Assembly: GCF_900100695.1 (NCBI RefSeq)
Contig: NZ_FNCF01000006.1
Coordinates: forward strand, 186,001 to 250,000
Direction: 5' to 3'
Source: Klenkia brasiliensis
GTDB taxonomy: Bacteria; Actinomycetota; Actinomycetes; Mycobacteriales; Geodermatophilaceae
Length of the DNA: 64,000 bases
The position numbers and the translations under genes are program-made. Below are positions 1 through 64,000 of this stretch, one piece after another. The notes beneath the pieces were generated by a model. That model worked only from the letters and a program-made list of their open reading frames with translations. It searched no databases and was not told where the DNA came from. The first letter of the stretch is position 1. Every line of letters starts with the position of its first letter.

Positions 1-985
1 AGCGGACGAACCAGTGGTTGCCGACGAAGGCGTAGAAGCCGACCGCGGCGGCGCCGAGCACGACCACGGCGGCCAGCGCGAGCAGCGCGGTGCGCAGCGG
101 GCGGCGCCGCTTGACCGGCGGGGTGGCCGTGGCCACCGACGCGGTGGGCGTGGCCGGGCGCGGGTCGGCCAGCGCCGCCCGACCGGCGGCGGAGCGGGGG
201 TCGACCTCGCGCTGGCCGCGGTTGTCCCCGGCCGCGCCGTCGACGACCGGGTCGATGGAGGAGCTGCCGTCGTCGTCGACGACGTCGGCCACGATGCAGG
301 TGATGTTGTCCGGGCCGCCGCTGCGCAGGGCGAGCTCGACCAGCCGGTCGGCGGTGGCCTGCGGGTCGGGGTCGCGCAGCGCCTCGGCCATCGTCTCGTG
401 GCTGACCACGCCGGACAGGCCGTCGGAGCACAGCAGGTAGCGGTCGCCGGCCCGGGCCTCGCGCATCGAGAGGTCGGGTTCGACGTCCTGGCCGTTGAGC
501 GCCCGCAGCAGCAGCGAGCGCTGCGGGTGGCTGTTGGCCTCGTCCTCGGTGATCCGGCCGTCGTCGATCAGGGTCTGCACGAACGTGTCGTCGTGGGTGA
601 TCTGGTTGAGCTGGCCGTCGCGCACCAGGTAGGCGCGGGAGTCGCCGACGTGGCACAGCGCCAGCCGGCCACCGGCGAACAGCACCGCGGTGAGGGTGGT
701 GCCCATGCCCTCGAGCTCGGGGGACTCGCGGATCACCTCGCGCAGGTGCTCGCTGCCGTCGAACACGGCGTTGCGCAGCGAGGAGAGCATGTCGCCGGAG
801 GGGGTGTCGTCGTCCAGGTGCTCCAGCGCGGCGATGACCACCTTGCTGGCGACGTCGCCCGCCGCGTGCCCGCCCATGCCGTCGGCGACGGCGAGCAGCC
901 GGGGCCCCGCGTAGACGGAGTCCTGGTTGCTGCCGCGGATCAGACCGCGGTCCGAACGCGCCGCGTAGCGCAGCACCAGGGTCAT
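1..985 (-). CDS. pstP: PP2C-family Ser/Thr protein phosphatase, PstP type (3' end outside window)
   Basis: This phosphatase opposes Ser/Thr kinases such as PknA/PknB at the membrane. About 328 residues are visible. PP2C metal-binding motifs are all present: DRG near residue 12, ADGMGGH at 34-40, GDSRAY near 114, SDGLSG near 187 and GGPDNIT at 223-229. A proline/alanine-rich linker and a basic KRRR lead into a membrane segment at about 299-320, and the extracytoplasmic tail runs off the left edge. The ATG overlaps the fhaB stop by 4 bp (ATGA), so fhaA-fhaB-pstP are co-transcribed. In actinobacteria rodA, pbpA, pknA and pknB usually follow, which would lie just outside the window. Confidence 0.95.
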   Translation of the reverse strand, partial: MTLVLRYAARSDRGLIRGSNQDSVYAGPRLLAVADGMGGHAAGDVASKVVIAALEHLDDDTPSGDMLSSLRNAVFDGSEHLREVIRESPELEGMGTTLTAVLFAGGRLALCHVGDSRAYLVRDGQLNQITHDDTFVQTLIDDGRITEDEANSHPQRSLLLRALNGQDVEPDLSMREARAGDRYLLCSDGLSGVVSHETMAEALRDPDPQATADRLVELALRSGGPDNITCIVADVVDDDGSSSIDPVVDGAAGDNRGQREVDPRSAAGRAALADPRPATPTASVATATPPVKRRRPLRTALLALAAVVVLGAAAVGFYAFVGNHWFVR

Positions 986-1443
986 GAGCGCAGCTCCAGC
1001 ACTGTCTGTCCGATCCGGATCGGCTGGCCGGGGGCGACCAGGAGGGGGCCCTGCACCCGCTGCTGGTCCAGGTAGGTGCCGTTGGTGGAGCCGAGGTCCT
1101 CGACGTACCACTGGCCGCCGCGGTTGGTCAGCCGGGCGTGCCGGGAGCTCGCGAAGTCGTCGGTGAGCACGAGCGTGGAGTCGTCGGCCCGGCCGATGAG
1201 GATCGCCTGCTCACCCAGGGTGATCTTGGTGCCGGACAGCGGCCCGGCGGTGACCAGCAGGTTCTTCGGGCCGCGGCCGCCGCGCTTCTTGCCGGCCTGG
1301 GCGCGCGGGGGCACCGAGGAGACCCGGCCGGTGCGGCCGCCGAGCAGGTCGGCCCGGACCACCCGGAAGGCGGCGAAGACGAACAGCCACAGCAGCAGCA
1401 GGAAGCCGAACCGGAAGACCTGCAGGACGATCTCGGCGGTCAT
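982..1443 (-). CDS. fhaB: FHA-domain membrane protein FhaB
   Basis: This 153-residue protein has one N-terminal membrane segment (about 5-30), a basic linker and a C-terminal FHA domain (about 75-150). The phosphothreonine-reading signature is intact: IGR at 86-88, SSRHA and DLGSTNGT. Members of this family bind phosphorylated kinase or cell-wall partners at the division site (FhaB/FipA in mycobacteria). The start overlaps the fhaA stop as ATGA and the stop overlaps pstP as ATGA, indicating tight translational coupling. No alternative start within the operon improves the family fit. Confidence 0.93.
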   Translation of the reverse strand: MTAEIVLQVFRFGFLLLLWLFVFAAFRVVRADLLGGRTGRVSSVPPRAQAGKKRGGRGPKNLLVTAGPLSGTKITLGEQAILIGRADDSTLVLTDDFASSRHARLTNRGGQWYVEDLGSTNGTYLDQQRVQGPLLVAPGQPIRIGQTVLELRS

Positions 1444-2291
1444 GCGCCGTCCTGCCGGTAGACCAGCACGGAGTGCCCGATCCGGATGACGTCGCCGTCG
1501 GACAGCGGCTGGCGGCCGACCCGGCGGCCGTTGACCAGCGTGCCGTTGGTCGAGCCGAGGTCCTGGACGCTGGCCACCGGCCCCTCGAGGACGACGTCGA
1601 CGTGCTTGCGGCTGACCCCGGTGTCGGGGAGGCGGATGTCGGCCTCGGTGCCGCGGCCGATCACGTTGCTGCCGGCGCCCAGGACGTGCCGGGTGCCCGG
1701 GCCGTCGACGACCAGCACGTGGGTGACCCCCGGGCGCTGCCCGGCGCGGCCGACGACGGAGGGACCGCCGGGCTCCTGGCCGCGCAGGGAGGGCAGCGGC
1801 GGCAGTGGCGGGAGGCCCGGGCGGGCGGGCGGCGGCGGGGCGGGGTCGTGGCCCGGGACGGGCCCGCCCCAGCTCTCGTCGAGGTCGGTGGCGAAGCGCT
1901 GGGGGCGCTGGCCCGCGCGGGGGTCGGCGACGTGGGAGGCGACCTCGAACACGCCGGTGTGCAGCTCCTCGTCGCGCTCGAGCCGGACCTGGACGTCGCC
2001 GAAGGTCTGGAAGCCCTCGTCGTCGACGTGCTCGGACACCATGTCGGCGAGCTCGGCGGCCAGCTGCTCGGACCACTCGGCCAGGTTGTCGTAGTCGGTG
2101 GGGCCCAGCCGCACCTCGTAGACGTTGGGCACCAGCACGCGGCCCTCGCCCATCACCTTGCGCTGCTCGGTGGCCTCGCGCTGCAGGGCCTTGGCGATCT
2201 CGGCCGGGTGCACCTTGCCCTTGAAGATGCGGGCGAAGGCCAGGCCGACCATGCCCTCCAGGCGACGCTCGAAGCGCTGCAGCACACCCAC
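1440..2291 (-). CDS. fhaA: FHA-domain protein FhaA with N-terminal DUF3662 domain
   Basis: This is a cytoplasmic 283-residue scaffold. The N-terminal DUF3662 domain (about 1-120) is recognisable from GVLQRFERRLEG and the later EIAKAL segment. A proline-rich linker follows (about 150-185), then an FHA domain (about 190-280) with IGRG, SRKH and DLGSTNGT. Mycobacterial FhaA binds the phosphorylated pseudokinase domain of MviN and restrains peptidoglycan synthesis; the same role here is inferred. It is shorter than mycobacterial FhaA because the linker is short. The GTG start is preceded by GGGAGC. This is the first gene of the fhaA-fhaB-pstP operon, divergent from tRNA-Leu. Confidence 0.93.
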   Translation of the reverse strand: MGVLQRFERRLEGMVGLAFARIFKGKVHPAEIAKALQREATEQRKVMGEGRVLVPNVYEVRLGPTDYDNLAEWSEQLAAELADMVSEHVDDEGFQTFGDVQVRLERDEELHTGVFEVASHVADPRAGQRPQRFATDLDESWGGPVPGHDPAPPPPARPGLPPLPPLPSLRGQEPGGPSVVGRAGQRPGVTHVLVVDGPGTRHVLGAGSNVIGRGTEADIRLPDTGVSRKHVDVVLEGPVASVQDLGSTNGTLVNGRRVGRQPLSDGDVIRIGHSVLVYRQDGA

Positions 2292-2430
2292 AGTCGCTCC
2301 CTACGCTCGGTTGACCTCCCACTGACTGGCAGCCGATCGTAACCGGGCACGGGTCCGCGGACCGGTCGGTGAGCGCGCGACGCCCCGATGGAAGGCGCTC
2401 GCGGGCGGCTGCTAGTGTTCTCCCTCGCCA

Positions 2431-2513
2431 GGGCAAGTGGCGGAATGGCAGACGCGCACGGTTCAGGTCCGTGTGTCCGAGAGGACGTGGGGGTTCAACT
2501 CCCCCCTTGCCCA
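2431..2513 (+). tRNA. tRNA-Leu (CAG anticodon)
   Basis: The acceptor stem GGGCAAG (2431-2437) pairs with CTTGCCC (2506-2512), with discriminator A at 2513 and no encoded CCA. The anticodon stem CACGG/CCGTG encloses loop TTCAGGT, giving anticodon CAG at 2464-2466. A long class II variable arm and a T-arm with GGTTCAA in the loop region complete the cloverleaf. A Leu(CAG) tRNA at this place beside fhaA is also found near the origin in Mycobacterium. Confidence 0.97.
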
Positions 2514-2520
2514 CAGTGCA

Positions 2521-2559
2521 GACGAGAGGCCCCACCCGATCCGGGTGGGGCCTCTCGTC
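2521..2559. terminator. Perfect 18-bp hairpin after tRNA-Leu
   Basis: Positions 2521-2538 and 2542-2559 are perfectly complementary, with a 3-nt loop (ATC). There is no U tract, which is normal in very GC-rich actinobacteria. It lies 8 nt after the tRNA and 9 nt before the stop of the convergent gene at 2569, so it can terminate transcription from both directions. Confidence 0.85.
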
Positions 2560-2568
2560 GTCGGTGGG

Positions 2569-2985
2569 TCAGCCGCGGCGGGCCGGCGCACCGCGGGTGG
2601 TGAGCGTACGGCCCAGCAGCACCGCGCCCCACGGGCCGACCACCCACACCGGCCAGGGGTAGCCGAAGCCGCCGGCCAGCGACGAGGCCAGGTAGACCGC
2701 CCACACGACGAGCGCGACCGTCAGGTACCCGCGCCACGCCTGGCGCAGGTCCCCGCCCCCGCAGCTGCCGTAGGTGGCGCGCTGCTCGGGACGGCGGGCC
2801 GGGGCGGGCGCGGGCAGGTCGGCGGTGAGCGGGGCGAGCTCGGCGAGGGTGCGCGCGGCGTAGGCGGCGGCCAGGCGCTCGTCGTACTCGGTGACGGTGA
2901 GACGACCCTCGGACAGCGCCCGGCCGAGGACCTCGGCGACGGCGGTGCGGTCGGTGTCGGCGGCGCGGAGCTCGGTGGCGGGCAT
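2569..2985 (-). CDS. DUF1707-domain membrane protein
   Basis: This 138-residue protein starts with a DUF1707 domain (about 5-55), recognisable from RAADTDR near the N-terminus and LTVTEYDERLAAAYAART. Two membrane segments follow near the C-terminus. The ATG at 2985 is chosen because DUF1707 domains begin within a few residues of the start; an upstream start at 3027 would add only 14 unrelated residues. The function is unknown; such proteins are common in actinobacteria and are thought to act at the membrane. It is convergent with tRNA-Leu across the shared hairpin. Confidence 0.8.
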   Translation of the reverse strand: MPATELRAADTDRTAVAEVLGRALSEGRLTVTEYDERLAAAYAARTLAELAPLTADLPAPAPARRPEQRATYGSCGGGDLRQAWRGYLTVALVVWAVYLASSLAGGFGYPWPVWVVGPWGAVLLGRTLTTRGAPARRG

Positions 2986-3072
2986 GCGACGAGTCTTCCC
3001 AGCGCACGGGCCCGCCACCACTGACACCTGTCACCGATGTGCTGGTCGGCCCGTCACGGGTAGGGCGCGGTC

Positions 3073-3708
3073 ATGACCCCCCGCGACACGGCCGCCGCCG
3101 TCCTGGGCCAGCACGGCACCACCTTCGCGGCGCAGGCCGGCATCCGGCTCGCCGACACCCCCGCCCCGCTCTGGCAGCTGCTGGTGCTGGCCGAGCTGCT
3201 GTCCGCCCGCATCGACGCCGACATCGCGGTCGCGGCGACCTCCGAGCTGCTCGACGCCGGGCTGACCACCCCCGACCACATGCTCGAGGCCAGCTGGCAG
3301 GACCGGGTCGACGCGCTGGGCCGGGGCCACTACCGCCGCTACGACGAGCGCACCTCCCGCCAGCTGGGCGACCTCGCCACCCAGGTCCGCGACCGCTGGC
3401 ACGGCGACCTGAGCCGGCTGGCCGCCGAGGCCGACGGCGACGCCGACCGGGCCGCCGCGCTGCTGCAGGACTTCCCCGGCTTCGGTCCGCTCGGCGCGCA
3501 CGTGTTCCTCCGCGAGGCGCAGGCCGTGTGGCCGTGGCTGCGCCCGCACCTGGACGACCGGGCGCTGCGCGGCGCCGAGCGGGTCGGCCTGCCCACCGAC
3601 CCGGCCGCCCTCGCCGACCTGGTGGACGGCGACGACCTGGCCCGCCTCGCCGCCGGCCTGGTCCGGGTGTCCCTGCTGGGCAACGGCGAGGAACCGCTCG
3701 CCGGGTGA
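3073..3708 (+). CDS. HhH-domain protein of the endonuclease III superfamily
   Basis: This 211-residue protein has the all-helical layout of the HhH-GPD superfamily. The helix-hairpin-helix is seen at LLQDFPGFGPLGAHVFLRE (about 131-150), the counterpart of LPGVGPKTA in endonuclease III. A [4Fe-4S] cysteine cluster is absent, because the protein contains no cysteines. Short actinobacterial members are annotated as endonucleases, but glycosylase activity is unproven. It is a single gene ending 39 nt before the next gene on the same strand. The DNA-binding fold is more certain than any catalytic role. Confidence 0.75.
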   Translation: MTPRDTAAAVLGQHGTTFAAQAGIRLADTPAPLWQLLVLAELLSARIDADIAVAATSELLDAGLTTPDHMLEASWQDRVDALGRGHYRRYDERTSRQLGDLATQVRDRWHGDLSRLAAEADGDADRAAALLQDFPGFGPLGAHVFLREAQAVWPWLRPHLDDRALRGAERVGLPTDPAALADLVDGDDLARLAAGLVRVSLLGNGEEPLAG

Positions 3709-3747
3709 CCCCTCGCCGGGTGCACCGAGCCGTGGTGAGGTGACCCC

Positions 3748-5598
3748 GTGCCGATCGACCCGCACTTCCCGCCGTTCCTGCAGCGCCTCGTCGACCTCGG
3801 GGCCACCCCGCTGGTCCGCGGCGACGCCGCCGTCGACCGGGAGCGCTACCGCGCGCTGTCGCTGGCCCGCCGCGGCGAGGGCTACCGGCCCGAACCGGTC
3901 GCCGACGTGGAGGACCGGACGGTCGACGGGCCGGCCGGCGACCTCGCGGTGCGGGTCTACCGGTCGGGCCTGGGCCGGGTCGGCGGGCAGGCCCGCCCGG
4001 TGGTGGTGTGGCTGCACGGCGGCGGCTGGGCGGTCGGCGACCTGGAGACCCACGACCCGGTGTGCCGGGCGGTGGCCAACCGGCTCGGCGCGATCGTCGT
4101 CGCGGTGGACTACCGGCTGGCCCCCGAGCACCCGCACCCCGCGCCGCTGGAGGACAGCCTGGCCGCCGTCCGCTGGGCCGCGGAGCGCTGGCCCTCGGCG
4201 CCGCTGGTCGTCGCGGGCGACAGCGCCGGCGCCGGGCTGGCGGTCGGGGTGGCGCTGCGCTGCCGGGACGAGGGCGGCCCGGTGCTGGCCGCGCAGCTGC
4301 TGGCCTACCCCGGTCTGGACCCCACCATGGCCATGCCGTCGGTCGAGCAGAACGCCACCGGCCTGTTCCTCGAGTCCTCGGACATGCGGCAGTTCTGGGA
4401 CTGGTACCTGCCCGACGGCGGCGACCGCTGGACCGCCCCGCTGGGCACCGACCTCTCCGGGTTGCCGCCGGCGGTGGTGGCCACCGCCGAGTTCGACCCG
4501 CTGCGCGACGAGGGCGACACCTACGCCGTCGAGCTGGCCGCCGCGGGGGTGCACGTCGTCCACCTGCCCGGCCCCGGCCTGGTGCACGGCTACTTCGGTC
4601 TGACCGAGATCGCACCGGCCGCCGCCGTCCGGCGGGCCGAGGTGCTCGACGTGCTGGCCGACCTGCTCGGCATGCCCGGCGTGGTGCCCGAGGAGGCCGC
4701 GTGGCCGACCACCGAGCCGCTGGGGGCGTGGCTGGAGCGCGGCAGCGCGCGGGTCGCGGTGGACCTGCGCGGCGGCGGCCTGCGGCGGCTCGCGGTCGGC
4801 GACTGGGACGTCCTGGACGGCTACCGCACCGGCGAGGTGCCGAAGGGACGGCGGGGCGGCCTGCTGCTGCCCTGGCCGAACCGGCTGCGCGGGGGCCGCT
4901 GGTCCTGGCGGGGCACCGACCTGCAGCTGGACACCGCGGCCGGGGGCGCGGCCATGCACGGCCTGCTGTCCTGGCAGCCCTTCTCGGTGCTGGCCCGCAC
5001 CCAGGACACCGTCACCGTCGGCACCGTGCTGGAGCCGCGGCCGGGCTACCCGTTCCGGCTGGCCGTGGCGGTGGACTACCGGCTGGACCCCGACCGGCTG
5101 ACCGTGACCGTCCGGGTGCGCAACGCCGGCACCCACGACGCCCCCTTCGGCGTCGGCATGCACCCCTACCTGCACGTGGGGTCCGAGGACGACGGCGCGA
5201 TCGGCGCCGCGAGCCTGCAGGTGCCCGCCCGCACCGGCCTGGACCTGGACGGCGGCCTGCCCACCGGCGGCCGGCACGCCTTCGACGGCGCGGTCGGCAC
5301 CATCGGCGACCGGGCGCTGGACGACGCCCTCACCGACCTGGTACGCGACGAGGACGGCTGGGCGCGGGTACGGCTGGCCGGCCCGGCCGGGGAGCTGGAG
5401 CTGGCCGTGGACGGCCGGTGGCCGTGGCTGCAGGTCTACACCGGCGACACGCTGCCGGAGGGACAGCGGCGGCGGAGCCTGGCCGTGGAGCCGATGACCT
5501 GCCCGCCGAACGCGCTGGCCGACGGCGCCGACCTGGTGGTGCTGGCGCCCGAGGAGACCTGGGCGGGCAGCTGGACGCTGTCCTGGCGGCCCGCCTAG
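3748..5598 (+). CDS. Fusion of HSL-family alpha/beta hydrolase and aldose 1-epimerase
   Basis: The 616-residue frame contains two complete enzymes. Residues 1-310 are a hormone-sensitive-lipase-type esterase: oxyanion motif HGGGW at 90-94, nucleophile GDSAG at 157-161, Asp 250 and His 280. Residues 325-616 are an aldose 1-epimerase/galactose mutarotase-like domain with PWPNRL (about 375-380), MHGL at 403-406, MHPY at 471-474 and a late Glu in VEPMTCPPNA. The hydrolase ends at its usual length and the epimerase begins at its usual place, joined by about 15 residues without a stop. An internal ATG at 4672 could allow separate translation of the epimerase. A substrate linking ester cleavage to sugar mutarotation is inference. 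Confidence 0.88.
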   Translation: MPIDPHFPPFLQRLVDLGATPLVRGDAAVDRERYRALSLARRGEGYRPEPVADVEDRTVDGPAGDLAVRVYRSGLGRVGGQARPVVVWLHGGGWAVGDLETHDPVCRAVANRLGAIVVAVDYRLAPEHPHPAPLEDSLAAVRWAAERWPSAPLVVAGDSAGAGLAVGVALRCRDEGGPVLAAQLLAYPGLDPTMAMPSVEQNATGLFLESSDMRQFWDWYLPDGGDRWTAPLGTDLSGLPPAVVATAEFDPLRDEGDTYAVELAAAGVHVVHLPGPGLVHGYFGLTEIAPAAAVRRAEVLDVLADLLGMPGVVPEEAAWPTTEPLGAWLERGSARVAVDLRGGGLRRLAVGDWDVLDGYRTGEVPKGRRGGLLLPWPNRLRGGRWSWRGTDLQLDTAAGGAAMHGLLSWQPFSVLARTQDTVTVGTVLEPRPGYPFRLAVAVDYRLDPDRLTVTVRVRNAGTHDAPFGVGMHPYLHVGSEDDGAIGAASLQVPARTGLDLDGGLPTGGRHAFDGAVGTIGDRALDDALTDLVRDEDGWARVRLAGPAGELELAVDGRWPWLQVYTGDTLPEGQRRRSLAVEPMTCPPNALADGADLVVLAPEETWAGSWTLSWRPA

Positions 5599-6239
5599 AG
5601 GTCGCCGCGCCGGGCCAGCTGGCGCAGCCGCTCGAACACCCGGGCCCGCACCTGGTCCTCGGCCCGCTCGGGCCAGCCCTCGAAGACCAGCGAGGCCTCC
5701 AGCCGGCCGTCGGTGACCGGGTAGCCGCGCCGCACCTCGGCCGGGCCGGCCACCACCCGGCCCTCGCCCAGGTGCAGGGTCACGGTCACCCGGTCCAGCA
5801 CCGCCGGCCAGCCGTCGGTGACCGGCCAGCGCCCGCGCACGCCGGTCTCGGACAGGTCCAGCGTGGTGCCCTCGACGCTGCGGGCACCGTCGGTGAGCAC
5901 GGCCGGCAGCAGCACCTCGGCGCGCACCGCGCCGCGGCGCTGGCCGTCGCGGACGCTGCCCAGGGGCTCCAGCCGCCAGGTGGGCTCGCCGTCGGTCACC
6001 ACCTCCAGCACCCGGGCGGTGCGGGCGCGGGGGCCGCGGCGGGAGGACCAGATCAGCTCGACGTCCTGGCCGACCGGGACGCGGATGCGCCGTCCGGTGC
6101 GGTCCTGGGCGACGGTGACCACGAGGACGCCGTCCCCGGGCTGGTCCTCGGGCACGAAGGAGACCAGCAGGTCGTCGCGGTCGGGCACGTGCACGTCGAG
6201 CACGCTGCGGGGGCCGGGCAGCTCCTCGCCGTCGGTCAT
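5595..6239 (-). CDS. PilZ-domain protein, likely cyclic-di-GMP receptor
   Basis: This 214-residue protein has a YcgR-like N-terminal half and a C-terminal PilZ domain (about 110-205). The c-di-GMP-binding signature is visible: RRGAVR (RxxxR) and DLSETG (D/NxSxxG). It would bind cyclic di-GMP in the cytoplasm and act on a partner that is not evident here. The ATG at 6239 is preferred to a GTG 9 nt upstream. The stop codon overlaps the stop of the convergent fusion gene by 3 bp, so the two genes share no terminator space. Confidence 0.85.
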   Translation of the reverse strand: MTDGEELPGPRSVLDVHVPDRDDLLVSFVPEDQPGDGVLVVTVAQDRTGRRIRVPVGQDVELIWSSRRGPRARTARVLEVVTDGEPTWRLEPLGSVRDGQRRGAVRAEVLLPAVLTDGARSVEGTTLDLSETGVRGRWPVTDGWPAVLDRVTVTLHLGEGRVVAGPAEVRRGYPVTDGRLEASLVFEGWPERAEDQVRARVFERLRQLARRGDL

Positions 6240-6323
6240 CTGGGTCACTCCCGTCTCGGTGGCGGCGTCAGGCTGGCACGCCGGACGGCCTCCGTGCAGC
6301 ACCCGGCGCGCGACACTGACCAC

Positions 6324-7028
6324 ATGCAGGTCCTCGAGCTGTGGCGCTACCCGGTCAAGTCGTTGCAGGGCGAGCGGTGCGACGCCGTCGACGTCGGCCC
6401 GGAGGGGTTCGTCGGCGACCGGGCGTGGGCGCTGTTCGACACGTCCACCGGCTTCGGCCTCACCGCCCGCCGGGTGCCCGAGCTGCTGTTCGCCGCCGCC
6501 CGCACCACCGGCGGCCGGCCCGACGTGGTGCTCCCCGACGGCACGGTGACCGGGGACGACGCCGTCCTCTCCGACTGGGTGGGCCGGCCGGTCGAGCTGC
6601 GGCCGGCCAGCCACCCCGGCCCGCGGACCTACGAGAACCCCGCCGACCTGGAGACCGAGTCGCGGTGGAACCCCTTCTCCGGGGCCGACGGCGCCTTCCA
6701 CGACAACGCCGGCTCCCGCGTCACGCTGCTGTCGACCGGGTCCACCGGCGACTGGTCGCCGCGCCGGTTCCGGGCCAACGTGCTGCTCGACGGCGCCGGG
6801 GAGGACGAGCTGGTCGGCCAGCGCGTGCGGCTGGGCACCGCGGTCCTCGACGTCGTCGCCCCGGTGGCCCGCTGCGTGATGACCACCCGGCCGCAACCCG
6901 GAGGGGTCGGCCGGGACACCGGGGTGCTCAAGACCATCCACCGCACGCACGAGGGCACGCTGTCGGTGGGGGCGGTGCCCAGCGGCGGGGGCCGGATCGC
7001 GGTCGGCGACGAGCTGCGGGCATGGTGA
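6324..7028 (+). CDS. MOSC-domain protein (MOSC N-terminal beta-barrel type)
   Basis: This 234-residue protein has the N-terminal MOSC_N beta barrel (WRYPVKSLQGE near 8) and the C-terminal MOSC sulfurase domain. A conserved cysteine lies in VARCVMTTRPQ, the place of the sulfur-carrying or ligand Cys in mARC and YcbX proteins. Relatives reduce N-hydroxylated compounds or handle molybdenum-cofactor sulfur. The exact substrate cannot be read from sequence. The stop overlaps the start of the following S4 gene, so the two are probably translated together although their functions look unrelated. Confidence 0.88.
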   Translation: MQVLELWRYPVKSLQGERCDAVDVGPEGFVGDRAWALFDTSTGFGLTARRVPELLFAAARTTGGRPDVVLPDGTVTGDDAVLSDWVGRPVELRPASHPGPRTYENPADLETESRWNPFSGADGAFHDNAGSRVTLLSTGSTGDWSPRRFRANVLLDGAGEDELVGQRVRLGTAVLDVVAPVARCVMTTRPQPGGVGRDTGVLKTIHRTHEGTLSVGAVPSGGGRIAVGDELRAW

Positions 7029-7258
7029 ACCCCGTGCAGACCGTGGAGCTCCGCCCGGGCGAGGACGTCATCCGGCTGGGTCAGCTGCTGAAGCTGGTCG
7101 ACGCCGTCCCCACCGGCGCGCAGGTCAAGGACGTGCTGGCCGAGGGCGTCGTGCAGGTCAACGGCGAGCCCGAGGACCGCCGCGGGCGCCAGCTGCACGC
7201 CGGCGACGTGGTGAGCATCGAGGGCCTGGGCGACGTCCGGGTGGACCGGGCGCCCTAG
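7022..7258 (+). CDS. Small S4 RNA-binding domain protein (YbcJ/YaaA-like)
   Basis: The 78 residues are almost entirely an S4-like RNA-binding fold: IRLGQLLKLVDAV, a GAQVKDVLAEGVVQVNG core and the closing RRGRQLHAGDVV. Such stand-alone S4 proteins bind structured RNA, often ribosomal. The ATG at 7022 overlaps the MOSC stop; a GTG at 7025 is the only alternative and changes one residue. It ends overlapping the convergent nucleoside hydrolase by 4 bp. Confidence 0.87.
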   Translation: MVNPVQTVELRPGEDVIRLGQLLKLVDAVPTGAQVKDVLAEGVVQVNGEPEDRRGRQLHAGDVVSIEGLGDVRVDRAP

Positions 7259-8199
7259 CGCGCGGCCAGCGACCGCAGCGCGGCCACCAGCAGCGGCCCG
7301 AACGCCGGCTCGGTGGCCAGCACGACGCGGTGCTCCGGCCGGCCGGGGTGCACGCCGCCCACCACGGTGCGGCCCCGCTCCTCGCCGTCCCCGGTGGTGA
7401 CGACCACCGGCCCGGTCAGCTCGCCGACCACCTGCACCGCGTCGGTGAGCAGCGCGGCGGCCAGCGGGTCGTAGAGGACGGCGAGGCGCCGGCCGAACAC
7501 GCCCCGGTAGAACTCGCCGTAGACGTCGAGCATCCGGCCGACCGCGGCGACGGCGGGGGAGGGGTCGGTGCGCAGCGCGTCCAGGTCCTCGGCCTCCAGG
7601 CGCTGCAGGCGGGCGGCGTCCACCGGGAGCGCGGTCACCGGCCACGGGGCGGCGAAGACGAGGTCCGCGGCCTCCGGGTCGTTCCAGATGTTGGCCTCGG
7701 CGTGCGGGGTGATGTTGCCGGGCTCGGTGAACGCCCCGCCCATGACCACGACGTCGCGGACCAGCCCGGGCAGGTCGGGGGCGGCGTCGAGGGCGGCGGC
7801 GAGGTTGGTCAGCGGGCCGATCGCCAGCACCCGGAGGGCGCCCCGGTGCTCGTGGGCGAGGTCCAGCAGCAGCTGCACCGACCCGCGGGGGTCCGGCGTC
7901 CGCGTGGTCGGGGGCAGCTCGACGTCGCCGATGCCGTTGGTGCCGTGGACGTCGGGGGCGCCGCCGGCGTAGGCCCGGGTGCGGAAGTCGCGGGTGCCGG
8001 CGGCCACCGGGACGGCCGGCGCACCGAGCAGGTCGAGCACCTGCAGCGTGTTCTGCGCGGCGCCCGCGGCGTCGAGGTTGCCCGACACGGTGCCGATGCC
8101 CACCAGCTCCAGCTCGGGACGGGTGAGCAGGAACGCCAGCGCCAGCACGTCGTCGATGCCGGGGTCGCAGTCGAGGAACACGGGAGTGCGGGCGACCAC
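7255..8199 (-). CDS. Inosine/uridine-preferring nucleoside hydrolase
   Basis: This 314-residue enzyme hydrolyses the N-glycosidic bond of nucleosides to base plus ribose for salvage. The calcium-binding signature is at the N-terminus (FLDCDPGIDDVLAL, about 8-21), and VMGGAFTEPGNITPHAEANIW follows near 150-172. A late Asp in VLYDPLAAALL corresponds to the distal calcium ligand. The length matches the family. The start is GTG. Base preference cannot be assigned. It lies downstream of the Nei-like gene on the same strand with an 88-bp gap, so co-transcription is possible but not required. Confidence 0.93.
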   Translation of the reverse strand: MVARTPVFLDCDPGIDDVLALAFLLTRPELELVGIGTVSGNLDAAGAAQNTLQVLDLLGAPAVPVAAGTRDFRTRAYAGGAPDVHGTNGIGDVELPPTTRTPDPRGSVQLLLDLAHEHRGALRVLAIGPLTNLAAALDAAPDLPGLVRDVVVMGGAFTEPGNITPHAEANIWNDPEAADLVFAAPWPVTALPVDAARLQRLEAEDLDALRTDPSPAVAAVGRMLDVYGEFYRGVFGRRLAVLYDPLAAALLTDAVQVVGELTGPVVVTTGDGEERGRTVVGGVHPGRPEHRVVLATEPAFGPLLVAALRSLAAR

Positions 8200-8287
8200 G
8201 ACGGGGGACTCCTGGGGACGGCTGGACGGACCCGGCGGACGCTACCGGCCCCGCCCGCGGCGCGTGCGGGGCCGGGACGCGCGGCGG

Positions 8288-9133
8288 CTACCGCGGCTGG
8301 CAGGTGGGGCACCACCAGACCTTGCGGTTGCCCATCTCGGCGACCTCGACCGGCGTCCCGCTGCGCAGGCAGGGCTCGCCCTCGCGGCGGAAGACGTAGA
8401 AGGCGTCGTCCCGGCTGACGTGCCCGTCGGTGCCCGGCCGGTCGGCGGGGTCGGTGGTGATCTCCTTGCCGCCGCGGTCCACCGCGGCCTTCATCACCCG
8501 GCGCATCTGCGACCACATGGTCGTGAACTCGTCCTCGGTGACGTCGACGCCGGGCCGGTGCGGGTCGACCCCGGCCAGGAACGGCACCTCCGCCCGCCAG
8601 ATCAGCCCTGCCCCGGCGGTCACCGCCTGGTCCAGCAGCAGCCCGCCGATGGGCTTCGTGGACTTCCGCACCTTGGCCCAGGCGACGTCGGGGTCGGCGT
8701 CGTCGCGCAGCGGGTCGGGGCCGAGCTTGGCGACCGCGCGGTCCAGGCCCTCCTCGTCGACGAGCGTGCAGGTGATCGCCCCGCGCAGCTCGGCGCTGAG
8801 CGCGGCGTCCCCGCGCCCGGACCGCAGCCGCAGCCGGACGCCGGAGTCGTCGGCCTTCACCACCGGCCGGCCCGAGAGCTGCTGGTGGTCGTGGTCCCAC
8901 CAGGTCCAGCCACCGATCAGCCCCAGGTGCACGTGCAGGTACTGCGGGGAGTCCCCCGAGAAGCGCAGGAACAGGTTCTTGCCGAACGCCTCGGTGCCGC
9001 GCAGCGTGCGGCCGTCCAGCGCCGCCGCGCCGTCGGCGAACCGGCCCTGCGGGCTCTCCGCGTGGACCACGTGGCCGGTCATCGCCTCGTCGAACCGGCG
9101 CGCGTCGACGTGGATCATGTGTCCCTCGGGCAT
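8288..9133 (-). CDS. Fpg/Nei-family DNA glycosylase (Nei2-like) with altered zinc finger
   Basis: This is a 281-residue base-excision repair glycosylase/AP lyase. The N-terminus MPEGH provides the catalytic Pro2 and Glu3 once Met is removed, as in actinobacterial Nei2. The H2TH region and a C-terminal zinc finger follow. The finger reads C255-x2-S258 ... C275-x2-C278, so the second expected cysteine is a serine (codon AGC). It may still bind zinc with an alternative ligand or a weakened site. The start is ATG at 9133, with the parS-like palindrome 20 bp upstream. It diverges from the RNB gene. Confidence 0.9.
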   Translation of the reverse strand: MPEGHMIHVDARRFDEAMTGHVVHAESPQGRFADGAAALDGRTLRGTEAFGKNLFLRFSGDSPQYLHVHLGLIGGWTWWDHDHQQLSGRPVVKADDSGVRLRLRSGRGDAALSAELRGAITCTLVDEEGLDRAVAKLGPDPLRDDADPDVAWAKVRKSTKPIGGLLLDQAVTAGAGLIWRAEVPFLAGVDPHRPGVDVTEDEFTTMWSQMRRVMKAAVDRGGKEITTDPADRPGTDGHVSRDDAFYVFRREGEPCLRSGTPVEVAEMGNRKVWWCPTCQPR

Positions 9134-9152
9134 GGGCCCTGTGTACCTGCAC

Positions 9153-9166
9153 GTTCCACGTGGAAC
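9153..9166. promoter_or_regulatory. parS-like palindrome, copy 1 (exact)
   Basis: GTTCCACGTGGAAC is a perfect 14-bp palindrome, extended by one more complementary base on each side (C...G). It differs by one base from the Streptomyces parS consensus GTTTCACGTGGAAC. It lies between divergent nei-like and RNB genes, ending 9 bp before the RNB GTG. A transcription-factor operator is the alternative, but other copies lie inside coding sequence. Confidence 0.7.
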
Positions 9167-9175
9167 GGTGACGGG

Positions 9176-10564
9176 GTGGCTCGCGTGCTGAGGGTGTCCG
9201 GTCCGCTCGACTTCGTCGCGGTGCGCGAGGAGTTCGACGTCCCGCAGGGGTTCCCGGCCGACGTCCTCGCCGAGGCCGACCGGGTGGCGGCCAACCCCCC
9301 GCTGCCCGACCACGACGCCACCGACCTGCCGCTGGTCACCCTCGACCCGCCCGGCGCCCGCGACCTCGACCAGGCGGTGCACCTGGCCCGCACGGACAGC
9401 GGCTACCGGGTCTCCTACGCCATCGCCGACGTCGGCGCATTCGTCCCGCTCGGCAGCGCGCTGGACGCCGAGGCCCGCCGGCGCGGCCAGACCGTCTACT
9501 GCCCCGACGGCCGCACCCCGCTGCACCCGCCGCAGCTGAGCGAGGGCGCGGCCAGCCTGCTGCCCGGCCAGCTCCGCCCGGCCGCTCTGTGGACGATCGA
9601 CCTGGACGCCGACGGCGAGGTGACCGCGGTGGACCTGCGCCGGGCCCGGGTGCGCAGCCGCGCCCAGCTGGACTACGAGTCGGTCGGCGAGCAGCTGCCC
9701 GTCGAGCTGGAGCTGCTGCCCGAGATCGGCCGGCTGCTGCAGGCCCGGGCCCGCGACCGGGGCGCGATCGAGCTGGGCACGCCGTCCCAGGAGGTCGAGC
9801 CCGGGCCCGACGGCGGCTGGACCGTCGTGTTCCGCGGCCAGAGCGACGTCGAGGGCTGGAACGCGCAGATCTCCCTGCTCACCGGCCGCTGCGCCGCGCG
9901 GCTGATGCTCGACGGCGGCGTGGGCATCCTGCGCACCCTGCCGCCGCCGGACCCCGGCGCCGTGGCCGCGCTCCGGCGGCTGGCGCCCGGCCTCGGGGTG
10001 GCCTGGCCCGACGGCGCGACCCCGGGCGAGGTCGTCGCCACCCTGGACCCGGCCCGGCCCCGGCACGCCGCCTTCCTCGACGCCGCGACCTCGCTGCTGC
10101 GCGGCGCCGGCTACACCGCCTTCGACGGCGAGCCCCCGGCGCAGCCCGGGCACGGCGGTGTCGGCGGGCCCTACGCCCACGTCACCGCCCCGCTGCGCCG
10201 GCTGGTCGACCGGTTCGGCACCGAGGTCTGCCTCGCCCTCGCCGCGGGTGCCCAGCCGTCGGCGGAGCTGCGGGCCGCGCTGCCGGAGCTCACCGACCTG
10301 ATGGCTGCCTCCGACCGGCGCACCCACGCCGTCGAGCGGGCCGTCGTCGACCTGGTCGAGGCCACCCTGCTGGCCGACCGGGTGGGCGAGGTGTTCGATG
10401 CGGTCGTGCTCGACGCCGACGACGACCGCGCCACGGTGGTGCTGGTGGACCTGGCCGTGCAGGGCCGTGCCGACGGCCGGTTCGAGGCCGGCGAGGTCGC
10501 CCGGGTGCGGGTCGAGGTCGCCGACCCGGCCACCCGCACGGTCCGCTTCGGGGACGCCCGGTGA
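9176..10564 (+). CDS. RNB-domain exoribonuclease (RNase II/R family)
   Basis: This 462-residue protein is dominated by an RNB catalytic domain. The metal-binding aspartates are seen in TLDPPGARDLDQAVHL (about 57-72), followed by YAIADVGAFV and RRRGQTVYCPDGRTPLHPP. YAHVTAPLRRLVDRFG near 332-347 is the conserved RNB C-terminal signature. Cold-shock domains and a full S1 domain are missing, as in the compact actinobacterial subfamily, so it is much shorter than RNase R. The GTG at 9176 begins just after the parS-like palindrome; GTGs at 9185 and 9194 are alternatives. The stop overlaps the aminotransferase start (GTGA). Confidence 0.88.
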   Translation: MARVLRVSGPLDFVAVREEFDVPQGFPADVLAEADRVAANPPLPDHDATDLPLVTLDPPGARDLDQAVHLARTDSGYRVSYAIADVGAFVPLGSALDAEARRRGQTVYCPDGRTPLHPPQLSEGAASLLPGQLRPAALWTIDLDADGEVTAVDLRRARVRSRAQLDYESVGEQLPVELELLPEIGRLLQARARDRGAIELGTPSQEVEPGPDGGWTVVFRGQSDVEGWNAQISLLTGRCAARLMLDGGVGILRTLPPPDPGAVAALRRLAPGLGVAWPDGATPGEVVATLDPARPRHAAFLDAATSLLRGAGYTAFDGEPPAQPGHGGVGGPYAHVTAPLRRLVDRFGTEVCLALAAGAQPSAELRAALPELTDLMAASDRRTHAVERAVVDLVEATLLADRVGEVFDAVVLDADDDRATVVLVDLAVQGRADGRFEAGEVARVRVEVADPATRTVRFGDAR

Positions 10565-11721
10565 GCCTGCTCGCCCAGCGCCTGCAGGGCTTCGGGACGA
10601 CGGTGTTCGCCGAGATGAGCGCCCTGGCGGTGGCCACCGGCTCGGTCAACCTCGGGCAGGGCTTCCCCGACACCCCCGGCCCGGCCGAGGTGCTGGACGT
10701 CGCCCGCGCGGCCATCGGCACCGACCTCGACCAGTACCCGCCCGGCCCCGGCCTGCCGGTGCTGCGCGAGGCGGTCGCCGCCCACGTGCAGCGCTTCCGC
10801 GGCCTGTCCTACGACCCGGCCACCGAGGTGCTGGTCACCGCCGGGGCCACCGAGGCGCTGGCCGGCGCGCTGCTGGGGCTGCTGGACCCCGGCGACGAGG
10901 TCGTGGTCTTCGAGCCCCTCTACGACAGCTACGCCGCCTGCATCTCGATGGCCGGCGGCGTCGTCGTCCCGGTGCCGCTGCGGCCCCCGCCACCCGGGGA
11001 GGCCGGCCGGTGGACCTTCGATCCCGCGCAGCTGCGGGCCGCGGTGACCCCCCGCACCAAGCTGGTGCTGCTCAACACCCCGCACAACCCGACCGGCAAG
11101 GTGTTCGACCGGGCCGAGCTGGAGCTGGTCGCCGACGTCGTCCGCGAGCACGACCTGGTGGCGCTGACCGACGAGGTCTACGAGCACCTGGTCTTCACCG
11201 GAGCGCGGCACGTGTCGCTGGCGGAGCTGCCCGGCATGCGCGAGCGCACGCTGGTGGTCAGCAGCGGCGGCAAGACGTTCTCCACCACCGGCTGGAAGGT
11301 CGGCTGGGTGTGCGGCCCGGCCGAGCTGGTGACCTGCGTGCGGACGGCGAAGCAGTTCCTCACCTACGTCAACGCCGGCCCGTTCCAGCCGGCCATCGCC
11401 GCCGGGCTCGGCCTGCCCGACGCGTTCTTCGCCCGGGTCGCCGCCGACCTGGAGCACCAGCGCGACCTGCTCGTCGCCGGGCTCGCCGAGGCCGGGCTGC
11501 CGGTGATCAGCCCGGAGGCCACCTACTTCGCCACCGTGCGGGTCGACGGGGACGGGCTCGCCTTCTGCCGCGAGCTGCCGCACCGGGTCGGGGTGGTCGC
11601 CGTCCCCATGTCGGCGTTCTACCTGGCCCAGCACGCCGAGCTGGGCCGCGACCTGGTCCGGTTCGCCTTCTGCAAGCGGCCCGAGGTGCTCGCCGAGGCC
11701 GTCCGGAGGCTGACCGCATGA
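10561..11721 (+). CDS. PLP-dependent aminotransferase class I/II (KAT/YbdL-like)
   Basis: This 386-residue fold-type I aminotransferase shows NLGQGFPD (30-37), NTPHNPTGK (about 178-186), DEVYEHLVF and the PLP lysine in SSGGKTFSTTGWKVGW. The pattern matches the kynurenine/glutamine/methionine transaminases (E. coli YbdL; also some DapC proteins). The next gene is an omega-amidase, the partner needed to pull glutamine transamination forward, so a methionine-salvage or glutamine-transaminase role is the best inference. It starts GTG, overlapping the RNB stop, and ends in an ATGA overlap with the amidase. Confidence 0.88.
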   Translation: MSLLAQRLQGFGTTVFAEMSALAVATGSVNLGQGFPDTPGPAEVLDVARAAIGTDLDQYPPGPGLPVLREAVAAHVQRFRGLSYDPATEVLVTAGATEALAGALLGLLDPGDEVVVFEPLYDSYAACISMAGGVVVPVPLRPPPPGEAGRWTFDPAQLRAAVTPRTKLVLLNTPHNPTGKVFDRAELELVADVVREHDLVALTDEVYEHLVFTGARHVSLAELPGMRERTLVVSSGGKTFSTTGWKVGWVCGPAELVTCVRTAKQFLTYVNAGPFQPAIAAGLGLPDAFFARVAADLEHQRDLLVAGLAEAGLPVISPEATYFATVRVDGDGLAFCRELPHRVGVVAVPMSAFYLAQHAELGRDLVRFAFCKRPEVLAEAVRRLTA

Positions 11722-12479
11722 GGGTGGCCGTCGTCCAGCACGACATCGTCTGGGAGGACCGGGCGGCCAACCACGCCCGGCTGGCCGGGCTGGTCGACCG
11801 CGCGGTGGGCGCCGGCGGTGAGCTGGTGCTGCTGAGCGAGACCTTCTCCACCGGGTTCTCCATGCGGCACGGCATCGGCGAGCCCGAGGGCGGGTCGTCG
11901 GCGCAGTGGCTGGCCGAGCAGGCCGCCCGGCACGGCGTCTGGGTGGGCGGTTCCAGCGCCGAGGTCGCCGCCGACGACCCGCGGCCCGCCAACTCCTTCG
12001 TGCTGGCCGGTCCCGACGGCACGGTGCACCGCTACCGCAAGCTGCACCCGTTCACCCACACCGGTGAGCACGAGTACTTCCGGGCCGGCACCACCCCGGT
12101 GACCGTGCAGGTCGGCGACCTGCGGGTGAGCCTGTTCGTCTGCTACGACCTGCGCTTCGCCGACGAGTTCTGGGCCCTCGCCCCGGACACCGACGTCTAC
12201 CTGGTGCCGGCCAACTGGCCCGCCGCCCGCCGGCTGCACTGGCAGACCCTGCTGCAGGCCCGGGCGATCGAGAACCAGGCCTACGTCGTCGGCTGCAACC
12301 GGGTGGGCACCGCCGGCGACGGCACCGAGCACGCCGGCGACAGCCGCATCATCAGCCCGCTCGGCGAGCTGCTGGCCACCGCGGCGGGCGGGGAGACCGT
12401 GCTGGTGGCCGATGTCGACCCGGCCGAGGTCGCCCGGGTGCGCGAGCGGTTCCGCTTCCTGCAGGACCGGCGCCCCTAG
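11718..12479 (+). CDS. Omega-amidase of the nitrilase superfamily (YafV/Nit2-like)
   Basis: This 253-residue carbon-nitrogen hydrolase has an intact Glu-Lys-Cys triad: E41 (LLSETFSTGF), K108 (YRKLHPF) and C142 (VCYDLRF). The GEHEYFRAG segment after the lysine is typical of omega-amidases that hydrolyse alpha-ketoglutaramate or alpha-ketosuccinamate. Coupling with the upstream aminotransferase would close the glutamine transaminase/omega-amidase cycle and release ammonia and 2-oxoglutarate. The ATG overlaps the aminotransferase stop. It is convergent with the antiporter gene, overlapping by 4 bp. Confidence 0.9.
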   Translation: MRVAVVQHDIVWEDRAANHARLAGLVDRAVGAGGELVLLSETFSTGFSMRHGIGEPEGGSSAQWLAEQAARHGVWVGGSSAEVAADDPRPANSFVLAGPDGTVHRYRKLHPFTHTGEHEYFRAGTTPVTVQVGDLRVSLFVCYDLRFADEFWALAPDTDVYLVPANWPAARRLHWQTLLQARAIENQAYVVGCNRVGTAGDGTEHAGDSRIISPLGELLATAAGGETVLVADVDPAEVARVRERFRFLQDRRP

Positions 12480-14095
12480 TCCTCGGGCTGGACGCCGACC
12501 AGGCGGACCTCCTCGGCGTCCAGCTGGGCCATCACCCGGCGCAGCACCAGGTCGTCGATGGCGTGCAGGTCGCGCAGCCGGACCACGGCGTCCCGCTTGT
12601 CGGCCAGCAGCGCCAGCCGCAGCCGCCGCTCGGACTCCGCCTCGGCCAGCACCGCCTTCTTCGCCGCGCGGTGGTCGGGGTCGGTCACCCGGCCGTCGCT
12701 GAGCACCTGGGTCAGGTGCAGCTGCCGCTCCCGGGCCTCGTGGGCCTCCCGCACCCGGGCCACCACGGCCTCGGGGACGCCGAGCTCGGCGGCCCGCACG
12801 TCCAGCGCGGCCTGCGCGGCACCCAGGGCCTCCCGCTGCGCCAGCAGCTCCTCCTGCGCCTCCGCCGGGTCGGGCTGCAGCCGGGAGAAGCGGATGACCG
12901 CCGGCAGGGTGAGCCCCTGCACCACCAGCAGCACGACGATGACGCCGAAGGTGACCATCAGCAGCAGGTCCCGGCCCTCCAGCGGCCCGCCGGCCGCCGT
13001 CGTCGTGGGGACGGCGAGGGCCGCCGCGAGCGACACGGCCCCGCGGAAGCCGGCCCACTGGCCGGGCAGCCGACCGCGGAACCCCACCCGGCGCAGCCGC
13101 TGCGCCGGCCGCCGGTCCAGGGCCCGGATGACGTAGGGCAGCGTGTTGCCCCAGACCAGCCGGGTGCCGGCCACCGTGAGGGCGACCCACAGCGTGGCCA
13201 CCACCCCGGTCCAGATCTCCGCCGCGCTGCGGCCCTCGACCACCGCGTGCAGCTCCAGCCCGACCAGCACGAACAGCGACCCGTTGAGCAGGAAGGTGGT
13301 CAGCGACCAGAACCCGGCGGCCTGCACCCGGGCGCTGGGTGAGATGACCCGGGTGGCGATCTGGGTGAGCGTCAGCCCGCAGGTGACCACCGCGACCACG
13401 CCCGAGGCGTGCAGCAGCTCGGCGGGCAGGTAGGCCACGAACGGGGTCAGGACGCCGACCACGTTCTCCAGCCGGACGTCGGTCAGCCGCCGGCGCAGCT
13501 CGGTGACCGCGAAGGCCAGCGCCAGCCCGACCGCGATCCCGCCGGCGTAGGAGGCCACCAGCCGCCAGGCCACCCCGCCGGGCCCGACGTCCAGCGTGCC
13601 CACCGCCACCCCGACCGCGACGCCGAAGACCACCAGCGCGGTGCCGTCGTTGACCAGGCTCTCCGCCCGCAGCAGGGTGCGCGCCCGGCGCGGCAGCAGG
13701 CCGGCGACCGTGGCGATGGCCGTGGCGTCGGTGGGCGCGAGCACCGCGCCGAGCACGAACGCCATCGGCCAGGACAGGCCCAGCGCGTGCCCGACGACCG
13801 CGACCGTGCCGGCGGTGACCAGCACCAGGCCGACCGACATCAGGCTGATCACCCGCAGGTCCGCCCGGATCTGGCGCAGCGAGATGGTCAGCGACTCCCA
13901 GTACAGCAGCGCCGGGAGGAAGAGGAACAGGACGACGTCGGGGGGCATCTCCACCCCGCCGACGCCGGGCAGGAACCCCACGACGGTGCCCAGGGCGAGC
14001 AGCACCAGCGGCGGCGGGAGCCGGACCCAGCGCGCCAGCAGGGTGCCGAGGAGGACCAGGACACCGACGACCACCACGACCTCGAGCGCGTGCAC
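12476..14095 (-). CDS. CPA1-family Na+/H+ antiporter
   Basis: This 539-residue protein has about 12 membrane segments up to residue 400. The ion-binding region is LAPTDATAIATVAG (about 120-133), with a second conserved stretch ESLVNDGTALVVF (about 144-156). GFRGAVSLAAALAVP near 350 is the cytoplasmic-side CPA1 motif. A cytoplasmic tail of about 120 residues rich in Ala, Glu and Arg is predicted helical. It should exchange Na+ or K+ for protons at the plasma membrane. The GTG start is preceded by a strong GAGGGGAAGG. It may be co-transcribed with the EEP gene 17 bp upstream. Confidence 0.92.
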   Translation of the reverse strand: MHALEVVVVVGVLVLLGTLLARWVRLPPPLVLLALGTVVGFLPGVGGVEMPPDVVLFLFLPALLYWESLTISLRQIRADLRVISLMSVGLVLVTAGTVAVVGHALGLSWPMAFVLGAVLAPTDATAIATVAGLLPRRARTLLRAESLVNDGTALVVFGVAVGVAVGTLDVGPGGVAWRLVASYAGGIAVGLALAFAVTELRRRLTDVRLENVVGVLTPFVAYLPAELLHASGVVAVVTCGLTLTQIATRVISPSARVQAAGFWSLTTFLLNGSLFVLVGLELHAVVEGRSAAEIWTGVVATLWVALTVAGTRLVWGNTLPYVIRALDRRPAQRLRRVGFRGRLPGQWAGFRGAVSLAAALAVPTTTAAGGPLEGRDLLLMVTFGVIVVLLVVQGLTLPAVIRFSRLQPDPAEAQEELLAQREALGAAQAALDVRAAELGVPEAVVARVREAHEARERQLHLTQVLSDGRVTDPDHRAAKKAVLAEAESERRLRLALLADKRDAVVRLRDLHAIDDLVLRRVMAQLDAEEVRLVGVQPED

Positions 14096-14112
14096 GGGGT
14101 CGATCCTTCCCC

Positions 14113-15066
14113 TCAGACCGGCGGCAGCACCAGTTCCGCCGCCAGCGCGCGGTGGTCGCTGCCGGGCAGGTCGTGCACCTCGAAGGAGGCCACGCCGATC
14201 CGGCGGTCGGCCAGCACGTGGTCCAGGGTCAGCCGGGGCTGCGGGCGGCCCTCCGGCGTCCAGGTGTGCACCAGCGAGCGGCCGGTGCGGGCACCGGCGT
14301 CGGCGTACCCCCGGGCCAGCAGCCGGCGGTAGGTGGCGTGGTCGGGGGTGGCGTTGAAGTCACCGGCCAGCACCCGCAGCACGTCGCCGCCGGCCGCGGG
14401 CAGCTGCGCCATCTCCCGCTCCCACCGGCGGGTGCGCCGCGTGGTCACCGGCGGGTCGGTGTGCACCGCGACGACCTCCAGGTCCGGACCGCCGGGCACG
14501 GCCAGCCGGACGACGGGCTGCTCGAACCGGCCGGGTGCACCCGACCGCCCGAGCACCTCCAGCCGGGTCCACACCGCACCGCCCGCGGCCGGCGGCGCAC
14601 CGGGCCGGTGCCCGCGCACGTGCTCGCTGGGCAGCAGGTCGGCCAGCCCGGCATCCCGGAACCGGCGGTCGGCGTCCGGGGTGAGCTCGACCAGGCAGAG
14701 GACGTCGGCGTCGAAGGACCGCACCAGCTCCACCAGGACGGCGGGGTCGGCGCGGCCGTGCAGCAGGTTCGCCGACACGATCCGCACCCGGGGCCCCGCC
14801 CCGGGCGGGGGCGCGGCCACGGTGCGGCCTGCGGTCGCCCCGGCCAGCACACCCGCGGCGGCCGCGGCGACCACGGTGGCCAGCGGGGCCCGCCGGGCCG
14901 CGGCGACCCCCAGCGGCAGCACCGCCGACGCCGCGGCGTAGGGGACGAAGGACATGCCGGGGACCAGGGGCCAGCCCCGCTCGGTGCCGGTGGCGCGCAA
15001 CCCGGCGCACACCGCCCACGGGACGGTCAGGGCCAGGGGCAGCAGCTCGCGCCGGACGGTGCTCAT
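14113..15066 (-). CDS. Membrane-anchored endonuclease/exonuclease/phosphatase-family protein
   Basis: This 317-residue protein begins with about three membrane segments (residues 8-85) and ends with an EEP domain. Catalytic motifs are visible: SANLLHG, LVELT, VAVHTDPP, LAGDFNATPDH and the terminal GSDHRALAAEL. EEP domains cleave phosphodiesters in nucleic acids, inositol phosphates or sphingomyelin; membrane-anchored actinobacterial forms probably act outside the cell. The substrate is unknown. The ATG at 15066 gives the natural membrane start. It diverges from the CYTH-CHAD gene. Confidence 0.87.
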   Translation of the reverse strand: MSTVRRELLPLALTVPWAVCAGLRATGTERGWPLVPGMSFVPYAAASAVLPLGVAAARRAPLATVVAAAAAGVLAGATAGRTVAAPPPGAGPRVRIVSANLLHGRADPAVLVELVRSFDADVLCLVELTPDADRRFRDAGLADLLPSEHVRGHRPGAPPAAGGAVWTRLEVLGRSGAPGRFEQPVVRLAVPGGPDLEVVAVHTDPPVTTRRTRRWEREMAQLPAAGGDVLRVLAGDFNATPDHATYRRLLARGYADAGARTGRSLVHTWTPEGRPQPRLTLDHVLADRRIGVASFEVHDLPGSDHRALAAELVLPPV

Positions 15067-15104
15067 CGCCGCCCATGATCGACCACGGGGTTGCCGTTCA
15101 CCTG

Positions 15105-15129
15105 GCTGAGGTAGAAAGCCCACCTCAGC
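15105..15129. promoter_or_regulatory. Inverted repeat in the CYTH-CHAD leader
   Basis: GCTGAGGT (15105-15112) and ACCTCAGC (15122-15129) form a perfect 8-bp inverted repeat with a 9-bp spacer. It ends 28 bp before the CYTH-CHAD start and lies between two divergent genes. It could be an operator or an RNA hairpin; no regulator gene is adjacent. Confidence 0.4.
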
Positions 15130-15157
15130 GGATCAACCGAGCAGGAGTGGGTGCAGC

Positions 15158-16933
15158 GTGGCGACCGAGCACACGGAGATCGAGCGGAAGTTCGACGTCG
15201 AGGAGACGTTCGCGCTGCCCGACCTCGCGGGGGTGCCCGGGGTGGCCTCGGTCGGCGCCCCCGTGGTGCACGAGCTGGCGGCCACCTACTACGACACCGC
15301 CGACCTGCGGCTGGCCCGCGCCCGGATCACCCTGCGCCGTCGCACCGGCGGTCCCGACGACGGCTGGCACCTCAAGCTCCCGGCCGCCGCCGGCGCCCGC
15401 CGCGAGCTGCACACCGTGCTCGGCCGGGCGCTGAAGTCCCCGCCGCGGGCGGTGCTGCTGCCGGTGCTGGGCGTCGTCCGGCGCGCCCCGGCCGGCCAGG
15501 TCGCGACCCTGCACACCCGCCGCACCGTCGTCCCGCTGCTGGGCGAGGACGGCCGGGTGCTCGTCGAGGTCGCCGACGACCAGGTCACCGGCACCGCGCT
15601 GCCGGCCGCCGCCGGTGAGGCCGCCGTCGTCACCACCTGGCGCGAGGTCGAGGTCGAGCTGGTCGACGGCGACGAGGAGCTGCTGGGCGCGGTCGGCGCC
15701 GAGCTGGTCGTCTCCGGTGCCCGCCCCTCGGCGTCGGCGGCGAAGCTGACCCGGGTCCTGGCCGACCGGCTGGCCGGCCCGCCGCCGGCCCCGGTCGCCG
15801 ACGAGGCCGACGACGAGGACGACGCCGGCGACGGCGAGGACGCCCCGGTGGTCGAGGAGCCGCTGCCCACCGGCAAGAAGGCCCGCGCCAAGGAGCTCGC
15901 CCGCCGCGAGGAGGCCGCCAGGAAGGCCGCCAAGCAGGCCAAGAAGGCGAAGAAGGCCGCGGCGAAGGAGGCGGCGGAGGCCGCGCGGCTGGCCGCGGTC
16001 CCCAAGGCCGGCGAGGTCGTCGTCGCCGCGGTCGGCGGCCAGCTGGAGGCGCTGCAGCGGGCCGACCTCATGGTCCGCACCGACGTCCCCGACGGCGTGC
16101 ACCAGGTGCGGGTCGCCGCGCGCCGGATCCGCAGCATCCTGGCCGCCTACCGCCCGGTGCTCGACCGCACCCGCACCGACGCCGTCCGCGACGAGCTGCA
16201 GTGGCTGGGGCAGGAGCTCTCGGGCACCCGCGACGCCGAGGTCTCCCTGGAGCACCTGCGCGAGCTCGTCGCCGCCCAGCCCCCCGAGTTCGTGCTCGGC
16301 CCCGTCGCCGCCCGGCTGCAGCAGGCCGAGATCCAGGGCGGGACCGCGGGCGCCGGCCACGCCGTCGCCACCCTGAGCCTGTCCCGGTACCTGAACCTGC
16401 TCGACGCCCTGCACGCCCTGGTCGCCGCGCCGCCGCCGACCGAGCGGGCCGCCGAGCCCGCCGCCGACGTGCTGGCCGACGTGCTGCGGCACACGGTCAA
16501 GCGGCTGCAGAAGCTGGTCGACACCGCCGAGGACGCCGAGTTCGCCGAGGACGGCGAGGTGCACGGCGCGGCGGAGAGCCCCTACGACCTCGCGCTGCAC
16601 GAGGTGCGCAAGGCCGGCAAGCGGGTCCGCTACACCGCGGAGGTCGCCGCCCCGGTGCTGGACGCCGGCGGGAAGAAGAACGGCGCCGTGATGGGCGTGG
16701 TCGACGCGATGAAGCAGCTGCAGGACGTGCTGGGCGACCGGCAGGACACCGTGGTCACCCGGGAGCTGTGCCGCACCCAGGGCCTGGCCGCCTTCGCCGC
16801 CGGCGAGAACGCCTGGACCTACGGCCGGCTGCACGCCCTGGAGGAGATGCGGGCCGTGCAGGCCGAGCGCGACTTCTGGGCGCTGTGGCCGACGCTGGGC
16901 CCCGTGCTGAACGGGGTCACGCGCAAGCGGTGA
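15158..16933 (+). CDS. CYTH-CHAD protein with lysine/alanine-rich linker
   Basis: The 591 residues start with a CYTH domain (about 1-205) whose triphosphate-tunnel motif is ExExK at 7-11 (EIERK). An acidic stretch (DEADDEDD) and then a Lys/Ala-rich predicted helix (about 235-285) follow. A CHAD domain (about 290-585) carries the paired basic HQVRVAARRIRS and HEVRKAGKRVRYTAE repeats. CYTH domains hydrolyse triphosphates and CHAD domains bind polyphosphate, so a role at polyphosphate granules is the best inference. The GTG start has AGGAG upstream. The alternating acidic and basic linker is unusual and could itself bind polyphosphate. Confidence 0.92.
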   Translation: MATEHTEIERKFDVEETFALPDLAGVPGVASVGAPVVHELAATYYDTADLRLARARITLRRRTGGPDDGWHLKLPAAAGARRELHTVLGRALKSPPRAVLLPVLGVVRRAPAGQVATLHTRRTVVPLLGEDGRVLVEVADDQVTGTALPAAAGEAAVVTTWREVEVELVDGDEELLGAVGAELVVSGARPSASAAKLTRVLADRLAGPPPAPVADEADDEDDAGDGEDAPVVEEPLPTGKKARAKELARREEAARKAAKQAKKAKKAAAKEAAEAARLAAVPKAGEVVVAAVGGQLEALQRADLMVRTDVPDGVHQVRVAARRIRSILAAYRPVLDRTRTDAVRDELQWLGQELSGTRDAEVSLEHLRELVAAQPPEFVLGPVAARLQQAEIQGGTAGAGHAVATLSLSRYLNLLDALHALVAAPPPTERAAEPAADVLADVLRHTVKRLQKLVDTAEDAEFAEDGEVHGAAESPYDLALHEVRKAGKRVRYTAEVAAPVLDAGGKKNGAVMGVVDAMKQLQDVLGDRQDTVVTRELCRTQGLAAFAAGENAWTYGRLHALEEMRAVQAERDFWALWPTLGPVLNGVTRKR

Positions 16934-16943
16934 GACTGGCACC

Positions 16944-18170
16944 GTGATCGCCTTCGGTGCCGTCGTCTCCCTCGCGATGGTGCTGCTGCACGGGTACCTC
17001 TGGTTCCGGCTCGTGCGCAGCACCACCCGGCCGGGAGCGGTCCGGCGGTGGGCCACCGTCGCCGTCGTCGTCCTCGCCGTCCTGGTGGTGGCCGCGGTGG
17101 TCGGCCGGCGGTCGCTGCCGTTCGCGGTGCAGACGCCGCTGGACTGGGTCGGCTACACGTGGCTGGGGCTGGCGTTCTACCTGTTCCTGGCGCTGCTGGT
17201 GCTCGAGCCCGTGCGCTGGGTGCTGCGCGCCCGGCAGCGGCGCGCCGTCCCCTCGTCCCCGGCTCCCGAGCCGTCGCCCGAGCCGTCGACCGGACCGTCC
17301 GCCGAGGCGGCCCCGGAGCCGGTGGACGTCTCGCGGCGGCTGTTCCTGGCCCGGTCGCTGGCCGTCACCGCCGGCGTCGCGGCGGTGGGGACCGCGGGCT
17401 ACGGGGTGTGGGCGGCCAACTCCGCCCCCGTCGTCCGGCGGGTGCCGATCCGGCTGGCCGGCCTGCCGCCGGAGCTGGCCGGCTACCGGATCGTCACCTT
17501 CTCCGACGGGCACCTGTCCGCGACCTACGGGGGACGCCGGTTCGAGCGGCTGGTGGAGACGGTGAACGCCCAGCAGCCCGACGTCGTCGCCGTGGTCGGG
17601 GACCTGGTCGACGGCACGCTGGCGGAGCTGCGCGAGGACGTCGCCCCGCTGGGGGACCTGGTCAGCCGGCAGGGCGCCTTCTTCGTCACCGGCAACCACG
17701 AGTACTTCGTGCCCGACACCGACGAGTGGCTGCGGCACCTGCCCACCCTGGGCGTGGACGTGCTGCGCAACGAGCGGGTCGAGCTGGGCCGCGGCGGCGC
17801 GGTGTTCGACCTGGCCGGCATCGACGACCGGACGGCGGCCGCCTCGGGGCTGGCCGGGCACGGCGCGGACCTCGACGCCGCGCTGGACGGCCGCGACGAC
17901 AGCCGGCCGGTCGTGCTGCTGGCGCACCAGCCCGTGCAGGTCGAGCAGGCGCGGGCGGCCGGGGTGGACCTGCAGCTGTCCGGGCACACCCACGGCGGAC
18001 AGCTGTGGCCCTTCGACTACGCGGTGCTGCTGGACCAGCCCGCCGTGGAGGGGCTGTCGCAGCAGGGGGACACGCAGCTCTACGTCACCGCCGGCGCCGG
18101 CTACTGGGGCCCGCCGATGCGGGTCGGTGCCCGACCCGAGGTGACCGTGATCGAGCTGCAGCCCCGGTAG
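16944..18170 (+). CDS. Membrane metallophosphoesterase
   Basis: This 408-residue protein has an N-terminal domain of about three or four membrane segments, a Pro/Glu/Ser-rich linker (about 105-128), another hydrophobic segment near 140-160, then a calcineurin-like phosphoesterase domain. Metal-binding motifs are FSDGHLS (D-x-H), VVGDLVDG, TGNHEYF and SGHTHGGQLWPF; the set is complete. The layout matches YkuE/YaeI-like membrane phosphoesterases. The GTG lies 11 nt after the CYTH-CHAD stop, so the two are likely one operon, perhaps both handling phosphorylated compounds. It is convergent with a TetR gene. Confidence 0.9.
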   Translation: MIAFGAVVSLAMVLLHGYLWFRLVRSTTRPGAVRRWATVAVVVLAVLVVAAVVGRRSLPFAVQTPLDWVGYTWLGLAFYLFLALLVLEPVRWVLRARQRRAVPSSPAPEPSPEPSTGPSAEAAPEPVDVSRRLFLARSLAVTAGVAAVGTAGYGVWAANSAPVVRRVPIRLAGLPPELAGYRIVTFSDGHLSATYGGRRFERLVETVNAQQPDVVAVVGDLVDGTLAELREDVAPLGDLVSRQGAFFVTGNHEYFVPDTDEWLRHLPTLGVDVLRNERVELGRGGAVFDLAGIDDRTAAASGLAGHGADLDAALDGRDDSRPVVLLAHQPVQVEQARAAGVDLQLSGHTHGGQLWPFDYAVLLDQPAVEGLSQQGDTQLYVTAGAGYWGPPMRVGARPEVTVIELQPR

Positions 18171-18171
18171 G

Positions 18172-18747
18172 TCAGATCGAGCGGAGGGCGGCGAAGGCCT
18201 CGTCGATCAGCTCGGTGAGCGGGCGGGTGCCGCCGGTCTCCGCCCACCGCAGGAACGAGGTCGTCGACGCGCTGAGGCAGGCCGACAGCACGACGACGTC
18301 CGCGGCGCCCTCGGGGGTGGCCAGGTCGACGCCGAGCACCTCGGCCAGGGAGTCCGCGGACGCCCGTTCGCGGTCGTAGGCGCGCCGGCGCAGGGCCGGC
18401 TCGGCGTGCACCAGCTGCCAGCGGCGGATGGACTCCGGGCGCGCGTGCTCCTCGATCTCGCCCACGATGGCGTGCAGCCCGAGCCGGATGCGCTCGGGCA
18501 GCGGCAGGTCGGCCGGGGTCCGGGAGAGGTGGGTGCGGATCCAGGACAGGTCCTGCTCGGGCAGGACGACGTGCTCCTTGGTGCGGAAGTAGGCGTAGAA
18601 GGTGGGCACCGACACGTCGGCCGCCTCGGCGATGTCGGCGACGGAGACCGCGTCGTAGCCGTGCGCGGCGAAGAGCTCGTAGGCGGCGTCGGTGAGCCGG
18701 CGACGCGTCGCGTCGCGTTTCAGAGTTCGCCAGTCCTCGTTCGCCAC
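18172..18747 (-). CDS. TetR-family transcriptional regulator
   Basis: This is a 191-residue repressor. The N-terminal helix-turn-helix is clear: RRRLTDAAYELFAAHGYD, VSVADIAEAADVSVPTFYAYF and RTKEHVV. The C-terminal ligand domain is of the type common in actinobacteria (WQLVHAEPALRRRAYDRE). The GTG at 18747 gives the standard spacing to the HTH; there is no ATG nearby. Ligand and target are unknown. A second TetR gene lies directly upstream on the same strand. Confidence 0.9.
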   Translation of the reverse strand: MANEDWRTLKRDATRRRLTDAAYELFAAHGYDAVSVADIAEAADVSVPTFYAYFRTKEHVVLPEQDLSWIRTHLSRTPADLPLPERIRLGLHAIVGEIEEHARPESIRRWQLVHAEPALRRRAYDRERASADSLAEVLGVDLATPEGAADVVVLSACLSASTTSFLRWAETGGTRPLTELIDEAFAALRSI

Positions 18748-18794
18748 CCGGGCATCGTCGCAGGTGGCGGGCCTGACCGCGGCCCCGACAGGCC

Positions 18795-19400
18795 TCAGCG
18801 GGGCAGGTGCGGCTCGACGACGGCGGCGAGCAGCTCGGCCACCAGGGCGTCCGCGACCGCCGCCGGGTCCTCCCCGGTGAGCCACCGGGCGACCAGGACG
18901 GCGCCGGCGGCCTCGAGGGCGAGGGCCGGGAACCCGCCGGCGGGGACGTCGCCGCGGCCCTCGGCCCGGGCGACCACCGCCCGGGCGGCGGCGGGCCAGT
19001 CGCCGACCGGCCCGTCGGGGAGGGCGGGCTGCAGCGGGGCCTCCGGGCCCAGGGCCGGGACGGTGCGCCGCCAGGCCCGGGCGCGGGGCGAGGCGAGCGC
19101 GCCGGCGAGTGCGTGCAGCAGCGCCCGCGCGTCGACGGTGAGCGAACCGCCGTCCTCGGGGACCAGGTCGGGGGAGGTGCTGCCGAAGGCGTCCCGGACG
19201 AGGTCGTCCTTGCTGCGCCAGCGCCGGTAGATGGTCGCCTTGCCGACCCCGGCGCGGCGGGCCACCTCGTCGAGGGCGCAGGCGTCCAGCCCGCCCTCGC
19301 ACAGCAGCTGCAGCGCGGCGTCCAGGATCGCCACGTCCAGGGCCGGGTCCCTCGGTCGGCCGACCGGTCGGGGGGCCGGTGGCGCTGTCCGGGTGGTCAT
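18795..19400 (-). CDS. TetR-family transcriptional regulator
   Basis: This is a 201-residue repressor with HTH residues LDACALDEVARRAGVGKATIYRRWRSKDDLV (about 38-68) and a C-terminal TetR_C domain containing RARAWRRTVPAL. A basic, proline-rich N-terminal extension precedes the HTH. The ATG at 19400 is chosen over an upstream in-frame start at 19487 because the latter would run through the operator-like repeat at 19420. The gene diverges from the GntR gene and probably autoregulates. No drug exporter is adjacent, so the target is unknown. Confidence 0.9.
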   Translation of the reverse strand: MTTRTAPPAPRPVGRPRDPALDVAILDAALQLLCEGGLDACALDEVARRAGVGKATIYRRWRSKDDLVRDAFGSTSPDLVPEDGGSLTVDARALLHALAGALASPRARAWRRTVPALGPEAPLQPALPDGPVGDWPAAARAVVARAEGRGDVPAGGFPALALEAAGAVLVARWLTGEDPAAVADALVAELLAAVVEPHLPR

Positions 19401-19419
19401 GCCGGCCCTCCTGGGCTCT

Positions 19420-19434
19420 GGAACGGAGTGTTCC
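19420..19434. promoter_or_regulatory. Operator-like inverted repeat upstream of tetR
   Basis: GGAAC and GTTCC arms are separated by 5 bp, and the repeat ends 20 bp upstream of the TetR start at 19400. The region is AT-richer than its surroundings, as promoters here are. This is a candidate autoregulatory TetR site. Confidence 0.4.
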
Positions 19435-19494
19435 GGAATGCTAACCACCGATGGGTGCACGACGGAACCGTCCGGCAACCCGTCCATTCGTCAT

Positions 19495-19508
19495 GACGTC
19501 CGGACGTC
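19495..19508. promoter_or_regulatory. Perfect 14-bp palindrome upstream of the GntR gene
   Basis: GACGTCCGGACGTC is a perfect palindrome ending 23 bp before the GTG of the GntR-family gene. It is preceded by CGTCATGACG, another dyad that overlaps it. A GntR autoregulatory operator is the most likely role. Confidence 0.5.
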
Positions 19509-19531
19509 TTGCGATCGAGTACCTTTCGCAC

Positions 19532-20269
19532 GTGAGCGCGGACACCGGACCCAAGTACCTGGCCGTCCGCGAGCACCTGCGCCGGCGGGTGCTGGAGATG
19601 CCCGAGCACGCGCTCCTGCCGCCCGAGCCGGTGCTGTGCGCCGAGTACGGGGTCAGCCGGATCACCCTGCGCCGGGCCGTCGACGGCCTCGTGGCCGACG
19701 GCCACCTGGTGCGGGAGCAGGGGCGCGGCACCTACGTCACGCGTCCGGGCATCCGGCACGAGTACCGCGAGAGCTTCGTGCACCGGATCGCCGGGTTCCA
19801 CTCGGTGATGACCGAGCAGGGCGCCCAGGTCGGCACCACCGTGCTCGGCCAGCAGGTGCTCACCGCCCCGACCACGGTCGCCGCGGAGCTGCGGCTGGAG
19901 CCGGCGGACCAGGTCGTCGAGCTGGTGCGGCTGCGGTCGGTGGACGGGCTGCCCAACCACGTCGTCCGCTCCTTCCTGCCCGCCGAGGACTACCCCAAGG
20001 CGGCCACCGAGGACTTCGGGCACGGCTCGCTCTACGAGTTCCTCCGCCGCGAGTACGAGGCCGACCTCGCCCGCGCCCGGATCGTGGTCGACGTCGGCAC
20101 CGCCGCGGCCGAGGAGGCCGAGGTGCTGCAGGTGGTCGCCGGCTCGCCCCTGCTGGTGGTGCGCACGACCGTGTTCGACGGGTTCGGCAACCCGCTGGTG
20201 CACTCGTTCTCCCGGCTGCGCCCGGACGTCAGCCAGGTGGAGTTCGAGGTCTCCGTCGGCGGCCGCTGA
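19532..20269 (+). CDS. GntR-family (HutC/FarR type) regulator with UTRA domain
   Basis: The 245 residues start with a winged-helix domain (PKYLAVREHLRRRVLEM, AEYGVSRITLRRAVDGL, EQGRGTYVT), followed by a UTRA ligand domain (about 80-240) ending in HSFSRLRPDVSQVEFEV. UTRA regulators sense small metabolites such as sugars, amino acids or fatty acids. The GTG at 19532 fits the usual distance to the HTH and leaves the palindrome at 19495 in the leader; an ATG at 19493 would place that palindrome inside the coding region. No transport operon is adjacent, so the ligand is unknown. Confidence 0.9.
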   Translation: MSADTGPKYLAVREHLRRRVLEMPEHALLPPEPVLCAEYGVSRITLRRAVDGLVADGHLVREQGRGTYVTRPGIRHEYRESFVHRIAGFHSVMTEQGAQVGTTVLGQQVLTAPTTVAAELRLEPADQVVELVRLRSVDGLPNHVVRSFLPAEDYPKAATEDFGHGSLYEFLRREYEADLARARIVVDVGTAAAEEAEVLQVVAGSPLLVVRTTVFDGFGNPLVHSFSRLRPDVSQVEFEVSVGGR

Positions 20270-20304
20270 GCTGTGCCGCAGGTCGCCGTCCTACCGTCGT
20301 CGTC

Positions 20305-20778
20305 GTGACCACTGCCAGCGGTACCCGCCGGGTGCCCGAACGCCGGGAGGACGTCTGGCGTGCGCTGGCGGTCCTGCACCCCTACTGCGCGGTCTGCGAC
20401 GTCTCCTACGTGGTGTCCGGGCCGGTCGGCACGGGCGCGACCTTCGTCTGCTCGCCCGGTGAGCTCACCGACGGCGCCAGCCCCAAGGACGGCGCCCCGC
20501 GCGGCACGATCGTGGAGTGGCGGCCGGCCCGCGTCGTGGTCACCCGGCTGGAGCTGACCCCCGAGACCTGGACGACCCGCATCGAGCTGGCCGACGCCGG
20601 CAAGGGCGGTGCCGACGGCACCGACGTCACCATCACCGTCACCCACGAGCCGGTCCGCGGCTCGCGGCTGGTGCGCCTGCTGCAGCGCAGCTCGATGCAG
20701 CGGCTGGTCGAGCGGACCGTCGACGGCGAGCTGGCCAAGCTGCCCGCCCACCTGGAGCAGGCGCTCGCGGACGGCTGA
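20305..20778 (+). CDS. SRPBCC (START-like) family protein
   Basis: This 157-residue protein has the typical pattern of a polyketide cyclase/START-like fold: REDVWRAL near the start, a glycine-rich beta sheet, RVVVTRLELTPETW, and a C-terminal amphipathic helix (MQRLVERTVDGELAKLPAHL). Such proteins bind hydrophobic ligands. No catalytic residues can be assigned. It lies 35 bp after the GntR gene on the same strand and may belong to its regulon. Confidence 0.75.
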   Translation: MTTASGTRRVPERREDVWRALAVLHPYCAVCDVSYVVSGPVGTGATFVCSPGELTDGASPKDGAPRGTIVEWRPARVVVTRLELTPETWTTRIELADAGKGGADGTDVTITVTHEPVRGSRLVRLLQRSSMQRLVERTVDGELAKLPAHLEQALADG

Positions 20779-20819
20779 CCTGCCGGGGAACCCTCCCCGC
20801 CGCGAGGCGTTGGTCTCGT

Positions 20820-21908
20820 GTGACCGCGCACGCACTGGAGTGGCAGCGGGCGGCGGCCGCCCTCATCCGGGCGATGCCCCGCCACCGCCTGGTCGGCAAC
20901 GGCATGCAGGCCACCGACGCCGACGAGCTGCACGCCCGGGTCAGCGCCGGCTCGGCGTGGTCCGAGGTCGCCGCGCGGCTGGCCCGCCGGCAGACCACCG
21001 CCGCGATGGCCGCCATCGAGGCCGGCGACCGCGCCACCGCGCGGGACCGGTTCCTGCGCGCCGCGGCCTGCTACAGCTTCGGCCAGGTGCCGCTGGAGGA
21101 CGGGCCGGCCAAGCGGGTGCTCTACCGCGACCTGGTCGACGCGTTCGGCCGGGCCGGCGCGCTGCTGGACCCGCCGGCCGAGCACGTGCTGGTGCCGTGG
21201 CGGGGCCGCAGCCTGCGCGGCTGGCTGCTGCGCCCGGCCGACGTCGTCCGCCCGCCGGTGGTCGTGGTGCTCGGCGGCATCGACGCCTGGCGGGAGGAGT
21301 ACGCCGCCGGCGCCGAGCTGGTCCGCGACCGGGGCGTGGCGCTGTTCCTGCTGGATGCACCCGGGCAGGGCGAGACCCGCGTGCTGGGCGGGCTGCACCT
21401 GGACCGCGACGTCCGGCTGGCGCTGTCGGCCGCGGTCGACCACGTGCTGGCCGACCCCCGCCTGGGTGACCGGGTCGCGGTGTGGGGCAACAGCATGGGT
21501 GGGCACCTGGCCGCGCTGCTGGCCGCCCAGGACCCGCGGATCGCCGCCTGCGTGGTCACCGGCGGCACGGTGCGCCCGGCCGAGACGCACACCCGGTTCC
21601 CGCGGTTCCTGGCGAAGGTGCAGGCGATGCTGGGGCTGGACCCGGAGGCTTCCCGCACGCTGATGGACGACCTCGAGCTCGACGCCGCCACCCTCGCCGG
21701 GCTGACCTGCCCGCTGCTGGTGCAGCACGGCACCCGCGACGCGGTCTTCAAGGTGGCCAACGCCCGGCACCTGCACGACCTGGCCGGCTCGGCCGACCGC
21801 ACCTGGCAGGAGTGGCCGGACGGCGACCACTGCGTGGACAACCACGCCGACGAGAAGTACCTGGCCGTGGCGCGCTGGCTGGCGCCCCGGCTCACCGGTC
21901 GCTGGTGA
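20820..21908 (+). CDS. Alpha/beta hydrolase, FrsA/DUF1100-like
   Basis: This 362-residue enzyme has a helical N-terminal cap (about 1-130) followed by an alpha/beta-hydrolase core. The nucleophile elbow is WGNSMGGH, the oxyanion region lies in LGGIDAW, and DAVFKV and DGDHCVDNH supply the acid and His. The cap-plus-core layout matches the FrsA/2,6-dihydroxypseudooxynicotine-hydrolase group, which includes C-C and ester hydrolases. Substrate unknown. The GTG start overlaps a TGA in another frame. The 3' end overlaps the convergent 96-residue gene by 17 bp. Confidence 0.85.
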   Translation: MTAHALEWQRAAAALIRAMPRHRLVGNGMQATDADELHARVSAGSAWSEVAARLARRQTTAAMAAIEAGDRATARDRFLRAAACYSFGQVPLEDGPAKRVLYRDLVDAFGRAGALLDPPAEHVLVPWRGRSLRGWLLRPADVVRPPVVVVLGGIDAWREEYAAGAELVRDRGVALFLLDAPGQGETRVLGGLHLDRDVRLALSAAVDHVLADPRLGDRVAVWGNSMGGHLAALLAAQDPRIAACVVTGGTVRPAETHTRFPRFLAKVQAMLGLDPEASRTLMDDLELDAATLAGLTCPLLVQHGTRDAVFKVANARHLHDLAGSADRTWQEWPDGDHCVDNHADEKYLAVARWLAPRLTGRW

Positions 21909-22182
21909 CGGCCTCCCGGTAGTCGGGGTAGGTCGCCAGCACGTCCTCGATCTCCACGATGTCGGGGAAGTCGGGGACCTCCTGGTGCCTGCGGAGGAAG
22001 ACCACGGTGCGCTCGACCAGGTCGGCCTCGTCGCCGGCGTCGACACCCAGCTCGGCCAGCGCCTCGGGCGTGAGCCGGAACCAGGTCTCCATCGTCTCCT
22101 CGCCGTCGGTGAGGCGGACGACGTACTGGCCGTCGCCCTGGGGCTCGATGTCGTAGTCCTCGTTCGCGCTCGGGCTGCTCAT
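21892..22182 (-). CDS. Conserved hypothetical protein, 96 residues
   Basis: This small acidic protein has no recognised domain. It contains YDIEPQGDGQYVVRLTDGEE, a segment resembling a short beta sheet, and a C-terminal helix VVFLRRHQEVPDFPDIVEIEDVL. No membrane segment or signal is visible. Codon use is like that of neighbouring genes, supporting a real gene. It starts 35 bp downstream of the MBL-fold gene on the same strand, so the two may be co-transcribed. I do not recognise a function. Confidence 0.7.
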   Translation of the reverse strand: MSSPSANEDYDIEPQGDGQYVVRLTDGEETMETWFRLTPEALAELGVDAGDEADLVERTVVFLRRHQEVPDFPDIVEIEDVLATYPDYREAVTSDR

Positions 22183-22216
22183 GCGGGGGCCCCTACCCGG
22201 CCGGGTGCGGCGCGAC

Positions 22217-22852
22217 TCAGACCGTGACCGAATCCCCAGGGGCGAGCCGGCGGTACTCGCCGGGGACGCCGGGACCGTTCTCGCCGAGGAAGTTCGCGCC
22301 GACCATCAGACCGGTCTCGTTCAGCAGCCCGTCGTGCACGGCCAGCGAGTGCGCGGGCGCCACCTCGCGCACGTAGTCGATGAGCTCGCCGGTCTTCGAC
22401 CACGGGGCGTGCAGCGGCAGCAGCAGCGTCTCGACGCCGCCCTCGGGGACGGTCAGCGCGTCGCCGGGGTGGAAGACCCGCCCGTCGACGAGGAAGCCGA
22501 CGTTGGCGATGCGTGGGATGTCGGGGTGGATGACCGCGTGCCACTCGCCCTGCACGGCGACGTCGAACCCGGCGGCGGTGAAGGCGTCGCCGTGGCCGAC
22601 CACGTGCACCCGCTGGCCGGCGTCCAGCTGCTCGGCGACCGAGCGGTTGGTCCACACCTCCAGGGCCGGGTCGGCGTCCAGGGCCTGCTTCGTGCGCTCG
22701 ACGTCGAGGTGGTCGAAGTGCTCGTGGGTGATGAGCAGCGCCGACGCGCCGTCCCAGGCGGACTCCTCGGTGAACGCGCCGGGGTCCAGGAGCAGGCGGC
22801 GGTCGCCGTCGGACAGGACGACGCAGGCGTGCCCGTGCTTGGTGAGCTGCAT
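22217..22852 (-). CDS. MBL-fold metal-dependent hydrolase (UlaG/YtkL-like)
   Basis: This 211-residue metallo-beta-lactamase-fold protein begins MQLTKHGHACV, typical of the small UlaG-like branch. The metal-binding motif is THEHFDHLD, and HPGD near 120-130 and a late His in AVHDGLL complete the site. Actinobacterial relatives are annotated only as hydrolases. The ATG at 22852 matches the family N-terminus; a further ATG at 22873 would add 7 residues. Confidence 0.87.
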   Translation of the reverse strand: MQLTKHGHACVVLSDGDRRLLLDPGAFTEESAWDGASALLITHEHFDHLDVERTKQALDADPALEVWTNRSVAEQLDAGQRVHVVGHGDAFTAAGFDVAVQGEWHAVIHPDIPRIANVGFLVDGRVFHPGDALTVPEGGVETLLLPLHAPWSKTGELIDYVREVAPAHSLAVHDGLLNETGLMVGANFLGENGPGVPGEYRRLAPGDSVTV

Positions 22853-23054
22853 GGCGGCACCGTGCCACGGCATGCGGACGGGCGCATGCGGTCCAGGGAA
22901 CCCGCAGGTCACGGCCAGGTGCTGCCAGGAGGTGGACACGCCGTAGCGACCTGCGGGGCGTCCCGCTTGACGGGCAGGAGCTGACCAACCCGGACGGGTG
23001 AGTTCGTGGCCGGCGTCCCTGCGGGGGCGCCGTCGGGAGGCCGACGGTTGGGTC

Positions 23055-23261
23055 ATGAGCCAACTCGTCCTCACCCTCGCCGCCGCCCAGGGCCGCAGCA
23101 CCGGCATCTGGCACGCCGTGGAGCTGCACCGCAGCCCGTCCGAGCTGGACGGCGCCTGCGAGGTCGCGGTGTGCGGCGCCCTCGCCCGCGTCGACGTCGA
23201 GCAGGTCTGGGACGGCGCCGACGAGGACAGCTGCGAAGCCTGCGCCGACCTCCTCTACTGA
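23055..23261 (+). CDS. Hypothetical 68-residue protein with cysteine pairs
   Basis: The gene encodes MSQLVLTLAAAQGRSTGIWH followed by CEVAVCG and, at the end, CEACADLLY. The two Cys pairs suggest a small zinc-binding fold. Third codon positions are almost all G or C, as in true genes here. The ATG at 23055 is the clearest start; a longer in-frame extension to 22998 lacks coding character. It stands alone between the divergent MBL gene and the repeat-bounded DUF559-like gene. No function is recognised. Confidence 0.6.
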   Translation: MSQLVLTLAAAQGRSTGIWHAVELHRSPSELDGACEVAVCGALARVDVEQVWDGADEDSCEACADLLY

Positions 23262-23274
23262 CCCCACCACCAAT

Positions 23275-23314
23275 CCCACCCAACCCCCACCTGCATCTCC
23301 ACCCCCACCCCCCC
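23275..23314. other. C-rich strand-asymmetric tract
   Basis: Five runs of three to seven cytosines are separated by short A-containing spacers, so the minus strand carries five G runs. One spacer is 13 nt, so this is an imperfect G-quadruplex candidate. It mirrors the G-rich tract at 24514-24539 on the far side of the DUF559-like gene and seems to be part of the same extended inverted repeat. Confidence 0.5.
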
Positions 23315-23331
23315 TCCGCTGCCCCGGCGGA

Positions 23332-23395
23332 GGCGTCACCTGACGGTGATGGACCACTTCTGCCGGGTTCCGGGCCGTAGGCGTCAGATGACGGC
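23332..23395 (+). repeat. 64-bp palindromic repeat unit, left copy
   Basis: The unit begins GGCGTCACCTGACGG and contains dyads CGTCACCTGACG (23334-23345) and CGTCAGATGACG (23382-23393), exactly 48 bp apart. The central part shares CCACTTCTGC and CGGGCC with the right copy, which is in inverted orientation. The unit overlaps the last codons and stop of the DUF559-like gene. Confidence 0.75.
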
Positions 23396-24322
23396 TCGCT
23401 CGCGGGCGATGCGCGGCGCGCGGGCGTGGAACGCCGCGGCGATCTCCGCGCGGGCGGCCGCAGGATCGGCGTGGGCGCGCCGGTAGTCGATCCGCAGGGT
23501 CGCCCAGTCCAGGGCCAGCGCGGCTGCGTCGCGTCGACGGTCCCGCGCCCAGTGGTCCGGCGACCGGTGGTAGGCCGCGCCGTCCAGCTCGATGCCCAAC
23601 CGTTCCGCCTCGAGCGCGCCGTCGAAGCGGATCGTGCCGATGGCGGTCTCCAGTGCGTACTGCTGCTGGACCGCAGGCAGGCCGGGCACGTCGAGCACGT
23701 GCTGCATGCCCCAGACCTCGAACTCGCTCTGCGCCCCGGCCCGCAGTGCAGCCACCAGCTCCAACAGCAGGCCCCGGCCCGGTAGGCGCGGCCGTCCCAG
23801 CACCTCGTCGTGGACCTGGTCAGCGGTCACCCTGCGCCGGCGGACCGCACCGATCACCGCACCGCGCGCCACCTCGACGGCCCGCCGGCCACCGCGCTCC
23901 GAGTGCGCGTGGCCCCAGCAGTCGACGAGGGAGACCACGTCGCGGGTCACCGGCAGGCCCTGCCGCACCGGTCCGTCCAGGTCGTCCACCACCCGCACCT
24001 GCACCCAGTCTGGACGGCGGGGGGTCAGGTGACGACCGGTGCCCGTGGCGACGTGCACCAGACCGCCTGCCTCGGTGACCAGGTCGGCGAGGTACAGCGC
24101 GCTGCGCCCGCACAGGCGGCGCCGCGACCACAGCACCGCCGCGGTGGCCCGGGTCCGCCACTCACCGGCGCGGTCCGGGACGACGAGGACGCCCGGGAGC
24201 GGTCGCAGCAGCCGGCCGTCCCGGATCCAGCGGCTCACGCTGGTCGTCCCGGTCTCGGCGGCGACCTCGCTCCGCAACCGGGCGCCGTCCGCCCCCATGA
24301 CCTGACCGAGTTCCACGCTCAT
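23384..24322 (-). CDS. DUF559-like / AbiEi-type protein with a Vsr-like endonuclease fold, bounded by inverted repeats
   Basis: The 312 residues have an AbiEi-type N-terminal region (SVSRWIRDGRLLRPLPGVLVVPDR, then a Trp/Arg-rich AAVLWSRRRLCG) and a C-terminal domain resembling Vsr/DUF559 nuclease folds. Candidate acidic or catalytic residues are IRFDGALEAERLGIELDG, AAYHRSPDHWARDRRRD and the ending WATLRIDYRRAHADP. No cognate AbiEii toxin lies beside it, so a classical type IV toxin-antitoxin pair is not supported. The gene sits between two inverted copies of a palindromic repeat, one overlapping its stop codon. Function is unknown; a nuclease acting on or spreading with its repeat is a hypothesis. 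Confidence 0.72.
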   Translation of the reverse strand: MSVELGQVMGADGARLRSEVAAETGTTSVSRWIRDGRLLRPLPGVLVVPDRAGEWRTRATAAVLWSRRRLCGRSALYLADLVTEAGGLVHVATGTGRHLTPRRPDWVQVRVVDDLDGPVRQGLPVTRDVVSLVDCWGHAHSERGGRRAVEVARGAVIGAVRRRRVTADQVHDEVLGRPRLPGRGLLLELVAALRAGAQSEFEVWGMQHVLDVPGLPAVQQQYALETAIGTIRFDGALEAERLGIELDGAAYHRSPDHWARDRRRDAAALALDWATLRIDYRRAHADPAAARAEIAAAFHARAPRIARERAVI

Positions 24323-24442
24323 GACCGCACGGTGCGGGTACGGCAGCGGCACCAGCGCCCAGGTGGCCGATCCGTGGACAACCGCAGCCGATGTGCACGA
24401 CGAGCCCCACCCGCGCTGCCGCTCTGCTACCGCCCCTCGATC

Positions 24443-24506
24443 GGCGTCACCTGACGGTCATGGCCCGTTCCGGCGCAGAAGTGGGCCAGTGCCATCAGGT
24501 GACGCC
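24443..24506 (-). repeat. 64-bp palindromic repeat unit, right copy (inverted)
   Basis: Dyads CGTCACCTGACG (24445-24456) and CATCAGGTGACG (24493-24504) have the same 48-bp offset as in the left copy. Its outer ends GGCGTCACCTGA and TCAGGTGACGCC are perfect inverted repeats. Reverse-complemented, the unit aligns with the left copy over its full length, with several mismatches in the middle. It lies 120 bp upstream of the DUF559-like start. Confidence 0.75.
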
Positions 24507-24513
24507 TGCACCC

Positions 24514-24539
24514 GGGGGCGGAGGGTGGGGGTGTGGGGG
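24514..24539 (+). other. G-quadruplex-type motif
   Basis: Four G runs of 5, 3, 5 and 5 are separated by spacers of 4, 1 and 3 nt, which meets the standard G3+N1-7 quadruplex pattern on the plus strand. It lies between the right repeat copy and the stop of the enoyl-CoA hydratase gene, so it may affect that gene's 3' end on the template strand. Confidence 0.6.
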
Positions 24540-25316
24540 TCAGGCGCCTGTGAAGGTGGGCTTGCGCTTGCCGAGGAAGGCCTCGACGGCTTCCTGGTGG
24601 TCGTGGGTGTGGCCCAGCGCGCTCTGCAGCTCGGCCTCCTTCGCCAGCGTCGTCCCCAGCGAGTCGGTGGCCGCGGTCGCCAGGACCTCCTTGACCGCGC
24701 GGAAGGCGGCGGTGGGGCCGGCGGCCAGCTGCGCGGCCAGCGCCTGCGCGGTGGCCAGCACCTCCTCGGCCGGCACGACCCGGTGCACCATGCCCCACTC
24801 CGCGGCCTGCTCGGCGGTGAACGGGGTGGGCAGCAGCAGCAGCTCGGCGGCCCGCGAGCCGCCCACGCAGTGCACCAGGCGGGACGCCAGCGCGGAGTCG
24901 CTGCCCAGCCCGACGCCGACGAACGCGGTGGTGAACTTCGCGCCGGCGGCGGCCACCCGCAGGTCGCCGCCCAGCGCCAGGCCCAGGCCGGCCCCGGCGC
25001 ACGCGCCGTTCACCGCTACCACGACCGGCACCCGCAGCGCGGCCAGCGCCAGCACCATCGGGTTGTACTCGGCCGGGACGACGTCCAGCGCCGGCCGGCC
25101 CTCGCGCAGCTCCTGCACGTGCTGGGCCAGGTCCTGACCCACGCAGAACGCCTTGCCCGTACCGGTGAGGACGACGGCCCGCACGGCGGCGTCCTCGGCG
25201 AGTGCCCGCAGGTGGTCGGTCAGCGACAGGCGGATGTCGTGGGTCAGTCCCGGGGCGGGCAGGGTCAGGGTCGCCACGGCCCCGTCGTCGGTGCGCTGCA
25301 CGGCTGGCTCGCTCAT
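24540..25316 (-). CDS. Enoyl-CoA hydratase/isomerase family protein (PaaG-like)
   Basis: This is a 258-residue crotonase-fold enzyme. The oxyanion-hole motif AVNGACAGAGLGLALGGD (about 98-115) and the CoA-binding KAFCVGQDL (55-63) are intact. FVGVGLGSDSALASRL carries Asp where classical hydratases have the second catalytic Glu, a pattern shared with PaaG-type isomerases. It is the last of three genes with a hydroxyacyl-CoA dehydrogenase and a thiolase, together forming a beta-oxidation spiral. Whether the substrate is phenylacetate-derived or a fatty acid cannot be decided here. Confidence 0.9.
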   Translation of the reverse strand: MSEPAVQRTDDGAVATLTLPAPGLTHDIRLSLTDHLRALAEDAAVRAVVLTGTGKAFCVGQDLAQHVQELREGRPALDVVPAEYNPMVLALAALRVPVVVAVNGACAGAGLGLALGGDLRVAAAGAKFTTAFVGVGLGSDSALASRLVHCVGGSRAAELLLLPTPFTAEQAAEWGMVHRVVPAEEVLATAQALAAQLAAGPTAAFRAVKEVLATAATDSLGTTLAKEAELQSALGHTHDHQEAVEAFLGKRKPTFTGA

Positions 25317-25333
25317 GGGACTCCGTCGTCTCC

Positions 25334-26179
25334 TCAGCTGTAGTCGTGGAACCCGCGGCCGGTCTTGCGGCCCAGGTCACCGGCGGCCACCTTGTCACGC
25401 AGCAGCTGCGGCGGCGCGAACCGGTCGCCCAGCTCCCCGGCCAGGTAGTCGGCGATCGCCAGCCGCACGTCCAGGCCGACCAGGTCGCTGGAGCGCAGCG
25501 GGCCCATCGGGTGCCGGTAGCCCAGCTCCATCGCGGTGTCGATGGCCTCGGCGTCGGCGACGCCCTCCTCCAGCATCCGGATCGCCTCCAGCCCGAGCAG
25601 CACGCCCAGCCGCGAGGAGGCGAACCCGGGGGAGTCGCGGACGACGATGCCGGTCTTGCCCAGCGCCTCGGCCCAGCCCAGCGCGGTGGCGACGACGTCC
25701 TCGGCGGTGTCGGCGGCCCGCACCACCTCGACCAGCTTGGACGCCGGCACCGGGTTGAAGAAGTGCATGCCGACGAACCGCTGCGGGCGCTGCAGGGCCG
25801 CGGCCAGTTCCGTCACCGACAGCGAGCTGGTGTTGGTGGCCAGCACCGCCCCGGGGCCGATCGCGCGCTCGGCCGCCGTCAGCACCTCGACCTTGAGCGC
25901 CGGCACCTCCGGCACCGCCTCCACCACCAGCTCGCAGTCGGCGGGCAGCTCGGCGGGGGTGTCGACCATGGTCAGCCGGGCCGCGGCGTCCTCGACCGAC
26001 CCGGACAGCTTGCCGCGGCGGGCGGCCTCCTCGAGCCCGGCGACGATGCGGTCGTGCGCGGCCTGCGCGGCGGACCCCCCGGCCTCGACCACGTGCACGG
26101 ACGCCCCGGTGCCCAGCAGCACCTGGGCGATGCCGCCGCCCATCCGGCCACCGCCGACGACGCCGACCGTGCGCGGCAT
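25334..26179 (-). CDS. 3-hydroxyacyl-CoA dehydrogenase (HbdA/PaaH-like)
   Basis: The 281 residues are a Rossmann NAD domain (VGVVGGGRMGGGIAQV, about 5-20) plus the helical C-terminal domain. Catalytic features are TNTSSLSVTELA, the His of GMHFFNPVPASKLVEVV and the Asn/Asp-rich DSPGFASSRLGVLL. It oxidises L-3-hydroxyacyl-CoA to the 3-keto form with NAD+. Its ATG overlaps the thiolase stop by one base and it lies 17 bp from the hydratase, so these are one operon. It is a stand-alone dehydrogenase, not a FadB fusion. Confidence 0.93.
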   Translation of the reverse strand: MPRTVGVVGGGRMGGGIAQVLLGTGASVHVVEAGGSAAQAAHDRIVAGLEEAARRGKLSGSVEDAAARLTMVDTPAELPADCELVVEAVPEVPALKVEVLTAAERAIGPGAVLATNTSSLSVTELAAALQRPQRFVGMHFFNPVPASKLVEVVRAADTAEDVVATALGWAEALGKTGIVVRDSPGFASSRLGVLLGLEAIRMLEEGVADAEAIDTAMELGYRHPMGPLRSSDLVGLDVRLAIADYLAGELGDRFAPPQLLRDKVAAGDLGRKTGRGFHDYS

Positions 26180-27417
26180 CAGACCCGCTCCACCAGCATC
26201 GACACGCCCTGGCCGACGCCGACGCAGAGCGTGGCCAGCCCGCGGCGGCCGCCCTCGCGCTCCAGCCGGCCCAGCAGCGTGACCAGCAGGCGGGCGCCCG
26301 AGCAGCCCAGCGGGTGGCCCAGGGCGATGGCGCCGCCGTCGGCGTTGGTGATCTCCTCGTCGATGCCCAGCCGGCGCAGCACGCCGAGGGACTGCGCGGC
26401 GAAGGCCTCGTTGAGCTCGACGGCGTCCAGGTCGGCGACGGTCCAGCCGGCCTTGGCCAGCGCCTTCTCCGTCGCCGGCACCGGGCCCAGGCCCATCACG
26501 TTGGGCGCGACGCCGGCCGAGGCCGACACCACGACCCGGGCGCGGGGGGTGAGGCCGTGCCGCTCGACCGCGTCGGCGGAGGCCAGCACCAGCGCGGCGG
26601 CGCCGTCGGACAGCGGGGAGCTGTTGCCGGCGGTGACGATGCCGTGCGACCGGAAGACCGGCCGCAGCTTGCCCAGGGACTCCATCGAGGAGCCCGGCCG
26701 CGGGCCCTCGTCGCGGGTGACGGTGACCGTCTCCTTCTTCCCCGCCACCTCGACCGGCACGATCTCCGCGTCGAACCGGCCGGCCTCCTGGGCGGCGACC
26801 GCGCGGGTGTGGCTGCGGACGGCGAAGGCGTCGCACTCGTCGCGGGTCAGCCCGTCGAGCGCGGCGATCTCCTCGGCGGTCTCACCCATCGACAGGGTGA
26901 TCTTGCGGGTGCGGGGGTCCTCGGGGTGCTCCACCCCGCGGTCGTGGGCGGCGAAGACCGGGTTGGTGAACCGCCAGCCCAGCGAGGTGTCCACGACCTC
27001 GCCGGGGCGGGCCCACGGGGTGCCGGGCTTGGCCATCACCCAGGGCGCGCGGGTCATGGACTCCACGCCCCCGGCGATGGCCAGGTCCAGCTCGCCGGCC
27101 CGGATGGCTGCGGCGGCCGAGGCGGTGGCGGTCAGCCCGGAGGCGCACAGCCGGTTGGTGGTGAAGCCGGGGACGGTGTCGGGCAGCCCCGCCAGCAGCA
27201 CGGCCATCCGGGCGACGTCCCGGTTGTCCTCGCCGGCCTGGTTGGCCGCACCGAGCACGACCTCCTCGACGGCCTCGGCCGGGGCGCCGGAGCGGCGCAG
27301 CGCCTCCCCGACCACCAGCGCGGCCAGGTCGTCGGGCCGGACGCCGGCCAGCGCGCCGCCGTACTTCCCCTGCGGTGTGCGGACGCCGTCGACCAGGAAC
27401 ACCTCGTTACCGACCAT
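26179..27417 (-). CDS. Acetyl-CoA acyltransferase (thiolase, PaaJ/FadA-like)
   Basis: This 412-residue thiolase has all catalytic elements: the acyl-carrying Cys in TNRLCASGLTA, His in ELNEAFAAQSL and GHPLGCSGAR, and Cys in TLCVGVGQG. It cleaves 3-ketoacyl-CoA with CoA, the last step of the encoded beta-oxidation set. The length and YGGALAGVRPDDLAALV start match the PaaJ/3-oxoadipyl-CoA thiolase branch. It is the first gene of the operon and is divergent from furA. Confidence 0.93.
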   Translation of the reverse strand: MVGNEVFLVDGVRTPQGKYGGALAGVRPDDLAALVVGEALRRSGAPAEAVEEVVLGAANQAGEDNRDVARMAVLLAGLPDTVPGFTTNRLCASGLTATASAAAAIRAGELDLAIAGGVESMTRAPWVMAKPGTPWARPGEVVDTSLGWRFTNPVFAAHDRGVEHPEDPRTRKITLSMGETAEEIAALDGLTRDECDAFAVRSHTRAVAAQEAGRFDAEIVPVEVAGKKETVTVTRDEGPRPGSSMESLGKLRPVFRSHGIVTAGNSSPLSDGAAALVLASADAVERHGLTPRARVVVSASAGVAPNVMGLGPVPATEKALAKAGWTVADLDAVELNEAFAAQSLGVLRRLGIDEEITNADGGAIALGHPLGCSGARLLVTLLGRLEREGGRRGLATLCVGVGQGVSMLVERV

Positions 27418-27488
27418 CCGGTCAGGTAAGCGGACGGCACCCACCCGGGCAAGTCCCGGCTCCCACCCAGTGGTCGCGCAGCGTTCAT

Positions 27489-27501
27489 TTGACTCGTTCA
27501 A
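27489..27501. promoter_or_regulatory. furA promoter/operator region with inverted repeat
   Basis: TTGA (27489-27492) and TCAA (27498-27501) flank CTCGT, and the segment is embedded in one of the few AT-rich patches of the window, 23 bp before the furA GTG. FurA-type regulators usually bind such AT-rich sites to autoregulate furA-katG. TTGACT also resembles a -35 hexamer. Confidence 0.5.
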
Positions 27502-27523
27502 GATTACGGGGCAGGGTGGGGGT

Positions 27524-27994
27524 GTGCCGACGACGACCGAGCTGGAGCAGGCCCTGCGGGCCGCCGCGCTCCGGGTCACCCGGCCGCGGCTCGCCGTCCT
27601 GGCGGTGCTGCGCGAGCACGCGCACGCCACCACCGACGAGGTGCTCGGCGCGGTGCGCGAGCGCCTCCCCGAGGTTTCCCACCAGGCCGTCTACGACGTG
27701 CTGCGGGCGCTGACCGCCACCGGGCTGGTCCGCCGGATCGAGCCCCAGGGCTCGGTCGCCCGCTACGAGGTCCGGGTGGGCGACAACCACCACCACCTGG
27801 TGTGCCGTTCCTGCGGTGTCATCGCCGACGTCGACTGCGCGGTCGGCGCCGCCCCCTGTCTGGCCCCGTCCGAGGACCTCGGCTTCGTCGTCGACGAGGC
27901 CGAGGTCATCTACTGGGGCCTCTGCCGCGCCTGCAGCGCGGCACCCACCGTCCTGCCCACCCTCGACAGCCCAGCAGAGAGAGGCACGCGATGA
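27524..27994 (+). CDS. furA: Fur-family regulator, FurA type
   Basis: The 156 residues have the Fur winged helix ([43 protein letters not shown]) and the dimer domain with metal ligands in DNHHHLVC. Cys pairs CRSC (94-97) and CRAC (134-137) are potential zinc ligands. In actinobacteria FurA represses furA-katG and is relieved by peroxide. The GTG at 27524 lies downstream of the AT-rich operator-like site, and the stop overlaps katG as ATGA, confirming a furA-katG operon. Confidence 0.94.
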
Positions 27995-30258
27995 GCGAGT
28001 ACGACAAGTCCACGGTCCCGGCCGAGGACTACGACAAGACCGAGGTCGCCAAGGCGCACTCGGCCAGCACCAGCGAGAGCGAGAACCCGGCGATCAAGTC
28101 GCCGGAGCCGGTCCACGGCGGCCGCCCCCGCACCGAGCAGGACTGGTGGCCCAACCAGGTCGACCTGCGGGTCCTCGACCGCTCGGCCGCCACGAACGAC
28201 CCGCTGGGCGCCGACTTCGACTACGCCGCCGAGTTCGCCAAGCTCGACGTGGCGGAGCTCAAGCGCGACCTCGTCGAGGTCATGCACACCTCGCAGGACT
28301 GGTGGCCCTCGGACTGGGGCCACTACGGCCCGCTGTTCATCCGGATGTCCTGGCACGCCGCGGGCACCTACCGCAGCGCCGACGGCCGGGGTGGCGGCGG
28401 CGAGGGCGGGCAGCGCTTCGCCCCGCTCAACAGCTGGCCCGACAACGCCAACCTGGACAAGGCCCGCCGCCTGCTGCTGCCGATCAAGCAGAAGTACGGC
28501 CGCAAGATCTCGTGGGCCGACCTGCTGGTGCTCGCCGGCAACGTCGCCCACGACGACATGGGCCTGAAGACCTTCGGGTTCGCCTTCGGCCGCAAGGACC
28601 AGTGGCAGCCCAGCGAGATCTTCTGGGGTCCCGAGGACACCTGGCTCGGCGACGAGCGCTACGCCGACGCCGACACCCCGCTGGACCTGGACGAGGGCCA
28701 CCTGGCCGCCGTCACCATGGGCCTGATCTACGTCAACCCCGAGGGCCCGCAGGGCAAGCCCGACCCGCTGGGCTCGGCGCACGACATCCGCGTCACCTTC
28801 AGCCGCATGGGCATGAACGACGAGGAGACCGTCGCCCTGGTCGCCGGCGGCCACACCTTCGGCAAGACCCACGGTGCCGGCAACCCCGAGCTGGTCGGCC
28901 CGGAGCCGAACGGCTGCCCCGTGCACGGCAACGGCCTGGGCTGGAAGAGCCAGTACGGCACCGGCAAGGGCGCCGACACCATCACCAGCGGCCTCGAGGG
29001 CGCGTGGACCCCCACGCCGACCCAGTGGGACAACACCTACTTCGAGATGCTGTTCAGCTACGAGTGGGAGCTCACCGAGAGCCCCGCCGGTGCCAAGCAG
29101 TGGAGGCCGAAGAACCCCGAGGCGCAGGAGCTCGTCCCCGACGCCCACATCGAGGGCAAGCGGAACGCGCCGATGATGGCCACCTCCGACCTGGCGCTCA
29201 TGGCCGACCCGGCGTTCAAGGAGATCTCCGAGCGGTTCTACAACGACCCGGAGTACTTCGCCGACACCTACGCCCGCGCCTGGTTCAAGCTGCTGCACCG
29301 CGACATGGGCCCGGTGTCCCGCTACCTGGGTCCCGACGTCCCCACCGAGGAGCTCGTCTGGCAGGACCCGGTCCCCGCCGTCGACCACGAGCTCGTGGGC
29401 GAGGCCGAGATCGCCGACCTCAAGCAGCGGCTGCTGGCCAGCGGCCCGTCGGTGTCCCAGCTGGTGCACCTGGCGTGGTCGGCCGCGGCGTCCTACCGCG
29501 ACACCGACAAGCGCGGTGGCGCCAACGGCGGCCGCATCCGGCTGGAGCCGCAGATCGGCTGGGCGGCCAACGCCGGCGTCGCCGACGTCATCCCGGCCGT
29601 GGAGAAGGTCAAGGCCGACTTCGAGGCCGAGACCGGCAAGAAGGTCTCCTTCGCCGACCTCGTGGTGCTCGCCGGCACCGCCGCGGTGGAGAAGGCCGCG
29701 GCCGACGCCGGTGTGCCGGTGACCGTGGGCTTCACCCCCGGCCGCACCGACGCCACCCAGGAGCAGACCGACCCGGACAACTTCAAGTGGCTGCAGCCCA
29801 AGGCCGACGGCTTCCGCAGCTACCTGCTGCCGGGCAGCAAGCTGCAGCCCGAGCAGCTGCTGGTGGACAAGGCCTTCACCCTGGGCCTGACCGCCAAGGA
29901 GATGACCGTGCTGGTCGGTGGCCTGCGGGTGCTGGGCGCCAACACCGGCGGCGTGCAGCACGGCGTGTTCACCGACCGGGTGGGCGTGCTCAGCCAGGAC
30001 TTCTTCCGCACGGTCCTGGACCTGGGCATCGACTGGCGGACCTCGCGCGACACCGAGGACGTCTACGAGGGCGTGGGCGCCGACGGCTCCGTGGTGCACA
30101 CCGCCACCGCCGCCGACCTGGTGTTCAACTCCAACGCCATCCTGCGCGGGATCGTCGAGGTCTACTCCTCCGACGACGCCGCCGAGCAGTTCGTCCAGGA
30201 CTTCGCCACCGCGTGGACCAAGGTCATGGACAACGACCGGTTCGAGGTCAAGCGCTGA
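27991..30258 (+). CDS. katG: Catalase-peroxidase KatG
   Basis: This 755-residue bifunctional haem enzyme breaks down peroxide in the cytoplasm. Distal residues R118, W121 and H122 lie in [11 protein letters not shown]. The Trp-Tyr-Met adduct is complete: W121, Y247 (GLIYVNPEG) and M273 (FSRMGMND). The proximal His is H288 ([10 protein letters not shown]). Both the haem-binding N-terminal half and the haem-less C-terminal half are full length. It is translated with furA through an ATGA overlap. A hairpin follows its stop, separating it from efeUOB. Confidence 0.98.
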
Positions 30259-30274
30259 CCTGATCGGCCTCCCG

Positions 30275-30320
30275 GGGGCCCCGGGGAGTTCTCAGCACGC
30301 TGGGAACTTCCTGGGGCCCC
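30275..30320 (+). terminator. Hairpin after katG
   Basis: Arms 30275-30291 and 30304-30320 pair at 15 of 17 positions (GGGGCCCC...AGTTC with GAACTT...GGGGCCCC), with a 12-nt loop. It starts 17 nt after the katG stop and has no U tract. It probably ends the furA-katG transcript before the efeUOB promoter. Confidence 0.75.
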
Positions 30321-30344
30321 TGGTCGTACCGGCCGCAGCCGTCC

Positions 30345-30363
30345 TAAGGTATGCCTGCCCTCA
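30345..30363. promoter_or_regulatory. Candidate iron box (IdeR/DmdR type) before efeU
   Basis: The 19-mer TAAGGTATGCCTGCCCTCA matches the actinobacterial consensus TTAGGTTAGGCTAACCTAA at 12 of 19 positions, including AGG and CCT in mirrored places. It lies 38 bp upstream of the efeU GTG. Iron-repressed control of efeUOB by IdeR/DmdR1 is expected; the match is only moderate. Confidence 0.5.
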
Positions 30364-30400
30364 CCGCTCGGTGGGGGCATTCGTCCGTCCGGAGGCTGCC

Positions 30401-31264
30401 GTGGGTGCGCTGTTCTTCCCCAGCTACCTGATCGGCCTGCGCGAGGGCCTGGAGATGGTCCTCGTCGTCAGCGTGCTGGTCGCCTACCTGGTCAAGACCG
30501 GGCGCCGGCAGCACCTGGTGCCCGTGTGGGCCGGGGTCGGCGCCGCCGTCGTGCTGTCCGTCGGGTTCGGCGCGGTGCTGTCCTACGTGTCCTCCACCGT
30601 GCTCGGCGGACCCGGCCAGGAGCTCTTCGACGCCATCACCTCGGTCGTCGCCGTCGCCCTGGTCACCTGGATGATCTTCTGGATGCGGCGCACCGCCCGC
30701 CGGCTGTCCGGTGAGCTGCGCGGCCGGCTGGACGACGCCGTGGGCCTGGGCCTGGGCGCCGTGGTCGGCATCGCGTTCGCCTCCGTGGTCCGCGAGGGCC
30801 TGGAGACCACGCTGCTGTTCTTCGCCTCCGCGCAGGGCGCGGTGAGCGCCACCCCGCTGGTGGGCCTGGCCGCCGGGCTGGCCAGCGCCGTCCTCCTCGG
30901 CGTGCTGCTCTACCTGGGCGCCGTGCGGATCGACCTGTCCCGGTTCTTCACCGTCAGCGGCGTGCTGCTGGTGTTCGTCGCCGCCGGCATCTTCAAGTAC
31001 GGCATCCACGACTTCCAGGAGGCCGGCGTCCTGCCCGGCCTGACCACCTACGCCTACGACGCCTCCTCCTGGCTGCAGCCGGGCAGTTGGTGGGGTGCGG
31101 TCCTGGACGGCGTGTTCCACATCTCCGCCCAGCCGTCGGTGCTCGAGGTGGTGGCCTACCTGGCCTACCTCGTCCCGGTGCTGGTGCTGTTCCTCCGCCC
31201 CGGCCGCACGGCCGCGGCCACCCCCACCCCGAAGACCACGGAGCACGTCGATGCGCACGCGTAG
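30401..31264 (+). CDS. efeU: Iron permease EfeU (FTR1 family)
   Basis: This 287-residue plasma-membrane permease has about seven membrane segments and the two iron-binding REGLE motifs at 14-18 and 131-135. It works with EfeO and EfeB to take up iron. The GTG is preceded by GGAGG. The 3' end overlaps the efeO ATG by 14 bp, so the three genes form one operon. The C-terminal tail is a short Thr/Pro-rich cytoplasmic or periplasmic extension. Confidence 0.96.
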   Translation: MGALFFPSYLIGLREGLEMVLVVSVLVAYLVKTGRRQHLVPVWAGVGAAVVLSVGFGAVLSYVSSTVLGGPGQELFDAITSVVAVALVTWMIFWMRRTARRLSGELRGRLDDAVGLGLGAVVGIAFASVVREGLETTLLFFASAQGAVSATPLVGLAAGLASAVLLGVLLYLGAVRIDLSRFFTVSGVLLVFVAAGIFKYGIHDFQEAGVLPGLTTYAYDASSWLQPGSWWGAVLDGVFHISAQPSVLEVVAYLAYLVPVLVLFLRPGRTAAATPTPKTTEHVDAHA

Positions 31265-32390
31265 GACCCCCCTCGTCGCGGCCGGGGCCGCCACCCTCAC
31301 CGTGCTGGCCGCCTGCGGGGGCGGGTCGGGGTCGGGCACGGACGCCGCCGGGGACGCCTCCGACGACATCGCCGTCACCGCCTCGGACTCCGCCTGCGAC
31401 GTGGACGCCAGCTCGCTGGCGGCCGGCACCCACCAGTTCACGGTGACCAACACCGGCTCCTCGGTCACCGAGTTCTACGTCTACGCCGAGGGCGACCGGA
31501 TCATGGGCGAGGTCGAGAACATCGCCCCCGGCGTGGCGCGCTCCCTGCTGGTCGAGCTGCCCGCGGGGGAGTACCAGACGGCCTGCAAGCCCGGCATGAC
31601 CGGCGACGGCATCCGCAACGCGCTCACCGTGACCGGCGAGTCGGCGCAGCTGTCCGACGACGAGCAGCTGCAGGCCGCCGTCACCGACTACCTGCGCTAC
31701 GTCGGCAGCCAGGTCACCGCCCTGCAGGAGCAGACCCAGGCCTTCGCCGACGCGGTCAAGGCCGGGGACGTGGCCCAGGCCCAGGCGCTCTACCCCGAGG
31801 CCCGGAAGTACTACGAGCGGATCGAGCCGGTCGCGGAGAGCCTCGGCGACCTCGACCCGCGGATCGACGCCCGGGAGAACGACGTCGCCGAGGGCGACAC
31901 CTGGACCGGCTTCCACGTGCTCGAGCGCGACCTGTGGGCCACCGGCGACCTCTCGCAGGCCGGCCCCGTGGCCGACCAGCTGGTCGCCGACGTGGGCGAC
32001 CTGGTCACCCAGGTGCAGGGCATCAAGCTCCAGCCCCTCGACCTGGCCAACGGTGCCCTCGAGCTGCTCGACGAGATCGCCAGCAGCAAGGTCACCGGTG
32101 AGGAGGAGCGGTACTCCCACACCGACCTCTGGGACTTCCAGGCGAACCTGGACGGCTCGCAGGCCGCCGTGCAGGCGCTGCGCCCGGCCGTCGCCGAGGC
32201 CGACCCGGACCTCGCCACCGCGCTGGACAGCGCCTTCGCCGCCACCCAGGCCGAGCTCGCGCAGTACGCCGACGGCGACGGGTTCGTGCTGTACACCGCG
32301 CTCACCCCGGAACAGGTGCAGGGCCTGTCGGACTCGCTCAACGCCCTCGCCGCGCAGGTCAGCCAGGTGCCGGCCGCCGTCGCCGGCTGA
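31251..32390 (+). CDS. efeO: Iron uptake lipoprotein EfeO (cupredoxin-M75)
   Basis: This 379-residue protein has a lipoprotein signal ending LAAC with Cys22. A cupredoxin-like domain (about 40-125) is followed by an M75/imelysin-like domain. A conserved GFHVLERDLW segment carries the HxxE metal site. It binds ferric or ferrous iron outside the membrane and passes it to EfeU. The full cupredoxin-plus-M75 architecture distinguishes it from the shorter EfeM. The ATG lies within the end of efeU. Confidence 0.95.
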   Translation: MRTRRTPLVAAGAATLTVLAACGGGSGSGTDAAGDASDDIAVTASDSACDVDASSLAAGTHQFTVTNTGSSVTEFYVYAEGDRIMGEVENIAPGVARSLLVELPAGEYQTACKPGMTGDGIRNALTVTGESAQLSDDEQLQAAVTDYLRYVGSQVTALQEQTQAFADAVKAGDVAQAQALYPEARKYYERIEPVAESLGDLDPRIDARENDVAEGDTWTGFHVLERDLWATGDLSQAGPVADQLVADVGDLVTQVQGIKLQPLDLANGALELLDEIASSKVTGEEERYSHTDLWDFQANLDGSQAAVQALRPAVAEADPDLATALDSAFAATQAELAQYADGDGFVLYTALTPEQVQGLSDSLNALAAQVSQVPAAVAG

Positions 32391-32399
32391 TCGGGGACA

Positions 32400-33641
32400 G
32401 TGGGTGCCGTGAAGCTCTCCCGCCGCGACTTCTTCGGGGCCGCCGGCGTCGGGGCGGCGGGTGTCGTCGCCCTCGGCGCCGGGGGCATCGCCAGCAGCCG
32501 GGCCGCCGCGCCCGCCGACCAGGGGACGACGACGGCCTCGGGTGCCGTGGAGTTCCACGGCGCGCACCAGGCCGGCATCACCACCCCGGCGCAGGACCGG
32601 CTGCACTTCGTCGCCTTCGACGTCATCACCGACGACCGGGCCGCGCTGGTGCGGATGCTGCAGCAGTGGACGCAGGCCGCCCGCCGGATGACCCGCGGCC
32701 AGGACGCCGGCCCGGTCGGCGCGGTCGCCGGCGGTGACTATGCCCCGCCGGACGACACCGGCGAGGCGATGGGCCTGCCCCCGGCCGGTCTCACGCTGAC
32801 CATCGGGTTCGGGCCCACCCTGTTCACCGCCGCGGACGGGACGGACCGGTTCGGCATCGCCGACCGCCGTCCCGACGCCCTGGTCCCGCTGCCGGCCTTC
32901 CCCGGCGACGAGCTCGTCCCCGCGATCAGCGACGGCGACCTGTGCATCCAGGCCTGCGCCGACGACCCCCAGGTCGCGGTGCACGCCGTGCGGAACCTGG
33001 CCCGGATCGGCCAGGGCCTGGTCGGGGTCCGCTGGTCGCAGCTGGGCTTCGGCCGCACGTCCTCGACCACCTCGGACCAGGCCACCCCGCGCAACCTGTT
33101 CGGGTTCAAGGACGGCACCGACAACCTCAAGGCCGAGCAGACCGCCACCCTGGACCGCTTCGTCTGGGTCGACGACCCCGGTTCCTGGATGCACGGCGGT
33201 TCCTACCTGGTCAGCCGCCGGATCCGGATGCTGGTCGAGGTCTGGGACCGGCAGGGCCTGCGCGACCAGGAGCAGACCATCGGCCGCACCAAGGGCACCG
33301 GTGCGCCGCTGGGCCAGCAGGCCGAGTTCGACCCGGTCGACCTGTCCGCGCTGCCGGCCACCTCGCACGTGTCGCTGGCCCACCCCACGAACGCCGGGAC
33401 GGCGATCCTGCGGCGCGGCTACAGCTTCGTGGACGGCTCCGACGGCCTGGGGCGGCTGGACGCCGGGCTGTTCTTCCTCTGCTACCAGGCCGACCCGGCC
33501 ACCGGGTTCGTGCAGGTGCAGCGCAACCTGCGCACGGACAAGCTCAACGAGTACGTCCAGCACACGTCGTCGGCGCTGTTCGCCTGCCCGCCGGGCCTGG
33601 CCGGCGAGGACGACTGGTGGGGCTCGGGCCTGTTCGGCTGA
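32400..33641 (+). CDS. efeB: Dye-decolorizing haem peroxidase EfeB
   Basis: This 413-residue DyP-type peroxidase is exported by the Tat system: SRRDFFGAAG near residue 7 starts a twin-arginine signal. The catalytic stretch NLFGFKDGTDN carries the DyP Asp (GxxDG), and the proximal haem His lies later in the sequence. It supplies ferrous iron or removes peroxide for the EfeUO permease. GTG starts at 32400 and 32409 are both possible; GGGGA upstream does not decide between them. It is 9 bp downstream of efeO. Confidence 0.95.
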   Translation: MGAVKLSRRDFFGAAGVGAAGVVALGAGGIASSRAAAPADQGTTTASGAVEFHGAHQAGITTPAQDRLHFVAFDVITDDRAALVRMLQQWTQAARRMTRGQDAGPVGAVAGGDYAPPDDTGEAMGLPPAGLTLTIGFGPTLFTAADGTDRFGIADRRPDALVPLPAFPGDELVPAISDGDLCIQACADDPQVAVHAVRNLARIGQGLVGVRWSQLGFGRTSSTTSDQATPRNLFGFKDGTDNLKAEQTATLDRFVWVDDPGSWMHGGSYLVSRRIRMLVEVWDRQGLRDQEQTIGRTKGTGAPLGQQAEFDPVDLSALPATSHVSLAHPTNAGTAILRRGYSFVDGSDGLGRLDAGLFFLCYQADPATGFVQVQRNLRTDKLNEYVQHTSSALFACPPGLAGEDDWWGSGLFG

Positions 33642-33666
33642 GCGACCCGGCCCTGGAGGGTGCAGC

Positions 33667-35274
<1,608 letters not shown>

Positions 35275-35345
35275 CCGCTGAGCCCTGACCGCCCGGGCGG
35301 GTCGCTGACCTGCGGTGCTGGGCCGTCCGCGGCCCGGCTGCCAGG

Positions 35346-36710
35346 ATGGGGCGCGTGCACGAGCTGGAGACCCGCGTCCTGGGCGACCGCTACGAGCTCC
35401 GGTCGGTGATCGCCACCGGCGGCATGGGCCGGGTGTGGCGGGCCCACGACCAGCGGCTGCGCCGGCCGGTGGCGGTGAAGCTGCTGCGCGGCGAGTACGC
35501 CGGCGACCCCGAGTTCCTCGCCCGCTTCCGCGCCGAGGCCCGGCACACCGCGCTGCTGCGCGACGAGCACGTCGCCGCGGTCTACGACTACGGCGAGACA
35601 GGGGTGGACGGCGAGCAGCTGGCCTGGCTGGTCATGGAGCTGGTCGAGGGCGAGCCGCTGTCGACGGTGCGCAGGCGCGAGGGCGCGCTCGAAGCCGACC
35701 GCGTCGTCGACCTCCTCGGCCAGGCGGCCTCCGGCCTGGCCGCCGCCCACGCCGCCGGGGTGGTGCACCGCGACGTCAAGCCCGGCAACCTGCTGGTGCG
35801 GGCCGACGGCAGCCTGGCCGTCACCGACTTCGGCATCGCCTGGTCGGCCGCCAGCGTCGCGCTGACCGGCACCGGCGAGGTCATCGGCACCGCGCACTAC
35901 CTGTCCCCGGAGCAGGCCCGGGGCGAGCAGGCCACGGCGGCCAGCGACGTCTACGCCCTCGGCGTGGTGGGCCACGAGCTGCTCACCGGCCGCCGCGCCT
36001 TCGACGGCGACAGCCCGGTCGCCGTCGTCCTGCAGCAGATCCACGACGACCCCGAGCCGCTGCCCGCCACGGTCCCCGCCGGGGTCGCCCAGCTCCTGGA
36101 CGCGATGCTGGCCAAGGACCCGGCCCGGCGGCTGCCCGACGGCGCCGCGGTGCTGGCCGAGGTGCAGCGGCTGGTCGAGCGCGGCCTCGGTCCGGTCACG
36201 GAGCGGATCACGCCGGCCCGCCACCGCCGCGCGGCCGCCCCGCCGCCGCGTCGCCGCCGGCGGGTGCTGCTGGCGGCCGGCGCCGCCGCCGGCCTGGCCG
36301 GTGTGCTCGCCGCCGGGGCGCTCCTGCTCGGCGGCACCGGGGCCGGCCCGGAGGCCGCGGCTGCACCAGCCACCGCACCGGCCACCGCACCCGCCACGGG
36401 GTCGGCCGCGGCCCCCACCGCGGCGGGGACCACCCCGCCCACGGAGCCGGCCGCCGGCGGCGCGGACTGGTCGGCGCCCGCTCCGGTGCCGCAGCTGGGT
36501 GCGCCCACCGGCACCGGCCTCGGCCAGGCCGTGCCCACCACCCCGCCGCCCACGACGGTGGCCCCCACCACCCCCGAGGACGACGACCGCGGCGACGGGC
36601 GCGGGGACGGCCGGGGCGGTGGCAGTGGCAGTGGTGGTGGCGGTGGCGGCCGCGGCGGCGGGCTCGGCGACCTGTTCCCCGGCTGGCCCCTGCCCACCGG
36701 CCGCGGCTGA
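35346..36710 (+). CDS. Membrane Ser/Thr protein kinase without PASTA domain
   Basis: This 454-residue paralogue of the preceding kinase has catalytic K45, HRDVKPGN (141-148) and DFG (161-163); large parts of the kinase domains are nearly identical. A membrane segment lies near 305-330. The extracellular part is Pro/Thr/Ala-rich and ends in a Gly-rich segment, with no recognised sensor domain. Tandem duplication followed by loss or replacement of the sensor is inferred. The ATG at 35346 or GTG at 35355 may be used. The SpoIIE-type phosphatase begins 7 bp downstream. Confidence 0.92.
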   Translation: MGRVHELETRVLGDRYELRSVIATGGMGRVWRAHDQRLRRPVAVKLLRGEYAGDPEFLARFRAEARHTALLRDEHVAAVYDYGETGVDGEQLAWLVMELVEGEPLSTVRRREGALEADRVVDLLGQAASGLAAAHAAGVVHRDVKPGNLLVRADGSLAVTDFGIAWSAASVALTGTGEVIGTAHYLSPEQARGEQATAASDVYALGVVGHELLTGRRAFDGDSPVAVVLQQIHDDPEPLPATVPAGVAQLLDAMLAKDPARRLPDGAAVLAEVQRLVERGLGPVTERITPARHRRAAAPPPRRRRRVLLAAGAAAGLAGVLAAGALLLGGTGAGPEAAAAPATAPATAPATGSAAAPTAAGTTPPTEPAAGGADWSAPAPVPQLGAPTGTGLGQAVPTTPPPTTVAPTTPEDDDRGDGRGDGRGGGSGSGGGGGGRGGGLGDLFPGWPLPTGRG

Positions 36711-36717
36711 GCCGGCC

Positions 36718-38037
36718 GTGCCCGCCGAGGGTCAGGCCGACGTCCGGCTGGACGCGCTGCTGACCGTGGTGCTCGAGCTGGGCCGGGCCACCACCCTGCG
36801 GGAGCTGGCCGGCAGCGTGCTCGTGCGCGGCATGGGCGTGCTGGGCGCGGCGGGCGGGGCGCTCGCCGTCCGCGACCCCGCCGACGACAGCGCGCTGCGG
36901 CTGGTGCTCACCGACGGCCTCGGCGGGCTGCGGGAGGAGACCCACGGCGCGCTGCCGCTGGACGAGGACTGGCCCGCCGTGGTGGCCGCCCGCACCGGCA
37001 CCCGGGTCGTGCTGCACGACGCGGCCGAGGCGGTGGCCCAGCACCCCGGCATGGCCGAGGTGGTCGCGGCGTCCGGGTGCCCGGCCTGGGCCGTGCTGCC
37101 CCTGGAGGCCGGCGACCGGGTGCTCGGCTCGCTGAGCGTGGGCTGGTCGCGCCCGCAACGGTTCGACCCCGCCGACCTGGCCGTGGTGGAGGCCTTCGCC
37201 GCGCAGTGCGCCCAGGCGCTGGACCGGCTGCTGACCCGGCAGGCCGAGCAGCGCGCCCTGCGCGCGCTGGCCGACACCGTGGCGGCCCTGCAGCGCAGCC
37301 TGCTGTCGGCCCCGCCGTCGCAGGAGGGTCTGCAGGTCGCGGTGCGCTACCGCCCGGCGGCGCGGCAGGCCCAGGTGGGCGGGGACTGGTACGACGGCTT
37401 CCGGCTGGCCGACGGCCGCACCGTGCTCGTCATCGGCGACGTCACCGGGCACGACTCGTCGGCGGCCGCGGCCATGGCGTCGGTGCGCAACGTGCTGCGC
37501 GGCGTGGCGCACGCCGGCGGCGGCAGCCCGGCCGCGATGGCCGCGGGCCTGGACCGCGCCCTGCGCGACCTACCGGTGGCGACGCTGGCCACCGCGGTGC
37601 TGGCCGTGGTCGAGCCGCACCCCGACGGCGCGCTGCTGCGCTGGACCTGCGCCGGTCACCCGCCTCCGCTGCTGGCCGTCCCGGGCTGCCCGCCCGTCGT
37701 GCTGGACCGCCCCGCCGACCTGCTGCTCGGCGTGGACCCCGACCGGCCGCGCTCGGACCACGAGGTGCTGCTGCCGCCCGGCTCGACGGTGCTGCTGCAC
37801 ACCGACGGCCTCGTCGAGCGCCGGGACGCCCCGCTCGACGTCGGCACGGCCGCGCTGCTCGCCCGGCTGGCGCAGCTGCGCGACCTGCCGCTCGAGGAGC
37901 TCGCGGACCGGCTGCTGGGCCCGCCCGGCGCGGCCGACGACGAGTGCGACCGCGACGACGACGTCGCCCTGCTCGCGCTCAGGACCCGCGACGGCGCAGC
38001 CACACCCCACCGGCCACCAGCGCGGTGGCCAGGGTGA
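36718..38037 (+). CDS. GAF-domain SpoIIE-type PP2C phosphatase (RsbU-like)
   Basis: This 439-residue protein has a GAF-like sensor (about 15-170), a short coiled segment (RALRALADTVAALQRSLL) and a SpoIIE phosphatase domain (about 200-425). Metal-binding motifs GGDWYD (221-226), GDVTGH (240-245), HTDGLVERR and a late DDDVALL are present. Such proteins dephosphorylate anti-sigma-factor antagonists. Its GTG is 7 bp after the second kinase, suggesting an operon in which kinase and phosphatase are linked. The C-terminus overlaps the convergent membrane gene by 59 bp. Confidence 0.9.
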   Translation: MPAEGQADVRLDALLTVVLELGRATTLRELAGSVLVRGMGVLGAAGGALAVRDPADDSALRLVLTDGLGGLREETHGALPLDEDWPAVVAARTGTRVVLHDAAEAVAQHPGMAEVVAASGCPAWAVLPLEAGDRVLGSLSVGWSRPQRFDPADLAVVEAFAAQCAQALDRLLTRQAEQRALRALADTVAALQRSLLSAPPSQEGLQVAVRYRPAARQAQVGGDWYDGFRLADGRTVLVIGDVTGHDSSAAAAMASVRNVLRGVAHAGGGSPAAMAAGLDRALRDLPVATLATAVLAVVEPHPDGALLRWTCAGHPPPLLAVPGCPPVVLDRPADLLLGVDPDRPRSDHEVLLPPGSTVLLHTDGLVERRDAPLDVGTAALLARLAQLRDLPLEELADRLLGPPGAADDECDRDDDVALLALRTRDGAATPHRPPARWPG

Positions 38038-38572
38038 GCACGAACCCGCGGTCGCTCGCCCCGCCGCCGGGGAAGACGACGACCAGCAGCCAGAACAGCG
38101 CGAGGCCACCGGCGCCCGCCGCGCCCACCTGCCAGGCCTGACCCCGGCTGAGCCCGCCCCGGCTGGGCACGTGCGGCACCAGGGCGACCAGCCCGGCCAG
38201 CACCGCGAACACCGACCAGGCCGTCGCGGCCGACCACAGGGTGGCACCGAGCACGGACAGCGAGAGCCCGACGACCAGCAGCACCAGCCCGACCACCCCG
38301 AGGACGGCGGCGGTCAGCGCGGCGCGGTCGGCGGAACTGCGCGGGCGGGCACCCACCCGGGCAGCCGTGGACACCTCGGGTCCGGGCAGCGGGGGCGGCA
38401 CCGGGGCCGAGCCCGCCATCGGGCCGGTGGGCTGCGGGGGGTAGGCCGGGTCGTAGGCGGGTTCGGTGGTGTGCGCGGGGGAGGCCGGGTCGTACGGCGG
38501 CTCGACGCGGGCCCCGGACCGCTCGGGACGGGGCTCCGGGCGGGAGGGCGGCGGGTACGGCGGCTGGCTCAC
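37979..38572 (-). CDS. Proline-rich N-terminus membrane protein
   Basis: The 197 residues begin with a Pro/Tyr-rich cytoplasmic region (PPYPPPSRPEP, YDPASP, YDPAYP) and continue with four or so membrane segments. Proline-rich N-termini joined to small membrane domains are common in actinobacteria and often bind partners, but no specific family is recognised. GTG starts at 38572 and 38581 are both possible. It diverges from cinA with almost no spacer and overlaps the SpoIIE gene end. Confidence 0.7.
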   Translation of the reverse strand: MSQPPYPPPSRPEPRPERSGARVEPPYDPASPAHTTEPAYDPAYPPQPTGPMAGSAPVPPPLPGPEVSTAARVGARPRSSADRAALTAAVLGVVGLVLLVVGLSLSVLGATLWSAATAWSVFAVLAGLVALVPHVPSRGGLSRGQAWQVGAAGAGGLALFWLLVVVFPGGGASDRGFVLTLATALVAGGVWLRRRGS

Positions 38573-38595
38573 GCGGGCCACCGTAACGGCGCCTA

Positions 38596-39885
38596 GTGTC
38601 GGTGCGCGTGGGAGCACGCGCGGGCATCGTCGTCACCGGCACCGAGGTCCTCACCGGCCGGGTCACCGACCGGAACGGCCCCTGGCTGGCCGAGGAGCTG
38701 CGCCGGCTCGGCGTCGACGTCGGCTCGGTGGTCGTGGTCGGCGACCGGCCCGAGGACCTGCGCGCGGCGCTGGGCTTCCTCGCCGCGGGCACCGACCTGG
38801 TCATCACCTCCGGCGGGCTGGGGCCGACCGCGGACGACCTGACCGCCGAGGTGGTCGGGGACTTCTGCGGCCGCCCGTCGGCGGTCGACGAGGACCTCGC
38901 CCGCCGGATCGGCGCGATCGTGGACAGGCTCATGGCCCGCCGGGGGTGGCGGGTCGACCCGGCCGCCACCGAGGCCGGCACCCGCAAGCAGGCCCGGGTG
39001 CCGCAGGGCGCCGTGGTGCTGGAGCCGGTGGGCACCGCGCCGGGTCTCGTCGTCCCGCCGGTGACCGGCGACGGGCCCCCGGTCGTCGTCCTCCCCGGCC
39101 CGCCGAGCGAGCTGCAGGCGATGTGGCCGGCCGCGCTGGCGGCCGCCCCCGTGCGGGCGGTGCTGGACCGGGCGCAGGAGCTGCGCCAGGACACCCTGCG
39201 GCTGTGGGGCACCCCGGAGTCCGAGCTCGCCGCCACGCTGCGCCGGGTCGACGACCAGCTCGCCGGCCTGGAGATCACCACCTGCCTGCGCGACGGCGAG
39301 CTGGAGATCGTCACCCGCTACGCGCCGGACGCCGCCGACGCCTACGGCCGGCTGGTCGAGGCCGTGCGCAGCGACTACGCCGCCACCCTGTTCAGCGAGG
39401 GCCCCGAGGTCGACGCGCTCGTCGCCGACGCCCTGGCCGAGCGCGGCCTGACCGTGGCCACCGCCGAGTCCTGCACCGGCGGGCAGCTGGTCGCCCGGCT
39501 GATCGACCGGCCCGGCGCCTCGGCGTGGGTGCCGGGCGGGGTGGTGTCCTACGCCAACAGCGCCAAGGAGCAGCTGCTCGGCGTCCGCCCCGACACCCTG
39601 GCCACCGTCGGCGCGGTCAGCCCCGAGGTCGCCCGGCAGCTCGCCGACGGCGCCCGCGACCGGTTCGGCGCCGACGTCGGCATCGGCGTCACCGGCATCG
39701 CCGGGCCCGGCGGGGGCAGCCCGGACAAGCCGGTGGGCACCGTGCACCTGTGCGCGGTCGGCCCCGACGGAGTCGTCACCCGCTCCCTCGTCGTCCCCGG
39801 GGACCGGGCGGCCTTCCGCAAGCGCACCGTGACCGTCGGCATGCACCTGCTCCGGGCGCTGCTGCTCGGCGGCCCGCCGGCATGA
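38596..39885 (+). CDS. cinA: CinA-family protein (nicotinamide mononucleotide deamidase / competence-damage inducible)
   Basis: The 429 residues have an N-terminal MoCF-like (COG1058) domain with GTEVLTGRVTDRNG and TSGGLGPTADD, and a C-terminal CinA domain with AESCTGGQL and TGIAGPGG. The C-terminal domain is an NMN amidohydrolase in known members; the N-terminal domain has ADP-ribose pyrophosphatase activity in some. GTGs at 38596, 38602 and 38608 are possible starts, and no ribosome-binding site is visible, suggesting a leaderless transcript. A parS-like palindrome begins 4 bp after the stop. Confidence 0.93.
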   Translation: MSVRVGARAGIVVTGTEVLTGRVTDRNGPWLAEELRRLGVDVGSVVVVGDRPEDLRAALGFLAAGTDLVITSGGLGPTADDLTAEVVGDFCGRPSAVDEDLARRIGAIVDRLMARRGWRVDPAATEAGTRKQARVPQGAVVLEPVGTAPGLVVPPVTGDGPPVVVLPGPPSELQAMWPAALAAAPVRAVLDRAQELRQDTLRLWGTPESELAATLRRVDDQLAGLEITTCLRDGELEIVTRYAPDAADAYGRLVEAVRSDYAATLFSEGPEVDALVADALAERGLTVATAESCTGGQLVARLIDRPGASAWVPGGVVSYANSAKEQLLGVRPDTLATVGAVSPEVARQLADGARDRFGADVGIGVTGIAGPGGGSPDKPVGTVHLCAVGPDGVVTRSLVVPGDRAAFRKRTVTVGMHLLRALLLGGPPA

Positions 39886-39889
39886 TCAC

Positions 39890-39903
39890 GTTCCACGTGG
39901 AAC
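39890..39903. promoter_or_regulatory. parS-like palindrome, copy 2 (exact)
   Basis: GTTCCACGTGGAAC is a perfect palindrome, flanked by C on the left and CG on the right. It lies in the 40-bp gap between cinA and the SRPBCC gene, 22 bp before the latter's ATG. Confidence 0.7.
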
Positions 39904-39925
39904 CGCGGTGGGCAGGAGGACCGGC

Positions 39926-40315
39926 ATGAGCTCGCTGCGCCTGCACGCCACCGGCGCCGTCCACCCCGACGAGGCCTGGGACCGCTACCTGCACCCGGCC
40001 AAGTGGTCGGACTGGTCGCCGCAGATCCGCGGGGTCGACACCGACGCCGTCCGCATCGACCCCGGCGTCACCGGCAAGGTGATCGGTCCGCTGGGGGTCT
40101 CCGCGCCCTTCGTGGTCGACGCCGTCGACGACGCCGCCCGGGAGTGGACCTGGTCGGTGGACATCGGCCCCGGCACCCTGGTCCTGGTGCACTGGGTGCG
40201 CCCCGGCCCCGAGGGCGGGACGACGACCGGGCTGAAGGTGTCCGGGCCGCTCCTGCCGGTGGTCGGCTACGTGCCGCTGGCCGCGTTCGCCCTGCAGCGG
40301 CTGGTCCGTCCCTGA
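39926..40315 (+). CDS. SRPBCC-family protein
   Basis: This 129-residue START-like protein has the usual WDRYLHPAKWSDWSPQI start and a beta-sheet core, closing with a C-terminal helix (AAFALQRLVRP). It probably binds a lipid-like ligand. The ATG at 39926 follows an AGGAGG 6 nt upstream and so decides the start. It is followed by the AidB-like gene 19 bp downstream, which may be co-transcribed. No catalytic role can be read. Confidence 0.8.
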   Translation: MSSLRLHATGAVHPDEAWDRYLHPAKWSDWSPQIRGVDTDAVRIDPGVTGKVIGPLGVSAPFVVDAVDDAAREWTWSVDIGPGTLVLVHWVRPGPEGGTTTGLKVSGPLLPVVGYVPLAAFALQRLVRP

Positions 40316-40334
40316 CGGGTCGTACCGTCGCGGG

Positions 40335-41969
40335 GTGACCGACACCCACACGGTGACCAACCAGGTGCCCCCGTTGGTGGGGCACGACCCGGTCGCCGGC
40401 GACACCGCGCTGGTCGAGGCGTGCCTGCGCCACGCCGACGCGCTCACCCTGGACTCGCTGGAGGACCTGGGCGCGCTGGCCGGCAGCGAGCAGGCCGCCG
40501 AGTGGGGCCGGCTGGCGAACGAGAACCCGCCGCGGCTGCGCACCCACGACCGCACCGGGCACCGCGTCGACGAGGTCGAGTTCCACCCCGCCTGGCACGA
40601 GCTGATGACCGCGGCGTTCGCGCACGGGCTGGGCGGCACGCCGTGGGCGCTGGCGTCGGCCGAGGAGCCCGACCCGCACGCCCACGTGCGCCGGGCGGTC
40701 GGGTACCTGGGCTGGACGCAGGTCGAGGCCGGCCACGGCTGCCCGGTGACCATGACCTACGCCGTGGTCCCCGCGCTGCGCCGGGCGCCGGAGCTCGCGG
40801 TGGTGTTCGAGCCGGGCCTGACCTCCACCACCTACGAGCCCGGCCTGGCCGACCCGCGCACCAAGGCCGGCCTGGTCGCCGGCATGGGGATGACGGAGAA
40901 GCAGGGCGGGTCCGACGTGCGGGCCGGCACCACGCGGGCCACCCCGCGGATCGACGGCACCTACCACCTGACCGGCCACAAGTGGTTCACCTCGGCGCCG
41001 ATGAGCGACCTGTTCCTGGTGCTCGCCCAGACCGAGGAGGGCGTCTCCTGCTTCCTGGTGCCGCGGATGCTGCCCGACGGCGGGCGCAACGTCTTCCGGC
41101 TGCAGCGGCTCAAGGACAAGCTGGGCGACCGGTCCAACGCCTCGTCGGAGGTCGAGTTCGACCGCACCGTCGGCTGGCTGGTGGGGGAGCCCGGCCGCGG
41201 CGTGCGGGCGATCCTGGACATGGTCACCACCACCCGGCTGGACTGCGTGCTGGGCTCGGCGGCCACCGTGCGCGCCGCGCTCACCCAGGCGCTGCACCAC
41301 GCCCGGCACCGCTCGGCGTTCGGCGCGCTGCTGGTCGACCAGCCGCTGATGCGCAACGTGCTCGCCGACGTGGCGGTGGAGAGCGAGGCGGCCACCGCGC
41401 TGGCGGTCCGGCTGGCCGCGGCGCAGGACGCCGGGGAGGCCGACTTCCTGCGGCTGGCCGGGGCCGCGGCGAAGTTCCACGTCTGCAAGCGCACGCCGGC
41501 CGTGGTGGCCGAGGCGCTGGAGGTGCTCGGCGGGAACGGCTACGTCGAGGAGTCGGTGCTGCCGCGGCTGTACCGCCAGTCGCCGCTGAACTCGATCTGG
41601 GAGGGCAGCGGCAACGTCATCGCCCTGGACGTGCTGCGCGCGATGGAGCGGGACTCCGCGTCGGTGGCCGCCGTCCTCGCCGAGGTCGGTGCCGCCGCCG
41701 GTGCCGACGACCGGTTCGACGCCGCCGTCGCGCGGCTGCGGGCCGAGCTCGCCGACCCGGTCGACCTGCCCTTCCGCGCCCGCCGGGTGGCCTCGCTGCT
41801 GGCGCTGTGCCTGCAGGGCTCGCTGCTGCTGCAGCACGCCCCCGGCGCGGTCGCCGACGCCTTCTGCGCCACCCGGCTGGCCGGGGACTGGGGCAGCGTC
41901 CTCGGCACGCTGCCGGCCGGCACCGCCGCCGGGGAGATCGTCGAGCGCGCGGTGGTCGCCCCCGCCTAG
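40335..41969 (+). CDS. AidB-like acyl-CoA dehydrogenase
   Basis: This 544-residue flavoprotein matches the AidB branch of acyl-CoA dehydrogenases: NQVPPLVGHDP at the N-terminus, MTEKQGGSDVRAGTTRA, KWFTSAPMSDLFLVLAQ and the FAD/CoA contacts in LGGNGYVEES. AidB in E. coli protects DNA from alkylation and has isovaleryl-CoA dehydrogenase activity. The length of about 540 and N-terminal extension support AidB over ordinary dehydrogenases. No Ada regulator is adjacent. GTG start. Confidence 0.9.
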   Translation: MTDTHTVTNQVPPLVGHDPVAGDTALVEACLRHADALTLDSLEDLGALAGSEQAAEWGRLANENPPRLRTHDRTGHRVDEVEFHPAWHELMTAAFAHGLGGTPWALASAEEPDPHAHVRRAVGYLGWTQVEAGHGCPVTMTYAVVPALRRAPELAVVFEPGLTSTTYEPGLADPRTKAGLVAGMGMTEKQGGSDVRAGTTRATPRIDGTYHLTGHKWFTSAPMSDLFLVLAQTEEGVSCFLVPRMLPDGGRNVFRLQRLKDKLGDRSNASSEVEFDRTVGWLVGEPGRGVRAILDMVTTTRLDCVLGSAATVRAALTQALHHARHRSAFGALLVDQPLMRNVLADVAVESEAATALAVRLAAAQDAGEADFLRLAGAAAKFHVCKRTPAVVAEALEVLGGNGYVEESVLPRLYRQSPLNSIWEGSGNVIALDVLRAMERDSASVAAVLAEVGAAAGADDRFDAAVARLRAELADPVDLPFRARRVASLLALCLQGSLLLQHAPGAVADAFCATRLAGDWGSVLGTLPAGTAAGEIVERAVVAPA

Positions 41970-41988
41970 CGGTGGGAACCTGGGCGGG

Positions 41989-42459
41989 GTGACGCAGCGC
42001 AAGCCCGAGGGCATGTCCTTCGAGACCTGGGTCGACCACCAGATCCGGACGGCGGACGAGCGCGGCGCCTTCGCCGACCTCCCGGGTGCGGGCAAGCCGC
42101 TGCCCCGGGACGACGGCCCGCAGGACAGCTACACCTGGGCGCTGGCCTGGGCCCGCCGGCAGGAGCCGGACGCGGCCTTCCTGCCGCCCTCCCTCGGGCT
42201 GGGCCGTGAGCGCGACGACCTGCCCGACCGGCTCGCCGCGCTGACCCGCGAGGACCGGGTGCGGGCCGCGGTGCGGGAGTTCAACGACCGGGTGGCGGCG
42301 TCCTGGCGCACCCCGCTGGACGGGCCGCCGGTCGTCGTCCGCAAGCACGACGAGGAGGCCCTGGTCGCCGCCTGGCGGGCGGCCCGGCCGACGCCCGCGC
42401 CCGCCGCACCGCCCCCGGCCGCGCCTGCCCGCCGTCCCTGGTGGCGCCGGCGGCGTTGA
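41989..42459 (+). CDS. DUF1992 (DnaJ-homologue C28 domain) protein
   Basis: The 156 residues contain FETWVDHQIRTADERGAFADLPGAGKPL, the diagnostic start of DUF1992, found in human DNAJC28 and in bacterial proteins. The C-terminus is proline- and arginine-rich and ends in WWRRRR. The J domain itself is absent. Function is unknown. It lies 19 bp after the AidB-like gene. A GC-rich hairpin follows the stop. Confidence 0.85.
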   Translation: MTQRKPEGMSFETWVDHQIRTADERGAFADLPGAGKPLPRDDGPQDSYTWALAWARRQEPDAAFLPPSLGLGRERDDLPDRLAALTREDRVRAAVREFNDRVAASWRTPLDGPPVVVRKHDEEALVAAWRAARPTPAPAAPPPAAPARRPWWRRRR

Positions 42460-42504
42460 CCGGGGTGCTCCCGTGGGACGGCTGCGGCGGGAGGGACGAC
42501 GCGC

Positions 42505-42522
42505 GCCCCCGGCTGCGGGGGC
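42505..42522 (+). terminator. GC hairpin after DUF1992 gene
   Basis: GCCCCCG (42505-42511) and CGGGGGC (42516-42522) form a perfect 7-bp stem with loop GCTG, 45 nt after the DUF1992 stop and 30 nt before the GNAT start. There is no U tract, so this is only a candidate terminator. Confidence 0.45.
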
Positions 42523-42552
42523 TCACGGGGCGACGGCGTTAGCGTGGGGACG

Positions 42553-43230
42553 ATGGCGATCGACCTGAGGCGGCGGCTGGCGCACCCGCGCCCGGTCCTG
42601 CCCGGGCCCGGCGACCGGCCGGTGGTGCCGCCGCTGGTCACCCCGCGGCTGCGGCTGCGCCCGGTCCGCCCGGCCGACGGCGACGCCGTGGTCGCGCTGC
42701 ACGGCGACCCGGAGGTCATGCGCCACCTGGGCACCGGCCGGCCCGTCCCGGCCGCGCGGGTGCGCGACCGGGACCTGCCCCGGCTGCTGGCCGACCACGG
42801 CCCGCTGCCGCTGGGCTACTGGGCCGCCGAGGACCGCGCCACCGACGCCTTCGTCGGCTGGTTCGAGCTGCGGCCGATGGTCACCGAGACCGTCGCCGCC
42901 GTGGAGCTGGGCTACCGGCTGCACCGCTCCTACTGGGGCGGCGGGCTGGCCACCGAGGGTGCGGCCGTGCTCGTCGACGCGGCGTTCGCCAGCACCGACG
43001 TCGACGAGGTCGTGGCCACCACGCTCGCGGTGAACACCGGGTCCCGGCGGGTGATGGAGAAGCTGGGGCTGACCTGGCGGCGGACCTACACCGAGGACCG
43101 CACCGCCCCGATCACCGGCGCCGAGCTCGGCGAGGTCGAGTACGCGGTGACCCGCGCCGACTGGCGGCCGCTGCGGCCGCAGCCCTTCCACCGGCGGCAG
43201 CCGCGCCGCCGGCTGGTCCGCCGGGCCTGA
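42553..43230 (+). CDS. GNAT-family N-acetyltransferase (RimJ/RimL-like)
   Basis: The 225 residues contain a GNAT fold of the RimJ/RimL type: TPRLRLRPVRPADGDAVVAL, VELGYRLHRSYWGGGLATEG and NTGSRRVMEKLGL, which carry the acetyl-CoA loop. An N-terminal Pro-rich extension (about 1-30) and an Arg-rich tail flank the domain. The substrate (ribosomal protein, peptide or amino acid) cannot be told. The ATG at 42553 is 8 bp after an GTGGGGACG stretch. It is convergent with the NUDIX gene. Confidence 0.88.
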   Translation: MAIDLRRRLAHPRPVLPGPGDRPVVPPLVTPRLRLRPVRPADGDAVVALHGDPEVMRHLGTGRPVPAARVRDRDLPRLLADHGPLPLGYWAAEDRATDAFVGWFELRPMVTETVAAVELGYRLHRSYWGGGLATEGAAVLVDAAFASTDVDEVVATTLAVNTGSRRVMEKLGLTWRRTYTEDRTAPITGAELGEVEYAVTRADWRPLRPQPFHRRQPRRRLVRRA

Positions 43231-43233
43231 GGG

Positions 43234-43764
43234 TCAGCGCCCCCGGTCGAGCAGCAGCAGCGCGTAGCCGGCCAGCGAGGGCCCGTCGGTGAACCCGCCG
43301 GCGGCGATGCGGGCCACCAGCTCGGTCTCGGGCACGAAGGCGTGCACCATGTCGGCCTCGGTGACCTCCCGCGCGGTCGGCCCGGGCGTCAGCCCGGTGG
43401 CCAGCCACACGTCGAACTCCTGCGTGGACAGGCCGGGGGAGACGTCGAGGTGGCCCAGGTGGCGCAGGTCGGCCGCGCGCAGCCCGGTCTCCTCGGCCAG
43501 CTCGGCGCGGGCCAGGTCCGCCGGGCTCCCGGACGCGCCGTGCGACCAGGTGCCTTGCGGGAACTCCCAGCAGCGCCGGCCGACCGGGTGCCGGTGCTGC
43601 TCGACCAGCCAGAACCCGTCGTCCTCGGCCGCGATGACCAGCGCGAAGTGCGGCTTCTCCACCACTCCGTACACGCCGGTGCTGCCGTCCTCACGGACGA
43701 CGACGTCCTCGCGGACCCGGGTCCAGGGGTTGCGGTAGACCTCGCGGCTGCTCGTGGTGCGCAC
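43234..43764 (-). CDS. NUDIX hydrolase (ADP-ribose pyrophosphatase-like)
   Basis: The 176 residues carry a Nudix box with the catalytic AELAEETGLRAADL helix and the preceding CWEFPQGTWS. YRNPWTRVREDVV at the N-terminus matches ADP-ribose and related pyrophosphatases. It hydrolyses a nucleoside diphosphate linked to another moiety. The GTG at 43764 is the only start that gives this N-terminus. Its stop lies 3 bp past the stop of the convergent GNAT gene. Confidence 0.88.
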   Translation of the reverse strand: MRTTSSREVYRNPWTRVREDVVVREDGSTGVYGVVEKPHFALVIAAEDDGFWLVEQHRHPVGRRCWEFPQGTWSHGASGSPADLARAELAEETGLRAADLRHLGHLDVSPGLSTQEFDVWLATGLTPGPTAREVTEADMVHAFVPETELVARIAAGGFTDGPSLAGYALLLLDRGR

Positions 43765-43768
43765 CCGG

Positions 43769-45355
43769 TCAGCCTGCCAGCGGCAGGTTCCCTGCGGCCT
43801 CGGCGGCCTCGGCGGCCTCGGCGGCGGCGTCGTGCGCCACCCGGTGGCGCCGGAGCACCTCCCGGTTGTCCAGCAGCACCCCGACGGCGTACCGGACGTC
43901 GAGGCGCTCACCGTTGGCCGCCCAGCCGAGCGGCAGGTCCGAGGGGGTGTCGACGAACGACTCCGCCCCACGGTCGGCGTGCTCGTCCTGCCACACCGGG
44001 GTCCCGTCGACCGCGTGGGCGAGGAGCCGTCCGGACCGGCGGTGCAGGGTGAGGTCGAGGTCGTGCACTGCCCCGTGGTCGCGGTCGCACAGCAGGACCA
44101 GGTTGTCGACATCGGTGCGCCCGCCGTGCAGCCAGTGCCGCAGGTGGTGGGCGTGCAGCCGTTCGGGACGGTCCTCGGAGCACCCCGGCCGCGCGCAGCC
44201 GCCGTCGCGGACCAACAGGGCCCGGCGCTGGGCCGTGCTCGCCCGCCGGCGGGTCCGGCCGCAGGCGAGCACGCGGGCGCCGTCGACGAGGACCGCGGTG
44301 ACCGCGGCGTCGCACGCCAGCCGTCGCGCCTGGGCCGGGCTCAGCGCCGCGACACCGTCGATCGACGCCTGACCGGCGGCGAGGTCGTCGGCGAGGACGG
44401 TCGCGTCGACCCGCACCAGCACCTCGCGGCGCGCTGGGTCGCCGGGCCGGGTGTCGACGTGGCCTGCCCCGGCGCGCACCAGGTCGACGAAGGCCGTGGC
44501 ACGGCCCACGGTGACCCGGTGCTCCCTGCGCGCGGACGCATCGGCCGCGGACCCGCCCGTCTCGTCGTCGGCTGCGGTGCGGGCCACGCGCTCGCGTCGG
44601 CCGAGCACCTCGGCCCAGTTCTCGACGGCGGCGACGACCTCGGCGGCGTGCTCGGCCGGCAACCGCAGGTGCAGGGAGACCGTGCCGTCACCCTCGTCGC
44701 GCCAGTCGAACCGGTGCTCGGGGCCGCGGTGGCGGGCGGTGGCGTCGGCGCCCTCGGGCCATCGGTCGGCCCAGACCTGGGCGGCAGCGCGCCGGCCGGC
44801 CACCAGCGCCTCGTCGGGCGTGGCACCGGCCTCCTCGGCCTCGGCCCGCGCCTCCTGGTCGGCCTCCTCGGCGCGGACGCGGGTGTGGGCCGTGGTCCGG
44901 TCGTCGGAGCGGCGCCACCCGGCGACGACCCGCTCGAGCTGGGACGCCGTGGTGTGCTCGGCCAGCCGGAGCAGGGTCTGCTCGGTCTCCTCGGTGGCCA
45001 CCCGGACGACCGCGCGGACCTTGGCGTAGGACAGCTGCCCGGCGCCGAAGGCGGCCGTCACCGCCGGCAGCGTGCGCAGGGCCCGGGCCACCCGGACGTG
45101 CTCGCGTGCTGCGCCCGGGCTCAGGCCGCACTGCCAGGCCAGCCAGTGCGCGCACGACGTCACGCCCGGGAGGGCCCACCCCCGCCGCCGGTCGAACTCC
45201 TCGACCAGGGCCAGCCACGCCGCCGTCGCGGCCGCGATGGCCACCGCTCCGGACCGCAACCGGGTGGCCAGCGCCTCGACGGCCTGCTGCTCGGCCCTGC
45301 GTTGCTCGTCCTCCCGGTCGGCGTCCTCCGTCACGTCCTCGACCACCGCGTGCAC
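43769..45355 (-). CDS. DUF222-HNH endonuclease (13E12-like), LexA-controlled
   Basis: The 528 residues have an N-terminal DUF222 domain (about 20-330, with RGWALPGVTSCAHWLAWQCG and LSYAKVRAVVRV) and a C-terminal HNH nuclease motif (about 375-430: DGGCARPGC, HAHHLRHW, DVDNLVLLCDRDH). These are the hallmarks of the 13E12 family of M. tuberculosis, a repeated, damage-inducible family. The GTG at 45355 follows AGGAGG 6 nt upstream, and a perfect LexA box lies 14 bp upstream of the start. A role in SOS-induced DNA cleavage is inferred; substrate unknown. Confidence 0.9.
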   Translation of the reverse strand: MHAVVEDVTEDADREDEQRRAEQQAVEALATRLRSGAVAIAAATAAWLALVEEFDRRRGWALPGVTSCAHWLAWQCGLSPGAAREHVRVARALRTLPAVTAAFGAGQLSYAKVRAVVRVATEETEQTLLRLAEHTTASQLERVVAGWRRSDDRTTAHTRVRAEEADQEARAEAEEAGATPDEALVAGRRAAAQVWADRWPEGADATARHRGPEHRFDWRDEGDGTVSLHLRLPAEHAAEVVAAVENWAEVLGRRERVARTAADDETGGSAADASARREHRVTVGRATAFVDLVRAGAGHVDTRPGDPARREVLVRVDATVLADDLAAGQASIDGVAALSPAQARRLACDAAVTAVLVDGARVLACGRTRRRASTAQRRALLVRDGGCARPGCSEDRPERLHAHHLRHWLHGGRTDVDNLVLLCDRDHGAVHDLDLTLHRRSGRLLAHAVDGTPVWQDEHADRGAESFVDTPSDLPLGWAANGERLDVRYAVGVLLDNREVLRRHRVAHDAAAEAAEAAEAAGNLPLAG

Positions 45356-45369
45356 GTCGCCTCCTTGGC

Positions 45370-45385
45370 TCGAACTGGTGTTCGA
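45370..45385. promoter_or_regulatory. LexA (SOS) box
   Basis: TCGAACTGGTGTTCGA matches the actinobacterial LexA consensus TCGAACN4GTTCGA exactly. It lies 14 bp upstream of the DUF222-HNH start (45355, minus strand), so LexA would repress that gene until DNA damage. Confidence 0.88.
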
Positions 45386-45471
45386 CAGGATGGCGGCGGG
45401 GTCCGACAAGAACCCGGACCGTGCTCGGACGGCGACCCGGTGTGCGCGGCGGCGTCTCCGCGGAGACGCCG

Positions 45472-46152
45472 TCAGCGGACGGCGAGCCCGGCCGGGGTGC
45501 AGACGGCGAGGACGGCGCGGAGGTGGCCGGGCAGCTCCTGCTGCACCCGCGACAGGGCCTCGCAGGCCGGGACGCCGGGCACCAGCGCCCGTCGGTGGGC
45601 GTGCGCGTGCGTGCGGGTGGTGGCCAGCAGCAGCGCGGCCGCCCACGGCGCGTCGACGTCGGGCAGCTGCTCGGCGATGGTGGCGGTCAGGCCCTGCTCG
45701 GTCTCGGCGAGGATGGTGCGCTCGTAGCTGGCCAGCACCGGCGAGGAGTCGATCTGCCCGGCCATCGCCAGGTTGTCGGGGTCCTCCAGCGAGTGCAGGT
45801 AGCCCAAGGTCCGCTCGGTCAGGTGCCGCACCAGGACGTCGGCCGGGTCCTCCTCGACCTCGGCCGGCGGCAGCTGCGGCATCTCCAGCGCGTACGGGAC
45901 ACGCCCGAGGAAGAACAGCGCCTCCTTGCTCGGCGCGTGGTTGAACACCGTCTGCACGGCGACGTCGGCGGTCCGGGCGATCTGCAGGACGGTGGTGTTC
46001 TCGAAGCCCTGCGCCAGGAACAGGGCGCGTGCGGCGGTGACGATCTGCTCGCGGGTGCGCTCCCGTTTGCGGTCCCGCCTGGAGATCTCGGCCAGGACGC
46101 CTCCCCCGTCGATGCTGTGCGGCAGCCACGAACTGTATGAGACCTGGAACAA
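45472..46152 (-). CDS. TetR-family regulator with non-ATG/GTG start
   Basis: The 207-226 residues have a TetR HTH (RRDRKRERTREQIVTAARALFL, NTTVLQIARTADVAVQTVFNHAPSKEALF) and an actinobacterial TetR_C domain. No ATG or GTG is in frame upstream of the HTH. The candidates are TTG at 46152 (226 residues) and CTG at 46095 (207 residues). The latter follows GGGGGAGG 4 nt upstream, the better ribosome-binding site, and gives the usual TetR length. The coordinates given use TTG. Its target is unknown. Confidence 0.85.
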   Translation of the reverse strand: MFQVSYSSWLPHSIDGGGVLAEISRRDRKRERTREQIVTAARALFLAQGFENTTVLQIARTADVAVQTVFNHAPSKEALFFLGRVPYALEMPQLPPAEVEEDPADVLVRHLTERTLGYLHSLEDPDNLAMAGQIDSSPVLASYERTILAETEQGLTATIAEQLPDVDAPWAAALLLATTRTHAHAHRRALVPGVPACEALSRVQQELPGHLRAVLAVCTPAGLAVR

Positions 46153-46315
46153 GACCGTCCAGCGTCGCCGGCGTGACGGCTGCGACGATGCACCGGTGGA
46201 GACCCCCCGGCGACGACGTGCCCGGCGCGCCACCGCGCCGGCCGGACCCCCGGAGCGGGTGACCCCGGCACCCGCTCCGGCCCCGGTCGCCCCCGCGACC
46301 CGGCACACTGACCCG

Positions 46316-46993
46316 GTGACCGCGACCGAGACCACCGACCCCGGGTCCGGCGTGGCCGTGGACCGCCCCGCGCTGGACCTGCTGGTGTGGGACGCCCCGA
46401 ACATCGACATGACCCTGGCCACGGTCATCGGTGCCCGGCCGACCGCGGCCTCCCGCCCGCGCTTCGACGCCATCGCCGCCTGGTTCGTCGGCGGGTCCGG
46501 CGAGCCCGGGCGCGGCGGCGCCGACGACGTCGAGGCCTGCGTGTTCGCCAACGTGCCCCCGCAGCACGTGACCACGCTGCGCGGCTGGGTCGAGGCCCTG
46601 CGCAGCTTCGGCTACTCGGTGTTCGCCCGGCCCAAGAGCCGCCCGGACGACGACATCGACCAGTCGATGCTCGACCACATCGAGGTGCGCGCGGCCAGCC
46701 ACCGGCTGCGCCGGCTGGTGGTGTTCTCCGGCGACGGCCGCAACTTCGCCGAGCCGCTCGAGGACCTCGCCCGCGCCGGCACCGACGTCGTCGTCGTCGC
46801 CTTCTCCGAGGTCGCCGGCTACGCGATCAGCTCCGACCTGCTGCACTTCGTCGACATCGAGGACGTGCCGGGGGCCTTCGCGGCGCCGCTGGACCGGGTC
46901 CGGCTGGACTCCCTGCCGCCGGACGGCGCCTGGCTGCGGCCGACCAAGAGCCTCCGCGACGCCGCGGCCGCCTACTCGACGAAGCACCCGTGA
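46316..46993 (+). CDS. NYN-domain (PIN-like) ribonuclease
   Basis: The 225 residues are a LabA/NYN domain: LLVWDAPNIDMTL provides the first catalytic Asp and Asn, and VVFSGDGRNFAEPLEDLARAG the second acidic centre. NYN proteins are metal-dependent RNases. GTG at 46316 gives a short N-terminus and is preceded by CACACTGACCCG, which could be a leaderless promoter. A longer start at 46196 would add 40 Pro/Ala/Arg-rich residues. Its stop overlaps the phospholipase D start as GTGA, so the two genes are co-translated. Confidence 0.82.
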   Translation: MTATETTDPGSGVAVDRPALDLLVWDAPNIDMTLATVIGARPTAASRPRFDAIAAWFVGGSGEPGRGGADDVEACVFANVPPQHVTTLRGWVEALRSFGYSVFARPKSRPDDDIDQSMLDHIEVRAASHRLRRLVVFSGDGRNFAEPLEDLARAGTDVVVVAFSEVAGYAISSDLLHFVDIEDVPGAFAAPLDRVRLDSLPPDGAWLRPTKSLRDAAAAYSTKHP

Positions 46994-48558
46994 CGGCCCC
47001 GGGGGAGGAGGGCACCCGCACCGACCCGGGGACCGGCGGGTTCGCCGCCGTCGTCCCGAGCCCGCGGGAGCCGGTCGACCCGGCCCCGGTCGAGGGCAGC
47101 GTGCTGGTGCCCGGCGAGACCGTCTGGCGGATCGAGCAGGCCACCCGGCACGCGGTCTTCGTCGACGCCGCCGACTACTTCGCCACCCTCAAGCAGGTGG
47201 TGCTGCAGGCGCAGCGGCAGGTGCTGTTCATCGGCTGGGACTTCGACCCCCGCATCCGGATGGACCCGCGGGCACCGGGACGGGGTCGCGACGACCGCGT
47301 CGGCCGGGTGCTGGCCGCGGCCGTGGAGCGCAACCCCGACCTGTTCGTCGGCGTGCTCCAGTGGGACCTGGGCATGCTCGAGGCGCTGGGCCGCGGCCTG
47401 GCCCCGCTGGTGCTGATCAACCGGCGCACCCCCGACCGGCTGCAGCTGCGGGTCGACACCCACCACCCCCTCGGCGGCGCGCACCACCAGAAGATCGTGG
47501 TGGTCGACGACTGCCTGGCCTTCGCCGGCGGCATCGACGTCACCGCCGACCGCTGGGACACCTCCGAGCACCTGGACCGCCAGCGGCACCGGCACCGGCC
47601 GCGCTCGGCCCGCACCACCCAGCCCTGGCACGACGTCACCAGCCTGGTCTCCGGCCCCGCGGCCAAGGCCCTGGGCGACCTGGCCCGGCGGCGCTGGGCC
47701 GCGGGCACCGGCGAGGACCTCGACCCCGTCGAGGGCGTGGAGCACTGCTGGCCCGAGCAGGTGCCGGTGCTGCTGTCCGACGTCGACGTCGCCATCTCGC
47801 GCACCCGGCCGCGGCACCGCGACTGGGAGCTGGTGCACGAGATCGAGGACCTGTGGCTGGCCATGGTCGCCAGCGCCCGCCGGTGCGTCTACATCGAGAG
47901 CCAGTACTTCGCCAACCGCCGGGTCGCCGAGGCCATCGCCGAGCGGCTGGGCGAGGAGGACGGCCCCGAGTTCGTCGTCGTCAACCCCGAGACCGCCGAC
48001 GGGTGGCTCGAGGAGAAGGCGATGGGCACCGCCCGCGCCAAGCTGCTGGGCATGGTGCGCAAGGCCGACGTGCACGGCCGGTTCGGCGTCTACGTGCCGG
48101 TCACCGAGAAGCGCGCGCCGGTCTACGTGCACGCCAAGGTGTGCGTCGTCGACGACCGGCTGCTGCGCATCGGCTCCTCGAACCTGAACAACCGGTCGAT
48201 GGGCCTGGACACCGAGTGCGACCTCACCATCGAGGCACCCGCCGGTGACCCGCGGCGCGCGGAGATCTCCGCGGCGGTGCTCGGCGTGCGTGACCGGCTG
48301 CTCGCCGAGCACCTCGGGGTCGGCCCGGACGACGTCGCCGCCGCGGTCGCCGCGCACGGCGGCTCGCTGCTGGCCGCGGTCGAGGCCCTGCGCCGGGACA
48401 CCGGCCGCTCCCTGCAGCCCTTCCAGCCGCCGCGGCAGGGGCTGATCGACACCCTGCTGGCCGACACCGAGCTGCTCGACCCCGAGCACACGCCCTCGAA
48501 GGTGCAGCGCGTGGTCGGCCGGGTGCAGCGCCGGGGCCACCGCCGCCCGCGCGCCTAG
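46990..48558 (+). CDS. Phospholipase D-family protein with two HKD motifs
   Basis: The 522 residues contain two PLD motifs: HHQKIVVVDD near 165 and YVHAKVCVVDD near 380, each with its downstream SS/GS-N partner (RIGSSNLNNRS). Together they form one active site for phosphodiester hydrolysis or transphosphatidylation. No signal peptide or membrane segment is visible. The family includes cardiolipin synthases and phospholipases; the particular activity is open. It is coupled to the NYN gene through GTGA, an uncommon pairing of nucleic-acid and lipid-type enzymes. Confidence 0.88.
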   Translation: MTAPGEEGTRTDPGTGGFAAVVPSPREPVDPAPVEGSVLVPGETVWRIEQATRHAVFVDAADYFATLKQVVLQAQRQVLFIGWDFDPRIRMDPRAPGRGRDDRVGRVLAAAVERNPDLFVGVLQWDLGMLEALGRGLAPLVLINRRTPDRLQLRVDTHHPLGGAHHQKIVVVDDCLAFAGGIDVTADRWDTSEHLDRQRHRHRPRSARTTQPWHDVTSLVSGPAAKALGDLARRRWAAGTGEDLDPVEGVEHCWPEQVPVLLSDVDVAISRTRPRHRDWELVHEIEDLWLAMVASARRCVYIESQYFANRRVAEAIAERLGEEDGPEFVVVNPETADGWLEEKAMGTARAKLLGMVRKADVHGRFGVYVPVTEKRAPVYVHAKVCVVDDRLLRIGSSNLNNRSMGLDTECDLTIEAPAGDPRRAEISAAVLGVRDRLLAEHLGVGPDDVAAAVAAHGGSLLAAVEALRRDTGRSLQPFQPPRQGLIDTLLADTELLDPEHTPSKVQRVVGRVQRRGHRRPRA

Positions 48559-48580
48559 CGGCCGGTTAGGGTGCCCTCAC

Positions 48581-50227
48581 ATGGACGGGCACCCGAGGAC
48601 GGCGGACGGCCTGCTGCGGCGGGCGCTGCGCCGGCACCCGCGCGAGCTCGGGGCCGCCACCGTGCTGCTGTCGCTGCACCAGGCGTGCGAGGCGCTGGTC
48701 CCGGTGGCCATCGGCGTGACCATCGACCGGGCGGTCGCCACCGGCTCGGTGCCGGCGCTGCTGGCCTGCCTGGCGGCCACGGCGCTGCTGTTCGTCGTGC
48801 TCTCCCAGGCCTACCGGTACGGGGCCCGGCACGTGGTCACCGGCTGGTGGACCGAGACGCACCGGCTGCGGGTGGAGGTGGCCGCCCGGGTGCTCGACCC
48901 GCACGGCCTGCGCGGTGCGCCCCCGGCCGGGGAGCTGCTGAGCACCGCGACCGACGACGCCGAGCGGGCCGGCCGGGTGGTCGAGGCCGCCTCGCTGGTG
49001 GTGGCCGGGACGACCGCGCTGGTGGTGTCGGCCTTCGGGCTGCTGGCGGTCAGCGTGCCGCTGGGCGTCGGCGTGCTGCTCGGCGCGCCGCTGCTGGTCG
49101 GGCTGCTGCAGCTGCTGGGCCCGTGGCTGACCCGGCGCACCGCCACCCAGCAGGCCGACGTCGCCCGCGCCGCCGGCCTGGCCGCCGACCTGGTCCGCGG
49201 CACCCGGGTGCTGCGCGGGATCCGCGCCGAGGACGCCGCCGCCGACCGCTACCGGCGGGCCAGCCGTGCCGCGCTGGCCTCCACGCTGCGCTCGGCGGGC
49301 GCCATCGGTGCCTACCGCGGTGCGACCGTGCTGGGCAGCGGGTTGTTCGGCGTCGCCGTCGCCGGGGTGGCCGGTGCGCTGGCGCTGGACGGGGCGATGA
49401 CGGTCGGCCAGCTGGTGACCGTCGTGGGGCTGGCCCAGTTCCTCGCCGAGCCGGTCGGCCTGCTCGGCTTCGCCGGCCAGAAGGTGGCCGAGGCCCGCGC
49501 GTCGGCGGCCCGGCTGGTCGCCGTGCTCACCGCCGAGCCGCTGCACCCGGTGGGCGCCGCACCGCGGCCGGGCCCGGGGGCGCTCGCGGTGCCCGCAGCC
49601 GGGTTCCACGTGGAACCCGGCGAGGTGCTCGGGGTGGTGGCACCCGACCCCGCCGACGCCGAGTCGCTGGTGGCCCTGCTCGGCCTGCGCCGGCCGGTCA
49701 CGCCCGGGGAGCTGCTGCTGGACGGCGCGGACGCCGCCGCGCTGGACCCGGCCGCGGTCCGCGCCCGGGTGCTGGTCGAGCCGCACGCGGTGGTGCTGTT
49801 CGAGGGCACCCTGCGCACCGCGCTGGACCCGGCCGGCGCCGCCGACGACACCGCGCTGACCCGCGCCCTGGCCGCGGCCGGCGCCGCCGACCTGCCCGAC
49901 CTGGACCTGCCGGTGGCCGACCGCGGCCGGTCGCTGTCCGGCGGGCAGCGGCAGCGGGTCGGCCTGGCCCGCGCCCTGCTGCGGGCCCCGGACGTGCTGG
50001 TGCTGCACGACCCGACCACGGCGGTCGACGCGGTCACCGAGGCCGACGTCGCCGACGGCCTGCGCGGGCTGCGGGCCGGCCGGACGACGGTGCTGGTCAC
50101 CAGCAGCCCGGCGCTGCTGGGCCGCTGCGACCGGGTCGTGGTGCTGCGCGGCGGGTCGGTCGAGGCGGTCGGCACGCACGCCGAGCTGACCGGGCACGCC
50201 GGCTACGCCGCGGCGGTGCTGCGGTGA
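48581..50227 (+). CDS. ABC exporter subunit with degenerate ATP site (lost Walker A)
   Basis: This 548-residue half-transporter has six membrane segments (about 20-300) and a nucleotide-binding domain. The Walker A region near 350 reads APDPADAES rather than GxxGxGKS, so it lacks the lysine. The catalytic Glu after Walker B is Pro (D477-P478), and the H-loop His is replaced (VTSSPALL). The signature LSGGQ (452-456) is intact. It can therefore only supply the signature half of one working ATP site. It pairs with the next gene, whose defects are the complement. A parS-like palindrome is embedded at residues 341-346. Confidence 0.93.
   Translation: MDGHPRTADGLLRRALRRHPRELGAATVLLSLHQACEALVPVAIGVTIDRAVATGSVPALLACLAATALLFVVLSQAYRYGARHVVTGWWTETHRLRVEVAARVLDPHGLRGAPPAGELLSTATDDAERAGRVVEAASLVVAGTTALVVSAFGLLAVSVPLGVGVLLGAPLLVGLLQLLGPWLTRRTATQQADVARAAGLAADLVRGTRVLRGIRAEDAAADRYRRASRAALASTLRSAGAIGAYRGATVLGSGLFGVAVAGVAGALALDGAMTVGQLVTVVGLAQFLAEPVGLLGFAGQKVAEARASAARLVAVLTAEPLHPVGAAPRPGPGALAVPAAGFHVEPGEVLGVVAPDPADAESLVALLGLRRPVTPGELLLDGADAAALDPAAVRARVLVEPHAVVLFEGTLRTALDPAGAADDTALTRALAAAGAADLPDLDLPVADRGRSLSGGQRQRVGLARALLRAPDVLVLHDPTTAVDAVTEADVADGLRGLRAGRTTVLVTSSPALLGRCDRVVVLRGGSVEAVGTHAELTGHAGYAAAVLR
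49603..49616. promoter_or_regulatory. parS-like palindrome, copy 3 (exact, inside coding sequence)
   Basis: GTTCCACGTGGAAC lies inside the ABC gene and is extended to an 18-bp palindrome by GG and CC on either side. It encodes part of GFHVEPG. An operator inside a gene would be unusual, whereas parS sites are commonly found inside genes. Confidence 0.7.
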
Positions 50228-51930
50228 CCGGCTCCCTGCTCCCGGTCGCCACCCCGCGCCGGGCCGGCCGGGTGGTCTGGACGCAGCTGCGCGCGCGGCC
50301 GCTGGCCACCGCGGCGACCGCGCTGTCGGCGGTCGCGGCCGCCGCGGCCGGTCTGCTGGCCCCGGCGGTGCTGGGCCGGTTGGTGGACGCCGTCGACCGC
50401 GGCACCGGGTCGGTGTGGCCCTACGCGTGGGCGCTGCTGGGGGCGGCGGTGCTGGCCGCCGTCCTGACCGGGGTGTCGACGGTGCTGGTGGCCCGGCTCG
50501 GGGAGACCGTGCTGGCCCGGCTGCGGGAGGCCGTGGTGGACCGGGCGCTGCACCTGCCCTCGGCGACGCTGGACCGGGTGCGCGGCGGCGACCTGCTGTC
50601 CCGCGTCACCGACGACGTCGCGAAGGTCGCCGAGGCGGTGACCAGCGCGCTGCCGCAGGTCGCCGCGGCCGGGCTGACGGTGCTGCTCACGCTCGTGGGC
50701 CTGGGCGCCCTGGACTGGCGGCTGGCGCTGGCCGGGGCGCTCGCGCTCCCGCTGTACGTGCTGGCGCTGCGCTGGTACCTGCCGCGCTCGGCGCCGCGGT
50801 ACGCCGCCGAGCGGGTGGCGATGGGGGAGCGGTCGCAGGCCCTGGTCTCCTCGCTGCAGGGGGTGGACACCGTGCACGCCTACGCCGACGAGGCCCGGCA
50901 CCGCGCGGTGGTCGACGAGCGGTCGGGCCAGGCGCTGCGGATCACGCTCGGGGTCTTCCGGCTGTTCACCGACTTCGGCTGGCGGATGAACCGGGCCGAG
51001 TACGTCGGGCTGGCCGCCGTCCTCGCGGTCGGGTTCTGGCTGGTGCGCGACGGCGACACCACGGTCGGCGCGGTGACGACGGCGGCGCTGTTGTTCCACC
51101 GGCTGTTCGGCCCCCTGGGGCTGCTGCTGGTCACCTTCGACGACGTGCAGTCCGCCGGCGCCTCGCTGGTGCGGATGGTCGGGGTGGCGGACCTGCCGGT
51201 GCCGCCGTCGCCGGCACCGGCGTCCGGGCGGCCGGCGGTCGAGCTGCGCGGGGTGGGCCACTCCTACGGCGGGGCACCGGTGCTCGCCGACGTCGACCTG
51301 GTGCTCGCGCCGGGGGAGCGCGTCGCGCTGGTGGGGGCGTCGGGGGCGGGCAAGACCACGCTGGCCGGGGTGCTGGCCGGTGCCCTGCGGCCCACCGCGG
51401 GCGAGGTGCTGGTGGACGGCGCGCCGGCCGACCTGCGCGCGCACGTCGGCCTGGTCAGCCAGGAGGTGCACGTGTTCGCCGGGACGCTGGCCGACGACGT
51501 CCGGCTGGCCCGCCCCGGTGCCACCGATGCCGAGGTGGCCGCCGCGCTGCGCACCGTGGGCGCGGACTGGGCCCTCGGGCTGGGCCTGGGCACCCTCGTC
51601 GGCGACGGCGGGCGCACGCTGACCGCCCCGCAGGCCCAGCAGCTGGCGCTGGCCCGGCTGGTGCTCGCCGACCCGCCGGTCGCGGTGCTCGACGAGGCCA
51701 CGGCCGAGGCCGGCAGCGCGGGCGCCCGGGACCTGGAGGAGGCCGCGACGGCCGCCACCGCCGGGCGCACCACGCTGGTGGTGGCGCACCGGCTGACCCA
51801 GGCCGCCCGGGCCGACCGGGTGGTGGTGCTGGCCGCCGGCCGGGTCGTGGAGCAGGGCACCCACGCCGAGCTGGTCGCCGCGGGCGGCCGCTACGCCGAC
51901 CTGTGGTCGGCGTGGACCGCCCGCGGCTGA
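50224..51930 (+). CDS. ABC exporter subunit with degenerate signature motif
   Basis: This 568-residue half-transporter has six membrane segments (about 20-290). Walker A is intact (GASGAGKTT, K377), Walker B keeps D490-E491 and the H-loop His is H522. The signature reads LTAPQ (466-470) instead of LSGGQ. It provides the full catalytic half-site but no working signature, exactly complementing the preceding subunit. The GTG overlaps the first subunit's stop (GTGA), giving equal translation of a heterodimer. Substrate unknown. Confidence 0.93.
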   Translation: MTGSLLPVATPRRAGRVVWTQLRARPLATAATALSAVAAAAAGLLAPAVLGRLVDAVDRGTGSVWPYAWALLGAAVLAAVLTGVSTVLVARLGETVLARLREAVVDRALHLPSATLDRVRGGDLLSRVTDDVAKVAEAVTSALPQVAAAGLTVLLTLVGLGALDWRLALAGALALPLYVLALRWYLPRSAPRYAAERVAMGERSQALVSSLQGVDTVHAYADEARHRAVVDERSGQALRITLGVFRLFTDFGWRMNRAEYVGLAAVLAVGFWLVRDGDTTVGAVTTAALLFHRLFGPLGLLLVTFDDVQSAGASLVRMVGVADLPVPPSPAPASGRPAVELRGVGHSYGGAPVLADVDLVLAPGERVALVGASGAGKTTLAGVLAGALRPTAGEVLVDGAPADLRAHVGLVSQEVHVFAGTLADDVRLARPGATDAEVAAALRTVGADWALGLGLGTLVGDGGRTLTAPQAQQLALARLVLADPPVAVLDEATAEAGSAGARDLEEAATAATAGRTTLVVAHRLTQAARADRVVVLAAGRVVEQGTHAELVAAGGRYADLWSAWTARG

Positions 51931-51983
51931 CGTCCGGGGAAGTCGGTGGCGGGCCCGGGGCCCGGGCTGGCAGCCTGCCCCGC

Positions 51984-52718
51984 GTGGTGGACCTGTCCGA
52001 CGTCTTCTGGCTCGCCCACACCGGCCTGCCCCGGGAGGCGCCGGGCTCGCGCCGGACCACCGAGCTGCTGCTCGCCCTGGCCGGTCCGCTGCCCGACCGG
52101 CCGCGGGTCCTGGACGCCGGCTGCGGCACCGGCCCGGCGTCGGTGCTGCTCGCCGGGCTGACCGGGGGCGACGTCACCGCGGTCGACCTGCACGCCCCCT
52201 TCCTCGCCGCCGTCGCCGAGCGCGCCCGCGCCGCGGGGGTGGCCGACCGGGTGCACCCGCTGCGGGCCTCGATCGACGCGCTCCCGCTGGCGCCGGGCAC
52301 GGTCGACCTGGTGTGGGCCGAGGGTTCGGCGTACACGGTGGGGGTGGACGCGGCGCTGGCGGGGTGGCGGCCGCTGCTCGCGCCCGGCGGTGCCGTCGTC
52401 CTCACCGAGTGCGGGTGGACGACGGCCGCCCCCGCCCCGGGTGCCCGCGCCTTCTGGGACCGCGGCTACCCCGCGATGCGCAGCACGGCCGGCGACGTCG
52501 AGGCCTTCCGCGCCGCCGGGTGGGTCGTGCACGCCACCTACCTGCTGCCCGACGCCGACTGGGCCGCCTACTACGACCCGCTGGCGGCCCGCATCGAGCA
52601 GCTGCGCGCCGAGGGCGTCGACGGGGCCCTGCTGGACCAGGTGGGCGAGGAGGTCGCGGTGCGCGCCGCGCACGCCGGCGACTACGGCTACACCGGCTAC
52701 GTGCTGCGCCCCCGCTGA
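51984..52718 (+). CDS. Class I SAM-dependent methyltransferase
   Basis: The 244 residues have the SAM-binding motif LDAGCGTGPASVL (about 45-57), VTAVDLHAPFLA, and the later VWAEGSAYTVG and LAPGGAVVLTE steps of the Rossmann core. The acceptor substrate is unknown. GTG at 51984 or 51987 is the start. It lies 53 bp after the ABC pair on the same strand, so it could modify the transported compound, but this is conjecture. It is convergent with the Lrp gene, with adjacent stops. Confidence 0.9.
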   Translation: MVDLSDVFWLAHTGLPREAPGSRRTTELLLALAGPLPDRPRVLDAGCGTGPASVLLAGLTGGDVTAVDLHAPFLAAVAERARAAGVADRVHPLRASIDALPLAPGTVDLVWAEGSAYTVGVDAALAGWRPLLAPGGAVVLTECGWTTAAPAPGARAFWDRGYPAMRSTAGDVEAFRAAGWVVHATYLLPDADWAAYYDPLAARIEQLRAEGVDGALLDQVGEEVAVRAAHAGDYGYTGYVLRPR

Positions 52719-53171
52719 TCAGACCGGGGGGACGGCGGCGCGCTGGAAGAGGCGGGACAGCACGATCTCGGTCTGCGTGCCGGTGACGTCGGGCAGGCCG
52801 CGGATGCGCTGCAGCACCTCCTCCAGGTGCCGCACGTCGCGGGTCTGCACCTGCAGGACGGCGTCGGGCGCCCCGGAGACGGTCCAGGCGCTCACCGCCT
52901 CGGGCAGCGCGCCGAGGTCCTGGGTCAGCCGGCGCGGGGAGACCACGCCGGAGTAGGAGACCTCGACGTAGGCCTCGGTCGACCAGCCCAGCGCCGCGGG
53001 GTCGACCACCGCGGTGAACCCCCGGATGGCGCCCGAGGCCAGCAGGCGGTCCACCCGCCGCTTGACCGCCGGCGCGGACAGCCCGACCTCGTCGCCGATC
53101 TCGGCGAAGGTGGCCCGGGCGTCGCGCTGCAGGGCGGTCACGATCCCGCGGTCGATGTCGTCGACGATCAC
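52719..53171 (-). CDS. Lrp/AsnC-family transcriptional regulator
   Basis: The 150 residues have the Lrp winged helix (DDIDRGIVTALQRDARATFAEIG, DEVGLSAPAVKRRVDRLLASGAIRGF) and a RAM ligand domain (about 70-145) that probably binds an amino acid. It is divergent from the DDAH-ocd operon, the likely target, so the effector may be arginine or ornithine. GTG at 53171 is used; no ATG lies near. Octameric assembly is typical of the family. Confidence 0.92.
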   Translation of the reverse strand: MIVDDIDRGIVTALQRDARATFAEIGDEVGLSAPAVKRRVDRLLASGAIRGFTAVVDPAALGWSTEAYVEVSYSGVVSPRRLTQDLGALPEAVSAWTVSGAPDAVLQVQTRDVRHLEEVLQRIRGLPDVTGTQTEIVLSRLFQRAAVPPV

Positions 53172-53179
53172 CGGCGAAG

Positions 53180-53209
53180 CGTTGCACCTGGAGCGGCCAG
53201 AACGCAACG
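53180..53209. promoter_or_regulatory. Inverted repeat between the Lrp gene and ddaH
   Basis: CGTTGC (53180-53185) and GCAACG (53204-53209) are perfect inverted arms separated by 18 bp. They lie 8 bp upstream of the Lrp start and 64 bp upstream of ddaH. This is a candidate Lrp operator controlling both directions. Confidence 0.45.
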
Positions 53210-53273
53210 GATCGACGGTACGGCACAACGGCCGGGGATCGACTGCGTGGGCGCGCGGCCCGACCATGGATCG

Positions 53274-54125
53274 GTGACCTTCCCCGTCCAGCAGGCCGCC
53301 CCTGCACCGGAGCGCACCGCGCGCACCCGGCACTTCGTGATGTGCCCGCCGACCCACTTCGACGTGGTGTCGGTGCTCAACCCGTGGATGGACCCCGCCG
53401 TCCCCGTCGACCGCGACCGGGCGATGAGCCAGTGGTCGGGGCTGGTCGCTGCCTACCAGTCGCTCGGCCACCGGGTCGACCTGCTGGCGCCGGGCCCCGG
53501 CCTGCCGGACATGGTCTTCGCCGCCAACGGCGCCCTGGTCGTCGGTGGCCGCGCGTTGGGTGCGGCCTTCCTGCACCCCGAGCGCCGGCCCGAGGCTGCG
53601 CTGCACCGGGAGCTGCTGGCCGAGCTCGGCATCGCGGTGCACGAGCCGGTGCACACCAACGAGGGCGAGGGCGACTTCGCCGTGGTCGGGGACCTGGTGC
53701 TGGCCGGCACCGGCTTCCGCACCGACCGCGCCGCGCACGCCGAGGCCCAGGAGGTGCTCGGCGTCCCCGTCGTCTCCCTGCAGCTGGTCGACCCGCGCTT
53801 CTACCACCTGGACACCTGCCTGGCGGTGCTCGACGACACCACCGTGGCCTGGTTCCCGGCCGCGTTCTCGGCCAGCAGCCAGCAGGTGGTGCGCACGCTG
53901 TTCCCCGGCGCGGTCGAGGCGACCGAGGCCGACGCGCTGGCCTTCGGGCTGAACGCGGTCTCCGACGGCCGGCACGTGCTGCTGCCGGTGGCGGCGACGA
54001 CGCTCGCCGCGGACCTGCGGGCGGCCGGTTTCGAGCCGGTCGGGATCGAGCTGGACGAGCTGGTGAAGGCGGGGGGCAGCGTCAAGTGCTGCACCCTCGA
54101 GCTGCGACAGGAGGAGCGGGCATGA
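53274..54125 (+). CDS. ddaH: Dimethylarginine dimethylaminohydrolase-like amidinotransferase
   Basis: The 283 residues are a guanidino-group modifying enzyme of the DDAH/arginine deiminase superfamily. HFVMCPPTHFDVV near 22-34 starts the fold, PDMVFAANGAL supplies the substrate-binding Asp, the catalytic His lies in FYHLDTC, and the nucleophilic Cys in VKCCTLEL near the C-terminus. It would hydrolyse methylarginine or arginine to citrulline plus an amine. It overlaps the ornithine cyclodeaminase start as ATGA, so the two act in one pathway. The exact guanidine substrate is inferred. Confidence 0.85.
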   Translation: MTFPVQQAAPAPERTARTRHFVMCPPTHFDVVSVLNPWMDPAVPVDRDRAMSQWSGLVAAYQSLGHRVDLLAPGPGLPDMVFAANGALVVGGRALGAAFLHPERRPEAALHRELLAELGIAVHEPVHTNEGEGDFAVVGDLVLAGTGFRTDRAAHAEAQEVLGVPVVSLQLVDPRFYHLDTCLAVLDDTTVAWFPAAFSASSQQVVRTLFPGAVEATEADALAFGLNAVSDGRHVLLPVAATTLAADLRAAGFEPVGIELDELVKAGGSVKCCTLELRQEERA

Positions 54126-55156
54126 CCGCGTTCGTGGGTGTGCAGGACATGGCGCGGCTGCTGGCCGCCACCGGCGTGGGCCCGGCGATCGCCCAGGTCG
54201 CCGAGCGGGTGCACGCGGACTTCGTCCGCTGGGCGGAGTTCGACAAGACCCCGCGGGTGGCCAGCCACTCGCCGATCGGCGTCATCGAGCTGATGCCGAC
54301 CAGCGACGGGCAGCGGTACGGGTTCAAGTACGTCAACGGCCACCCGACCAACCCCGAGCGCGGCTTCCAGACCGTGACCGCGTTCGGCGCGCTGGCCGAC
54401 GTCGACACCGGCTACCCGCTGCTGCTGGCGGAGATGACCCTGCTGACCGCCGTGCGGACGGCGGCGACCTCCGCGGTGGCGGCCCGCGCGCTGGCCCGGC
54501 CCGACGCGCGCCGGCTGGCCCTGGTCGGCGCCGGCAGCCAGGCGGAGTTCCAGGCCTGGGGCATGCGCACCGCCCTGGGCATCACCGACCTCGCGGTGTT
54601 CGACCCCGACCCGGCCGCCGCCGCCAAGCTGGTCCGCCACCTGCAGCCGGCCGGGTTCACCGTCACGTTGTGCGCGACGGCGGGCGAGGCGGTGCGCGGC
54701 GCCGACGTCGTCACCACCTGCACCGCGGACAAGGCCCGGGCCCTCGTGCTCGACGCCGCCGACGTCGCCCCCGGCACCCACCTCAACGCCATCGGCGGCG
54801 ACTGCCCCGGCAAGACCGAGCTGCCCGTCGAGCTGGTGCGCGCCGCGAGCGTGTTCATCGAGTTCGAGGCCCAGACCCGCGTCGAGGGCGAGATCCAGGC
54901 CCTGCCCGCCGACTCGCCGGTCACCGAGCTGTGGGAGGTGCTGGCCGGGCGCCGTCCGGGCCGCACGCGGGCCGACGAGGTCACCCTCTTCGACTCGGTG
55001 GGGTTCGCCGTCGAGGACTTCAGCGCGCTGTGCTGGCTCGCCGACGCCGTCCGGGGCACGCCGTGGTCGACCGAGCTGGACCTGGTCGCCGACCCGGCCG
55101 ACCCCAAGGACCTCTTCGGCCTGGTCGCCGCTGCGGGGGCCCCGCTGCCGGCCTGA
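54122..55156 (+). CDS. ocd: Ornithine cyclodeaminase
   Basis: The 344 residues match the ornithine cyclodeaminase/mu-crystallin family. The NAD-binding loop LVGAGSQAEFQAWG (about 137-150), the conserved Arg/Lys centre in GFKYVNGHPTNPERG, and HLNAIGGDCPGKTEL are present. The last places the catalytic Asp in GGDCPGK, as in true ornithine cyclodeaminases. It converts ornithine to proline and ammonia. With DDAH upstream it forms an arginine/methylarginine-to-proline route, though the citrulline-to-ornithine step is not here. ATG overlaps the ddaH stop. Confidence 0.9.
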   Translation: MTAFVGVQDMARLLAATGVGPAIAQVAERVHADFVRWAEFDKTPRVASHSPIGVIELMPTSDGQRYGFKYVNGHPTNPERGFQTVTAFGALADVDTGYPLLLAEMTLLTAVRTAATSAVAARALARPDARRLALVGAGSQAEFQAWGMRTALGITDLAVFDPDPAAAAKLVRHLQPAGFTVTLCATAGEAVRGADVVTTCTADKARALVLDAADVAPGTHLNAIGGDCPGKTELPVELVRAASVFIEFEAQTRVEGEIQALPADSPVTELWEVLAGRRPGRTRADEVTLFDSVGFAVEDFSALCWLADAVRGTPWSTELDLVADPADPKDLFGLVAAAGAPLPA

Positions 55157-55173
55157 CCCGTCCGGGTGGCGCG

Positions 55174-55252
55174 CCCTCTTCTGTTGTGCGCAATGAGGTG
55201 CCACACTCCACGCAGTCGGGTGCACCGGGTTCGAGAAGAGGGTCCGGTGCAC
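55174..55252. other. Two interleaved perfect stems in the ocd-lysR convergent gap
   Basis: CCCTCTTCT (55174-55182) pairs with AGAAGAGGG (55234-55242), and GTGCACCGG (55220-55228) pairs with CCGGTGCAC (55244-55252). Both are perfect 9-bp stems. The order is A-B-A'-B', so only one can form at a time on one RNA. They may terminate transcription from the two convergent genes or form a small RNA. Confidence 0.6.
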
Positions 55253-55267
55253 ACGGCCCGCGGTGGC

Positions 55268-56164
55268 TCAGCCCCGCAGGATGCGGCGGGCCGCCGCGGT
55301 CAGCTCGGCCACCAGCTGCTCGTCCACCCCGGAGTGCGCGATGAGCTCGACGCTGCGGTGCAGGGCGTCGTCAGCCACCGGGACGCCCACCACCCCCTCG
55401 GCCGTCCGGTCGGCGATCGACGCCGGCACCAGCGAGATGCCGAGCCCGGCCGCCACGTAGGCGGCCACCAGCAGGTAGTCGTCGCTGCGCGCGCGGGCCC
55501 GCGGGCGGAACCCCACCGCGCCCGCCGCCGCCCGCAGCAGCAGCTCGATCGGCTCGTCGGGCTGGGCGGAGAGGATCCAGTCCTCCTCGGCGAGGTCCTC
55601 CAGCTCCACCCCGGCCAGCGTCCCGGCCAGCCGGTGCCCGGCCGGGACCAGCAGGCTCAGCGGCTCCTCGGCCAGCACCCGCCGGTCGCAGCCCGGCGGC
55701 ACCGGCCGGGTGTCCGCGGCGCTGGTGTAGACCACCGCCGCGTCGACCCGCAGCTCGGCCAGGTCCCGGCGCAGGACGGCGACCTCGGCCTCCCGGACGG
55801 TGATCCGCACGCCCTGCGCGCGGGACCAGGACAGCAGGTGCGGCAGGAGCAGCAGCCCCGCCGAGGGGTAGATGCCCAGCACCACCCGCCGGCGCCGGTC
55901 CCGCGCGAACGCGCGCACCTCGGCCAGCGCGCGTTCGCTGCGCTCCAGCACGGCCCGGGCATGGGGCAGCAGCTCGGCGCCCGCCGGGGTGAGCCGGGAG
56001 CCGGTCGGGGTCGCCGAGACCGCCGGCGTGCCCAGCTCGCGGGCCAGGCCCCGCAGGTGGTGGGTGACGGTCGGCTGGCTCCACCCCAGCGCCGCCGCGG
56101 CCCGGGAGACCGAGCCGGCGTCGGCGACCGCGCACAGGGCGGCGAGCTGGCGGAGGTCGAGCAC
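55268..56164 (-). CDS. LysR-family transcriptional regulator
   Basis: The 298 residues have an N-terminal LysR HTH (LRQLAALCAVADAGSVSRAAAALGWSQPTVTHHLRGLA) and a substrate-binding domain (about 90-290). It is divergent from the M20 peptidase, with the palindrome CATACCAGGTATG between them, so the peptidase is the likely target. The start is GTG at 56164. The effector is unknown, probably a substrate or product of the peptidase. Confidence 0.93.
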   Translation of the reverse strand: MLDLRQLAALCAVADAGSVSRAAAALGWSQPTVTHHLRGLARELGTPAVSATPTGSRLTPAGAELLPHARAVLERSERALAEVRAFARDRRRRVVLGIYPSAGLLLLPHLLSWSRAQGVRITVREAEVAVLRRDLAELRVDAAVVYTSAADTRPVPPGCDRRVLAEEPLSLLVPAGHRLAGTLAGVELEDLAEEDWILSAQPDEPIELLLRAAAGAVGFRPRARARSDDYLLVAAYVAAGLGISLVPASIADRTAEGVVGVPVADDALHRSVELIAHSGVDEQLVAELTAAARRILRG

Positions 56165-56172
56165 CCCGGATG

Positions 56173-56185
56173 CATACCAGGTATG
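56173..56185. promoter_or_regulatory. LysR operator-like palindrome
   Basis: CATACC and GGTATG flank a single A, giving a perfect 13-bp palindrome. It lies 8 bp upstream of the lysR GTG and about 105 bp from the M20 start. LysR sites of the form ATAC-N-GTAT are common. Confidence 0.6.
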
Positions 56186-56289
56186 GAGCGACCCACGGAT
56201 GACGCTCTTCTGCCTGGCCCCCCGCAGCGGCCACGATGTCGCCGCCGGGGCGGCAGGCGCGCCCGGGGGACGCTCGAGGAGAGGGCGAC

Positions 56290-57597
56290 ATGACCGCAGT
56301 GGCCGATCTGGTCGGTGTGCAGGACCGGGCGCTGTCCCGGGCCGAGCTCGCCGTGCTGGACGCGATCGACGAGCAGGGCGTGGTGGAGGACCTGGTCCGG
56401 TCGATCCGGGTGCCCAGCACCACCGGCTCGGACGCGGAGACCGAGGAGCAGCACCAGCAGGCGGCGGCGCTGACCCGGCTCGGCTTCGACGTCGACACCT
56501 GGGCGCTGGACCTGCCCGCGCTGGCCGCGCACCCGGACTTCCCGGGCACCGAGGCGCCGCGCACCGAGGGCGTCGGCGTGGTGGGCGTGCTCGGCCCTGC
56601 CGGGGTGCCGGCCCTGGTGCTGCAGGGGCACGTCGACGTCGTCCCCACCGGCGACCTGGGCAAGTGGGTGGACCGCGACCCGTTCAGCGGCGCGGTGCGC
56701 GGCGGCGCGGTGCACGGCCGCGGTGCCTGCGACATGAAGGCCGGCTGCGCGGTCAACCTGGGCGTGGCCCGGGCCCTCGCGGCGTCCGGGGTGCGGCTGG
56801 AGCGCCCGTTCGCGGTGCATTCCGTGGTCTCCGAGGAGGACGGCGGGCTGGGCGCGTTCGCGACGGTGGTCCGGGGGCACCGGGGCGAGGCCGCGGTGAT
56901 CACCGAGCCGACCAGCGGGCGGGTACTGGTGGCCAACGCCGGGGCGCTGACCTTCGAGCTCACCGTCGACGGCCGGGCCGCGCACGGCAGCACCCGGCTG
57001 GAGGGGCACAGCGCCGTGGAGGCGTTCCTGCCGGTGTTCGCCGCGCTCACCGAGCTGGAGCGGGAGCGCAACGCCGCGCCGCACCCGCTGTTCGCCGGCC
57101 AGCCGCTGCCCTACCCCATCTCGGTCGGCACGCTCCGCGCCGGTGACTGGGCCAGCAGCGTCCCCGACGTGCTGGTCGCCGAGGGCCGCATGGGCGTCCG
57201 GCTCGGCGAGGCACCGGAGGAGGCGCGGGCCGCACTGCGCCGCGCCCTGGACGACCTCGCCGCCGGTGACCCGTGGCTGCGCGACCACCCGGTGCGGCTG
57301 GCCTGGACCGGCGGCCAGTTCGCCAGCGGCCGGCTCGCCGAGGGCCACCCGCTGCTCGGCGAGGTCACCCGCGCGGTGCACGACGTCGAGGGCCGGACGG
57401 CGGCGGCCGCGGCGGCGCCCTACGGCAGCGACCTGCGGCTCTACACCGGTCTGAGCGGCATCCCGACGCTGCAGTACGGCCCCGGCGACGTCCGGTTCGC
57501 GCACGCCCCGCGGGAGCAGGTGCGCATCGAGGAGGTGCTGCGCACGACCCGCACCCTGGCCGTGCTCGCCGCGCGCCGCTGCGGCGCCCACCTCTGA
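56290..57597 (+). CDS. M20-family peptidase/deacylase (ArgE/DapE-like)
   Basis: The 435 residues are a metal-dependent M20 amidohydrolase. Metal ligands are seen in LQGHVDVVPTGD, ACDMKAGCAVNLG, SVVSEEDGGLG and the late PTLQYGPGDVRFAHAP. A lid domain (about 215-330) separates them. Relatives hydrolyse N-acetylornithine, succinyl-diaminopimelate or peptides. The ornithine-related neighbours make an N-acylated amino acid attractive, but this is inference. ATG at 56290 is preceded by GAGGAGAGGG, a strong site. It is controlled by the divergent LysR gene. Confidence 0.9.
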   Translation: MTAVADLVGVQDRALSRAELAVLDAIDEQGVVEDLVRSIRVPSTTGSDAETEEQHQQAAALTRLGFDVDTWALDLPALAAHPDFPGTEAPRTEGVGVVGVLGPAGVPALVLQGHVDVVPTGDLGKWVDRDPFSGAVRGGAVHGRGACDMKAGCAVNLGVARALAASGVRLERPFAVHSVVSEEDGGLGAFATVVRGHRGEAAVITEPTSGRVLVANAGALTFELTVDGRAAHGSTRLEGHSAVEAFLPVFAALTELERERNAAPHPLFAGQPLPYPISVGTLRAGDWASSVPDVLVAEGRMGVRLGEAPEEARAALRRALDDLAAGDPWLRDHPVRLAWTGGQFASGRLAEGHPLLGEVTRAVHDVEGRTAAAAAAPYGSDLRLYTGLSGIPTLQYGPGDVRFAHAPREQVRIEEVLRTTRTLAVLAARRCGAHL

Positions 57598-57620
57598 CGC
57601 CGGCGTGGGCGGGGCCGGCC

Positions 57621-58067
57621 TCAGCGCAGGTGGGTGACCACGGACTCGCCGGGCGGCACGGGGTGGCCGTGCGTGCACCGCACCTCGGCGACGACCTCCG
57701 CGCCGCACCCGGCGTGCGCCACGGCGATCGGGGGGCCGCCGGGGACGCCGGCGTGCGCGTCGCCCCACTGCCGCAGCGCGGTGATCACCGGGAGGAAGTC
57801 CAGCCCCGCTGGGGTCAGCCGGTACTCCTGCCGCACCCGCTGGCCCGGCTCGCGGTAGTCGGCGCGCGCGAGCAGCCCGGCGTCGACCAGCTCGGCCAGC
57901 CGCCGGGCGGTCATCGGCTCGCTGAGCCCGGTGCGGACGGCGAAGTCGGCGAACCGCCGGGTGCCCAGCGCCGCCTCGCGCAGCAGCAGCAGGGACGACC
58001 GGGACCCCACCAGGTCCAGGGTCGCCGCGATCGTGCAGTGCTCCCGGACCCCGGTCGGCGCGTCCAT
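57621..58067 (-). CDS. HxlR-family transcriptional regulator
   Basis: The 148 residues carry an HxlR winged helix: CTIAATLDLVGSRSSLLLLREAALG, RRFADFAVRTGLSEPMTARRLAELVDAGLL and the YRLTPAGLDFLPVI wing. HxlR proteins often control divergent exporters or oxidoreductases, and here the divergent gene is an MFS transporter. The ATG at 58067 is used; a GTG two codons upstream is possible. The perfect inverted repeat at 58090-58118 is its probable operator. Confidence 0.92.
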   Translation of the reverse strand: MDAPTGVREHCTIAATLDLVGSRSSLLLLREAALGTRRFADFAVRTGLSEPMTARRLAELVDAGLLARADYREPGQRVRQEYRLTPAGLDFLPVITALRQWGDAHAGVPGGPPIAVAHAGCGAEVVAEVRCTHGHPVPPGESVVTHLR

Positions 58068-58089
58068 CCCCACCTCGCTTGTGCGCAGT

Positions 58090-58118
58090 TGAGCCAGGTG
58101 TCATGGTGTGCTGGCTCA
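58090..58118. promoter_or_regulatory. HxlR operator-like inverted repeat
   Basis: TGAGCCAG (58090-58097) and CTGGCTCA (58111-58118) are perfect arms with a 13-bp spacer, 23 bp upstream of the hxlR start and 35 bp upstream of the MFS gene. It would let one HxlR dimer control both divergent genes. Confidence 0.6.
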
Positions 58119-58152
58119 TCCCCACTGTAGCCAGCCCGGCGGAGGTCGTCCC

Positions 58153-59565
58153 GTGCCCGAGCAGACCGACGTCGACCGCACCCGCCGGCGGACCCTGGCC
58201 ACCGCGGCCGGGTCCACCCTCCTCGTGCTCGCCGTCTTCGTCACCCCGCTCGGCACCGGCGTGCGGACGGCGACCGACTTCGGGGCCGGTCCCGGTGCGC
58301 AGGCCTGGCTGCTGTCCTCGATAAGCGTGGGGCTGGCCGCCGCGCTGCTCACCGCCGGGGTGCTCGCCGACGACGTGGGACGGCGCCGCGTGCTGGTCGC
58401 CGGGCTGGCCCTCGTCGCCGCCGGCGCCGCAGTGGCCGGCCTGGCGGGCGGCACCGTGCCCTTCGTGGTGGGCCGGCTGGTGCAGGGCGTGGGCGGCGCC
58501 GCGGTCCTGGCGGGTGCGCTCGGCGTCATCGGCCAGGTGTTCCCGCCGGGCCCGGACCGGGCGCGGGCGGCGGCGGTGTGGGGGGCCAGCGTCGGCGCGG
58601 GCACCGGGTTCGGCGGCGTCGCGACCGTGCTGCTCGACCACGGCACGCAGTGGCGGGTGACCTACCTGGTGACCGCGGTCGTCGGCACCGGCGTCGCCCT
58701 TGTCGCCCACCGCACCCTGCCCGGTGCCGTCCCCGCGCCCCGGCGCCGGCCCGACGTCGCCGGCGCGGTGCTGCTCGCCGCGGGCCTGTCCGCACTGCTC
58801 GCCGGCCTGGTGCAGTCGCGCAGCGCGTCCGGCCCGGCCGGCGTCGTCCTGCTGGTCGGGGGTGCCCTGCTGCTGGTCGCGTTCGCGGTCACCGAGCGGC
58901 GCAGCCCGGCGCCGATGATCGACCTGGCGCTGTTCGCCGCACCCGGCTTCCGGGCCGCGACCCTCGGCGCGCTGCTCACCGGCGGCGCGATGGTGGGGCT
59001 GGCGTCCTACCTGCCCTCGATGGTGCAGCGCGGCCTGGGCGCCTCGCTGCTGGCCGCCACGCTGCTGGTGCTGTTCTGGTCGGCGGTCAGCACGGCCACC
59101 TCGGTCGCGCTCCGCTGGCTGCCCGGTGTCGACGGCCGGCTGCTGCTGGCCGGCGCGCTGGTCGTGGCCGGGCTGGGCATGGCCGCCCTGGCCGCGGTCG
59201 GCACGGGGAGCTCCCCGGCGGTGCTGCTGCCCGGCCTGCTGGTCTACGGCATCGGCTACGGCGCAGCGAACGCGGCGCTGGGCCGGGAGGCGGTGGCCCA
59301 CGTGCCGGCCGAGCGGGCGGGGATGGGCAGCGGGGCCAACAACACCGCCCGCTACGTCGGCGCGGCGCTCGGGACGACGGCCGTGGTCCTCGTCGCCTCC
59401 GCGGCCGGTCCCGCCGGGACGGCTGCCGGCCAGCTCGCCGGCTGGGACCACGCCGCGCTGGGCGCCGCGGCGGTCGCCGTCCTCGGCGGGCTGGGGATCG
59501 CGCTGACCGGCCGCCGGGCCCGCCGAGCGGCGCCGACGCTGGTCAGCGGGCCGCGCGGCGGCTAG
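58153..59565 (+). CDS. MFS transporter (DHA2-like drug exporter)
   Basis: The 470 residues form about 14 membrane segments. The DHA motif near 70 is GVLADDVGRRRVLVAG, and LVQGVGGAAVLAGALG near 115 matches the GxxxGPxxG helix region. This places it in the 14-TMS drug:H+ antiporter group. It would export a toxic compound through the plasma membrane. The GTG at 58153 is preceded by GGAGG. Regulation by the divergent HxlR is inferred. Confidence 0.92.
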   Translation: MPEQTDVDRTRRRTLATAAGSTLLVLAVFVTPLGTGVRTATDFGAGPGAQAWLLSSISVGLAAALLTAGVLADDVGRRRVLVAGLALVAAGAAVAGLAGGTVPFVVGRLVQGVGGAAVLAGALGVIGQVFPPGPDRARAAAVWGASVGAGTGFGGVATVLLDHGTQWRVTYLVTAVVGTGVALVAHRTLPGAVPAPRRRPDVAGAVLLAAGLSALLAGLVQSRSASGPAGVVLLVGGALLLVAFAVTERRSPAPMIDLALFAAPGFRAATLGALLTGGAMVGLASYLPSMVQRGLGASLLAATLLVLFWSAVSTATSVALRWLPGVDGRLLLAGALVVAGLGMAALAAVGTGSSPAVLLPGLLVYGIGYGAANAALGREAVAHVPAERAGMGSGANNTARYVGAALGTTAVVLVASAAGPAGTAAGQLAGWDHAALGAAAVAVLGGLGIALTGRRARRAAPTLVSGPRGG

Positions 59566-59574
59566 CTTCCCGCC

Positions 59575-59781
59575 ATGACGACCTTCTGGATCGTGGTGGG
59601 CGTGCTGGTGGTGGCCGGGCTGGCCGCCATGCTGGTGCACGACCGGCGGGCGACGATGCGGGGTGCCCGGCTGAACCCGGACATCGGCTCCGACGTCGGC
59701 CGGGGGCACGCGGACCCGGACGCCTACCGCGGGTCGCAGGGCAGCACGCCCAACGGGTGGGGGATGGGCAGCGGGAACTAG
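59575..59781 (+). CDS. Small membrane protein, 68 residues
   Basis: One N-terminal membrane segment (residues 4-20) is followed by DRRATMRGARLNPDIGSDVG and a Gly/Ser/Asn-rich tail. No family is recognised. The start is 9 bp after the MFS stop, so it may be co-transcribed with the exporter. Its last 4 bp overlap the stop of the convergent M23 gene. Codon use and position support a real gene, but the role is unknown. Confidence 0.65.
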   Translation: MTTFWIVVGVLVVAGLAAMLVHDRRATMRGARLNPDIGSDVGRGHADPDAYRGSQGSTPNGWGMGSGN

Positions 59782-60926
59782 CCGCAGGAGCCCACCGAGA
59801 TGCCGTGCGAGGTCAGCCACGGCACCGGGTTGCGGCGGTCGGCGTACAGCCCGCCGTAGTGGGTCTCCACGTGCACGTGCGGGCCGGTGGACTGGCCGCG
59901 GTTGCCCACGGTCGCGATCTGCTGCCCGGCCGACACGACCTGGCCCGGTCGCACGGTGAAGCTGTCGACGTGCCCGTAGAGGGTGACCACGCCGTCGGGG
60001 TGCTGCACGTAGACCGCCTGGCCGAACCCGCTCGCGGGGCCGGCGTCCAGGACCACGCCGCCCTCGGGGGCGTAGATCGGCGTGCCGATGGGCGCGGCGA
60101 CGTCGATGCCGAAGTGCGTCGTCCCCCAGCGCGAGCCGTAGCAGGAGGTGACCCGGCCGTCGACGAGCGAGCCGTCGCCGGTGCTGCTCACGCTGGCGGC
60201 GGCGACCGACGCCTGCGCCGCGGCGGCCGCGGCCGCCGCCGCGTCCTCCACCCCCTGCGCCTCCAGCAGCGCGGTCTGCGCGGCCAGCAGCTCGGCGTCG
60301 AGATCGGCCTTCTGCGCGGTGACCGCGTCGAAGGACTCCTGGGCGGCGGCCAGCTGCTGCTGGGCCGCGGCGTCGGACTCCGCGGCGGCCTGCGCGGCGG
60401 CGTCCAGCCGGCCGACGGCCTCCTGCGCTGCCGCGTCCGCGGCCTGCTCCTGGTCCCGCTGCGCCTCGACGGCGTCCAGCCGGCCGGTGCGGTCCAGCCC
60501 GAGCTGCTCCATGGTGGCCGCGCGCTGCAGCACGTCCTCGGGGCTCTCGGCGTCCAGCAGCACCTGCGCGGTGCCGAAGGTCTGCTGGCCCATGAACGCC
60601 TCGCGGCCCAGCGTGGCCACGTCGTCCTCGGCCACCTCGGTGGCGGCCTGTGCCTCGGCGAGCGCGGCCGCGGTGGCGGCCTGCGCCTCCTGCGCCGTCG
60701 TGAGCTCCTCCTGCGCGACGCGGTCGGCGTCGGCGGCGGCCTCGGCCAGCACCGTCGAGCGGGCCAGCTCCTCCTCCGCGGCGGCGACCAGGGCGGCGAC
60801 CCGGTCCACCTCGGCCTGCGCGGCGGCGACCGCGGCGGTGTCGGCGGGGGCGGCGGCGGCCGGCGGGGCCGCCGTGCCGAGAGCCAGGAGTGCCCCGAGC
60901 GCGAGGACGGCGAGCCGGGGACGCAT
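59778..60926 (-). CDS. Secreted M23-family peptidase with coiled-coil domain
   Basis: The 382 residues begin with a signal peptide ending near 26, continue with a long Ala/Glu-rich coiled coil (about 30-240), and end in an M23/LytM peptidase domain (about 260-380). Zinc ligands are seen in THFGID (H, D) and HVHVE. It cleaves peptidoglycan cross-links outside the cell. The coiled-coil-plus-LytM layout resembles RipA/NlpD-like septation hydrolases. It is separated from the RsbW-like gene by 70 bp. Confidence 0.92.
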   Translation of the reverse strand: MRPRLAVLALGALLALGTAAPPAAAAPADTAAVAAAQAEVDRVAALVAAAEEELARSTVLAEAAADADRVAQEELTTAQEAQAATAAALAEAQAATEVAEDDVATLGREAFMGQQTFGTAQVLLDAESPEDVLQRAATMEQLGLDRTGRLDAVEAQRDQEQAADAAAQEAVGRLDAAAQAAAESDAAAQQQLAAAQESFDAVTAQKADLDAELLAAQTALLEAQGVEDAAAAAAAAAQASVAAASVSSTGDGSLVDGRVTSCYGSRWGTTHFGIDVAAPIGTPIYAPEGGVVLDAGPASGFGQAVYVQHPDGVVTLYGHVDSFTVRPGQVVSAGQQIATVGNRGQSTGPHVHVETHYGGLYADRRNPVPWLTSHGISVGSCG

Positions 60927-60996
60927 CGGTCCGACGCTAACCGACGGTCACCGCCGATGTCACGGGTGGGTAACGGACCGATCCGTCACGCGGCCC

Positions 60997-61476
60997 TCAG
61001 GCGAGGCTGCCCCGGGGGGCCGGGGTGGCCCCGGGGACGGCGACGCCCGAGGTCAGGCGCGCCCACACGTGCTTGCGGCCGCCGTCGGCGGACCAGCCGT
61101 GGTCGACCGAGAGCTGCGCCACCATCGGCAGCCCCATGCCGCCCAGCGCCGGGTCGCGGTCGACCGCGGGCACCGGTGGCCGGTCGACCGCCTCGTCCGA
61201 CAGCGCCAGCACCCAGCCCTCGGCGGTGGCCACGATGACGGCCTCGACGGCGCCGCCGCCGTGCCGCAGCGCGTTGGAGGCCAGCTCCTCGAAGGCCAGC
61301 AGGAGCCCCTCGCGGGCGTCCTCGGTCGACGACGAGGTCAGCGACGGGTGCGCCAGGCGGGCGCGCAGGTCCATCCGCACGCGGGACGCGTCGTGCACGC
61401 TGGGGAGCTGCCAGCGCCACACGTCACCCGGGACGTCCGGGACCGGGGACTGCGGCCAGGCGGCTTCGGCGGGCAC
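60997..61476 (-). CDS. Anti-sigma-factor-like ATPase (RsbW/HATPase_c_2)
   Basis: The 159 residues have a GHKL ATPase fold: N box EELASNALRHG (about 64-74), G1 box region ALSDEA and G2 box GGMGLPMV (about 113-120). Such proteins are anti-sigma factors or kinase partners of PP2C/STAS modules. The SpoIIE-type phosphatase at 36.7 kb could belong to the same class of circuit, but a direct partner is not shown. GTG start; no sigma factor or STAS gene is adjacent. Confidence 0.85.
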   Translation of the reverse strand: MPAEAAWPQSPVPDVPGDVWRWQLPSVHDASRVRMDLRARLAHPSLTSSSTEDAREGLLLAFEELASNALRHGGGAVEAVIVATAEGWVLALSDEAVDRPPVPAVDRDPALGGMGLPMVAQLSVDHGWSADGGRKHVWARLTSGVAVPGATPAPRGSLA

Positions 61477-61577
61477 CCGCGCCCTCCCCTTCTCGGACGG
61501 TGTCGGTCAGGAACTGCGCCCATCCTCACCGACACCGCCGGGACGCGCAGCCGGAAGGCCCGGGGGAGACTTCCCGG

Positions 61578-63224
61578 GTGACGAGCGCCGGCCCGCTGCC
61601 CGACGACCTGGTGCGGCTGCGCAACCAGCTCGCCGCCGTCCCGTTCGCCCTCGACACCCCGGGCCGGGACGCCGCGGTCCGGGCGGTCCGCTCCGTGGTC
61701 GACCAGGTCGACGACCACCTGCTGCCGCGGCTGCGCGACGTCGACGCGCCGCTGCTCGTGGTGGTCGGCGGGTCGACGGGCGCGGGGAAGTCCACGCTGG
61801 TCAACAGCCTGCTGCAGGCCGAGGTGACCCGGGCCGGGGTGCTCCGGCCGACCACCCGCACCCCGGTGCTCGTCTGCGCCCCCGCCGACCGGGGTGCCTT
61901 CGCCGACGACCGGGTGCTGCCGGTCCAGGTCGAGGTGCACCCGGCGGTCCCCGAGGGCCTGGCGCTGGTCGACGCGCCGGACGTCGACAGCGTGGTGGAG
62001 GCCAACCGCGACCTCGCCGGCCAGCTGCTGTCGGCCGCGGACCTCTGGGTCTTCGTCACCACCGCGGCCCGCTACGCCGACGCCGTCCCGTGGGACCTGC
62101 TCCGCACCGCCGCCGAGCGCGGCACCGCGCTGGCCGTCGTCCTGGACCGGGTGCCGCCGGAGGCCACCCGCGAGGTCGCCACCGACCTGGCCGGGATGCT
62201 CGAGCGGGCCGGGCTCGCCCAGGCCCGGCTGTGGGTGGTCGAGGAGCGGCCGCTGGTCGGGGGGTTCCTGCCCGAGGACCAGGTGGCCCCGCTGCGCGGA
62301 TGGCTGCGCGGGCTCGCCGCCGACGCGGAGGCCCGGGCCGAGGTGGTGCGGCAGACCCTGGTCGGGGCGCTGGCCAGCCTGGACGACCGGGTGGCCGGCA
62401 TCGCCCGGGCCGTCGACGAGCAGGCCGCCGCGGCCGCGGCGCTGCGCACCGCCGCCGACGCCGCCTACGGCCGGGCCGCGACCGCCGTCGACGAGGGCGT
62501 GCGCAACGGCACCCTGCTGCGCGGTGAGGTGCTCGCCCGCTGGCAGGAGTTCGTCGGCACCGGGGAGTGGATGCGGTCGCTGCAGGCCGGCATCGGTCGG
62601 CTGCGGGACCGGGTCACCGCCGCGGTCACCGGCCGCCCCACGCCCGCCCAGGACCTGACCGGCGCGCTGGAGAGCGGGGTGGAGCGGCTGCTGTGCTCGG
62701 CCGCCGAGACCGCCGCCGAGGACACCGTCACCACCTGGCGCGGCCTGCCCGGGGGCGCCGCGGTGGTCGCCGGCCGCGAGCGGGAGCTGTCCACGGTGGG
62801 CCCGCAGTTCACCGAGGCCGCCGGGCGCACGGTGCGTGACTGGCAGGGCGCGGTGCTGGAGCTGGTCCGCGGCGAGGGCGCGGGCAAGCGGTCGCGGGCC
62901 CGGCTGCTGTCCTGGGGCGTGAACGGCGCCGGCGCCGTCGTCATGGTCGCGGTGTTCGCGCAGACCGCGGGCCTGTCCGGCGCCGAGGTCGCGGTCGCCG
63001 GCGGCACGACGGTGGTGGGCCAGCGGGTGCTGGAGGCGGTGTTCGGCGACTCCGCGGTGCGCCAGCTGGCCGAGCGGGCCCGCGGCGACCTCGACGAGCG
63101 GACCGGGGCGTTGCTCCACGTGGAACACCGGCGCTTCACCGAGCTGCTCGACGGTGCGGCCGGCCCCGACGACGCCGCCGGGCTGCGGGAGAGCGCCCGC
63201 ACCGTGGCGCGGGCCCGTGGCTGA
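61578..63224 (+). CDS. Dynamin-like GTPase with C-terminal hydrophobic segment
   Basis: The 548 residues have a P-loop GGSTGAGKST (about 67-76), a G2/G3 region VDAPDVDSV, and a long helical middle (about 250-450). A hydrophobic segment with GAVVMVAVFAQTAG lies near 450-490, as in membrane-binding bacterial dynamins. The next gene is a second GTPase, overlapping by 8 bp. Streptomyces DynA/DynB are such a pair, so a role in septation or membrane handling is inferred. GTG at 61578 is chosen; a parS-like near-copy lies inside the 3' region. Confidence 0.85.
   Translation: MTSAGPLPDDLVRLRNQLAAVPFALDTPGRDAAVRAVRSVVDQVDDHLLPRLRDVDAPLLVVVGGSTGAGKSTLVNSLLQAEVTRAGVLRPTTRTPVLVCAPADRGAFADDRVLPVQVEVHPAVPEGLALVDAPDVDSVVEANRDLAGQLLSAADLWVFVTTAARYADAVPWDLLRTAAERGTALAVVLDRVPPEATREVATDLAGMLERAGLAQARLWVVEERPLVGGFLPEDQVAPLRGWLRGLAADAEARAEVVRQTLVGALASLDDRVAGIARAVDEQAAAAAALRTAADAAYGRAATAVDEGVRNGTLLRGEVLARWQEFVGTGEWMRSLQAGIGRLRDRVTAAVTGRPTPAQDLTGALESGVERLLCSAAETAAEDTVTTWRGLPGGAAVVAGRERELSTVGPQFTEAAGRTVRDWQGAVLELVRGEGAGKRSRARLLSWGVNGAGAVVMVAVFAQTAGLSGAEVAVAGGTTVVGQRVLEAVFGDSAVRQLAERARGDLDERTGALLHVEHRRFTELLDGAAGPDDAAGLRESARTVARARG
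63113..63126. promoter_or_regulatory. parS-like near-palindrome, copy 4 (one mismatch, inside coding sequence)
   Basis: GCTCCACGTGGAAC differs from the exact palindrome at one base and encodes part of LLHVEHRR in the first dynamin-like gene. It may be a weaker or decayed site. Confidence 0.5.
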
Positions 63225-64000
63225 GCGCGGGCTCACCGCCCGCCTCGGCGGGCTGCGCGAGGCGGTCGAGGCCGCCGAGGGCCGCCTCGAGGTGCCCGAG
63301 GTGGGCCGGGCGCGCGCCCTGCTGGCCAAGGCCGGTGCCCGGCAGGCGCTGGGCGAGGCCACCGTCGTCGCGCTGGCCGGGGCCACCGGCAGCGGCAAGT
63401 CCACCCTGTTCAACGCGCTGTCCGGAGCCCAGGTCAGCACCCCCGGCGTGCGCCGGCCGACCACCGGCACCGCGCACGCCACCGTCTGGGGCGAGCCGCA
63501 GGACGCGCTGCTGGACTGGCTGCAGGTGCCCCGCCGGCACCTGCACGCCCCCACCGGCACACCGCAGGACGCGGCGCTGGACGGCCTGGTGCTGCTGGAC
63601 CTGCCCGACCACGACAGCGTCCGGCTGGAGAACCGGCTGGAGGTCGACCGGCTGGTCGAGCTGGTCGACGTCCTGGTCTGGGTGCTCGACCCCGAGAAGT
63701 ACGCCGACGCCGCGGTGCACGACCGCTACCTGGAGCCCCTGGCCGGGCACGCCGGCGCGCTGCTCGTGGTGCTCAACCAGGCCGACCGGCTGCCAGAGGC
63801 CGACCTCGCCACGATCCGGGCCGACCTGCGGCGGCTGCTGGACGCCGAGGGCCTGGCCGACGCCGCGCTGCTGCCGATCAGCGCCCGCACCGGTGCCGGG
63901 CTGCCCGAGCTGACCGGCCTGCTCGCCGACCGGGTGGCCGCCCGCCGCGCGGCCACCGAACGGCTGACCGCCGACGTCCGGGCCGCCGCCCGCGACCTGC
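63217..64000 (+). CDS. Second dynamin-like GTPase (3' end outside window)
   Basis: The 261 visible residues start GTG GCT GAG and contain a P-loop AGATGSGKSTLF (about 52-63), G3 LLDLPDHDSV (about 127-136) and G4 LNQADRLPEADL (about 186-197). The start overlaps the upstream GTPase stop by 8 bp, so the two are co-translated. It differs from the first GTPase in having a clear G4 NxAD motif. The pair probably forms a heteromeric dynamin at the membrane, as in Streptomyces. The C-terminal part is cut off by the window edge. Confidence 0.85.
   Translation, partial: MAERGLTARLGGLREAVEAAEGRLEVPEVGRARALLAKAGARQALGEATVVALAGATGSGKSTLFNALSGAQVSTPGVRRPTTGTAHATVWGEPQDALLDWLQVPRRHLHAPTGTPQDAALDGLVLLDLPDHDSVRLENRLEVDRLVELVDVLVWVLDPEKYADAAVHDRYLEPLAGHAGALLVVLNQADRLPEADLATIRADLRRLLDAEGLADAALLPISARTGAGLPELTGLLADRVAARRAATERLTADVRAAARDL

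What the first reader, a model, noticed from the sequence alone, without database searches (positions are those of the whole stretch)
9153..63126. Dispersed parS-like palindromes GTTCCACGTGGAAC
Three exact copies (9153-9166, 39890-39903, 49603-49616) and one single-mismatch copy (63113-63126) occur in 64 kb. With about 73% GC, independent-base chance for this 14-mer is roughly 1 in 10,000 per window for even one copy, so three is far beyond chance. The motif is one base away from the Streptomyces parS consensus. Two copies lie inside coding sequence, which suits ParB loading and not transcriptional control. The pstP-fhaB-fhaA-tRNA-Leu neighbourhood independently suggests the origin is close.
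Basis: partly seen in the sequence, partly recalled or inferred. Interest (0 to 1): 0.8.

Follow-up and report, generated by a model that had tools for sequence, protein, structure and literature searches.

The report
Chromosome-segregation parS sites around oriC
The repeated palindrome is most likely the landing site (parS) of the bacterium's own chromosome-partitioning protein ParB, scattered around the replication origin; it is an ordinary bacterial centromere, written in a spelling already known from Pseudomonas and Myxococcus.

Summary
In detail: three exact copies and one single-mismatch copy lie where stated; shuffles give 0.16 on average at up to two mismatches. The window is C11:186001-250000 of a 4.45 Mb genome whose nearest named ParB is from Klenkia taihuensis (96%). 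Genome-wide there are 22 sites with at most one mismatch (13 exact), all on two of 14 contigs; the reversed control has one. dnaA and parAB lie among them, and the window starts 29.5 kb past dnaA. In K. terrae, 22 of 22 lie within 501 kb of a 4.73 Mb contig, around parB/dnaA. Ten of the 14 exact/hybrid sites, including all three exact window sites, recur at the orthologous place. This is a chromosomal ParABS centromere. The CC/GG spelling is two bases (not one) from GTTTCACGTGAAAC and is the published parS of M. xanthus, P. aeruginosa and P. putida. Modestly new: Geodermatophilaceae appear to have moved to the CC spelling independently of other CC lineages, with 10-16 sites per genome in the window's genus. 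A ParB residue-174 rule failed a wider test; a residue-204 correlation is suggestive, not significant on a tree; high GC may contribute.

The parts
9153..9166 (.). parS, exact GTTCCACGTGGAAC, probably near the 3' end of ORF 8430-9191 (+), just before the RNase II-like coding region
   Evidence: exact K. terrae site 2230397 at the orthologous place; frame; RNase II domains
39890..39903 (.). parS, exact GTTCCACGTGGAAC, in the 22-bp gap between cinA (ends 39885) and the next ORF (starts 39908)
   Evidence: exact K. terrae site 2261588 at the orthologous place (the alignment has a gap at its last base)
49603..49616 (.). parS, exact GTTCCACGTGGAAC, inside an ABC-transporter ORF (48581-50227 +)
   Evidence: exact K. 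terrae site 2270342 at the orthologous place
63113..63126 (.). probable weaker parS, GCTCCACGTGGAAC, near the 3' end of a dynamin-like ORF (61500-63224 +); one of four copies of this variant in the genome, all on C11
   Evidence: no match among the 15 K. terrae loci compared, which hold 16 of its 22 sites

Best explanation
The palindromes are parS sites of the chromosomal ParABS system of a Klenkia-like actinobacterium. Inferred mechanism: a ParB dimer binds the palindrome, loads as a CTP-dependent clamp, slides onto neighbouring DNA and forms an origin-region complex that ParA pulls apart after replication and that may load SMC. Shown here: the sites, their clustering around dnaA/parAB, a parA-parB pair next to a parS doublet, and conservation in a second species. 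Inferred from knowledge of the family: ParB binding, clamp loading and segregation. The four sites in the window belong to an array of 13 exact, 1 hybrid and 8 further one-mismatch sites.
For: Genome-wide count and position; reversed control 0 at GTTYCACGTGRAAC and 1 at one mismatch. parB at C11:148924-149454, parA start at 150707, parS doublet at 150733 and 150768 in the gidB-parA gap, dnaA at 154837. Order rnpA, yidC, R3H protein, gidB, parA, parB / dnaA, dnaN, RecF/SMC-N protein. Length-share probability that 22 random sites all fall on C11+C6 is 5e-13. K. terrae: 22 of 22 within 501 kb of a 4.73 Mb contig. Ten of 14 exact/hybrid sites recur at orthologous places, flanks 81-89% identical. 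112 of 112 family genomes carry GTTYCACGTGRAAC, control 0. A DNA carrying this 14-mer is bound by M. xanthus ParB in vitro (passages of PMC3899335), and it is listed as parS for P. aeruginosa and P. putida (passages of PMC7022226). Flanks of ten own sites are not alike (25+25 bp, mean pairwise identity 0.35), so the array is not a long repeat.
Against: No binding data. oriC itself was not pinned: DnaA-box-like words were few (4 with at most one mismatch in 17 kb) and GC skew in the stretches held showed no clean switch. The outer T and A of the 16-bp consensus occur together in only 1 of the 20 sites read. That C6 and C11 adjoin is inferred from order and orientation against K. terrae, not from an assembly.
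Confidence: 0.96

Rival explanations
1. Operator of a transcription factor that recognises a CACGTG-centred palindrome.
For: The site is a perfect palindrome, and one window copy is intergenic.
Against: Probably three of four window copies lie in coding sequence; all 22 genomic copies are on the two contigs around dnaA/parAB; a doublet sits beside parA; the motif is a published parS elsewhere.
Confidence: 0.02
2. Chance or composition effect.
For: None found.
Against: Shuffles, reversed-pattern control and genome distribution, recurrence in relatives.
Confidence: 0.005
3. Part of a dispersed mobile or REP-like element.
For: Many identical copies.
Against: Flanks are not alike (ten sites; four bases either side of 20 sites), and 10 of 14 copies sit at orthologous places in K. 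terrae.
Confidence: 0.005

Closest known systems
Chromosomal parS of Myxococcus xanthus (TGTTCCACGTGGAACG) and of Pseudomonas aeruginosa / P. putida (TGTTCCACGTGGAACA)
   Same: Identical 14-bp core; many copies near the origin (passages of PMC3899335 and PMC7022226).
   Different: Different phylum. M. xanthus packs 22 sites into a cluster of about 3 kb, whereas here 22 sites spread over an estimated 426 kb. The outer T/A is mostly absent.
Actinobacterial parS of the GTTTCACGTGAAAC type (Corynebacterium and Mycobacterium smegmatis in PMC7022226 Table 1; other genera)
   Same: Several sites near parB; ParBs of the 69 other named loci are 56-68% identical to this one.
   Different: C instead of T at half-site position 4 on both sides. 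No exact GTTTCACGTGAAAC in this genome. 62 of 69 other named parB loci have at least one, against 0 of 11 Geodermatophilaceae loci (family membership of those genera is recalled).

Membership tests
chromosomal ParABS centromere (parS) | GTTNCACGTGNAAC-type palindrome | tested here: met
chromosomal ParABS centromere (parS) | Multiple copies confined to the origin region | tested here: met
   22 of 22 on the two contigs around dnaA/parAB in the own genome and within 501 kb in K. terrae; the origin is inferred from gene order
chromosomal ParABS centromere (parS) | Chromosomal parA and parB beside at least one site | tested here: met
   Doublet in the gidB-parA gap
chromosomal ParABS centromere (parS) | Cognate ParB of the Spo0J/ParB family with its DNA-binding region | tested here: met
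   TIGR00180 196.7 bits; matches 13 distinct solved sequences, among them Spo0J and ParBs (which organism each alignment is from was taken partly from recall). The GERR-type CTP motif is read in the translation; that name is recalled.
chromosomal ParABS centromere (parS) | 16-bp form with outer T and A (TGTT...AACA) | tested here: not met
   Only 1 of 20 sites read has both. I treat the 14-bp core as defining and the outer bases as variable; published consensuses quoted include 14-bp ones (M. smegmatis).
chromosomal ParABS centromere (parS) | Specific binding by cognate ParB | not testable with these tools
   -

The most novel reading that the evidence does not exclude
Geodermatophilaceae replaced a whole dispersed centromere array, TT to CC at half-site position 4, in concert with changes in ParB's DNA-binding domain (S174, K188, T191 against nearest kin), and a partly readable protein-DNA code exists at that base: in other actinobacterial lineages R204K goes with the CC spelling. 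(Odds lowered from a first 0.25 after one search showed that these loci are also the most GC-rich compared, so base composition may share in the switch.)
Probability: 0.2. Interest if true: 0.55.

Novelty: new member of a known kind. Interest (0 to 1): 0.28.

Why it matters
It places the origin and centromere region of this genome and indicates that its family uses the CC spelling, so searches with the exact GTTTCACGTGAAAC consensus would miss these centromeres. The switch of many dispersed sites is a natural case for asking how a ParB and its many sites change together, or how far base composition alone can rewrite them.

Tried and rejected
ParB residue 174 as the cause of the CC spelling. 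In the 80 named loci it looked perfect (Ser in 11 of 11 Geodermatophilaceae loci and the own protein, Pro in 69 of 69 others). In ParBs from a wider sample it failed: among 50 TT-only genomes residue 174 is S/A/T/V in 41, and among 31 CC-only it is P in 14. It survives only as a local lead.

ParB residue 204 as the cause: K in 21 of 31 CC-only, 4 of 50 TT-only and 0 of 7 mixed genomes. Family f30 splits 4 K/CC against 4 R/TT; family f13 (4 K204, all TT) contradicts it. I asked for 90 genomes chosen by spelling and family; 88 gave a ParB (G168 and G262 gave none), so the Fisher value (2e-8) is not a fair probability. On a tree the test on pairs that differ in residue 204 uses 5 well-supported pairs (on average 3.2 the same way, 0 the other way, 1.8 no difference; median p 0.25), and the reverse test 9 pairs (median p 0.25). 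The window's genome has R204, so this does not explain its family. My notebook entry miscounts these K204 genomes; stands.

GC pressure as the sole cause: not excluded. Geodermatophilaceae loci have GC 0.724-0.746, the 69 others a median of 0.681; of the four others at 0.72 or more, three keep TT sites and two (one of them among those three) have CC sites.

Locating oriC by DnaA boxes and GC skew gave nothing clear. Literature: the 14-mer occurs in 9 held papers (as a word of its own in 0), none on Geodermatophilaceae by title. 'parS sites' + Geodermatophilus gave one review (listing only). 'parS' + Geodermatophilaceae also matches words such as parsimony; only the 20 of 50 listed titles were seen.

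Full report
OBSERVATION. Against 100 dinucleotide shuffles the window should hold 0.16 matches with up to two mismatches; it holds 4. The same four appear when GTTTCACGTGAAAC is sought with up to three mismatches, at distances 2, 2, 2 and 3, so the motif is two bases from that consensus.

WHERE THE WINDOW LIES. It is G000:C11:186001-250000 of a 4,451,590-base genome in 14 contigs. The closest named ParB in the one scan made is that of Klenkia taihuensis DSM 45962 (96%), then K. terrae (92%) (records very near the window may be left out there). dnaA is at C11:154837-156525, parB at C11:148924-149454. The order rnpA, yidC, an R3H-domain protein (jag-like), gidB, parA, parB on one strand and dnaA, dnaN and a RecF/SMC-N protein on the other is read from ORFs and Pfam matches. 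A second ParB-like match on C7 is below the family's cut-off.

GENOME-WIDE TEST. GTTYCACGTGRAAC occurs 14 times: 13 GTTCCACGTGGAAC and one hybrid GTTCCACGTGAAAC, none for the reversed control. With one mismatch allowed there are 22 sites, 19 on C11 and 3 on C6, none on the other 12 contigs; the control has one. The nine inexact sites are of three kinds only: GCTCCACGTGGAAC (4), GTTGCACGTGGAAC (4) and the hybrid (1), which suggests tolerated variants. C6 runs backwards against K. terrae, which fits its start adjoining the start of C11; the array then runs from about -249 to +178 kb of dnaA, 426 kb in all if there is no gap. In K. terrae IHUMI-26.3 the same search gives 14 exact and 8 one-mismatch sites, all from 1,841,662 to 2,342,664 of one contig of 4.73 Mb, with one site for the reversed control; its dnaA is near 2.192 Mb (from locus positions).

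CONSERVATION. Of the own genome's 14 exact or hybrid sites, 10 align to a K. terrae site at the orthologous place while flanks are 81-89% identical. For nine, all 14 bases match in that alignment; at 225890 (window 39890) the aligner leaves a gap at the last base, although one search lists the K. terrae site as exact. The 15 K. terrae loci used were those brought in by the motif and hold 16 of its 22 sites, so places that have lost the site there cannot show. Of the other four own sites, three had no match among these loci and one an alignment that stops short of it. Of the eight other one-mismatch sites, none had a match covering the site among those tested (two were not in the stretches held). 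In the family, 112 of 112 genomes have at least one GTTYCACGTGRAAC: 5-16 in 103, 1-2 in the nine genomes of three genera g6-g8. The nine genomes of the window's genus have 10-16. That call lists individual sites only for the first genomes (G001 to part of G009); none of those listed is GTTTCACGTGAAAC.

SPELLING. In named 10-21 kb loci around parB, 10 of 11 Geodermatophilaceae loci have a doublet (3 CC+CC, 7 CC+hybrid, no TT); the eleventh begins at parB and has none. Of 69 other actinobacterial loci, 62 have at least one TT/AA site and 4 have a CC/GG site. In a phylum sample of 296 genomes the CC spelling occurs in 45 and the TT spelling in 195; both occur in 11 (counted by hand from the two tables). 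The window's genome has the most CC sites of that sample (13; next 7); it is the only member of its family in it. On a tree of 89 ParBs (88 chosen by spelling and family, plus this one) the window's ParB sits beside TT genomes, and the spelling needs at least 13 changes, so it has changed more than once. Why it changed here is not settled. These loci are also the most GC-rich compared (median 0.739 against 0.681), so base composition may contribute; other loci at 0.72 or more are two with TT only, one mixed and one with CC and hybrid sites.

KNOWN OR NEW. The 14-mer is printed as the core of the parS of M. xanthus, with in-vitro binding (passages of PMC3899335), and of P. aeruginosa and P. putida (Table 1 passages of PMC7022226). 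In Caulobacter ParB, R173 and R204 are among the parS-contacting residues, and residues 173, 179, 184 and 201 set the parS/NBS preference at positions 1 and 6 (passages of PMC7383237); the terms 'position 4' and 'S174' occur 0 times in its main text. My residue numbers for this ParB are transferred by alignment of the conserved helix and the SAGHAR motif. The finding is therefore a new member of a known kind. The searches made of the held literature listed no description in Geodermatophilaceae by title, with the limits given under Tried and rejected.

Noticed in passing
G248, G394, G351, G404 (family f27, Actinomycetota); loci L121-L140, L231-L241: Extreme parS numbers: 114, 135, 110 and 28 exact GTTTCACGTGAAAC per 3.4-4.0 Mb genome, against 0-6 in most of the 296 genomes sampled and 8-33 in family f5. 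In G248 the 100 sites listed (of 114) run from 0.10 to 2.42 Mb of a 3.38 Mb contig and thicken around dnaA/parB near 2.29 Mb (12 in 20 kb). Many of those printed read ATGTTTCACGTGAAACAT, and several are doublets 34-36 bp apart. G394's contig length of 3,632,260 equals, from memory, that of Eggerthella lenta DSM 2243; not checked. 'parS' + Eggerthella + ParB found 2 papers, neither on this by title.
   Followed up: partly
ParB loci L141-L229: R204K in ParB goes with the CC parS spelling (K in 21 of 31 CC-only and 4 of 50 TT-only genomes of a chosen sample), with a clean 4/4 split inside family f30 and a contradiction in f13; not significant on independent pairs.
   Followed up: partly
C11:150733-150781 of the own genome; named loci L026-L034, L074: Upstream of parB (in the gidB-parA gap in the own genome) Geodermatophilaceae carry a parS doublet whose starts are 25-36 bp apart, in 7 of 10 loci one CC/GG site plus one hybrid site; a kept asymmetric pair might control parAB expression or loading.
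   Followed up: no
C7:47594-47941 of the own genome (L012): A second, weaker ParB-like match below the family cut-off (55.4 bits).
   Followed up: no
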